Positions 1 to 41,806 of a stretch of DNA of 41,806 bases are shown piece after piece. Where the stretch lies: positions 1-41,806 of the forward strand of contig JAENRP010000366.1 in NCBI GenBank assembly GCA_024741835.1, in the 5' to 3' direction. The DNA is from Diplocarpon mali. Taxonomy: Eukaryota; Ascomycota; Leotiomycetes; Helotiales; Drepanopezizaceae. Both the position numbers and the translations under genes were made by a program. Position 1 is the first letter of the stretch; the number at the start of each line of letters is the position of its first letter. The notes beneath the pieces were generated by a model. That model did no database searches. It was given only the letters and a program-made list of their open reading frames with translations, and was not told the DNA's origin.

Positions 1-615
1 ATTTATATAAAATTAAATTATATAAGAGTTTTTAATAATTAATTTATATAATTTATAAATAATAACTATAAAGTGATCTTTAAAGTTAAAATTAAAGATA
101 GACTTTATATTATCTTAAAGGTAATATTATAAAAATTAACTCTTAAGCTAAACTTATAAGTAGATTCCTTTAAGGAAAGTGCACTCTTTACCCTAATATA
201 ATTAAGTAAGGATAAAGAGAATAGATAGACTTTTAAGCTAAGATTGTAAATGAAATTTGCGAAAATAACTCTTAAGCTAAAACTATAAGTAGAATATAAT
301 ATATTTTTAAAGATAACTCTTAAACTAGGATTATAAGTGAATTTAATAGAAATGACTCTTAGGCTAAGCCTGCGAGTAGATTCTATAGATTTATTAATAA
401 TAACTCTTAAGCTAAGATTATAAGTAAAATTCGTAAAATTGACTCTTAGGCTAAGATCGCAAGTGAACTTCGCGGATTTGTTAAAAACGACTCTTAAGCA
501 AGAACCGCGAGTAGATCTTGCGGTTCTATTAAAAACGACTCTTAAGCTAAGCTCGCAATTAGAAAATGGTAAAACCTCAAACTGCTATTACTATTCCTTT
601 CTAATTGCTAATAAT
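1..615 (+). mobile_element. Copia-A copy 1, left fragment (protease end and palindrome array)
   Basis: This is a broken internal piece of a Ty1/Copia element. It aligns closely with 3237-3880 of the complete Copia-A copy at 1235-7423: the same sequence after the protease, the same palindrome array, and the same start of the pre-integrase region. Homology stops at the chromovirus LTR that begins at 616. The element resumes at 39048, so about 38.4 kb of later insertions separate its halves. Some 20 bp present in copy 2 (about 3881-3903) are missing at the break. The left part of the element lies outside the window. No function survives. Confidence 0.85.
139..560 (+). repeat. Palindrome array A (9 units, in frame)
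   Basis: Nine 23-bp degraded palindromes start at 139, 229, 268, 316, 355, 403, 442, 490 and 538. Each begins ACTCTTA or similar and ends near GCGAGT or its RIP form ATAAGT. The spacings are 90, 39, 48, 39, 48, 39, 48 and 48 bp, all multiples of three, so every unit is read in the same phase as an eight-residue motif such as TLRLRSQV or TLKQEPRV followed by a short spacer. The best preserved unit is at 355-377. The 90-bp gap probably holds one lost unit. Confidence 0.85.
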
Positions 616-872
616 TGTTACGACTCGCTCTGGAGCGTACAAAGGGGCGTGAATCGAATAACGCTGACTATATTACCTTAAGAGGTACGCTATATAATAG
701 AGAAGAAAAGATAAAGAGGAGAGAGTCTCTAGTAGAGCTCCTCTAGAATAAGTACAGGTACTTTACTAGCGTGCATATAATTTAGCTACCTCGCTACCTT
801 AGCGTGCACCTGACTTCTTATAGCCTTAGTGATACGTGATATAACTATATACGTAATACGGCTATAATACTA
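616..872 (-). repeat. 3' LTR of a chromodomain Gypsy element
   Basis: This is read as an LTR of an element on the minus strand. The left edge is TGTTACG at 616, directly against interrupted Copia-A sequence. The right edge lies next to a purine tract on the minus strand (AAAAAGGGGGGAG, 875-887), as expected for the polypurine tract before a 3' LTR. Gypsy chromodomain coding sequence follows on the same strand. I did not find the partner LTR in the window, so the right edge rests on the tract alone. Confidence 0.6.
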
Positions 873-874
873 CT

Positions 875-1234
875 CCCCCCTTTTTAAAAACTGCGCCTGC
901 GCAATTATATCTATAGGCGTATCGTTCTCTAAGTCCTTATAATTGTCAACTCTATTATTATATAACTTAAGCCAGCTTAGTAGCACCCTTAATAGCCCTT
1001 TAGCTTAAGGGTTATTTAGATGGAAATCTCAAATAGCATATAGCACTATTATAGCATCTAAGCATAGGTACTATTTAAGGTCTTTATTAGCTCCCTTCTA
1101 CTTAATCTAATACTTAAGCTTCTTAGCTTAAATACGGGATCTGACTACTTCCTCTATCTCCTATTCCTCTTACTCTAGCAGTACTTTAATTAAGGCAAGA
1201 GGTTCCTAAACCTAGCCTAGCAAAGGGTTAAGAA
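875..1234 (-). pseudogene. Chromodomain tail of Gypsy (chromovirus) polyprotein
   Basis: The minus-strand reading, with RIP stops restored to Gln or Trp, gives a chromodomain at about 1010-1170. It starts IEEVVRSRIQAKKLKY, continues with a WIKWKGA core, and ends with a DFH motif before the protein tail IDIIAQAQF. In chromoviruses this domain sits at the C-terminus of integrase and is thought to direct insertion to methylated-histone chromatin. The piece continues at 7424, because Copia-A copy 2 inserted exactly between 1234 and 7424. Several in-frame stops make it dead. Confidence 0.75.
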
Positions 1235-1429
1235 TGTTAAGATAGGTGATACAGCTATTACTCTAATATATTATCATATGACCCTATTACTTAATTAGTA
1301 GGATATTGATATATATATAGCTATAGGGAAGAAAGGGGTAACCTTCCTTCCCTAACTCTTATTAATATATCGACTATCGACCTTTAGAAGCCTCCTTTAC
1401 CTACTGCGCCGACTTACTTAAGCTTAATA
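1235..1429 (+). repeat. 5' LTR of Copia-A copy 2
   Basis: The LTR starts TGTTAAGATAGG and ends AATA, probably AACA before RIP. It has the same length as the 3' LTR at 7229-7423. Every difference I read between the two is a transition, for example TGTTAAG against TATTAAG and GTGATA against GTAATA. Confidence 0.93.
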
Positions 1430-1442
1430 GGTTATAAGCCCT
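1430..1442 (+). other. Putative primer-binding site of Copia-A copy 2
   Basis: The sequence GGTTATAAGCCC directly follows the 5' LTR, where the tRNA primer-binding site should lie. Allowing for RIP, GGTTAT(C/G)AGCCC would be a typical tRNA 3'-end complement. The primer tRNA was not identified. Confidence 0.5.
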
Positions 1443-1810
1443 AGCTAGACCGATAATAGATTATTAACTTCCTTTAGAAAGCACTTGCGCTACAACTATT
1501 AGTAGGAAGTTGAATAAGACTTATAGTAAAAGGCGAGCAATCGGCGAATAGGAGGTATGATTCCCTATTTAGCTAACCTATATTGCAAGAGGTATAATTC
1601 CTTGCTCTATAACCCTTTAGTACTATAAGAGGTATAATTCCTTGCTTTACTATATTTCATAGGAGGTATGATTCCCTGCGTTATAGCCTAAAAACCCTTT
1701 TCGATAAGAGAACTTCCTCCCTATTTAATACTTCTATAATACCTGCTATTTAATCATTTCGACTTTTCGATAGGAGGAGTGCCTTTAACTATTTAATTTA
1801 TTTGATTTTA
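1443..1810 (+). other. Untranslated leader of Copia-A copy 2
   Basis: This stretch between the primer-binding site and the first recognisable gag codons holds no coding signal I can support. Its main content is a four-copy direct repeat at 1551-1677, listed separately. The gag start codon could not be fixed because no ATG survives upstream in the gag frame. Confidence 0.6.
1551..1677 (+). repeat. Four-copy leader repeat with a conserved ATG
   Basis: A 16-18 bp motif, GGAGGTATGATTCCCT in its best form, starts at about 1551, 1588, 1628 and 1662, with 34-40 bp between starts. The middle two copies read AGAGGTATAATTCCTT, which differ from the others only by transitions. It lies in the retrotransposon leader, so it may have been an RNA structure, a packaging signal or short upstream ATGs. 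That role is inference. Confidence 0.6.
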
Positions 1811-3355
1811 AACGCAATTCTATTAGAAACGGCAATAGCTTCTAATTCCAATCGAAACACTAGACTCAAAGACCTCCAACTCTTTCGAAAGAACTAGTAA
1901 TAATAGTTCGACGATTTAGAGCTTTACTTTAAGAGTAAAGGCATTAAAATAGCAATTTAAAAGATACTTATTAAATACGTAAGAATAGCCTCCTATACTC
2001 CCTCTACCGATTTGTCTACTTCTACTTTAATAGCTAATATAACTGCTAAGGATTTGCCAAATATATTAAATAAGCTTAGCTTAAGAGCTTTAATAGATAA
2101 TAATCAAGAATCCTAAAGGTAGATTTTAAAAATAGAAAAGGAGAAGGAGTATAGGCTAGCCTTAGCTAAATGCAAGCTTAAGATTAATAGAGGTTTAAAT
2201 GACAAAGACTAAGATTTTATTCGAGTTTATAATAATATAAAGATAAGATAGGATACTTTAAAAGTAAAATACTCTTAGACAACTGCCTTTAATACTTAGT
2301 ATCTATTATAGTAGATTACTTTATTTTAATATAGAAAAGATAAAGATAGTAAGGATATAGATATAAATATAGACTCTACTTAGTCTATATTATATAAAGT
2401 AAAAAGGAGAGTAAAAGCCGCAGATCTTAAGATAGCTTTAACTTTTAAAGAAACTTAGCTTTTTAGTTTCTTACTTAATAGCCTCCCTCTTAAGTTTGCT
2501 ATTGCGAAATAATCTCTTCTTATTTAATCTAACCTTAAGATCTATAAGAAGATCGATCTCCTTTGAACTATTGAATAAGACCTTAAAGGACGCTTTAAAT
2601 CGGCAAATGCTATATTATAGGGTAACGATAAGCCTAAGAAGAGAAAGGAGCGCGGGATAAGCCCTTAAGCTTATTAGGGATACTACTTCTATAATAATAC
2701 TTATAATATTACTAATTATAAAGTTAAAAGGCAACTGATCGATATAGTCGCTAGCTTTAATATTAAGAAGCAATTAAAGCAGAAGTTAAAAAGCAAATTG
2801 CCTTTATCCTATTAAAGGCCGCAACTACTAAGGAAAAGCAAAGGAAAAGGCTATTTAGCCAAGACTTTAGTAGATACCTTTAATAATAATAATAGGTTAT
2901 TTAAACCTAAATCTACTTTTGATAATTTAAATAATAATTATAATAAAGATGCTTATATCTTAAAAGCCGATCTTTATAAGATCTTTAAATCCGACTAGTA
3001 TAGTAATACTAGTTATATAGTATATATAACTAATAAATCCTACCTATTTAAAGGCCCGCTTATTAAAATAAAAAGGCATTTTATTAAAGTTAGTAGTAGA
3101 AGGTTATATATAGACTCGATAGGTATAATAGAAATAAATATTATTAGCATTTCTTTCCTTTTATAAAATGTTCTCTTTATACCTAACTTAAGTATTAATC
3201 TTTTATTTAGCTATAAGATCTATATAAAGTTGATTTATATAAGAGTTTTTAATAATCAATTTATATAATTTATAAATAATAATTATAAAGTGATCTTTAA
3301 AACTAAAATTAAAGATAGACTTTATATTATCTTAAAGGTAATATTATAGAAATTA
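1811..3355 (+). pseudogene. Copia-A gag and aspartic protease
   Basis: This is the first part of the broken Copia-A polyprotein. Gag is a hydrophilic, Lys-rich region that includes LFSFLLNSLPLKFAIAK, the position where Copia gags carry their 'LLNALPxxY'-type segment, at about 2460-2520. A degraded zinc-knuckle-like cluster follows near 2670-2710, with the expected Cys and His now Tyr or Asn. The protease region at about 2990-3230 reads IVYITNKSYLFKGPLI, then IKRHFIKV, and ends VLFIPNLSINLLFSYK, matching the VLYVPxLxxNLLS segment of Copia proteins. About one codon in ten is TAA or TAG where Gln or Trp would fit. The frame runs on into the array at 3356. Confidence 0.82.
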
Positions 3356-3825
3356 ACTCCTAGGCCAGACTTATAAATAGATTCCTTTAAGAAAAGTGCA
3401 CTCTTTACCCTAATATAATTAAGTAAGAATAAGGAGAATAGATAGACTCTTAAGCTAGGATCGCAAGTGAAATTCGCAAAAATGACTCTTAAGCTAAGAT
3501 TATAAGTAGATTGTAAGGTATTTTCAAAGATGACTCTTAAGCTAAAATTATAAGTGAATTTAATAGAAATAACTCTTAAGCTAAGACTATAAGTAGATTC
3601 TATAGATTTACTAATAATAACTCTTAAGCTAGGATTATAAATGAAATTTGCAAAAATGACTCTTAGGCTAGGACTATAAGTGAAATTTGCAAATTTATTA
3701 GAAATGACTCCTAAGCTAGGACTGCAAATAGATCTTGCTATTTTTAAGAAATCGATTCTTAAGCTAGGATTGCAAATAGATCTTGCAGTTTTATTAAAAA
3801 CGACTCTTAACCTAAGCTTATAATT
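3356..3825 (+). repeat. Palindrome array B (10 units, in frame)
   Basis: Ten 23-bp degraded palindromes start at 3356, 3446, 3485, 3533, 3572, 3620, 3659, 3707, 3755 and 3803. The spacings are 90, 39, 48, 39, 48, 39, 48, 48 and 48 bp, all divisible by three. All units are read in one phase, giving TPRPDLQI, TLKLGSQV, TLKLRLQV, TLRLGLQV and similar, joined by spacers of the type DLAVLLK. The array sits between protease and the pre-integrase domain, where Copia proteins normally have no such repeat. It has one 48-bp unit more than array A, so unit number varies between copies of the family. Confidence 0.88.
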
Positions 3826-5230
3826 AGAAAATGGTAAAACCTCAAACTGCTATTACTAGTCCTTTCTAACTGCTAATGATAAAGTATCGATTAATAATAG
3901 GCTATTAAAGCTATTAAAAGCCGAAAACCTATTAAGGTATTAGCTAATATATAAAAGATTTGCGTATCTAAAGCTAAAGAAATTAAAGGGCCTATATAAG
4001 GTCTCGACTTTAAAATAGAAGATTTAAATACTAAAGGATCGCTTAGTATATCGAATTTGTAAGCTAATAAAACTTCGAAATCAGATGCAAATTAAGCTTA
4101 ATTTATAAAAAGATTTAATACTAGTACTAATATCTATTAATACTATTAAACTATTTATAACCTTAATTAAAGGAAATAATTAGTTTTCTTAAATAGTAAA
4201 TAACTCTACTTAGCAGATATAGACTATTTATACTAAGACTAAATTTAAGCTTATAAAAAAGCTGGAAACTTAAAAAGTAATAGAAGAATGCTAAACCTAA
4301 TTAAAGCTAATAGCTATTAGGTCTAATAATATATTAAAGATTAAGGTAAAGCTTAATAAATAGGTAAAATAAAGAGTTTATTATAAACTAACTATAATAT
4401 ACAAAGGTTCCTATTAAAATGGCATCGCTAAGCGAAGCATTTAATAAGTAGAGACTAACTATTATACTCTATTGTAAGATGCTAACTTACTATTAGAATT
4501 CTAAGACCTTATAATTAAAGCAGATATATACTTATAAAATAGAATAGGTAATAGACTAATAGTCAATAGCACTTAAATATTACTATATAAGGTATATTTT
4601 AGATAGAAACTAAGCTTAGACTATATCTACGTCTTTAAAAGCATCTACTACTCTTATATTAGCTTAAAGTCCTAGCCTATAGGTATAAAAAGTAAGAAGC
4701 TAATAAACTAAAGTAAAGAGTATATATTTATTAAGTATATTTAATAGATAATAAAACAATAGATAGTATATATACTAGATATAAGGCGAGTAATTATATC
4801 TTTAATAATTAAATTTAATAAATCTCGAAATAAGAGGGAGCTATCCTTAAAGCTCTATATACCTAAAGATTCGCAAGGTATACTACTTAATAGTAATACT
4901 ATTAAGCCGAACTAATAACCCTTCTCTCTTAGCTTAGGCATATTAAGCGCACCCGCTAATCGATAACCTACTAATCGCCTAAAGGTCGAATAGACTATTC
5001 CTATTATCTGCGAACTACTTAAAGTAAGGAATAACTTTAATATTATCATCCCTTTAATTAAAGCACCTATAGTAAAGGATATTCCTAAAATAGGTATAAG
5101 TAATAATAAGCCTTTACTATTAGAAAGCAGTTCCTTAGATAATAAGCCTATAGAACCTATAGCCGAACCTATATCTTTAAAAAGGAATAGAGACTTAAAA
5201 CTAGAAGATACTTTAGATAAACGCAAGTTT
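3826..5230 (+). pseudogene. Copia-A pre-integrase and integrase
   Basis: This continues in the frame of the array. The pre-integrase part (about 3890-4100) ends in a degraded Cys-containing segment (VYRICKL) where the HHCC-type motif belongs. The integrase core includes YKGSYQNGIAKRSIQ at 4400-4440, the counterpart of the TPQQNGVAER motif around the catalytic Glu, then the AxxYLxNR segment near 4530. YVFKSIYYSYISLKS, KLINQSKEYIF and IKFNKSRNKREL follow, the normal order of a Copia integrase tail. The region from about 4900 to 5230 links to reverse transcriptase. Stops occur throughout and the protein is not functional. A diverged copy lies at 39048-40390. Confidence 0.85.
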
Positions 5231-6922
5231 AAGCATATCTAGGCTATAATAGCGTATAAGATCTATAAGCTCGAACTTTAATAGAGCTTTAATAAAGATA
5301 ATATATTCTTAGCCGCTAAGGGGATAATAAAAATCTCTCTTTTAAAGATATATAATAAAGCTATTAATAATCTAAAGAATAGAATAGAATAAAATAAGGC
5401 AATCTAAAAGGAGATAAGTTCTTTTATTACAAATAGTATATAAATAAAGGAACCGACGCTAAAGGATATGAACCTAGTTTTAATAAAGTAGGTCTTTATA
5501 ATTAAAATATATGCAAATAGGACCCTAGAACGTTATAAGGCAAGGCTTATAACTAAGGGCTTCTCCTAATAGTATAGAGAAGACTACTTTAATATATTTA
5601 CACTAATAGTTTGTATAGATACCCTTTGCATATTTATAGTAATAGTAGCCGCTAAGGACCTTGAATGCAAATAGTACGATATTAAAAATACATTTACTAA
5701 AGCGATTATAAAAGAATGGATTTTTCTCTTTTAACCTAATAGTATTCTTATATATGCTGGCCACTCTCTTTATATACTTTATAATATCTATAGGCTTAAA
5801 TAATCAGCCTATAATTAGAACCTCTTATATAGCTTTACTTTAATAGAAATAGGATTCATTTAAAGCCTAGCTAACCCTTATCTATTTACCTATATTAAGT
5901 ATAGAATCAAGTTACTACTATATATTAATAATATTACTATAGCTGCGAAAACAACTACTCAATTAAATTAGTTCTTTATAACTATTCGGAAACGTTTTAA
6001 TATTAAGGATCTAAGGGGAATTTATAAGATCCTTAGCATCTGTATTATAAGGAACCGCTCTACTTAAGAACTCTAGTTAGACTAAGAGCAGTATATTAAA
6101 AAGATCCTAGACCGAATAGGACTCTCTACTTATACTCTTAACTTTAAGCTAAAGCGTACTCCAATCGAAGGAAAGTATAATAAGTTAGAGCCTATTAATA
6201 AAAATAAGTAAAGAGCAGATCTAAAGAAGTACTAATAGAATATTAGAGCGATTATATATACTATAGTATATATAAGACTAGATATTGCCTTTATTACTAG
6301 GCAACTTAGTCAAAACCTAAAGGATCCGACGATTTGATATAAGAATGTAATCAAGCGATTTAAAAGGTACCTTTAATTAACAATTATATAAAAGGTAAGA
6401 TATAGACTGATAAAATATATAAGCGCAAAGCTTAAGGTATATACCGATTCTAACTAAGCAAATATAAAAGGTTAGAAAAGTATATCTAAAAGCGTAGTAG
6501 TACTATATAGTAGACTTATATTATAAGGAAGTAAGAAGCAGAAATTAGTAGCTACTGCAAGCACTAAGGCCGAATATATATTAATATTATTAAATTATAA
6601 GCAAGGATTATAAATCGCTTAAGTTTTAAAAGATATAGGTTTCGCTAAGTATATTAAATAAGATAGGAACTATATTAATCTTTAAGTAGATAATATAAAG
6701 GCGATTGCACTCGCAAAGAATCCACACTTAAATAAGCGATCGAAATATTTTAATATTACCTACTACTTTATTTGCAACCTTATTATAAAGAATAAGTTAT
6801 TAATCACTTATATCTAAACTAATTAAATAGTAGCAGATGGATTTATAAAGCTATTAAAGATAGTTGCAAAGTTTAAAATATTCAAAGATATACTAAGGTT
6901 GCAAAAGATAGTAGGGGCTTAG
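5231..6922 (+). pseudogene. Copia-A reverse transcriptase and RNase H
   Basis: Reverse transcriptase begins near 5440. It contains ERYKARLITKGFSQQY (RYKARLVAKGFxQ motif), KDLECKQYDIKNTFTKA (DVxxAFL block), RLKQSAYN, and the active-site line LLLYINNITI at about 5912-5941, where YVDD has become YINN through G-to-A change. RNase H follows: VYTDSNQANIKG, SKKQKLVATASTKAEYI, VDNIKAIALAKNPHLNKRS and the end ADGFIKLL. The frame ends at TAG 6920-6922, and this stop is probably authentic because the sequence beyond it loses coding character. The loss of both catalytic Asp residues and many stops make it inactive. Confidence 0.9.
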
Positions 6923-7228
6923 TAGGCTTAAGGACAATTCCTAGGCCTGCCCTGCGAGTCAGGTCATATAGTCTTATAAAGGAAAGTTTTTCTTTAAATC
7001 GACTCTTAAGCCTAGACTGCGAGTTAAGTTACGTAGTCTTATAAAGGAACGCTTTTAGGAAAATTGACTCCCGGTCCTACCTTGCAAATAGAGTTTGGTG
7101 ATTTCAATAAAGGTTATTATTAATTGATTATTTTTAATTTAAAGAGATACCTAAGAGTTGGATTAGCGTAAAAGGATAGTTATTATTTTCCCAACTGCAG
7201 GTCAATTGGAGTAAGGTCTAAGTAAAGG
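6923..7228 (+). other. 3' untranslated region of Copia-A copy 2
   Basis: This is the short non-coding tail between the pol stop and the 3' LTR. It holds three palindromes (6937-7089) and a purine-rich stretch (GGAGTAAGGTCTAAGTAAAGG) just before 7229 that could be the polypurine tract. No further gene is visible. Confidence 0.7.
6937..7089 (+). repeat. Three palindromes in a 65-bp tandem repeat
   Basis: Palindromes lie at 6937-6959, 7002-7024 and 7067-7089, exactly 65 bp apart. The spacer (ATATAGTCTTATAAAGGAA and on) is shared between the first two intervals, so the repeat unit is palindrome plus spacer. Unlike the coding arrays, the spacing is not a multiple of three, which fits its place after the pol stop. 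Confidence 0.85.
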
Positions 7229-7423
7229 TATTAAGATAGGTAATATAGCTATCACTCTAATATATTATCATATAACCCTACTGCTTAATCAGTAGGATAT
7301 TAATACATATATAGCTATAAGGAAGAAAGGGGTAACCTTCCTTCCTTAACTCTTACTAATATATCGACCATCGACCTCTAGAAGCCTCCTTTACCTACTG
7401 CGCCGACTCACTTAAGCTTAATA
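7229..7423 (+). repeat. 3' LTR of Copia-A copy 2
   Basis: This matches the LTR at 1235-1429 over its full 195 bp, with transitions only. It starts TATTAAGATAGG (from TGTTAAG) and ends CTTAATA. The target duplication AAGAA follows at once. Confidence 0.93.
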
Positions 7424-7978
7424 AAGAACGTATTTACGCAGTAAGTAGAAGTAGAATATAAAGTAGATCGAATAGAGCGAATTAGGCAATTGTAGCTTTT
7501 AGCTTTCCCTTAGCTTTTCTAATACTTTTATTGAGCCGTACTACTTATCTAAGAGCTTTCGGCTTAGTCGATCGAGCTTTTAGTTTTTAGTTCTAATTAG
7601 TATATCATCTCCTATAGTCTAATTAATAGGCTAGCAGTAGAGGTCTGCGAGCCGTTTTATCTTAGCCTATTATATTTAAAGAGAGGATTAAGCGAATTGT
7701 ACTACTTGTTAAGCTCTAATAGCTATATAAAGCGCTATTTTACGATTTAATCGCTTAATTACTATTCGCGAAGGCTTTAGGTTAATCAAATTCCAAAAGG
7801 AGCGAGCTTTATAGCTATTTAGCACTTAGAAAGGGGAGATTTGCCTTAAGGATTTGTAAGGTAAGGTCAATTAGGCGATATTTATTAAAGGTAAGAGACG
7901 ACTCTAATTATCTTAATAGTATAAGTAAAACAGTCTTAAGCGTTATTTTAAATACTAGTTCATAATCTTTGTGAAATA
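7424..7978 (-). pseudogene. Chromovirus integrase, C-terminal part
   Basis: This is the continuation of the minus-strand Gypsy polyprotein whose chromodomain lies at 875-1234. With Gln/Trp restored, the readable blocks are ISPFEVLNSYKARSFW, RLNRKIALYIAIRAQQ, QQAKIKRLADLY, a TIGDDILIRTKNWKLDRP-like line and KQYGPFKVLEKLRES, ending QLPNSLYSIYPVF. These correspond in order to the SPFxLxxGxxPR, ANxxRR, VGDxVxLxTxxxxxxRPSxKL, GPFxV and HPVFH blocks that close Gypsy integrases. Upstream sequence is cut off by the Copia LTR at 7979. Confidence 0.82.
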
Positions 7979-8395
7979 TGAGGGCTGGCCGATATGGTAA
8001 GGAGAGTATAAGGTAGTATTGAGTAGTAAGTAATAGTAGTAGTTGAAGAACTTGGAGGCTTAGGAGGCTTGATTCCTAACTACAGGAGCAAAGCAATCTA
8101 TATATACAAAATATCTTGAGCTTCTAGAACCTTCTAGTATATTAGAGTTATACTAGATTATAAATCAATATAGGTATACGTAATGCAATACGTAATCCTT
8201 TAATTTGTAATATAGTTTTAGCTAAACTTAGTACTACAAGTCATAGCTAAATATAGAACTATGACTCATAGCTAGGATATAAAGTTCATAGCTAAATTTA
8301 GTATAGCTATGATTTCTAATCCAACTTAGCTAGTATAGCTACTCCACCTTAGCTATTCCTACTTAGCTAGTATAGCTATGATTCTATATTCAACA
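7979..8395 (-). repeat. Copia-type LTR, truncated element
   Basis: This is a 417-bp LTR with TG at 7979 and CAACA at 8391-8395. On the minus strand it reads TGTTGAATATAGAATC onward, a form familiar from fungal Copia LTRs. It is preceded by a purine tract (minus strand GATTCAGGGGGCG, 8396-8408) that would be its polypurine tract, so it is probably a 3' LTR on the minus strand. It contains many copies of the short motif TAGCTATG/CATAGCTA, especially at 8215-8380. No matching coding body remains next to it. Confidence 0.65.
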
Positions 8396-8640
8396 CGCCC
8401 CCTGAATCATAGCTTTTTTAGCAATTAAAGAGCTTATTGCTAAGTGGTTTAGGGACTCGGCTAATTGAAGTTCTTTAGCCTAGTATAGCTATGATTCTAT
8501 AATTAACAAGACTATACAGTTCCTTTAATACTACTACTAATAGCCTACGTACTACTATAATGTAAAGAGGTATATTATTAACTATTATAACTGCTAACGT
8601 TTATATAAACCTTAAGATAAGACGCCAGGACTCCTTAAAC
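8396..8640. other. Remnant after the Copia LTR
   Basis: The first ~15 bp look like a polypurine tract on the minus strand. At 8481-8508 the sequence repeats the LTR edge (TAGTATAGCTATGATTCTAT, then ATTAACA), which suggests a second, mostly deleted LTR end. The rest up to the integrase remnant at 8640 shows nothing I can identify. Confidence 0.4.
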
Positions 8641-9450
8641 TACTGCCCGTCCCTTTGCGTATATAAGACAACCTATCTATAGACTTCTATACTTTTAGAT
8701 TAATTAGTAATAGCTGCGATACTATATTTATTATAATTAACCGACTTTCTAAGCGGCATATCTGCCTATTAATAATAAAGAAGGCTACTGTGCAGACTAC
8801 CGCCTCCTTATTTTATTAATATATTTAAAGGTTTAAAGGGAGCCCTCTTACTATTACTAGCGACTAAGGACCTTAGTTTATCTCCAACTTTATAAACGAA
8901 TTATTAACGCTAGCGTAAGTCAAACTCCAGCTATTAACATTTAAGTACGCTTAAATAGACGGATAGATTAAGATTATTAATTAGATAATTAATATACAAC
9001 TATACCCTTTTATTAATCACTTCTAAGACGATTAGGCCAACTTACTTCCTATTATAAATGCTGCTAGTACTGCTTACCTATATAAGTCAACTGGCCTCTT
9101 CTCCTCTATAGTCGATTATAGCTATAAACCCCACTTGGATTTTAATTAGACCGCTTATACTATAAAGCACTTAAACACTTAAGAGAAGCTAAATAGGAAA
9201 GAAGCGTAAGCATAGGTTAGAAGAATCGATAAAGCAGTTTAGTTTGCTTAAGAATCTATACTAATAGCTTAAGAGAGATAATCTAAATAAGCAAATAAAA
9301 AGCGACGCTAACCCGACTTTGGCCTAAGAGACTTAGTATATATTATAAAGAGAGCTTAGAAAACAGACCGACCCTTTAATAAACTTAACTTCCTTATCAT
9401 AAGCCCTTTTTATAGGTTCTATACTAGTAATCGATATTCACGTAAATATA
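8640..9450 (+). pseudogene. Gypsy integrase remnant
   Basis: The plus-strand reading gives the Gypsy integrase catalytic core with its blocks in order. They are SIDFYTF (first Asp), IIINRLSKRHIC (VVDRLTKxAHF block), ITSDQGPQFISNFINELL (second Asp, SDRGxQFxS), YAQIDGQIKIIN (HPQTDGQTE block, where the catalytic Glu is now Lys), LYKSTGLFSSIVDYSYKP, then RKEAQAQVRRIDKAVQFAQ and QANKKRRQPDF. This is a different family from the minus-strand chromovirus integrase at 7424-7978. No LTR or reverse transcriptase of this element was found beside it. Confidence 0.85.
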
Positions 9451-10189
9451 GTTAAGTACTTATTATTAAAAAGAATCTATTATAATATCTGTCTATCTTT
9501 ATATAACTAAGATAGTACCTTTATACCTATAAATATCCTCCCTTCTATAGTCCCTCTTAACCGCATATAGATATCCTTCCGAAGTCCTCCGGCTGAATAG
9601 CCGTCCGAAATATATATAAAACCCCTTATATCGCATATGGTACAGCTATATAAGATAACCCTAAGAATAAGGGCAGCTTGCCTTTTGCATAAGAATCTGC
9701 GTACCAATACTAGCAGTACTCTCTTTTAAAAAGACCTTTTCAACTCGCATAAGGAAGTACGCAAAACAGGTATATAAAAGAGGCAGATTAATAGCAAATA
9801 ATCAAATAGCAATAAATAATAAAATAGCAAAGACAAATAGCTTAATAACAAAGGCAGGTATAATAGGTAATAAGAATAGTATATAGGAAGTAAAATAACA
9901 AAGATAAAGGCAAATAGCAAAGAGGGAAAGGAAAGGTATCCAAATGATAGAAGCAATCTAAAGTCTTTATTCAAGCCTTATAATAGTGCGATTATAATCT
10001 AGTTGCGTTCTAATAGGTTTAAGACTTTTTATGAAAGAGTCATCTAGAGTTATAATCCACTATGGCTATAAATCATAACAATCTATAAAAGGGAAAAGAG
10101 GGGCCTTTGAAAAGGTATATATATCGAGCTTCCCTCTTCCCTTAATCTCTCAACTCCAACTCCCACTTCTTATAAGTAGGTCGATTCCC
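9451..10189. other. Degraded tail, low complexity
   Basis: This stretch downstream of the integrase remnant has no domain I can support. Up to about 9600 it may still be the integrase C-terminus, with weak similarity to a VFHxSLLR-type end. Between 9770 and 9950 it turns purine-rich with repeated AAATAGCAA-like words, which would encode a Gln/Lys-rich stretch on the plus strand. The rest is featureless. Confidence 0.4.
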
Positions 10190-11240
10190 CTTCTTACTTT
10201 TAAGTTGATTAACCCTTTAATAGATCTTATCCGATATCATCTTATTACTAACGTTATTATTATTAATAAGTGCCCTAATAGTTGGCCGACCCCCTTTAAT
10301 ATATATATTGCTAACTAGATAATGCTTAAATGCAACTTAGAAGATCTGCCTAAGGCCTTTCGAGTACTATACGTATATTATATATATATAATATTAAGAA
10401 AGGAGGCTAATAAGAATAATACTAGCTATATATACGCGTTTAATACTCTTACTTTTAAAAAGTATAACTATTATATTGCGTAGTAGGCAAAGTATATCCT
10501 AGTAAATGCCCTTTAATATCCTTTTATTCTAATAACCTTTAATAGATATCTATTCTAAATACCTATTTAAGCTTAAGATAAGTATATCGTCCTTTAAGAT
10601 ACTTAGGTTAGCGGTAACGTTAATACGATTTAAGAGGCAGCCTGAATCCTATCTAAGGAGACTTAAATATAAATCTCTATAGTCCTAAAGACTCGAGATG
10701 CCCTTTAGCTAGCTTAGCTAAATAAAGCTTATGCCCTCTACTATAGTATCGACCTTGCGAATACCTAGTAAGCTATAAGTGCCCTTGAATCTATCTAATA
10801 TTAATAACTAACTATTCGCAAGATCTATTGCGCGCCGTTTAAGGTAGCAATACTACCCTTAAGCGTCTTAAGACTTAAAGCGCTAAGGTGCTCAGCTCCC
10901 TCTAATATATAAAGGGGCTATCTAACTTAGCTAAAGACCGCTCTCGGGCTCTCTTTAATAATATCTGCTACTAAAAAGGCAATAGTAGATAGGTGCCTTC
11001 CAAAGGCTCTTTAAAGGGTAAGGATCTAGATCTTAGTAATCTAAATAAACCCAATCCAGTAGAGATTATAGCTGCCCTCGCTTAAGTATAAGCTTAAAAG
11101 GAATAAGCCAACTTAATCGCTATTTTAAGTAGTAAGGCCTCTAGGACTTAAGCGGCTAAAAGAACTACGCTTTAGAAATCCTAGTACTTAAGATAGGTGC
11201 TTATTAGAGGTAGAATCGTTAGTAGATCGTTATCTTTAAT
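10190..11240 (+). pseudogene. Unassigned coding relics, possibly two frames
   Basis: I do not recognise this region. On the plus strand one frame between about 10200 and 10510 gives a stretch containing LEDLPKAFRVLYVYY and ILRKEANKN. Another frame between about 10810 and 11210 is hydrophilic, with Gln/Trp-type stops (SNLAKDRSRALFNNICYQK, then PNPVEIIAALA and KEQANLIAILSS). The pattern of RIP stops in otherwise coding-like sequence suggests a dead gag-like or transposase-tail gene rather than intergenic DNA. No zinc knuckle or DDE triad could be placed. Confidence 0.35.
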
Positions 11241-11439
11241 AATATAATAATTGCTACTTTACTATAACCTCCTTCTTAAGTACTACTTAAGTAATAAAAA
11301 AAATAGAAGTACTCGCAAGTAAGTAAGAAAAAGATAAAAGAAGGTAATAATAATAAGTATAGGAATATATCTTATAATAAAATAAAAAAATTGCTAATAG
11401 CTTATAATTAAAAATATCAGATATCGTCAATCTAAGACC
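11241..11439. other. AT-rich spacer, possible Copia-B 3' LTR
   Basis: This is A/T-rich sequence with poly-A runs between the unassigned relics and the end of Copia-B RNase H. It is where the 3' LTR of Copia-B should begin, but I could not match it to a partner LTR near 23200-23282. Confidence 0.3.
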
Positions 11440-13254
11440 TTTTCAAGTCTAGTTATACCCTAATAGGCCTTTATACCTATCCCTCCTTTTTAATAGTTAT
11501 CGAATTAGTATCTACCAGTTGCTAAAGGGCCTAATTTGGATTGGCTTTTATTATAGTATCGGCGGGGTTACTAGCGCTATCGATCTAACGTATCTCTATA
11601 AGCTCCCTATTCTTATACGATTGTCGAATAGCTATTATATCGATTATTAATTGCTTCTCCTTTATAGTGCCTAATTTGATAATACACTTATATAAGGAGA
11701 GGGAATCTATATATATAATAGTAAAAAGGCAGGGTAGACTCAGCTTAGCTATTACTATATCGATCGTCGTAGCTATAGAAATTAGTATATCAATACCTAC
11801 TACTATAGCGTATAGTTCGAAGGCTAGTATAGCTCTTATCACTCTCTTACACTTTATTAAGCTATAGTATAGAATATTGCCTTTTAAAGTAAACTGCGAT
11901 TCTCCTTCCTCTTTAATAGCTAGTATAATAATATAGCCGATCTGCGAGCTTAAATCCTTATTATTAGTAAAAGATCTATTGATAAATGCGAATAGTTTAG
12001 CGTTCTACAAATTGATAGTAAGGTAGGTCAGGCCTCTTTTAAGGTTATTTCAAATCCAATTAAGTCGCTTATTCAAATTCTCCGCATCTTAAACTATTAG
12101 ATCCTAGTATTAGGCTATAGCTAACAAATCGAAGGAAGCTTCTAGCTAGCAGATCGTAGCTAAATAAGCTCCCCTTACTCTTTGCTCTAGGTATTATTAC
12201 TTATAGCCCTCCTAAGAAGTATCGACTAGTTCCAACCTTTAACCTTAGCCCTTTTATCGTATATATACTATATCCCCTTCTTAGGAAATAATATACCTAT
12301 TAAAAGCTAGTGATTTAGTACTCAATAGGTATTATATTAGCTTTATAAGGAATCCTACCCTTTTGATCTTATCCTCCTCCTTTTTTAAAAAGTCTGCCTC
12401 TTTAAGTATTAAGGTATCGTTTATCTATATTCCTATTTCGCTGAAAAGGGAAGAATTGCTTAAGGTTACTAATAGATAAGGGTCATAAGTTGAGTTGACT
12501 ATACTAAGATTGCTTCGATAGTGCTTATAATAGGTGCTAAACTAGTGATTTCCTAATTCGGGAATGCTATAGAGCGGCAGCACCACTTTAAAGACCGTAC
12601 CTATAGGGAATAGCTTAGCGATATCTTATAAGGGAAATACAAATATATCGCATAGTAGCTTTAAAGCTGCCTAGGTATATACTTATATAATATCCTATAG
12701 GCCGAGAATGCCCTTTTTACACTATTCTTTAAAGTATTCCCAGATTAATACCAAAAGGTATACTAAAAGGCGTTAGCTTACTTATTAGATTATTAAAGAT
12801 TAGGTAATTATACCTTCCTCCTTCTTACTAGTATTGTTCCAGGCCTATACAACTAGCCTTGATTTTTCGAATAGGTAGTCTATTTCCTTCCCCTTTATCT
12901 TATCAACCATTCTCAATTTAAAGATCCTCTTACCTTTTATAATAGGGTCATTTTTATTTATTAGTATAAATACCCCCCTGTTTATTAGCCCTTGGTACTC
13001 CTTTAGGCGAAATTGCTAAAAAGGGCATCTAAAAGTGGTAATCTTGCCTTTTGCCTATAGCTTCTGCAACAGTTCCTAATCCCTATTTTCCTTCTCTATT
13101 AGAAATACCTCCGATTTAGCTATATATAGCTTATCGTCTACTCTAAAGGATATCTATATCTTAGTATTATAGTTATTATCGATTGTAGGAAGGCTGGAAA
13201 TAGGCTTAATAAAAGGAACCTCTACTCTTGGCGATTACTTACGGCTATTAAGTT
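11440..13254 (-). pseudogene. Copia-B reverse transcriptase and RNase H
   Basis: This is the 3' half of a Copia element of a subfamily distinct from Copia-A, read on the minus strand. Reverse transcriptase includes KLRMVDKIKGKEIDYLFEKS and RLVV (about 12850-12930), then Gln-restored TQSLIIQQVSQRL, LQDIIQVYTQAA and PLYSIPELGNHQFSTYYK. The active-site line is a degraded QINDTLIL (QxDDTL expected). RNase H has an ILAFELYAIVVGIDI segment, then TIIYIDSLSLYKCIIKLGT, DIIAIRQSYKNRELIEI and the end LVDTNSITIKKEG near 11490-11530. The upstream half continues at 20791, because G3 inserted between 13259 and 20791. Confidence 0.85.
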
Positions 13255-13259
13255 GCGGC

Positions 13260-13394
13260 TGTGGAGTGCTAGTCCGGAATAGGCTAGAATAGAGCACGTG
13301 GGCACTAGTGCAGGGGGGATAAAACTCATAGCTATACTATACCTAATACAATAACCTTTTCCCCCTTTTCTAAGGTATTACTACCCCTACGTTT
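13260..13394 (+). repeat. 5' LTR of G3
   Basis: The LTR starts TGTGGAGTGCTAGTCC. It matches 20656-20790 with the same length and with transition differences only, such as GCACGTGGGC against GCATATAAGC. The target duplication GCGGC precedes it. Confidence 0.9.
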
Positions 13395-14151
13395 AGTGAC
13401 CTATGCAAGGAGGCGTAGCAAGCTTTCTTATCTCCATTCGATTAAGTAGACTAATACTCGGAACCCCTTTTGAAACTGAGTTAAGGCGCAAAGAAGACTG
13501 GAAACACGTCCGATACCCCTATTATTTGCATACTCGAAGATTTAGCAACTAATACTTTAAAATAAGCAATTAAAGAGGAACTTTAATAAGAGCAAGGAGA
13601 AGGGAATAACACAATCAGTATAAGAGTATAATAAGCAAGAGTCTTGCCCTAGAGCTCTTCCTCAATAGGCGTTATCGACTCTGCAGCTAGAAAATTCTAT
13701 ATATCTACCTAGACCTTATAAGGAAAGAGCAGATAATAAACCCTTTACCTTAAGACCAGCTTCAGGACTACTCGTTCCTTCCCCCTTAATAGAACTACTA
13801 AAGCTCTTAATAAGTCCTAGCTATTCAGAAATCCTATAAAAGGCCTGGAGAGATTATAAAGAGAGTATACACAATAACACTTTTCTAGCATATAAGCACT
13901 AAAGCCGCTGGAGAAGCATCTCCCTAATAGACTTATCTAACTTAGACCTAAGCACGCCTCTATTCTCCCTTACTATTATATAAGGAGACTCATAGCATAA
14001 GGAGAGTGTCTTGCCTCTATTCTGCCCTATAAACCGGGATTTCCTTAAGGCTACCACTAAGCTAAGAAGTACTCACTGCTCCTCTCTCCTTAGCCTACCT
14101 CAATTAAGCTAGATAAAACAGCTTCCCCTCGCAGCCATATACTCTTAAAAG
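13395..14151 (+). other. G3 leader, possible upstream reading frame
   Basis: This is the stretch between the LTR and the first confident gag codon. One frame from about 13491 to 13900 is coding-like (TGNTSDTPIICILEDLATN and on), with stops only where Gln or Trp could have stood. It may be the true gag N-terminus in another frame or a separate small protein. I could not join it to the gag frame at 14152 without a shift. Confidence 0.4.
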
Positions 14152-16800
14152 ATGCCTAAGTTTAAAAGATACAAGGATTATAATAGAGAAATGCCAGCAG
14201 AGCTATAGCTCAATAGACTCGACTACGACTTTAAAGTAGACGGCCAATTCCTACCACCTCCTACCATCTACCTAAAAGCCATCTCGATCCTACTTAAGAG
14301 AGAGGCCTCTTGCTGCTTTAGATCCAATCAGTAGATAAAAAGCATTATAGCTAATAAGATCACTGCTATTAAAGAAGATAGGCAAGAGGTAATCGAATGG
14401 CTAAAGACTCAGTTCCCAAATAAGGATAACCCTATAGAGGAGTTAGATATTATAACCAAGGTAGTAAACCTTTAATAAGGCCCCCTAGAGAACTTGGCCT
14501 CCTACTACCAGAGGATTACTGCCTTATTAAAGAAGACTAGAGGTAAGGACCTCGATCGAAACGTCCTTCTATCCCCTATGCCCCTATAGAAGGACTTAGA
14601 CTAGTATATTCTCAAGTCTATTACATCGGCCTTTGTATAAGGAGTATATAATAATAAGCTCAGATCTTACGCCTTAAGTAATAATATCCTACTACTTCTA
14701 TGCCTTTGAAAGGCCTATAATACCCTTTACTTATCATAATCTACTCTTAAGGCTTAGGAGAAAATCGAGGCAGAGATTAAGAAGTAATAATACTATAAAC
14801 GATTAGAATCCTATATGGAGAACTGCTTTAGGGTCTCAGTCCAATCTGCCCTAGCTTCCTTAGATAATAAGAACTGTTCCCCCTTTACTAAGGAGGATCT
14901 AAGGAAACGATATGAACCGGCTATAATAACGAGAGAATACCAACCTTATTAGGCCTTTAAGCCTATGCTAAGACAACCGACCACCGCTCTAGAGAACCCA
15001 ACCGCCCCTTGTCAAGAGACGTCCCTAATCTTCTATACCTAGGGCCATCGTCCTAAGCATAATGCCTAGAATTAGCAAAACGACTATCGAAACCCTTAAA
15101 GAAGGGCGATACCAAACTAGAACATAGAATAGAAGGGCGTATTAAACTATAATAGCAGTATACCTCTCTACTAGCAGTACTCTTTAAAACCGGCCTTTGA
15201 CTTATCTAACCCCTTTATCAACCGATTAAGGATATAGTCTAAAGCTAAGGATAGGCCTCTATATATCGAATACAAGGAGTATAGCCACTATAAGGACAAA
15301 TGCATAAGGCAGCCCTTAACCTCTTAGGAGAAAGCCTACCTTAGGTCAATCGTCTTTCCTAAGTCTACTGCCTTAATTCATTATATTAAGATCTATACAA
15401 AAGAAGGGTAGCGCTATAATCATAAGAGGTATGCTAATAGTAGTCGCTCTATAGCGCCTACACCTGCCTCTATTAAAACAGATCCCGAAATAAGGATATC
15501 GCTAAAAGAATTCAATAGATTAAAAAGAGCGGTAGTAAAGGATATTAACAAACTTACTATAGTCTCTAACCTAGCAAAGGTAGGAGGTATTAAATATTAT
15601 AACGCTATATATAATACTGAAGAAGATGTACCCCCTTTAGCCACCTCCTTCTTAATAGATAGGAAAGGGGTTTAAAAGAGAGTACGAATAGCTAGTTTAT
15701 TAGACGATACTACTTAAGCTAAGCCTAAAAGACAGCCCTGCAAGAGATAGGCTAGTGCAGAGTCTATAGGAAAGAAGAAGGCAACACTAAGGGAGAAGAA
15801 GCTGCGCCATCTGCGTAAGATAGTCGGACGAGAGGGCGATAGCCCTATTAACTATATTAAGCTAGCAAAAGGATTTAAAATCTTAATGAATTTGCTAAAT
15901 CTATTTCAACTATCCCCAGAGGTATTAAAGCAATTTCGCAATCTCTCTACCTATCGGAACCAAAAGAGGCAAAAGAAGGCTACTTTCTTAAGAGTAGCAC
16001 CCAAGGGCACCGAGCCCCCCTTACTATCAGCCACCTAGTCGAACCTTACGAAGCTCCTACCTAGCGTATACCCTAATAAGAAGGCCTAAAAAGTACCTAT
16101 ATCAATTAAAGTAAAGGAAAGGGAAGAAGAGATAATAGTAGATTTGCCTATTGGTATAAGTGCTATTAATCAAAGCAGTAACATTTTACTCACTTCTTAA
16201 AGACTTAAGAAGGCTCTCAATCTTATAAAGCATTCCTTTAATTCAAAAGGCTACTTAAAGGTAACCTATAGCACTATAGATAGAGAGATATATAACTTAA
16301 CTAGCTATATATTATTCGAGATTAGAGTTTAAAGCATCTGGCGTAAGGTGGACTCCTTCTTAAGATCAAATAGCCCTTTAAAGAAAACTAAGCTATCTCT
16401 CCTTTTAGGTCTACCTTAGCTATATATAGTTGATGCAAAACTGAATATCTAAAAGAGTAAGATCACCATTAAAGGGAATATACTAGGAGAGAAACCTATT
16501 ACTATTATAAAACCGCAATTCACTCCTAGCCTAAGTCTAAACTTATTGCTTTATCTAAAGGAGAAACTATAGAAAACACCCCTCAAGAACCTAATAGTAA
16601 GACTCGCACCTAAAGACTCTAACATCTTTACTACCGACGACTTAGAAAGCAATAGCAACTCTAAAAGCGAAACCGACTCTAAGGATAAATAGGATTTTTA
16701 AATCATTAGTAACGCCCTAGGAAGGCGTTAAACTCAGCTATAGTAAGGAGCTGCCTCTTACTTTAGGTAGTCGATCTACTAGCTTTAAAGGAGATAAAGG
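14152..16800 (+). pseudogene. G3 gag and aspartic protease
   Basis: The frame starts at ATG 14152 (MPKFKRYKDYNREMP) and can be followed in one register to at least 16680. Residues about 40-300 form the gag core (DYDFKVDGQFLPPPTIYLK, then VIEWLKTQFPNKDNPIEELD). A zinc knuckle lies near 15262-15305 as YIEYKEYSHYKDKC. The spacing matches CX2CX4HX4C exactly, with the first two Cys changed to Tyr by G-to-A mutation. A protease-like segment near 16140-16200 (IGISAINQSSNILLTSQR) probably derives from a DxGSxxNLISQR motif. Pol lies two positions out of register downstream, so a -1 frameshift may have linked gag and pol. Perhaps 15-20 stops interrupt gag. Confidence 0.78.
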
Positions 16801-18690
16801 AAGCAAAAGATCACTCTAAGATTAAGGAGGGATAGAGATAGACATTTACGCTAGCTTTAAAAGCTCTATTCAAACTAGTAAAAGGATAAGGCATAATAAG
16901 AAGGAGGAGTACTAAGTCTTCGCATAACTATAAGGAAGAATTAAGACTTAGGAGCAGAAGAATCCAACTTAAAAGCTCGCAGAAGCCATTTGCACAATTA
17001 TATTCATCGCTTTTAATAAGCTATAATAATAAGGAGACCTTTATACCTAGCTTCCCAACTAATCGGCGGGTAAGAAGGCTCCTAATAGAACAGCCTCTTA
17101 AGAGCGACCTAAAGGAATGGCTAAGAGGCTGCAAAATGACCTTTAAGCCTAGTATTCCCAAGAACCGGTTAAGAGAGGTCTAGCAGCTTCTATATACCTA
17201 TAGAGCGGTCAACTCTAATAGACTTATTAATATTCCCTATACTGACCTCTATACCTATCGAGCCCAAATCCTAAAAGACGCCATTCTAATAGCTAACAAT
17301 ACTATAAGGTAATACAACCTTTATAAGCTAGCATAGCTAAATAAGACGATCATTAAGGGAATAGACTATAGAATGTTTAAAAGCACCTTTCTTACTAACT
17401 ACCGACTTTCTAACTAAAACTCTCACCTACACTTAGTCGCGAAGAGCTTAAAGAGCAAAGCGTTTATAAGAGAATATAAGGTCACCTTCGACTACTCTAG
17501 AATTAAGGAGATTATACTAAGTTATATAATAATCAGTTTATCTAAATACTTTAATTATTTAAGCAACCCCTAGCACTAGCTATTTATATAGCTAGACCTA
17601 AAGCATATATATTAGTCAGTCAATCTAGACCTAGATCACTAATACTTCTATATCTTTTCTACGCCTAGCCATTGCCAGTTGCAACCTATGAGAATGCCTC
17701 AAGGGGCTACCTCTTTAGCATTCTCAATAAATAAACTCATAAAGCTTATTTTTAGCCCTATTCCTATATCGGAGAGAGCCGTTGCCAAGGGTAGGGATAA
17801 TTCAGAGCCTTCTCTATTCTCTCCTATTCTTACAAATAACCGCATTCGATTATAGCATCTAATATTCTATATAGACGATATCTTTAGAGGTTTCCCCGAT
17901 TTTAAGGCAGCATTTGCTTTCCTATGCAATCACCTCCTTCCTAAGCTCTTATAATCTAGGCTAAAGCTATCCTTTAAGAAATGCCTCCTCTTTATAACTA
18001 AGGTGCTAGTCCTAGGCATCCAATATAAAGCAAGAGGCAAGACTATCATAAAGCTAAAGAGATCTGAAAATATCAAACTCTAACTAATACCTTAAAACGC
18101 AATAGAGGTATAACAATTCTTAAGAGCCGTATAAATCACGCAGAATTGGACTAAGAACTTCGCAGAGATAGCAAGGCCCTTAAACCGCCTAATAGGAGCA
18201 GTAGAGTAGAGGTAGTCAGAAGCAGAGGCCCTCTCCTTCTTACTACTTAAGGAATATTGCTCTACGGTTATCGAACGATCTAGCTATATACTATTAAAGC
18301 CGGTCTCTATATATACTAACGTAAGTAGCTATATAGAAGGGTGCTATATCACCTAAATTCAAGCAAGGGAATCTGCCGCAGTACTAATACTTTTTAATAG
18401 TTTTACCTTTTCTTATACCCAAAGGCAGTATAGCACCTATTAACAAGAACTTCTAACTATTATTAAGTTCTGCCGAAAATACTACCATTTCCTTAAGGGA
18501 GAGAAAACCAGCATTATCTATACTAACTATTAGCCGCTTACCTTTTTCTTAAGTTCAAGCTCTATATAAGAAGGAATCTATACTCAGTAGGCTGTAAAGC
18601 TACGCCTCCTTAATATCACAATCACCTATATTAAAGGCGAGAGAAATAAGGTCGCAGACGCCCTATTAAAAACCATCTTTCTAAGAGATA
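16801..18690 (+). pseudogene. G3 reverse transcriptase and RNase H
   Basis: The pol frame is shifted by -1 relative to gag. After an N-terminal linker (RRLLIEQPLKSDLKEWLRGC near 17073), reverse transcriptase shows VTFDYSRIKEIILSY, QLDLKHIYQSVNLDLD, a QPMRMPQGATSLAFSINKL block and LIFYIDDIFRGF, with catalytic YIDD at 17868-17879 intact. LSFKKCLLFITKVLVLG follows. RNase H includes SIYTNVSSYIEGCYITQ (D-to-N change), RQYSTYQQELLTIIKFCRKY, IIYTNYQPLTFFL and KGERNKVADALL. The order and motifs are those of a Gypsy lineage common in ascomycetes. Stops are few and at Gln/Trp positions. Confidence 0.88.
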
Positions 18691-20640
18691 ATTATAATAA
18701 GGAAGACTACTTAAGATATAGATACATATATATAGTAGTAGATTAGGATAGCACTTAAGTTTAGAAAGATAGGAAGGAAGGCTATAAATAGCTACTCTAA
18801 GATATCGCCAACCTACTAATAGAAATCGAACACTTAAAGCTAAAGGCTATATAAGAGATGCTCTACCCTTTAAAGGTGCTAGGACACGCCAGGGATAAGG
18901 AAGAGGATATATCATTTATAGTAGCCCTCTACTAGGTGGCTAGAATAAAGCTAGATATCGGTCTTCAACCTATGTCTCTATTCTCCAGAATCCTAGCAAA
19001 GCCGGCCATAATACCTAATATAGTCTATTTGATAGCAGACGCCTACCTAATAGTAGAAGCCGAGATACAAGAGGCTCTAAAGGCCTTTCTATAATATCTA
19101 TAGTATAGGGAAGTGATAGGATATCTTCTATACTAAAAGTTCCCTAACGGAATAGACCAAGTATAAAAGAGGAACCTCTAATAGAAGAGCCTTAAGTACA
19201 AATAGGAGAGCAATACTCTTTAGTACTATTAAAAGGGAAAATACAAGTCTTGCCTAGTTCTAAGACAGATTTCCAATGCTCTATTTGCTACCTATAATAA
19301 AGGAGGCCATTTTACTTCTACTACCACCCTTAGGAAGCTAAGAAACGTCTACTAGCCCTCTATAACAAAGGACGTTTCTCTATATATCTTAGGGTGCCTT
19401 TAGTACGTAAAACATAGTCTTACTTAAAGATCACAACCTCTATTAAGCGTAGTTGTTTCTAGACCTATAGAACTTCTTAGCGCCGATTTTTACAGGCCCT
19501 TTCCTAGTATGCTAAAGGAGTATAAGCATATTCTAATAGTTATCAATTACTTTTCTCACTTTATCTAGGCTTTTCTATACCCTATACCGAGTTCTATTTA
19601 TATCATTCGGAGCTTAGAAAGGCTTTTCCAAACCAAGGGCATTCCTATTAGCTTCTATATCAATCTAAGCAGTCATTTCAAAGAGCAAGTACGCCAGTTT
19701 ATTAGGAAGAGGGGAGTCCTATAGACTAACTCCCTATTAGCATCTAAGAAGAGTATAAGTATAGTAGAAAAGGCAGTTAATATCTTCTAATAAGCGATAG
19801 CTAAGTCTTAAGGTTCATTTAAAGAAAAGTTGCAAAGGGTACTATTCGAAGTAAACGCTAAAGAGATCTCCTTCTTAAGATACTCCCCTTTTAATATCTA
19901 TCAAGGCCATTAGCCTAAAGCCTCTATCAATTTATCGTTTCCTACTTACTATACGCATATAATCCACCAAACTCTTACCGACCAAGGGTTCCCTAAAGCC
20001 TTATAAGAAGCTGATTCGCAATTATACAAAGTATAAAGCAACGCTATTCTCAAGCATATTGCAACGCAAGAAGGTGTTTAAGACAAAGTTAGGACGCTAT
20101 TAGAGTATAGAAGAAAGGAGCTATATAGAAGGAGCGCTGCGCGGATTACTGGAAAAGAGAAGAGCTTCCTCCTTAGCTCTATAGTAATACTATATAACGC
20201 GAGAGCCTTTAGCTAGAAACTTCGACCTTCTTAAAGAGGCCTATTTCGAATCACTAGAAAAGGGGGAGAGCATAGGAAATCGTATAAGCTTAAGCAGATT
20301 AATAGCATATAAATCGCAAGGCACTTCTATATTAACTAGCTAAAGCCCTTTTACCTCTAAACTTCTTACCTTATTTCTAAGCAGGAAGAGCGTATTCTAA
20401 TATATCAGAACCTAAGAGCTGGGAAATCAGTCCATTCCCTACCTCAAGAGGTCAGAAGAACCAGGCAAGAGAAGGAGGAAAGAAGGGAAACAGTCTTTAA
20501 GGCAAGAATCTGCAAACACTAGAAGCTTAAGGTTGCTAGCTCGATAAGATAAAAAGAAGAGGGGGAAGAAAAGTTCTGCAGAATAGAGGAGTATAATAAG
20601 TATATATATATAAACTTACAATAGCTTAAGGGGCTCTCGT
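18691..20640 (+). pseudogene. G3 integrase
   Basis: This is the last part of G3 pol. The zinc-binding region is seen as KGGHFTSTTTLRKLRNVYQ followed by YILGCLQYVKHS (HHCC, the last Cys now Tyr) near 19300-19420. The catalytic core has LLSADFYRPFP (first Asp), VINYFSHFIQAF, an FYINLSSHFKEQVRQF block (second Asp lost), LQTNSLLASKKSISIVEKAV near the Glu position, and SPFNIYQGHQPKASI. The C-terminal region is Lys/Arg-rich and ends around 20350-20560. A purine-rich tract at about 20549-20573 precedes the 3' LTR by about 80 bp. Confidence 0.85.
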
Positions 20641-20655
20641 TCTTATTATAAGGCT

Positions 20656-20790
20656 TATAGAGTGCTAGTCTAGAATAGGCTAGAATAGAGCATATAAGCA
20701 CTAGTGCAAGGGAGATAAAACTCATAGCTATACCATACCTAATACAACAACCTTTTCCCCCTTTTCTAAGGTATTACCACCCCTACATTT
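20656..20790 (+). repeat. 3' LTR of G3
   Basis: This matches the LTR at 13260-13394 at equal length. It starts TATAGAGTGC (from TGTGGAGTGC). The target duplication GCGGC follows at 20791-20795. Confidence 0.9.
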
Positions 20791-20795
20791 GCGGC

Positions 20796-22400
20796 TTAAC
20801 TAAGCAAGAGGGCTCTACTTCTTTATCAACGTCAATTGCGTTCTACTCCCTTTCGGTAGTCATTCGCTCCTTAGGTTCAGTTCCTCTAGTTTCCTTAGTT
20901 TCCTTTAGGCAGTTTTCTTTATTATCGATTTTAAACGGATATATGCTTATTAATCTAAAGTGCCTTATTTTACCGCCGATATTAACTATATAGGTTTCGT
21001 TCTCTAAGCCTAGGAACTCGAATAGGCCTATCTATCCTCCCTTCTCCTAATATACTAATACTAGGTCTTTTAGCCTTAAATCATAGATATAAGTAGTTCT
21101 AAGGCCATTCCTTATACTTAAAGCATCATTAACCTTATAAGTAGTATAGATCTTCCTAACTTCCTTTATAGCCTTCTTAATTATTACTACCCTCTATTCT
21201 ACTAACGGATTTAGTAGATCTAATTCAATTAGCCTTAGATATGCCTTAAAAATAAGTAGGGTGGGAATCATCCTATTAGGCCCTGCTATATCGTTAACTG
21301 CTTTGATAGCCATTTGCAGCCTCTTATCGTCGCTTAATCAAGGGTATTTAGCCGTTATTATCTTAAAGGCATATCTTAAAGGGCAATAATACCGTTTAAC
21401 CTTACTAATAGAGTAGTGCGCCTCTATAGGAACCAGTTTAAAGGTTATTCCTATAGATCTTAAAGAGCTTTTGAACTCTACCAAGTTGAAGTTAGTACTA
21501 TAGTTGTATATTATAAAATCAAAAGGTCTAATATATATATCTAGCTAAGCCAGTTTAAGGGCCTAAAATACTATATCGGCCAAATATACTCCTATTCCCT
21601 TCTATAAGAACCTTGCGGCTCCAAATCCCGTCGCTTCATCAACCATATAAAGGGCGTTCCTTCCACCGAACTAAGTAATATTAATATATATAGTATAATT
21701 GAAGTTGATATTATCTTATAGCTTAAATCAAAATCTATAAGGGGCATTAGCGTAGAGTTGATAATATCGGTATATTTCCCTTACTCTCGCTATAATACTA
21801 GAGTCTATATTATAACCAGCTTAGTTCAAAAGGTATTTAAAGCGCTTTATCAAAGGATGTCCGAATCTTTTATATAGCCTTCAGATCTTTATTTCTATTA
21901 AGTGGCATATATTAATTATACCCTCTAAAGTTATCAGAAGTTGCTCTATTGTATTAAATAGGAGCTATAGGTACCTATGTTTTCTAATAATTAAGTATTT
22001 CTCCTTACCGATTATAAGCAAATTGCGCAGATTATCGTATTTAGCTCCCATTTTATTAAGTTATTACAAGTAGACTAAAAACAGTATATCTGCCTCTATA
22101 ATTAAGAACTCTATAGGGCCTGCTAGTATTTAAATAGTTATCTTGCCGATTGCATTTTACAAACCTGCCCTAAAGGTAATTTTATGCTTTTCAGCGCTAA
22201 ATGGAGCCAGAACTGCGTCTTATATATTTTATAAGGCTTTAAATTAGTTGATTCCTCTTATATTTTTATTTAAGGCGCCTATATCGATTAAGAATCCTTA
22301 GAAGAACTGATCCGTCTACTAGATTATAAACACCTTAAGGTCCGTTTATATCAGTTTATTAACCCTTATCGTCAAAAGGTATTTAGCCTTCTACCTTTCG
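20796..22400 (-). pseudogene. Copia-B integrase (upstream half)
   Basis: This is read on the minus strand, with upstream at higher coordinates. The pre-integrase segment near 21850-22080 gives KMGAKYDNLRNLLIIGKEKY, then IIRKHRYL and LYKRFRHPLIKRFKYLLNQAG. The core follows with NALYMVDEATGFGAARFL, ALKLAQLDIYIRPFDFIIYN, NFNLVEFKSSLRSIGITFKL, VPIEAHYSISKVKRYYCPL (SIGxxERY block, catalytic Glu now Lys) and QMAIKAVNDIAGPNRMIPTL. The tail at 20830-21200 (KAIKEVRKIYTTYKVNDAL, RNGLRTTYIYDL) leads toward reverse transcriptase, which resumes at 13254 beyond G3. The motif order is that of a fungal Copia subfamily different from Copia-A. Confidence 0.87.
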
Positions 22401-23190
22401 AGCTAATCAAGTATAGTTCTTGAATCATATTCCTAATTAGAAGCTAAGAATACTATAGTGAAGTTGATATTACTATCCTTAAGGTCGCTATTTGCTTAGT
22501 CCTCCTCTTCTAAAGATATTTCCTATTTATCCTCATCGGTCCTATTACCTTTTGAATATGCTCTATTATCCTCTTAAGCTAAGTATACTTTATATATTTT
22601 ATCTATTAGCTTATAGCCTTCGGCTTATCGGCTTGCTATATAGCAAGACTTCTAAGCGGCTCTTTCTTCTTCTAAGTGCTTGCTACTATAGCAGTCCTTT
22701 TTCTAATATATAATGCACCCTATATAGCCTAGCTTTAATTAAAAGGCTATTCCTCTTTTATTACCCTAGGCAAACTTCATTTTTCTATCCGAAAAGTACG
22801 CTATAGATTGCCTTTGCTCCTTAGCTAAATGATATTAGGATCTATTAGTAGCTAAACTAAGATGCTAAGGTTTAGATAGTCTATCTTAAGCAACTACTCT
22901 TACGCAAGCCCGTAAGCTATCTAATAGAGCTAGGAATATCGCTAGTAGCTTAAAAAGTGCTATTTGGAATAGCCGATTCCTAGAAATACCTTATATAAGT
23001 CTATCTCTAATCGATCGATCGTTCCTTATATTAGTATATAAGCCCAATTGCAAGTTTTATAGCTCCCTAGCATAGTTCTCGAGTTAGGTCAGGATCGGTT
23101 TCCCCCTTTAGTAGTCCTTTTATTAGAATAGGTCAAATGTCAATCGAAACCACCTTCTTAAGAATCTACTACTCCTCTCTTCAGTCTTTT
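22401..23190 (-). pseudogene. Copia-B gag (probable)
   Basis: This is minus-strand coding-like sequence upstream of the Copia-B pre-integrase region. It includes a stretch rich in Lys and Arg (KKKEPLRSLAIQQADKPKAIS) after a likely but unreadable zinc-knuckle region near 22700. The Cys/His pattern could not be placed with certainty. An ambiguous base at 23191 marks its upstream end. Confidence 0.5.
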
Positions 23191-23282
23191 NTTTTCCTTT
23201 TAACGTGCTTTATTAGTTCTAAACTATATAGTACGGCTAGTCTACTAGCGTGTTTAATTGTATATATATAGTATCCTTTCCA
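23191..23282 (-). repeat. Copia-B 5' LTR remnant (tentative)
   Basis: This lies upstream of Copia-B gag and ends with TTTCCA, so a minus-strand element would start TGGAAAGG. That is a plausible LTR start abutting the G4 target duplication CTATT. I could not find its 3' partner near 11241-11439. The base at 23191 is undetermined (N). Confidence 0.3.
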
Positions 23283-23287
23283 CTATT

Positions 23288-23531
23288 ATAAAACTGAGGG
23301 GAGATAACACAAGAATAGGCCTAAGGGAAGACCTAAAAACAAGAGGAGGAAGCACTATAAGCGGGCTCTCCTAGACAAGATATTAGGAATAAGTCCCAAG
23401 TATAGGGTATATTCAGTACTATAGCGACACGCGCTATCTTTATATATAGAAGGTGGCCCTTTTATCCTCCTACCGTCTTGCGCCGATCATATAATATATA
23501 TTATAAGACCTATCTATCTTAGGTCTTTATA
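23288..23531 (-). repeat. 3' LTR of G4
   Basis: This matches 38804-39047 at equal length (244 bp). Differences are transitions such as CTCCATA against CTTTATA. The target duplication CTATT is adjacent on the left. Confidence 0.88.
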
Positions 23532-23709
23532 TATATCCTAAATAATAAAAGTAGTAGCCCTTACTACTATTAGTAAAGAATATAAAATAATATAGGTTAA
23601 GGCAATAGCATATTAATCACTAGCAAACCTTAAGTGCGAGAAAACTAATATATTAAAAGGCCTAAACTAGGGCTATATTATTATTAAAGGTAAAAGGAAA
23701 AAAAAGAAG

Positions 23710-23764
23710 GGTTTTTTTTTTTTTTTTATACACTTTNGGTTTTTTTTTTTTTTTTTATACACTT
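23710..23764. repeat. 27-bp poly-T unit duplicated around an N
   Basis: GG, a run of T, then ATACACTTT occurs at 23710-23736 and again at 23738-23764, with a single N at 23737 between them. Two identical copies joined by one N look like an unmerged assembly overlap rather than biology. Confidence 0.7.
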
Positions 23765-23767
23765 TTT

Positions 23768-23790
23768 ACCTATAGGCTAGGCCTGGGAGT
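23768..23790. repeat. Palindrome P1 (non-coding)
   Basis: Arms are ACCTATAGGCT and GGCCTGGGAGT around A. It lies past the stop of accessory gene 1, so it is not translated there. Confidence 0.8.
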
Positions 23791-24192
23791 TAGAAAACGA
23801 AACTAGCAAAACAAATAAATAAGCTATAGAGTTATAAAAACAATTAAAAATAGTATTAACCTAGATGTCAATTTTCCTTAGTTCTCTTTAAAGGATAGGG
23901 AGAATTATCACTAGATAATACTCTCTTTATAGAGCGCCTACTTCTTCTTAATAGTTTGCTATTAGTATTAGAAGAGTCTAGTCTTAGTATTGCAAGAGCT
24001 TTAGTATTTTATAAAGATGCTAGTATAGTTTAATAGCTTCTGCTAATAGGGAGGGAGACTTATATCGCAGCATTATTATTATTATCCTCTTTATTATTAT
24101 TATTATCCTTTAAAGAGTTATCTACTATTAAGGGGGACGCGGCAGGAGATTCTATAGCTATAACTTCCTTAGCCTTGCCTTTCTCTAGATTG

Positions 24193-24215
24193 AGTCGCAG
24201 GCCGGGCCTGGGAGT
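24193..24215. repeat. Palindrome P2 in accessory gene 1
   Basis: Arms are AGTCGCAGGCC and GGCCTGGGAGT around G, one of the least mutated copies. On the minus strand it is read in phase 1 as TPRPGLRL, codons 1033-1040. Confidence 0.9.
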
Positions 24216-25014
24216 CGTATTAGGGGTTTTTACATAAGGCTTTTTAGTGCTATACTTCTTAAGAAGAATTATCTTATCAATTATATTATTAGCCTTAATA
24301 TTATCGTTAGTGCCTTTTATCTTAGCCTAGGATTTATTGCTATATAACTATAGTTCCAATTATTGCACTAGCTTTTAAGTATTAGCAAAATTGTTAAAAA
24401 GTTTTTACTTATATTTCTTTAGATATATTATTAGTTATGCCATATCCTTTAAGAATAACTCCTTTATAGCTATTACTATTAATAGGTTATTTTATAATCT
24501 TCTACCTATAAAGGCCTTTGATAATAGACCGCCTTTCATTATCTCAAGGGTTATACGGAACTTTGCAGAAGATTCTCCTGCTGCACCCTATCTTATTATA
24601 CTTAGTCTCTTTATACTAAGTGAGTTAATAAGAAAATCTTCTAAGTTGGTGCCGTTCTTAAGTGAATTATTGCTAATAACTTCTGTATAGTTATTGTTAA
24701 TAGTTAAAAAACCGCCCTTTCTAGGTTCCTGTTTTGAATTAAGATTAATAAATATACCTTGTCTTATAAATACTAAGAATGGAATAGTATTATTTGAAAT
24801 GTATTCCTCTAAGATAATTTTCTCCTTAGTATTTAGCTCTTTTTATTATATAGCGCTTTGCGCTAGATTTAATAAGATCTATTAAAAGTTCTTAAGATAA
24901 TAGGATATAAGTGTAAATGACTTATAAGACTTTTCCTATATAGCAAATTCTCTAATCGATTGTTTTATAGTAGGAATTATATAATAGTTAATAGTTCTAT
25001 TATTAAGGGAGTTG

Positions 25015-25037
25015 ACCTGCGAGCTAGGCTTAAGAGT
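25015..25037. repeat. Palindrome P3 in accessory gene 1
   Basis: Arms are ACCTGCGAGCT and GGCTTAAGAGT around A. It is read in phase 1 as TLKPSSQV from codon 759. The equivalent place in accessory gene 2 holds P7. Confidence 0.85.
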
Positions 25038-26244
25038 CGATTTAATAAATCGCAAGTTGGTATCAATCTTAGTAGCAATAATTCTCGAATAGTAGTCAAT
25101 GCCTATAAACTATATAAGCTTAAGATATATTACTAACTTATATAAAGACTTATAATAAGTTAATAGCGCATTAAGATATAGCCTATAGTGCATTCTTAGA
25201 GTCTGTTGTATTAAGCTATATATTATATTATAGAGAAATGCGGAAGGGGGCGAAAGTTTTTTATTAGAATTTTGAAAATGATGCTAGTATATTTCTAATT
25301 CCTCTTATGCTAATGTTAAAAATGAATTCTTTCTATAATGGCTAGGGCTATATATACGTATAGCGTTTAGAAAGGCATAGCTAAGCAGCTTAGGCATATT
25401 TAAGAAGCCTTTGCTATAGAGCAATATTAAGGTATTATTAGTTAGTATAATCTTATATTAAGCAGGAGTCTAAGCGATATTATAGAACAATTTAAGGGCC
25501 TTAAGTGCTACTCAGAACTTAGAGAAACTTAATAATATATCTTTCTTAACCTAATTGGCTATTCTATTACTAGTGGCTATAATTGTATAGTTTCTGAGGT
25601 ATAATAAAAACAGTTTTAGATCAGGAGTAGTATAAAATTTGTAAATATTAAATAATACCTTTTTATTAATGATGCCTATTAATGCTAGTCTGTAGTATAG
25701 TGCATATTATCATTTATAAATAGTATAAAATTTCTTAAAATGGAAGTCTTTAAATATCCCTATTACGAATTTACTTAAGTAAGTCTTTATTTTTAGTATT
25801 ATTATGACTTTGAATCTATTACCATACTATAGTATTATCTTAATGTTAAAAGGGACTTGATAATATTCTATAAAGATTATTATCATAGTGTCTTTAGGCT
25901 TCTCCTTAAGCATATAGTAGTCGCCTTTTGATTTCTTATAATCGATAAAGAACTATATAATATTATCTAAGGTGAATTTGTCTTATTGCAGTTTTATAAT
26001 CTGTTTAATAGCTTTTGCTATTGCCTCTTATGCTAATAAAATATCTCCTTAGTTTTCCTTTTTCAAACGCTTTATTATAGACTTATAGAATTTCAGAATA
26101 AACTTTTGCAGATCTTCGGGAAAGGTTTATATAATATTAGATGTATCCTTTTTAATATTATTAAAAATTTCTAATACATTAGTAATAGGGCTATCTACTT
26201 CATCTATTAGCTTATCTTTTAAGTCTATATTATTATATGTTCTG

Positions 26245-26267
26245 ACCCGTAGGCCAGGCCTGCGAGC
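26245..26267. repeat. Palindrome P4 in accessory gene 1
   Basis: Arms are ACCCGTAGGCC and GGCCTGCGAGC around A, well preserved. It is read in phase 1 as ARRPGLRV from codon 349. I see no counterpart in accessory gene 2, so it may be a private insertion. Confidence 0.88.
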
Positions 26268-26430
26268 CAGTTTCTTTACTACTAGTATATAAGGTGTTTT
26301 AGGCATTTTTAAGGACGGTGATTTAAACACATCTGAGTCTAATGCTTTAGGGTTATAATAGTTAGCAGTTTATATTTCTAGTATTATAGGCACCTTATGC
26401 TTATAGACTTCTTTATTATATGCTAATTCT

Positions 26431-26453
26431 ACTTATAGGCTGGACCCGCGAGT
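26431..26453. repeat. Palindrome P5 in accessory gene 1
   Basis: Arms are ACTTATAGGCT and GACCCGCGAGT around G. It is read in phase 1 as TRGSSLQV from codon 287. P8 in accessory gene 2 (codon 283) lies at the matching place. Confidence 0.85.
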
Positions 26454-27311
26454 CAAATCGCGCTTGTCTATTGATCTTGCCGCGGGTAGTAGTAGCTTTA
26501 GGGCGGTAGGTATAATAAATTCCTATCTTTCCGTTTTATTATTAAAGTAGTTTATAGTATATTCAGCTAAATATATTATCTTTTCTTTTATAATAAGTAG
26601 ATTGTATTATGACTATTATAAGCTAAGCGTATTTAAAATAGTTTGGTTAAGGAGTGTAAGATTATTATACTAGGCGGGGCTATCCTTTATAGTTTAAATA
26701 GTAGAGTGTATAATAGTGCTTAAGAATCTAATAAATTTTCTATTTTGCGTACTATTTCCCTGCAACTTCTTTATACCTTTTTAGATAGTGAAATGATTTA
26801 ATACCTATATGGCTTTGGCTATTAGTTAGTATATCTTAAAAATCTTGCTAAGTCCTTGCAAAGTATTATTCGCAGTAATATCATTTATAAAGTGGCTTTG
26901 AAAGAGCGTTTTATGTGTTTTGCTTATAAACTGTATTAGTCTTTTTATATACTCATTTTTCTTGTTTTAGTTCTTCCGAAATAAATCAACCGAATTGGCA
27001 TACCTTTAATACTCTTATAAAAACTTTTCATAATTAATACCTTTACTTTAGAGTTCCTTATCTAAGAAATTATTAAAATCTAAGAATCCTTCCTTAATAG
27101 TAGAAATTCTATAGTTAAGCACTTTAATAGATGAATTTAGAAATACTTACTGTTCGGTCTTACCTAACGTTCTATAGGTGCTTATTATATCTTCTAATAA
27201 TCTTAGTGACTTGCTATCCTATGAGAACCCTCCCTTTAATATTAGTTTATTATTAGTAGTACTTGAGGACTTACTGCTTAAGGCAATAACTGATATATTC
27301 TTCTTAGGTAT

Positions 27312-27887
27312 GGCCTTTTTACTTATAGTTAGTAGTGCTATAATGAATTATTTAGCAGGGGAGGTAGCTTTAAATAAAGAGATAATTATTTAAAAAAGAT
27401 TAACGATATAGTAGGCTTATACTTGAAAAGATTAATAATAGAAGGATAATAGTAGTGGTGCTGGTATTATAGGTCTAGTAGGGTTATAGAAAAAGTAAAA
27501 AAAAAGTAAAATCGTAGTGCAGGGAGAGGCTTATTTATAGAGTTTGGAATCGCACTAGTGCATAAAGGAAAAGTAGGTATAATAAGCTTGGAAGTAGGAA
27601 TAAAAGTGGGGTGTGACGCATATAAGGACTTATAATTGGTAAATGACAATTATTAAAGGTAAGGACGATATTTCAAAGGTGAGTATTAGAAAGTTGCATA
27701 TAAAGGGAATAATTAAAGAATGAATTATATAAAGAGTAAAGTAAATAAAGAATATATATAGAATAGAACAATAGGTTAAGAATAAAGAGGTGCAAGTATA
27801 TAGAAAGTAGATAATCTTAGAAAAAATTCAATATCTAATTCGCAATCTCTTTAAATGGTTTTTAAAGGGGGAGTAGACTATAATTCT
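27312..27887 (-). promoter_or_regulatory. Spacer between accessory genes, possible promoter
   Basis: This 576-bp stretch between the two accessory genes shows no coding character in any frame I followed. On the minus strand it holds TATAAATA (27532-27539), 221 nt upstream of the gene 1 start. Pyrimidine-rich sequence with long T runs follows, the arrangement of many fungal promoters. If real, gene 1 could be transcribed from its own promoter rather than only from the LTR. The evidence is sequence likeness only. Confidence 0.35.
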
Positions 27888-28080
27888 CTAGATCTAGTCG
27901 ACTCAATTGTTAGTTCTATCGTTACTTTAAAGTCTTCTTCTCTTGCGTTAGTTCTTATTTTTCAGCGATTTCTTAGCTTTAGGGACCTCTTTTAAAGGAT
28001 CTTCTATTAATACCTCTAGATTTAATAACTAAGGTTCATCCGGACCATCTTATAGGCTTCAGCTAGCTAAGTCCAACCTC

Positions 28081-28103
28081 ACTTATAAGCTAGGCTCGCG
28101 AGT
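28081..28103. repeat. Palindrome P6 in accessory gene 2
   Basis: Arms are ACTTATAAGCT and GGCTCGCGAGT around A. It is read in phase 1 as TREPSLQV from codon 1040, close to the place of P2 in accessory gene 1. Confidence 0.85.
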
Positions 28104-28965
28104 TAGTCTTAGCGTTTTTAAGCTTAAGGGTAAAAACAGGGGATTGGTTCCTAAATTAGGGTCTAATACTATACTAGCATCTCGGTTTATCTCTTTTCCG
28201 AATTTTCTTACAATAATGCCTTTATCAATTAATGCATTAGGCTCTTAGATAGCATTTACTTTATCGCGCTATCCTTAAGACTTAAGTCTATAAAGAAGCG
28301 ACTTAGTATTTATAACGTTTGTCTAGGCCTTAATAAAGGCGTTAAAGAGCTTTTGATTATATTTTATAAAGTGGATTTTCAATTCGTCTTTATTAAGAAG
28401 AAACAACTCTTATACTTTAATTATAACTAATAGATCTATTTAAGAGCGTTGATTAATAATGGCTTTAAAAAGGCTGCCGCAGTTCTTAAGATAAAAAGCT
28501 GCTTTAAAAGGTATAATAGTTCTACTTGTATTAATCTATCGAGGTACTAGAGGTTGCTTTAGAGCAAAGACTAAAAAGATAAAATTGGAGATTTGAGTCT
28601 TATTTTCTAAGGTATTCTTATTATAAATAGCTATATAGTTATTATAAAAGGCTATAAAACCACTAGTCTTATAAGAATTGTTTAAAAGCATTTTAAAAAG
28701 GTATCCTTATTTTATTATTACTATAATTGGATTACTATTATTAATAATAGGTCGTAAGATCTCCTTTCGCTTTAATTTCGCAGTTATTTAAGCTAGTTGA
28801 GATTTTAAACTAAGTACTTAAGAAGTCTATCGACTTATCTTATTTATAAATAGAGTGAGTTTCATATTCGACTAAGAGCCGACCTACCTATTAAGGCTTT
28901 TAAAAGCTGGCCTTTATCTAATTGGTAGGATCTAATAATCTAAGACTTGCTTTTTAATAAAATTG

Positions 28966-28988
28966 ACTTATAGGCTAAGACTGCAAGT
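28966..28988. repeat. Palindrome P7 in accessory gene 2
   Basis: Arms are ACTTATAGGCT and AGACTGCAAGT around A. It is read in phase 1 as TCSLSLQV from codon 745. The flanking protein aligns with the flanks of P3 in accessory gene 1. Confidence 0.85.
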
Positions 28989-30351
28989 GAAAATCGGAAT
29001 TTCTTTATTAGTAGTACTTATATCTCTCTTTATCGAAACGACTTAATTATAAAGACTAAGGCCAATCAATTAAAGAGTTTTAGGATAAGCTATAAGCTAA
29101 TAGGCTCCTCTACTTTTCGCTATTATAGCTAAGAGGTAGAGTTTATAATATATTTAAAGGACTTATTAAATAAGACTGAATATTATATTATAAAGAAAAT
29201 AAGAAGGTATAAAGGTCGCGTTATCTATAGGGCGGAAGTGATAAAGGTATATCTCTACTTTTTATCTTATAATAGAGAGGAATATACTTATAAAAGCACT
29301 ATTATTAATAGTAAAATTGTCGGTTAGGAAGCGGTATCTAAAGGATTTAAGCATTATAATTAACCCTTCTTCTTTTATTTCCTTTTACTATTTATTACTT
29401 AATAATATTAAAAAGAAAGAATTATTCTATTTAATTAGCTCTAATGCCTTTAAGGCTTTAGGATCAGCCTTAAATTTTATAGCACTTAGAGATGCTTCTA
29501 TTATTAATAGGTTAAATTTACATATCCTTAAAGAGATAAAGAATTAATTATTAGGGTAGATTAGAAAAAGATCGATATCTTCTATTGTATAAAGAAGTTC
29601 GAAGTATTTAATAGTTTTATTAATATTAAATCCTTTATAATTAAGACTATAGTAAACCGAAAGAGAGCAAATATAAAGGTCGCAAAGTCTTTTCCCTTCG
29701 ATTCTTACGCTAGAAAGATACTATTAAAAGCGAGTTTTTATTATAAAGAACACTTGAATATTATATTGTTCTTTAAGCTTAAGGTTAAGAATAACCGATT
29801 GAGGCATATTGCTATAATTATAAATGTCTTAATTAATAGATTCCTTTTCGCATTCTCTTTCTTATAAGATAAAATAGTCTTGCTTAGCATTTAAGAGACC
29901 TAGTTCTTGACTTTTGTAATTATTAAAGAATTAAATAATATCTATAAGGGCGAACTTATTTAAGATAAGCTATTGAATCTATTTAATAGCTCTTTTAATC
30001 GTCTTTAGAGTAGTAGGAATAGGGTCTTCTCTTATATTATTATTTCTAAAACAGTTATATATAAATATAAAGAAGTTAAGAACTAGCTCTTTTAAGTTGT
30101 TAGAGAAAGAGTTTAAGTAAGCGCGCAATCCTTTAGTTTTAAATTGCAAATTAGTTAAAGTAGCTATTAAATAATCTATCCTTTTTAAAGGTTGAGTTAA
30201 AATAGGTCATTTAGCTAAAGGAGAGTCCTTTGAAGATTTCGAAAATTCTAAAGAGGCTGCGCTAAGCGTTTAAGTAGTTTATTTAGCAGCAGTTTCTAAA
30301 ATCATTTTAATAAGAGGTAGGTTAGGTCTAGTTTTAAAATTCTTATTTCTA

Positions 30352-30374
30352 ACTCTTAGTCTAGGACTGCGAGT
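30352..30374. repeat. Palindrome P8 in accessory gene 2
   Basis: Arms are ACTCTTAGTCT and GGACTGCGAGT around A. It is read in phase 1 as TRSPRLRV from codon 283. The matching place in accessory gene 1 holds P5. Confidence 0.87.
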
Positions 30375-31220
30375 TAAATTATATAGTTTAGCACTTATTA
30401 TATCTTTAAGTTAAGAAGCGAATTTTAAGGTAGGCTTAATTATAAATAATTAATTCCCTTTTTTATTATTAAAGAAATCTTATTCAAACCTTAGTATAAG
30501 AGTCTAATTCTCTTTTAAAATAAGCAAACTATAAGTAGAAGCGCAAAGCCTTAGTATATTAATAATAGTACTATTAGGTAGGGTAATATCTATAGCTTAA
30601 TTTGATCTTTTTATAGCCTTATTAACTACTATAAGTATTGCATTAGATAAGCTTATAAATCTGCAATTACGAATTCGATTGCCTTAGAATTTTACTACTC
30701 CTTTTTAAATAATAAAGAAATTGAGAATCTGAATAGCTTTAGCTATAAGAGTATTTTCCTTAAGAATTTTTAATAATACTCGCCTTCTATTATTAGAATT
30801 AATATTTGTTAAGAAGCGCGAACGAAATAGGAGTCCTCTTTTATTAGTAGCTAAATTATCTAATCGTCGAATAGATTCTTCCTTTTTATCTTAGTCTATT
30901 TTGAAAGTATCAGCCAAGGTTATATATTAATCTGCGTTAGCTAAGAATTCCTTTTTAAAGATTCCCTTTAGTTTTAATTCTTTAGTTAAGAAGTTATTAA
31001 ATTAAAGAATTCCAAGGGCCACTTGGGTTGAAAGGTTATTAATAGCATTTGCATAAGCTAAAAGGAGTTTTTATTACTTTATATCTCCTAAGGCTATATA
31101 GGTCGATTTAAAGCTCTTTAATAATATAATAGCTCTACTATCCTAAGAGAAGTTTATAACTAGTGCTTATTTATCCTTTATTATAATAGATAAAACCATT
31201 TATGAGTTCTTTAAAGGCAT

Positions 31221-31532
31221 ATTACTTATAAAAGATAAGGAGTATAAATAAGAGAGTTTAATAGGGTATAAGAATTAAAAGGGTATATAAGTTATAATAG
31301 GTTTATTATATATATATTAAGGAAATTGGACTTTTTATTTATTATTTAAGGAAAGTAATAGGAATACTATAATTAAAGGCTAATATTAAGAATGTAAAAT
31401 AAGTTAAAGTAGGTAAGAATTTAAAGTGATCTTAAAAGATCTATATCTTAAATAATAAAGGAGGCGTCCTTGCCGAAAATGTAAAAATAAGAATTAGAGA
31501 AAGGTAGGATAATTGATAGGCTAGGAAATCGT
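31221..31532. other. Spacer between G4 pol and accessory gene 2
   Basis: This is about 310 bp of AT-rich sequence with no coding signal, between the pol stop and the accessory gene 2 start. TATA-like words on the minus strand (for example near 31278-31286) could belong to a promoter of accessory gene 2. Nothing decisive is visible. Confidence 0.4.
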
Positions 31533-32900
31533 TTAATATTCCTATTTGCGTTCTTCGGATATTTTAGAAATAATAACTTAAGGTTGCAATTAGTTAGGTA
31601 TTTTAATATTCTTTACTTATAGGACCGGCTTATAGGTTAAGTTGGAAAAATCTTAATCTTTATTTAAGGGTTTAAAATTGCTTATATTGCTATTAATTCT
31701 TATAAAAGATTTAAAGGTTATATCAATTTCTAATTTGTCTTCTAAAGGGAATAAGGTTTAGTTGTATTAGTAAAAGCGCTTTAGTCGATTAGCTATAAAA
31801 GTTCCTTTAATATTAATTCTATTAAGTTCTTAAAGAGAATAGTATCCTTTTTCTTTTTACTTAGATTTAACTTTAAATAGGCTAAGCTATTAATAGTTAA
31901 GTTTAATATCTATTAATATATTAATACTTCTTATAATATTATAGATTAAGATAAGATCATCTTTTTAAATAGGGTGCATTTTAAGTATTTTAAAAGCAGC
32001 TTATGTTTCTTTAGCTTTTTCCTTATATTATTTCTTTTATAAAATGATTTCCTTTATATCTATATCTTAGAGCTTAAGTTGTTAGCATCTTATTATTAGC
32101 AAATCGGAAAGGTTTTAAATTTAACTATAATTAAATAATCTCTAAATAGGCTATTAGGATTCAAGAGAGAGCTATGCCTCTTTACTATAAATAAGGAAAA
32201 ATAGTATAATTCTAGTCGGTTTATAGATTATTATTTAATAAGTAAAGAGTATTTTATAAAAGTGTTTTATTTAATTCTTAAATCCTTTATAAGTAACTTT
32301 AGATAGCCTATTAAGAATATTATAATATCCTTGCTCTATTACTCTATTAGCTTTCGAGTTATACGCTAAGATTTAAACCTATTTAATACTATATTTTTAC
32401 GAAAAAGCTTTAACTATTCCTTTATTTTCAAGGCCTTTATTAATAGTTAATCTGCTAAAAATATTATAGCAATAGACTACGTCTTCTTAAAGGAACTTTG
32501 CAATAGATTCAAAGTTAGCAGATCTTAAAGGTTATCCTTTAGGCTATCCTAATAGGTCTTCCTTTATTAAAATAAAATATATAATCCTATTTTTAATTAT
32601 TAGTACTTATATAATATTAAGACTGACTTTATAGAAAAGGCCTAATAGCTAGGTTAGGAATAGGGGATTCTCTTTATAATTAGGTTTTCGTTTCTAATAA
32701 GGGACGCAACTTTTTATAAAGGCTTTGCAATCCTTAAAAGAACCCTTTTAAAAGAATTTCCTTAAAAGTCAGTAGTAGGTAGACTTAGCTCCTTAGTGGC
32801 CAGTTTCCTTATAAATATCTTAAATAGCCTTAGCCCTTAGTTTTTCATTATTTAAGTAGAGTTATATAAGGAATAAGTTATCGCTCCTTTTAAATAATCG
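31533..32900 (-). pseudogene. G4 integrase
   Basis: This is the last domain of G4 pol, minus strand. The HHCC zinc region reads ETGHQGAKSTYYQLLRKF and CKAFIKSCVPYQKRKPNY (32680-32830). The core has LIIKNRIIYFILIKEDLLGQ, ANFESIAKFLQEDVVYCYNI, LTINKGLENKGIVKAFSQKY and VQILAYNSKANRVIEQGYYN (SAYxPxxNGxxERGH block). The C-terminal part includes HPIQKDDLILIYNIIRS and GYYSLQELNRINIKGTFIANR, then LKRFY, as in Gypsy integrases that end in a GPY/F-like region. The frame stops at 31533-31535, or at the earlier stop 31542-31544 if that one is original. P9 is translated near the end. Confidence 0.87.
31615..31637. repeat. Palindrome P9 in G4 pol
   Basis: Arms are ACTTATAGGAC and GGCTTATAGGT around C, strongly degraded. 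In the pol frame it is read in phase 1 as TYKPVLQV, just after the integrase C-terminal domain. Confidence 0.7.
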
Positions 32901-33049
32901 TCTTTCTTATATTAAATAAATCAAAGCTTTAGCTTTGAATTTCTAAAAATCTTTAAAAGCAACTATCTTTAGTTATTTAAGCGTAATTAAAAATTTCGCA
33001 ATTTCTTTAAAGTCACTTAAGTAGTTAAGTGATAAAATTCTCTTACTTA

Positions 33050-33072
33050 ACTTATAGGCTAGGCTCGCGAGT
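33050..33072. repeat. Palindrome P10 in G4 pol
   Basis: Arms are ACTTATAGGCT and GGCTCGCGAGT around A, with TTA/TAA continuing the symmetry outside. In the pol frame it is read in phase 2 as LASLAYK, in the linker between RNase H and integrase. Confidence 0.87.
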
Positions 33073-35015
33073 TAAGTCCCTTTAAGGTAATATATTAATA
33101 GATAATTAACTTCGTTCTCTACCTACTTATTAATATCTATTTCGTCTTCTTTAATTAAATTAAAGGGGTAGGGATAAGTTCTTCTTAAAAGGCCGTCGGC
33201 AGCGGTATTTTTCGTCCTTAGAATATATTTGACTTTAAAGTCTATTAGTTTTATTTAAGCAATCCATTTTATTAGTAAGGCTCTTAATAGGTCGCTTATA
33301 GCTCTATTTAATTATTCTACTAGCACTTTAGCATCGGTTTTAAAGATAAAGTAAGTGCTATAAAGGTCGCTTCTTATCTTTTTTATTGCCTTTAGAGCGC
33401 CTTTACATTCCTGCTTAATAGTATTATACTTTATCTTTACTAGATTCTAAAGACCACTTTCAAAGTAAGCTAGATGTTTTTTCTATTAGCTATTAGCTTA
33501 TTAAAGGATAGTACCCTATTCGATTAAGCTTATATTAACTATTAGTATAATTAGCCTAGCGTTAGCTTTATAATCTATTTTAATTAGATATGGCACTTTA
33601 AGCAACGCTTGCTTTAGTTATTTTATAGCCTCTATTTAAGGTTCTTCCTATTGAAACTCAGCCCCTTTCTAAAATAAGGTATAAATAGGTGCTGCCTTTT
33701 TAGCAAAATCCTTAATCTAAATGCAATAGTATATTATAATACTAATAAACGCGCGAGCTTTTGCTATATTATTATACCTCTTCTATTTGTCGATTTTAAG
33801 TACTTTAGCCCTTTAAAGACTTCGGCTATTAGAATTAGTAATAAAACTAACAATTTCTATCGATAGAAGATAGTATTATAACTTTGGACTAACTGTTGCT
33901 CTTACCCTTTTAAATTGTATAAGCACTTAGTCTAGGTTCTATATATATTCTATTATAAATTGTTATATACTAAGGAGAACTTCTTTATAATTATAGAATA
34001 ATCTTAATCCTTTTACTCTTATATTGTTTATATAAGGGAGCGCAATATTAGGTATACAATCTACTAGTATCTTATAGATTACTTAAATAAATTGAGCGAT
34101 CGAATTTATAGCCCTTTAAGGTAATCTTATTATCTAAAGTAGCTTAAAAGGGGTTTGAATTGCTATTATATCTCTTGATTTAATATTAAGAATGAATTGG
34201 TTATATCTAAAGAAGAAGTTAATAAGAGAGCTATAGGTTAATCTTATAAATTTATTTAAAAACTTATCTATATTTAAAGGAACGTTAGCGTCTTTAATAG
34301 TTACTCGGTTTATCTTTACTATTATTATTATTAGTCTATAAGTTCCCTTCTCTTTCTTAGCAACTAGGAACCATTTATTCTTATAAGGGCTATTATAAAA
34401 CTCGAGAATACTTTGCTTTAGCCTATCCTTTAATATTTCGATTACCTTTTCTTAAAGAGCTTTAGGGACTTCGAATGTTTTCTTTTATTAGGCTTTATAA
34501 GGTATTATCTTAATTTTAATATAAGGCGTAACCTCTTTTTAAATCTGGCTAAGTTCCGTTTAGTTAAAAGCTAAGGCGTCCTTTTAATTTATTAAGGTTT
34601 TATAAAGTAGTTCGCGTTCTTACTCTATTAAGTCTTCTTTAATTTTTAATATATTAAAACGTTCTTTTATTAGCTAATATCCGATAGGTTTATTAAAAAA
34701 TCTACTTATAATAAACTTATCGAATTTGCTACCTAGCTTTAGAGGTCGAAGCTTTTTATCTTATTTAAACTAATTATCTAATCCTTTAGGCTTTAAGCTA
34801 TTAGAGATTCCCTAATCTACTAGTCGTACTTTATCGGCCTTGCTTTTATATATAGTTCGAATATTAGCTAGTACTATGCTTTTCTACTTCTTTCCTTTTT
34901 TATCAAATCTTATAAAATGGTCTGAATTTTCCTTTTTAAAAATAAATAAAAGATTTTTTAAGTTATTAATTTAAAGTGCATAAATAGAAATATTATTAGT
35001 AATTTTATTTTTTTC

Positions 35016-35038
35016 ACTTGCAGGTCTGGCCTATAAGT
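35016..35038. repeat. Palindrome P11 in G4 pol
   Basis: Arms are ACTTGCAGGTC and GGCCTATAAGT around T. In the pol frame it is read in phase 3 as LQARPAS, upstream of reverse transcriptase. Confidence 0.85.
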
Positions 35039-35177
35039 GGTTTTTAGATTTTTTAAAATAATTAGTAAATTATTAAAATTTATAAAATAAACTCTCTTCT
35101 CTACCTTATTTTTCTTTTTTCTTAATTATTAAGCTAATAAAACGCTAATTATACTATTTTTTAAAATTCTAGATTTA

Positions 35178-35200
35178 ACTCCTAGTCTAGGACTGCAAGT
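35178..35200. repeat. Palindrome P12 near the gag-pol junction
   Basis: Arms are ACTCCTAGTCT and GGACTGCAAGT around A. The flanks GATTTA and TAAATT extend the inverted symmetry. It sits where the frame passes from gag-protease to pol, so its reading phase is uncertain. Confidence 0.85.
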
Positions 35201-37093
35201 TAAATTGCTATTATTTAAAATCGGCAAACTTACCTTTCTTTTACTATAATTCCTTGCTAAGTGCCTTCCTTTACTAGTATTAAGCCTAGCCCTTATACTA
35301 GCTAATTGTTTCCTAAAACCTTATTTTAGAATTCGGCTATATCTTCTATAATAACCATTTGTCCTTTTAAAGATCGATCCATATTCTAAAGACTAGCTTT
35401 TATAAGACTATTTCTAAGATAGTTAAATATTAGCTAAGATTTTAAAATAAAGGGCATTTTTAAAAGAATATCATTTAAAGAATTCTCTATTATTAAAAAG
35501 TTAGTATAATTAACAATTCCTTTAACTTTAACCTTTATATTTTTCACCTATCTATTAAAATTGTGTCTTAATCTAAAGATAGTCGAATAAATAAGGAGTC
35601 GATCGCTAATAATTATTAATTAAGCTATTTCCGCCACTTTTCTAATTATTACATTAACTTTTAAACTATAATCGATTAGAGCCTTTGCTTTAATTGATTC
35701 TTTTATTAAACAAATAATAATAGGGCTTTTTATCGCAACTATTAAACAATTTCAATTAATATTCTAAGATATTAAAGCTATTACTATAATATTATAATAC
35801 CTTTAAGTTCCTTTATCTTTTATAATCTAAAGACATTTGATTAAGGCTAAATGCTTCTTAGAGTTCTTTTATATTATAATTTCTATTTCCTTATTATTAT
35901 TCAAATCTTTAAAGGCAACTAGGATATACTTTCTTAGCACTTTATTAAAGCGTTTAGTCAAACTAAATAGGTCTTTAAATATAAGGTTAATTTGCTAAGC
36001 TATAACATTCTCTACGGCTTTCTCTATTACAGTTGAACTAGCGTATTTATTAATGAATTTTTCCTATTTTAATATCTATCTCTTTCGCTTAAGGTCAAGG
36101 GTTTACGCAATAACTTCGACTTCTTAATCTTTAAGCTTAAAGCCATCTTTATCTATTATATTTTTAATTAATTCATTTGCTATATCGGCTTTATCCTTAT
36201 CTACTATAGTTCTAAATTATTAAGTATCTTTTAACATTTGGACTCTATATTAAGATTCCTAAGTTGCACGCATTGATTTCTAGACTTTAGCTAGTTTTAT
36301 TAGTATTAGGGAAGTAGTAGATTTAAAAGGACGCTAAGTATTCTAAGGGTTTTTAAATATAGAAGTAGCATTAATATTAGTAGATATATTATTATTAACC
36401 TACTTTAAAATAGAGATACCTTTGACTTTAGTAGCAGTCTGGTTCAAAGTTTAGTTAATAAGCACTCCTTTAGGTAGATTGCTAGCTAGACCTATATATA
36501 TATAAGTTAGGACCTTAGAGTTGATTTCGATAATGCGCTTCTATTTGGCTAAATCCTTATCCTACTTTATACTGCATATTATTATTCGAATAGTCTATAG
36601 CTATAAACGATTATAGTATTTTTTAATAAGGATAGCGTCTAGTCTAGGATCTTTAATATAAAGCATCTTATATTTATTAATATATATAATCCTAGTATTA
36701 ATAAAACAAAGGAAAAGAGGGCAATTGTTGCAATACTTATATAGAGCGCAGTTAGGTTTTTTATTATTGCAAAAGTTGCAGGTTAGCCGTCTTCTATTGC
36801 CGTTTCCTTAGTACCTTATAGTATTAATATTAGTAGAGTACTAGTTAGGATTAATTTCTCTTTCTTTAGCCAGCTATTATATTCTTATATTAGTTAGTTA
36901 TTTTAAATGATAAGAAGTAGGAGTCTAGTAATAGGAACTATTAGGTTAGCTTATAATAGCTGAGTTTTATCTATTACCAAACTAAGGAATATGCTATTTT
37001 TCCTATAAGAGATTATTAATTCTAGTTTCTAAGCTTTAGATTTAGAGTTTTGCAAATTAGGTCTTAAGTTCCTTAATTCTAAGGTTGGATCTC

Positions 37094-37116
37094 ACTCTTA
37101 GGTTAGGCCTGCGAGT
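37094..37116. repeat. Palindrome P13 in G4 gag
   Basis: Arms are ACTCTTAGGTT and GGCCTGCGAGT around A. In the gag frame it is read in phase 1 as TRRPNLRV, starting exactly 465 codons after the ATG. Confidence 0.9.
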
Positions 37117-38102
37117 AAAAGGTATAACTACTAGGTTCTTCTTTACTTCCTTTATAACTTCTAAAGCTTTTGAGTATTCTTAGACCAGGCTCTTAAGGTC
37201 TTTAGTATAAGAGGGAGTAGGGGCTTTTTCCTATTTTATAGTATTAATAGTTCTTTTACTAAGATCTGATTTTAAAGCAAAGGCTAAGAATTCCTTAAAT
37301 AAGGCAAAGGTTATAGGGTCTTGCTTATCGATCTTAAAATACTTAATAATCTTATTTTAAAGGCTAGTAGGTAATTTAAGTAAGAAAAGGCGGCCTCTTT
37401 CAACTTCGCTAAGTATTTTCTAGCTAATTAAGGTGTTTAATATATAAGTAAAAGTCTGATAATAGTTCTTAAGTTCCTTAGGAGTTTAAGTGATTAGAAC
37501 AAATTCCTTTAAGAAAGCTAAAGTATTGCAAATCTACTATCTATCAAATTCTTAGAATTTAGATTTAAGAGCCTTAATAAGGAGTTCTTATAAACTATGC
37601 GTTTTCTATTTAAAGAGGGATTTGATAATATCTTTGCTTATATAGTTATAGTAGCAAGGAAGCTAAGAAATCATATCCTTTTATATAATATCAAAATTGT
37701 AATAAGTTTCCTTATATTACTTAAGGAAATCAGTGATATTAGCGCTTATAAAGTAAGGAGCGCTAGGGGAATTAGAGAGGGGAAAGTGATTAGTAATAGC
37801 CTTAAATGCGGCTATTATCGTTTTATACTAACCGTTTGAGTTAATAGAATCTATAAGAGGTAAAGGGGAAGCTTTAATATTATAAGATTAATTACTAAGA
37901 GGAGTACTTTGAAATTTAAAAGGGCTTAAAGAACATTTAAAATCTGAGTTAATCTTAGAGTGATTAAGACGAGTTTGAAAAGATTTAAATAAAGGGTTAA
38001 TAAAAAGTTTAAAATTATTATTATTTTTAGTATTTTCTAGTATTAATATTGAAAAAGTAAATAGTAGTCCTAAGTTGTTTAAGGATATCTTTTTATCCTC
38101 CT

Positions 38103-38125
38103 ACTTATAGGCTAGGCCTAGGAGT
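38103..38125. repeat. Palindrome P14 in G4 gag
   Basis: Arms are ACTTATAGGCT and GGCCTAGGAGT around A. In the gag frame it is read in phase 2 as LLGLAYK, near codon 129. Confidence 0.85.
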
Positions 38126-38511
38126 AGAATTCCGGATTCTGCTAAAAGTTTAATCCGAGTTTGCTAAGAGATTTTAATTAAGTATTAAATAGCTAATAGG
38201 AGCATTGCAACTAATTATAATAAGATAAGGTTTACCTAATCTAAGGTCAATTTCTAAAATAAGGTTTATATTTAAGATTCTTCTTAGCCTTTAGGCTAAT
38301 TCCTATTAGTCTTTAAAATAAAGGGGTCTCTAAAGACGATTCTAGGGCAATTTTTAAAGTTTTATTAAGCTAAAGCGGCTGAATTATCAGATTCGGATTT
38401 CTAAGGATTCTAAGGAGGCACTTCTAATTGGAGTTTGCGCTTAGTATTACTTAAGTACTCGAAACTACCGCTATTTAAGATTGCTATTATAGGGTTTGCC
38501 AAACTTTTCAT

Positions 38512-38803
38512 ATTAAGAAGCCGAAAATTCCGAAAATCTTAGAGTTAAGGAAAAAAAAATAGGGGTTTTTAAAGCAGAGCCGAAAAGGGAAAATCTAAGG
38601 TTATTGATAGTTATTAAACGAAAATCGACAGTTCCAAGTAACTAAGCGATTAAGGATAAGGTTTTTAAAGTTAATCAAAATACTATAAGTGTTTTAAAGA
38701 TATATTTTTCGAAAGGCTAATCTCTTATCTACGAACTAAGAGATCGATAAGGTCGTATAAGGACGGAAATCTTAAGAAATCGGTCCCTGCGTAGGTTACT
38801 AAT
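38512..38803 (-). other. G4 leader with putative primer-binding site
   Basis: This is untranslated leader between the 5' LTR and the gag ATG. On the minus strand the LTR is followed by ATTAGTAACCTACGCAGGGA (38803 downward). With RIP reversed this gives TGGTAACCTACGCAGG, a plausible primer-binding site two bases from the LTR. No other feature is seen. Confidence 0.5.
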
Positions 38804-39047
38804 ATAAAACTAAGAGGAGACAATACAAGAATAGGCCTAAGGGAAGACTTAAAAACAAGAGGAGGAAGCACTATAAGCGGGCTCTCTTAGATAAGATGTT
38901 AGGAATAAGTCCTAAGTATAAGGTATATTCAGTACTATAGCGATACGCGCTATCTCTATATATAGAAGGTGGCCCTTTTATCCTCCTACCGTCTTGCGCC
39001 GATCATATGATATATATCACAAGACCTATCCATCTCAGGTCTCCATA
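38804..39047 (-). repeat. 5' LTR of G4
   Basis: This is a 244-bp match to 23288-23531. On the minus strand it starts TATGGAGACC, probably TGTGGAGACC before RIP. The target duplication CTATT follows at 39048-39052, directly at the start of Copia-A sequence. Confidence 0.88.
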
Positions 39048-40390
39048 CTATTAAAGCTATTAGAAGCCGAAAGCCTATTAAGGTATTAGCTAATATATAG
39101 AAGATTCGCATATCTAAGGCTAGAGAAATTAAGGGGCTTGCATAAGGTCTTGATCTTAAAATAGAAGATCTAAGTACTAAAGGATCGCTTAGTGTACCGA
39201 ATTTGCAAGCTAATAAAACTTCGAAATCGGATGCGAATTAAGCTTAATTTATAGAAAGATTCAATACTAGCGCTAATATCTATTAATACTACCAGACTAT
39301 TTACAACCTCAATTAAAGGAAATAATTGGTTTTCTTAAATAGTAGATAACTCTACTTAATAGATATGGACTATTTGCGCTAGGACTAAATCTGAGCTTAT
39401 AAAAAAGCTAGAAACTTAGAAAGTAATAAAGGAACGCTGGACCTAATTAAAGCTAATAGCTATTAGGTTTAATAACGCATTAGAGATTAAGGCAAAGCTT
39501 AACGAATGGGTAAAATAAGGAGTTTGTTATAAATTAACTATAATATATAAAGGTTCCTATTAGAATAGCATCGCCGAGCGAAGCATTTAATAAGTAAAGA
39601 CTAACTATCGCGCTCTATTATAAGATGCTGACTTACTATTAGAATTCTGGGACTTTGCGGTTAAGGCAGACGCATACTTGCGAAATAGAATAGATAGTAG
39701 ACTAATAGTTAATAGCACTTAAATATTATTATATAAGGTATATTTTAAATAGAAACTAAGCCTAGACTATATCTGCGTCTTTAGAAGCGTTTGCTACTCC
39801 TATATTAGCCTAAAGTCCTAGCCTACGGGTATAAAGAGTAAGAAGCTAATAGACTGAAGTAAAGAGTATATATTTGTTAAGTATATTAAATAGATAGTAA
39901 AGTAATAGATAGTATATGCGCTAGATCTAAGGTAAGTAATTATATCCTTAGTAGTTAAGTTTGATAAATCTCGAAATAGGAAGGAGCTATCCTTAAAGCT
40001 CTATATACTTAGAGATTTATAAGGTATATCACTCGATAGTAATACTATTAAGTCGAATTAATAATCCCTTTCTCTTAGCTTAGGTATATTAAGCGCACCT
40101 ACTGATCGACGACTTACTAATTGCCTAAAGGCCGAATAGACTATTTCTATTATCCGCGAACTACTTAAAGTATAAAACAATTTTGATATTATCATCCTAT
40201 TAGTTAAAGCACTTATAATAAAGGATATTCTTAAAATAGGTATAAGTAATAATGAGCCTCTACTATTAGAAAGCGGTTCCTTAGATAATAAGCCTATAGA
40301 ACCTATAGCCGAACCTACGCCTTTAAAGAGGAATAGAAACCTAGAACTGGAAGATACCTTAGATAAACGCAAGTCTAAGCATATCTAAGC
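39048..40390 (+). pseudogene. Copia-A copy 1 integrase
   Basis: This is the homologue of 3904-5230. Around 39540-39590 it contains the NGxAxRS block after YKGSY, and near 39680-39710 the LRNRIDSRL line matching AxxYxxNR of Copia integrases. Gln/Trp-type stops persist throughout, so no protein is made. Comparison with copy 2 could help recover the common ancestor of the family. Confidence 0.8.
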
Positions 40391-41806
40391 TATAATAGCG
40401 CATAGGATTTATAAGCTCGAACTTTAATAGAGCTTTGATAAAGATAATGCGTTTTTAGCCACTAGGAGAATAATGAAAATCTCTTTTCTAAAGACGTATA
40501 ATAAAGCTATTAATGATCCGGAGAATAGGATAGTATAAAGTAAGGCAATTTAAGAGGAGATAAGCTCTTTTATTATAAATGGTATATAGATAGAGGAACT
40601 GATACTAAAGGACGTAAACCTAGTATTAATAAAGTGGGTCTTTATAATTAAGATATATGTAGATAGAACCCTAGAGTATTATAAGGCAAGGCTTATAGCT
40701 AAGGGCTTCTTTTAATAGTATAAAGAAGACTACTTCGACATATTTGCGCTAATAGTTCATATAAATACCCTTTGCATATTTATAGCAATAGTAGCTGCTA
40801 AGGACCTTGAATATAGATAGTATAATATTAAAAATGCATTTACTAAAGCAATTATAAAGGAATGGATTTTTCTCTTTTAACCTAATAGTATTCTTATATA
40901 TATTAGCTACTCTTTTTATATATTCCGCAGTATCTATAGGCTTAAATAATCAGCTTGTAATTAGAACCTCTTATATAGCTCTACTTTAGTAGAAATAGAA
41001 TTTGTTTAAAGCTTAGCTAACCCTTATCTATTTACTTATATTAAGTGTAGAATTAAGTTGCTATTATATATTGATAATATTACTATAGCTATAAAAATAA
41101 TCACTTAATTAGATTGGTTCTTTATAATAATTCAAAAACGTTTTAATACTAAGGATCTAAGGGGAATTTATAAGATCCTTAGTATCTACGTTATAAGGAA
41201 CCGCTTTACTTGAGAACTCTAATTAGATTAAGAATAGTATATTAAGAAGATCCTAGATTAAATAGGACTCTCTACTTATACTTTTAACTTTAAGCTAAAG
41301 CGTACTCTAATTGAAGGAAAGTATAATAAGTTAGAGCCTACTAATAAAAATAAGTAGAGAGGAGATCTAAAGAAGTACTAATAGGATATTAAAGCAATTA
41401 TATATACTATAGTATATATAAGATTAGATATTGCCTTTATTATTAAGCAACTTAGTTAGAATTTAAAGGATCTGATAATTCGATATAAGAATGCAGTTAA
41501 GCGACTTAAAAGGTACCTTCGATTAATAATCATATAGAAGGTAAGATATAGACTAATAAAATATATAAGCGTAAAGCTTAAGGTATATACTAATTCCGAT
41601 TAGGCAAATATAAAAGGTCGGAAAAGTATATCTAAAAGTATAGTAGTACTATATAGTAGACCTATATTATAAGGAAGTAGGAAGTAGAAATCAATAGCTA
41701 TTGCAAGTACTAAGGCCGAATATATATTAATATTATTAAATTATAAGTAAGGATTATAAATCACTTAAGTTTTAAAAGATATAGGTTTTACTAAGTATAT
41801 TAAATA
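40391..41806 (+). pseudogene. Copia-A copy 1 reverse transcriptase and RNase H (cut by window end)
   Basis: This is the homologue of 5231-6660. Visible motifs are YKARLIAKGF (about 40680), the DVxxAF-type line NIKNAFTKA, LLLYIDNITI with one catalytic Asp kept (41067-41078), and in RNase H VYTNSDQANIKG and a STKAEYI line near the end. The gene is truncated only by the window edge. Confidence 0.85.

Follow-up and report, generated by a model that had tools for sequence, protein, structure and literature searches.

A short palindrome common to Gypsy and Copia retrotransposons of Diplocarpon mali and read mostly in one phase

In the sections of the literature drawn on here, four kinds of short palindromic DNA come closest to the sequence considered in this study. 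Rickettsia palindromic elements (RPEs) are spread over many genes that have no relation to one another. About half lie in frame inside a protein, each has a readable peptide, and less structured protein segments are their typical places (PMC10969869, PMC2996958). The GC clusters of yeast mitochondria, such as GC42, are short GC-rich palindromes that have multiplied, by a suspected reverse-transcription route (PMC4478555). PARCEL is a dyad-symmetric DNA coding for variable-number protein repeats, tied in some taxa to mobile elements (PMC2996958), and the palindromic microsatellites of Fusarium mitochondria are fungal palindromes that have been proposed as mobile (PMC7218506).

This study focused on a palindrome found at 37 places in a 41,806-nt stretch of Diplocarpon mali DNA (the window), when at most two mismatches beyond C-to-T or G-to-A changes were allowed. 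Dinucleotide shuffles of the window (n=20) gave 0 to 3 places, and the reversed pattern gave 2. A preliminary description had counted about 36 copies, 9 + 10 + 3 in Copia-A and 14 in G4, and had proposed a comparison with chance; both the count and its excess over chance held, with 9 + 10 + 3 places in Copia-A sequence and now 15 in G4, of which that at 37176 is doubtful. With the same pattern, no palindrome start fell between 7,068 and 23,767. A decay-tolerant pattern matched 2,597 places in the genome, against none for its reversed control. The 50 genome places listed were all in repeated sequence, and those sampled were scattered over many contigs, amid domains of LTR retrotransposons, and were not mitochondrial. 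The exact undecayed pattern had no match in IMG/VR or in bacterial and archaeal genomes, and the matches listed in a literature search included no report of this palindrome, nor of palindromes in nuclear elements of Diplocarpon.

The undecayed palindrome is ACTCCCGGGCCNGGCCCGCGAGT, and the consensus first proposed, ACTCGCAGGCC, is a product of its decay. Read with the C-arm first, 21 of the 23 mismatch-free undecayed places listed have C at positions 5 and 19, so that the palindrome has one fixed mismatch and, with it, a direction. Conservation extends beyond the 23 bp into outer arms (RAWTYS on either side, the flanks being inverted rather than direct), for a total of about 35 bp. The inferred ancestor had been described as free of stops in every frame on both strands, and this, read from the sequence, is true of the corrected form too. 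The ~35-bp unit is predicted to fold into a hairpin, although folding was uneven among real sites: the RNA of one site (L114) reached -23 kcal/mol, with none of 200 shuffles as good, and two others reached -13.1 (8 of 200 as good) and -17 kcal/mol (0 of 200).

The palindrome is present in at least two Gypsy and at least two Copia families, plus one noncoding repeat family. Among the hosts, L026 carries RVT_1, RNase H and integrase; L003, copia gag and Pol_BBD; and L017, SH3 and RVT_2. Coding copies were located in linkers, namely those that join gag and Pol_BBD, SH3 and RT, or RNase H and integrase. Between one Copia copy (L096) and one Gypsy copy (L125), 1 of 23 letters differed, while the flanks were unrelated: 46 sites in 40 loci, chosen for undecayed matches, fell into 13 flank clusters, and 310 sites from the window and further loci gave 74 in-register site families, many of which are array positions. 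Untranslated copies were found in family D, adjoining a poly-T run of varying length, and in the 3' array of Copia-A. Among intact proteins of D. coronariae, two Gypsy proteins (P0001, P0002) have the palindrome reading in the RNase H to integrase linker, a third (P0012) has it in its N-terminal part, and one Copia protein (P0129) has it in two of its linkers. It was missing from the aligned linker of P0130, P0131, P0132 and 11 of the 14 proteins P0003-P0016, with no exact boundaries, and related proteins outside Diplocarpon were mostly without it. A motif-like peptide in P0017 lies in a variable stretch with no clear insertion and was set aside.

The Copia-A features of the window are as follows.

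139..560, plus strand: nine-palindrome array (139, 229, 268, 316, 355, 403, 442, 490, 538) on a partial second copy of Copia-A (fragment 1-615)
1237..1429, plus strand: likely Copia-A 5' LTR, 92% identical to 7231-7423
3356..3825, plus strand: coding array of ten palindromes, phase 1 with respect to pol, RVT_2 being in the same frame
5471..6127, plus strand: Copia-A reverse transcriptase domain PF07727 (RVT_2), E 7e-18 with stops as X; frame anchor
6937..7089, plus strand: 3' array of palindromes 6937, 7002 and 7067, untranslated, beyond the pol stop (~6917)
7231..7423, plus strand: likely Copia-A 3' LTR, pair of 1237-1429

Family A Gypsy sequence stops at 1237 and picks up at 7426, in support of the likely LTR pair, and the fragment at 1-615 repeats 3218-3880. 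The coding arrays are built of tandem palindrome-plus-spacer units of 13 to 22 codons, in steps of three, that specify a Gly/Pro peptide; all 8 spacings in the array at 139 and all 9 in that at 3356 are multiples of 3. In the untranslated 3' array of the window the spacings (65 and 65) are not multiples of 3; relative L131 has 66 and 61. The long minus-strand open frames in the arrays are put down to the palindrome together with the 3n spacing. A position of the ten-copy array inside a Copia-A LTR was ruled out: the pol frame runs through 3356-3803, and 1237-1429 / 7231-7423 make the likely LTR pair.

G4 carries RNase H and an H2C2 integrase domain between its LTRs, and a protein search with it gave 8 distant matches (22-29% identity). 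Its features are these.

23282..23616, minus strand: G4 3' LTR, 83.5% identical to 38798-39132
23768..23790, minus strand: palindrome just inside the 3' LTR; nearly undecayed in relative L121
24193..24215, minus strand: palindrome in module X2, phase 1 (stops 1 vs 11 and 23); the X1 site 28081 is 46 alignment columns away
24256..27227, minus strand: module X2, 57% identical to X1 (BLAST); no Pfam match found
25015..25037, minus strand: palindrome common to X2 and X1 (28966); phase 1, weak
26245..26267, minus strand: palindrome in X2 only, none there in X1; phase 1
26431..26453, minus strand: palindrome common to X2 and X1 (30352); phase 1
28081..28103, minus strand: palindrome at the edge of X1, gap opposite in X2; phase 1, frame open in undecayed L120
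28205..31151, minus strand: module X1
28966..28988, minus strand: palindrome, X1 counterpart of 25015
30352..30374, minus strand: palindrome, X1 counterpart of 26431 in the same alignment column; phase 1 (stops 5 vs 10 and 17)
31615..31637, minus strand: weak palindrome with no clear frame
33050..33072, minus strand: palindrome in the RNase H to integrase linker, not phase 1 (LASLAYK; LASPARE in nearly undecayed L161)
35016..35038, minus strand: palindrome, phase 1 (stop columns 2 vs 11 and 9)
35178..35200, minus strand: palindrome, phase 1, opposite orientation
37094..37116, minus strand: palindrome with no clear frame (fixed stop columns 7, 11, 15)
37176..37198, minus strand: doubtful match, 8 differences, 2 of them beyond C-to-T or G-to-A
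38103..38125, minus strand: palindrome inward of the 5' LTR with no clear frame, possibly leader; undecayed in L114
38798..39132, minus strand: G4 5' LTR

Modules X1 and X2 have two sites in common; 26245 sets them apart, and 24193/28081 may do so as well. The latter two may be one duplicated site, being 46 columns apart in a weak alignment. A 27-base gap between the modules was considered as an insertion length and dropped, as the short-window alignment is unstable and the gap shifts with it. Template switching would join a piece of one element's RNA to another element at short homologies; the comparison of these modules, too diverged for the purpose, gave no exact ends.

The reading preferred here, with a probability of roughly one-half, is that a ~35-bp palindrome now present in at least four LTR families passed from one to another in the form of copied nucleic acid, by way of template switching in reverse transcription. 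A nucleic-acid origin is favored because near-identical letters occur in untranslated DNA, in both orientations, and in Gypsy and Copia alike, while the corresponding linkers outside Diplocarpon are mostly without them. The event would have been an ancient capture, with part of the RNA of one element copied into the cDNA of another. Selection may then have purged most frames other than that giving T-P-G-P-G-P-R-V, the palindrome being kept where the frame was tolerated, and the thousands of present copies would stem from amplification of the host elements, not from new insertions.

Empty sites with firm boundaries were not found in this genome. At each of four sites, none of the 40 best of 183 to 262 first-look candidates was missing a palindrome-length stretch, and none in the same sets was more than 9 bases shorter than the matched query stretch. 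No target duplication stood out in 30 flank rows, where direct repeats of at least 3 bases occurred in 0 to 3 rows at eight of nine offsets, and at the ninth in 8 rows vs 4.4 for shuffled pairs. The preliminary description had taken the palindrome to insert, naming an absence of empty copies as the outcome that would speak against this; within this genome that is the outcome at the four sites, and ongoing insertion is not supported. The absence of empty copies fits ordinary exchange, with a single origin in one element and spread by DNA-level gene conversion or recombination among co-resident elements, without mobility of its own. The tandem multiplication of units within arrays and the location of the 50 listed genome places in repeated sequence also agree with such exchange. 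It is nevertheless unlikely, as the flanks past the outer arms are unrelated between families and so offer little for homologous pairing, and G4 alone has the palindrome at about a dozen separate positions.

One phase, phase 1 (T-P-G-P-G-P-R-V type), was used in 11 of the 12 coding sites with a clear frame (chance 1.4e-4), or in 10 of 11 (chance 3.9e-4) if 24193 and 28081 are one site. Stop columns shared across the copies of a site placed 26245, 26431, 28081, 35016 and 35178 all in phase 1. The sole clear exception was 33050, from its Pfam frame, its fixed stop columns (3 vs 16 and 15), and the 31 codons open only in the exceptional phase in L161. The earlier claim that the palindrome is read in all three phases was correct in placing this site (LASLAYK) outside phase 1, and otherwise was not upheld: at 35016, its phase-3 example (LQARPAS), that phase has 9 fixed stop columns vs 2 in phase 1, and its phase-1 example, 37094, has no clear frame. 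A single dominant phase is also compatible with a protein motif.

These results bear on a protein-level alternative, in which selection at polyprotein junctions acts on the linker peptide T-P-G-P-G-P-R-V, for example because it makes a spacer that is flexible or can be cleaved, and the palindrome merely follows from the codons used. The dominant phase, the multiples of 3 kept in coding arrays, and the location of copies in linkers between domains fit it. Against it stand the near-identical 23 letters in untranslated DNA, the one coding copy in another phase, the presence of both orientations in coding sequence, and synonymous letters that are largely alike in independent Gypsy and Copia families, the center excepted; on balance it seems improbable. 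Third codon positions within the palindrome showed no significant conservation (1 of 21 columns vs 45 of 369, p 0.27); one such comparison was discounted, its copies having been picked via the palindrome itself. A further alternative is a hairpin element of DNA that entered at breaks or through a host enzyme, as with the mitochondrial GC clusters, or the relic of a MITE, a class with terminal inverted repeats, target duplication and a transposase partner. The palindromic, GC-rich and dispersed nature of the sequence agrees with this, and the RAWTYS arms could be a target preference. It is rather doubtful, however, since the 30 flank rows showed no clear direct duplication of a target and no family with both filled and empty copies was seen in this genome.

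Of the view first put forward, the nucleic-acid-level origin is supported, though by other evidence than the phases; the argument from phases fails, and present insertion is not supported. Spread by template switching could be carried further, to a hyperparasite of retrotransposons: a gene-less 35-bp hairpin coding element that relied on reverse transcriptases supplied by several LTR elements, unrelated to one another, to move between them, and that survives as a harmless Pro-Gly linker in its favored frame. This is offered tentatively. If the preferred reading is right, a filamentous fungus too has palindromic coding elements like those of Rickettsia, living on retrotransposons, and they would provide a simple system for studying the passage of very short, gene-less repeats from one mobile element to an unrelated one, and the origin of new protein linkers. 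The case is also a caution against taking short repeats common to retrotransposons for protein motifs or for features of LTRs.

The analogy with RPEs drawn at the outset holds for the reading within linkers; neither mobility nor a target duplication could be demonstrated. Like RPEs, the palindrome occurs in many unrelated host genes (Gypsy and Copia) and in frame within proteins (D. coronariae P0001, P0012, P0129; arrays in steps of three), but RPEs are about 150 bp long and lie in bacterial genes, whereas this sequence has a core of 23 bp (~35 bp with the arms) and every recognized host is a fungal retrotransposon. It resembles GC42 in being short, GC-rich, palindromic and multiplied. GC42, in the part of the account used, is found in organelle DNA, with a putative target-site duplication and presence or absence at homologous positions (PMC4478555), while the Diplocarpon palindrome lies in retrotransposon-rich, C-to-T-decayed contigs, lacks a clear duplication, and is fixed within families among the copies examined. 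PARCEL is outlined in its source as an amphipathic repeat of 25 residues that is found in bacteria and eukaryotic microbes, in many cases in proteins targeted to membranes (PMC2996958); going by that description, and not by its HMM, the units of 13 to 22 codons, the Gly/Pro peptide and the different sequence set the present palindrome apart. The Fusarium palindromes, unlike the palindrome of Diplocarpon, consist of (A)n/(T)n runs, lack GC-richness, belong to the mitochondrial genome, and in the portion of the report drawn on are not described as coding (PMC7218506).

With ACTCNCGGGCCNGGCCCGNGAGT as the pattern, a decay-tolerant search (at most 2 differences beyond C-to-T/G-to-A, and at most 11 in total) found 37 matching places in the window, in close agreement with the approximately 36 copies of the preliminary description. 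Controls gave 0-3 places per shuffle (20 dinucleotide shuffles), and 2 for the pattern read backwards. By pattern search, the places were distributed as follows.

Palindromes in the window
139-538, Copia-A-type array: 9 palindromes
3356-3803, Copia-A array: 10 palindromes
6937-7067, Copia-A 3' array: 3 palindromes
23768-38103, sites of the minus-strand Gypsy element G4: 15 palindromes, one (37176) doubtful

Across the genome (49.4 Mb), a symmetric decay-tolerant pattern matched 2,597 places, versus none for the reversed control, and the undecayed pattern (at most one mismatch) matched 130, again with none in the control. The GCAGG arms of the consensus first proposed belong to the decayed form, not to the original palindrome. 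Read C-arm first, 21 of the 23 mismatch-free undecayed places listed had C at positions 5 and 19 alike; this single fixed mismatch makes the palindrome directional. On either side, the six letters next to the palindrome follow RAWTYS when read inwards, with a pyrimidine at position -2 in 58 of 60 flanks, a purine at -6 in 47, T at -3 in 41 and A at -5 in 38; these counts come from 30 site rows that are partly non-independent, some arrays giving more than one row and one row being the doubtful 37176. Such conserved flanks indicate a full unit of about 35 bp. Predicted RNA folding gave -23, -17 and -13.1 kcal/mol for the sites at loci L114, L120 and L125, values equalled by 0, 0 and 8 of 200 shuffles, respectively.

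Translations with X in place of stops were used to match the domains of the host elements to Pfam. Family A, a further Gypsy (L026), matched RVT_1 and RNase H and, below the curated cut-off, integrase core, SH3 and chromodomain; its nearest proteins are those of Diplocarpon coronariae, and its best copy was 90% identical to P0001, with 19 stops. The genome is probably that of D. coronariae or a close relative. For the Copia family, L003 matched gag and Pol_BBD (both below cut-off) and L017 matched SH3 and RVT_2; since L017 also carries L003-type sites, the two belong to one element, and D. coronariae P0129 holds both types within one protein. Copia-A matched RVT_2, and G4 (15.85 kb between LTRs that are 83.5% alike) matched RNase H and H2C2. 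Compared with the window as DNA at 1e-8, L017 had no match, the only L003 match spanned about 240 bases and lay outside pol, and L026 matched nothing in G4; at the DNA level, these therefore count as separate families. The fifth host family, D, is noncoding, and its palindrome adjoins a poly-T run of variable length within a distinct element that has inserted into a G4 copy (junction at L012:1091-1100). The 50 places listed from the 2,597, in contig order and from contigs 1 to 7 only, comprised 42 in L134-L173 and 8 in other loci, with none in contigs 2 and 5 and, apart from its very start, none in the initial 395 kb of contig 1. Each of L134-L173 had at least one site with flanks recurring in register elsewhere, hence no single-copy place was found among them. 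A GC-richer repeat at loci L117 and L122 contained a 45-base palindrome array whose 22-base spacer was different.

Copia-A is nested in a family A copy, the flanks of which (726-1237 and 7426-7968) match L026 3113-3623 and 2576-3118; the two matches share about 6 bases, which is what a target duplication would leave. A second Copia-A pol segment (39048-41806, 87% identical to 3902-6660) starts at about the G4 5' LTR edge, and G4 may have inserted in Copia-A. Direct repeats of about 154 bases (13264-13414 and 20660-20813, 86% alike), possibly LTRs, flank a Gypsy element; this element showed RT and RNase H matches near 17.6-18.6 kb and yielded no palindrome.

Insertion at the DNA level had been argued from reading in all three phases within G4, an argument that did not hold. 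Phase was assessed by counting, per frame, stop columns common to at least 80% of copies; the counts compare the three coding-strand frames, and some opposite-strand frames are as open (e.g., 3 fixed columns at 26245).

Stop columns at G4 sites (window start coordinates, minus strand)
26245: phase 1, 1 versus 10 and 14
26431: phase 1, 3 versus 10 and 10
28081: phase 1, 4 versus 13 and 11
35016: phase 1, 2 versus 11 and 9
35178: phase 1, 2 versus 13 and 13
33050: phase 3, 3 versus 16 and 15
25015: 5, 8 and 15; weak
37094: 7, 11 and 15; no clear frame
38103: phase 3, 4 versus 16 and 6; weak
24193: stops in the single window copy, 1 versus 11 and 23
30352: stops in the single window copy, 5 versus 10 and 17

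Phase 1 was open through 28081 in L120, and phase 3 was the only open frame through 33050 in the nearly undecayed L161. Among D. coronariae proteins, P0001 and P0002 carry, between RNase H and integrase, two units of 15 residues with an STPGPGPRV-type motif, P0012 reads DFTPGPGPRVDS at residue 52 (L144 is decayed DNA matching this N-terminal site), and P0129 has two copies of TREPGPGV in its gag to Pol_BBD linker and three of TPGPGPRV between the SH3 and RT domains; L026, L003 and L017 have the same phase as these proteins. One phase was common to 11 of 12 clear-frame sites (chance 1.4e-4), comprising the family A linker and N-terminal site, two Copia-family linkers, the Copia-A array and six G4 sites, with 33050 the sole exception. 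The pair 26431/30352 and each array were counted once, and clear-frame sites were chosen by judgement, omitting 23768, 25015/28966, 31615, 37094, 37176 and 38103. With 24193 and 28081 taken as one duplicated site, the count was 10 of 11 (chance 3.9e-4). A frame filter or protein-level preference must, then, enter the explanation.

Despite this dominant phase, a nucleic-acid origin of the palindrome is favoured from sequence comparison, and this part of the preliminary description stands on other grounds. The palindrome occurs in untranslated DNA, both in the D family and in three Copia-A copies beyond the pol stop; the latter are 65 bases apart, while all 17 spacings in the other two Copia-A arrays are multiples of 3. 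It is present in both orientations in coding sequence, and differs by only 1 of 23 letters between L096 (Copia) and L125 (Gypsy), other sites being more variable (e.g., GAG or GGA within the arms). The relatives P0130 to P0132 are without the motif. In an aligned Gypsy linker of 14 proteins (P0003-P0016), it was present in P0012 (Diplocarpon); P0003 had a resembling peptide (TREPGARV), P0005 had a looser match, and the other 11, including P0015 of Drepanopeziza brunnea, had none. In the protein sequences, TREPGARV was seen at residue 833 of P0003 and TREPGPRV at residue 241 of P0017, both of them Gypsy proteins. Third codon positions inside the palindrome showed no significant conservation, and present selection on DNA is therefore not claimed.

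Among the 40 best-scoring of 183-262 candidates at each of four sites (family A linker, G4 at 26 kb, D, and G4 at 33 kb), no empty copy was found, all being full length within 9 bases, and the 40 best copies of module X1 at 30 kb were likewise uniform in length. Acquisition thus seems older than the bursts that made these copies. Downstream of the G4 integrase, a 3-kb module occurs in two diverged versions, X1 (28205-31151) and X2 (24256-27227), which are 57% alike by BLAST and 51% over the full alignment, and had no Pfam match with stops read as X. Two palindrome positions fall in identical columns, and 26245 is in X2 only, so one or more sites were gained or lost since the module duplicated, the alignment being too weak for the exact ends of sites. 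Sites 24193 (X2) and 28081 (X1), 46 alignment columns apart, may or may not be one site. Judging from unit lengths, growth of the coding arrays is by whole units: family A has one to three copies of a 45-base unit, the first Copia-family linker has units of 48, 54 or 66 bases, the second has units of 45 or 48, and Copia-A has units of 39 and 48.

The recognised hosts are LTR retrotransposons, a class whose RNA is packaged along with the reverse transcriptase. For this reason, and because the unit can form a hairpin, the favoured proposal is that the palindrome was captured during reverse transcription; RNA-mediated copying is also suspected for yeast GC clusters (PMC4478555). The phase and copy counts indicate that it was kept mostly in linkers and mostly in a single phase, with copies multiplying along with the host element. 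A literature search gave no report of the palindrome among the matches listed. It works like the Rickettsia palindromic elements, the analogue originally proposed, and like PARCELs, but differs in length, peptide and host class, and is therefore a member of neither.
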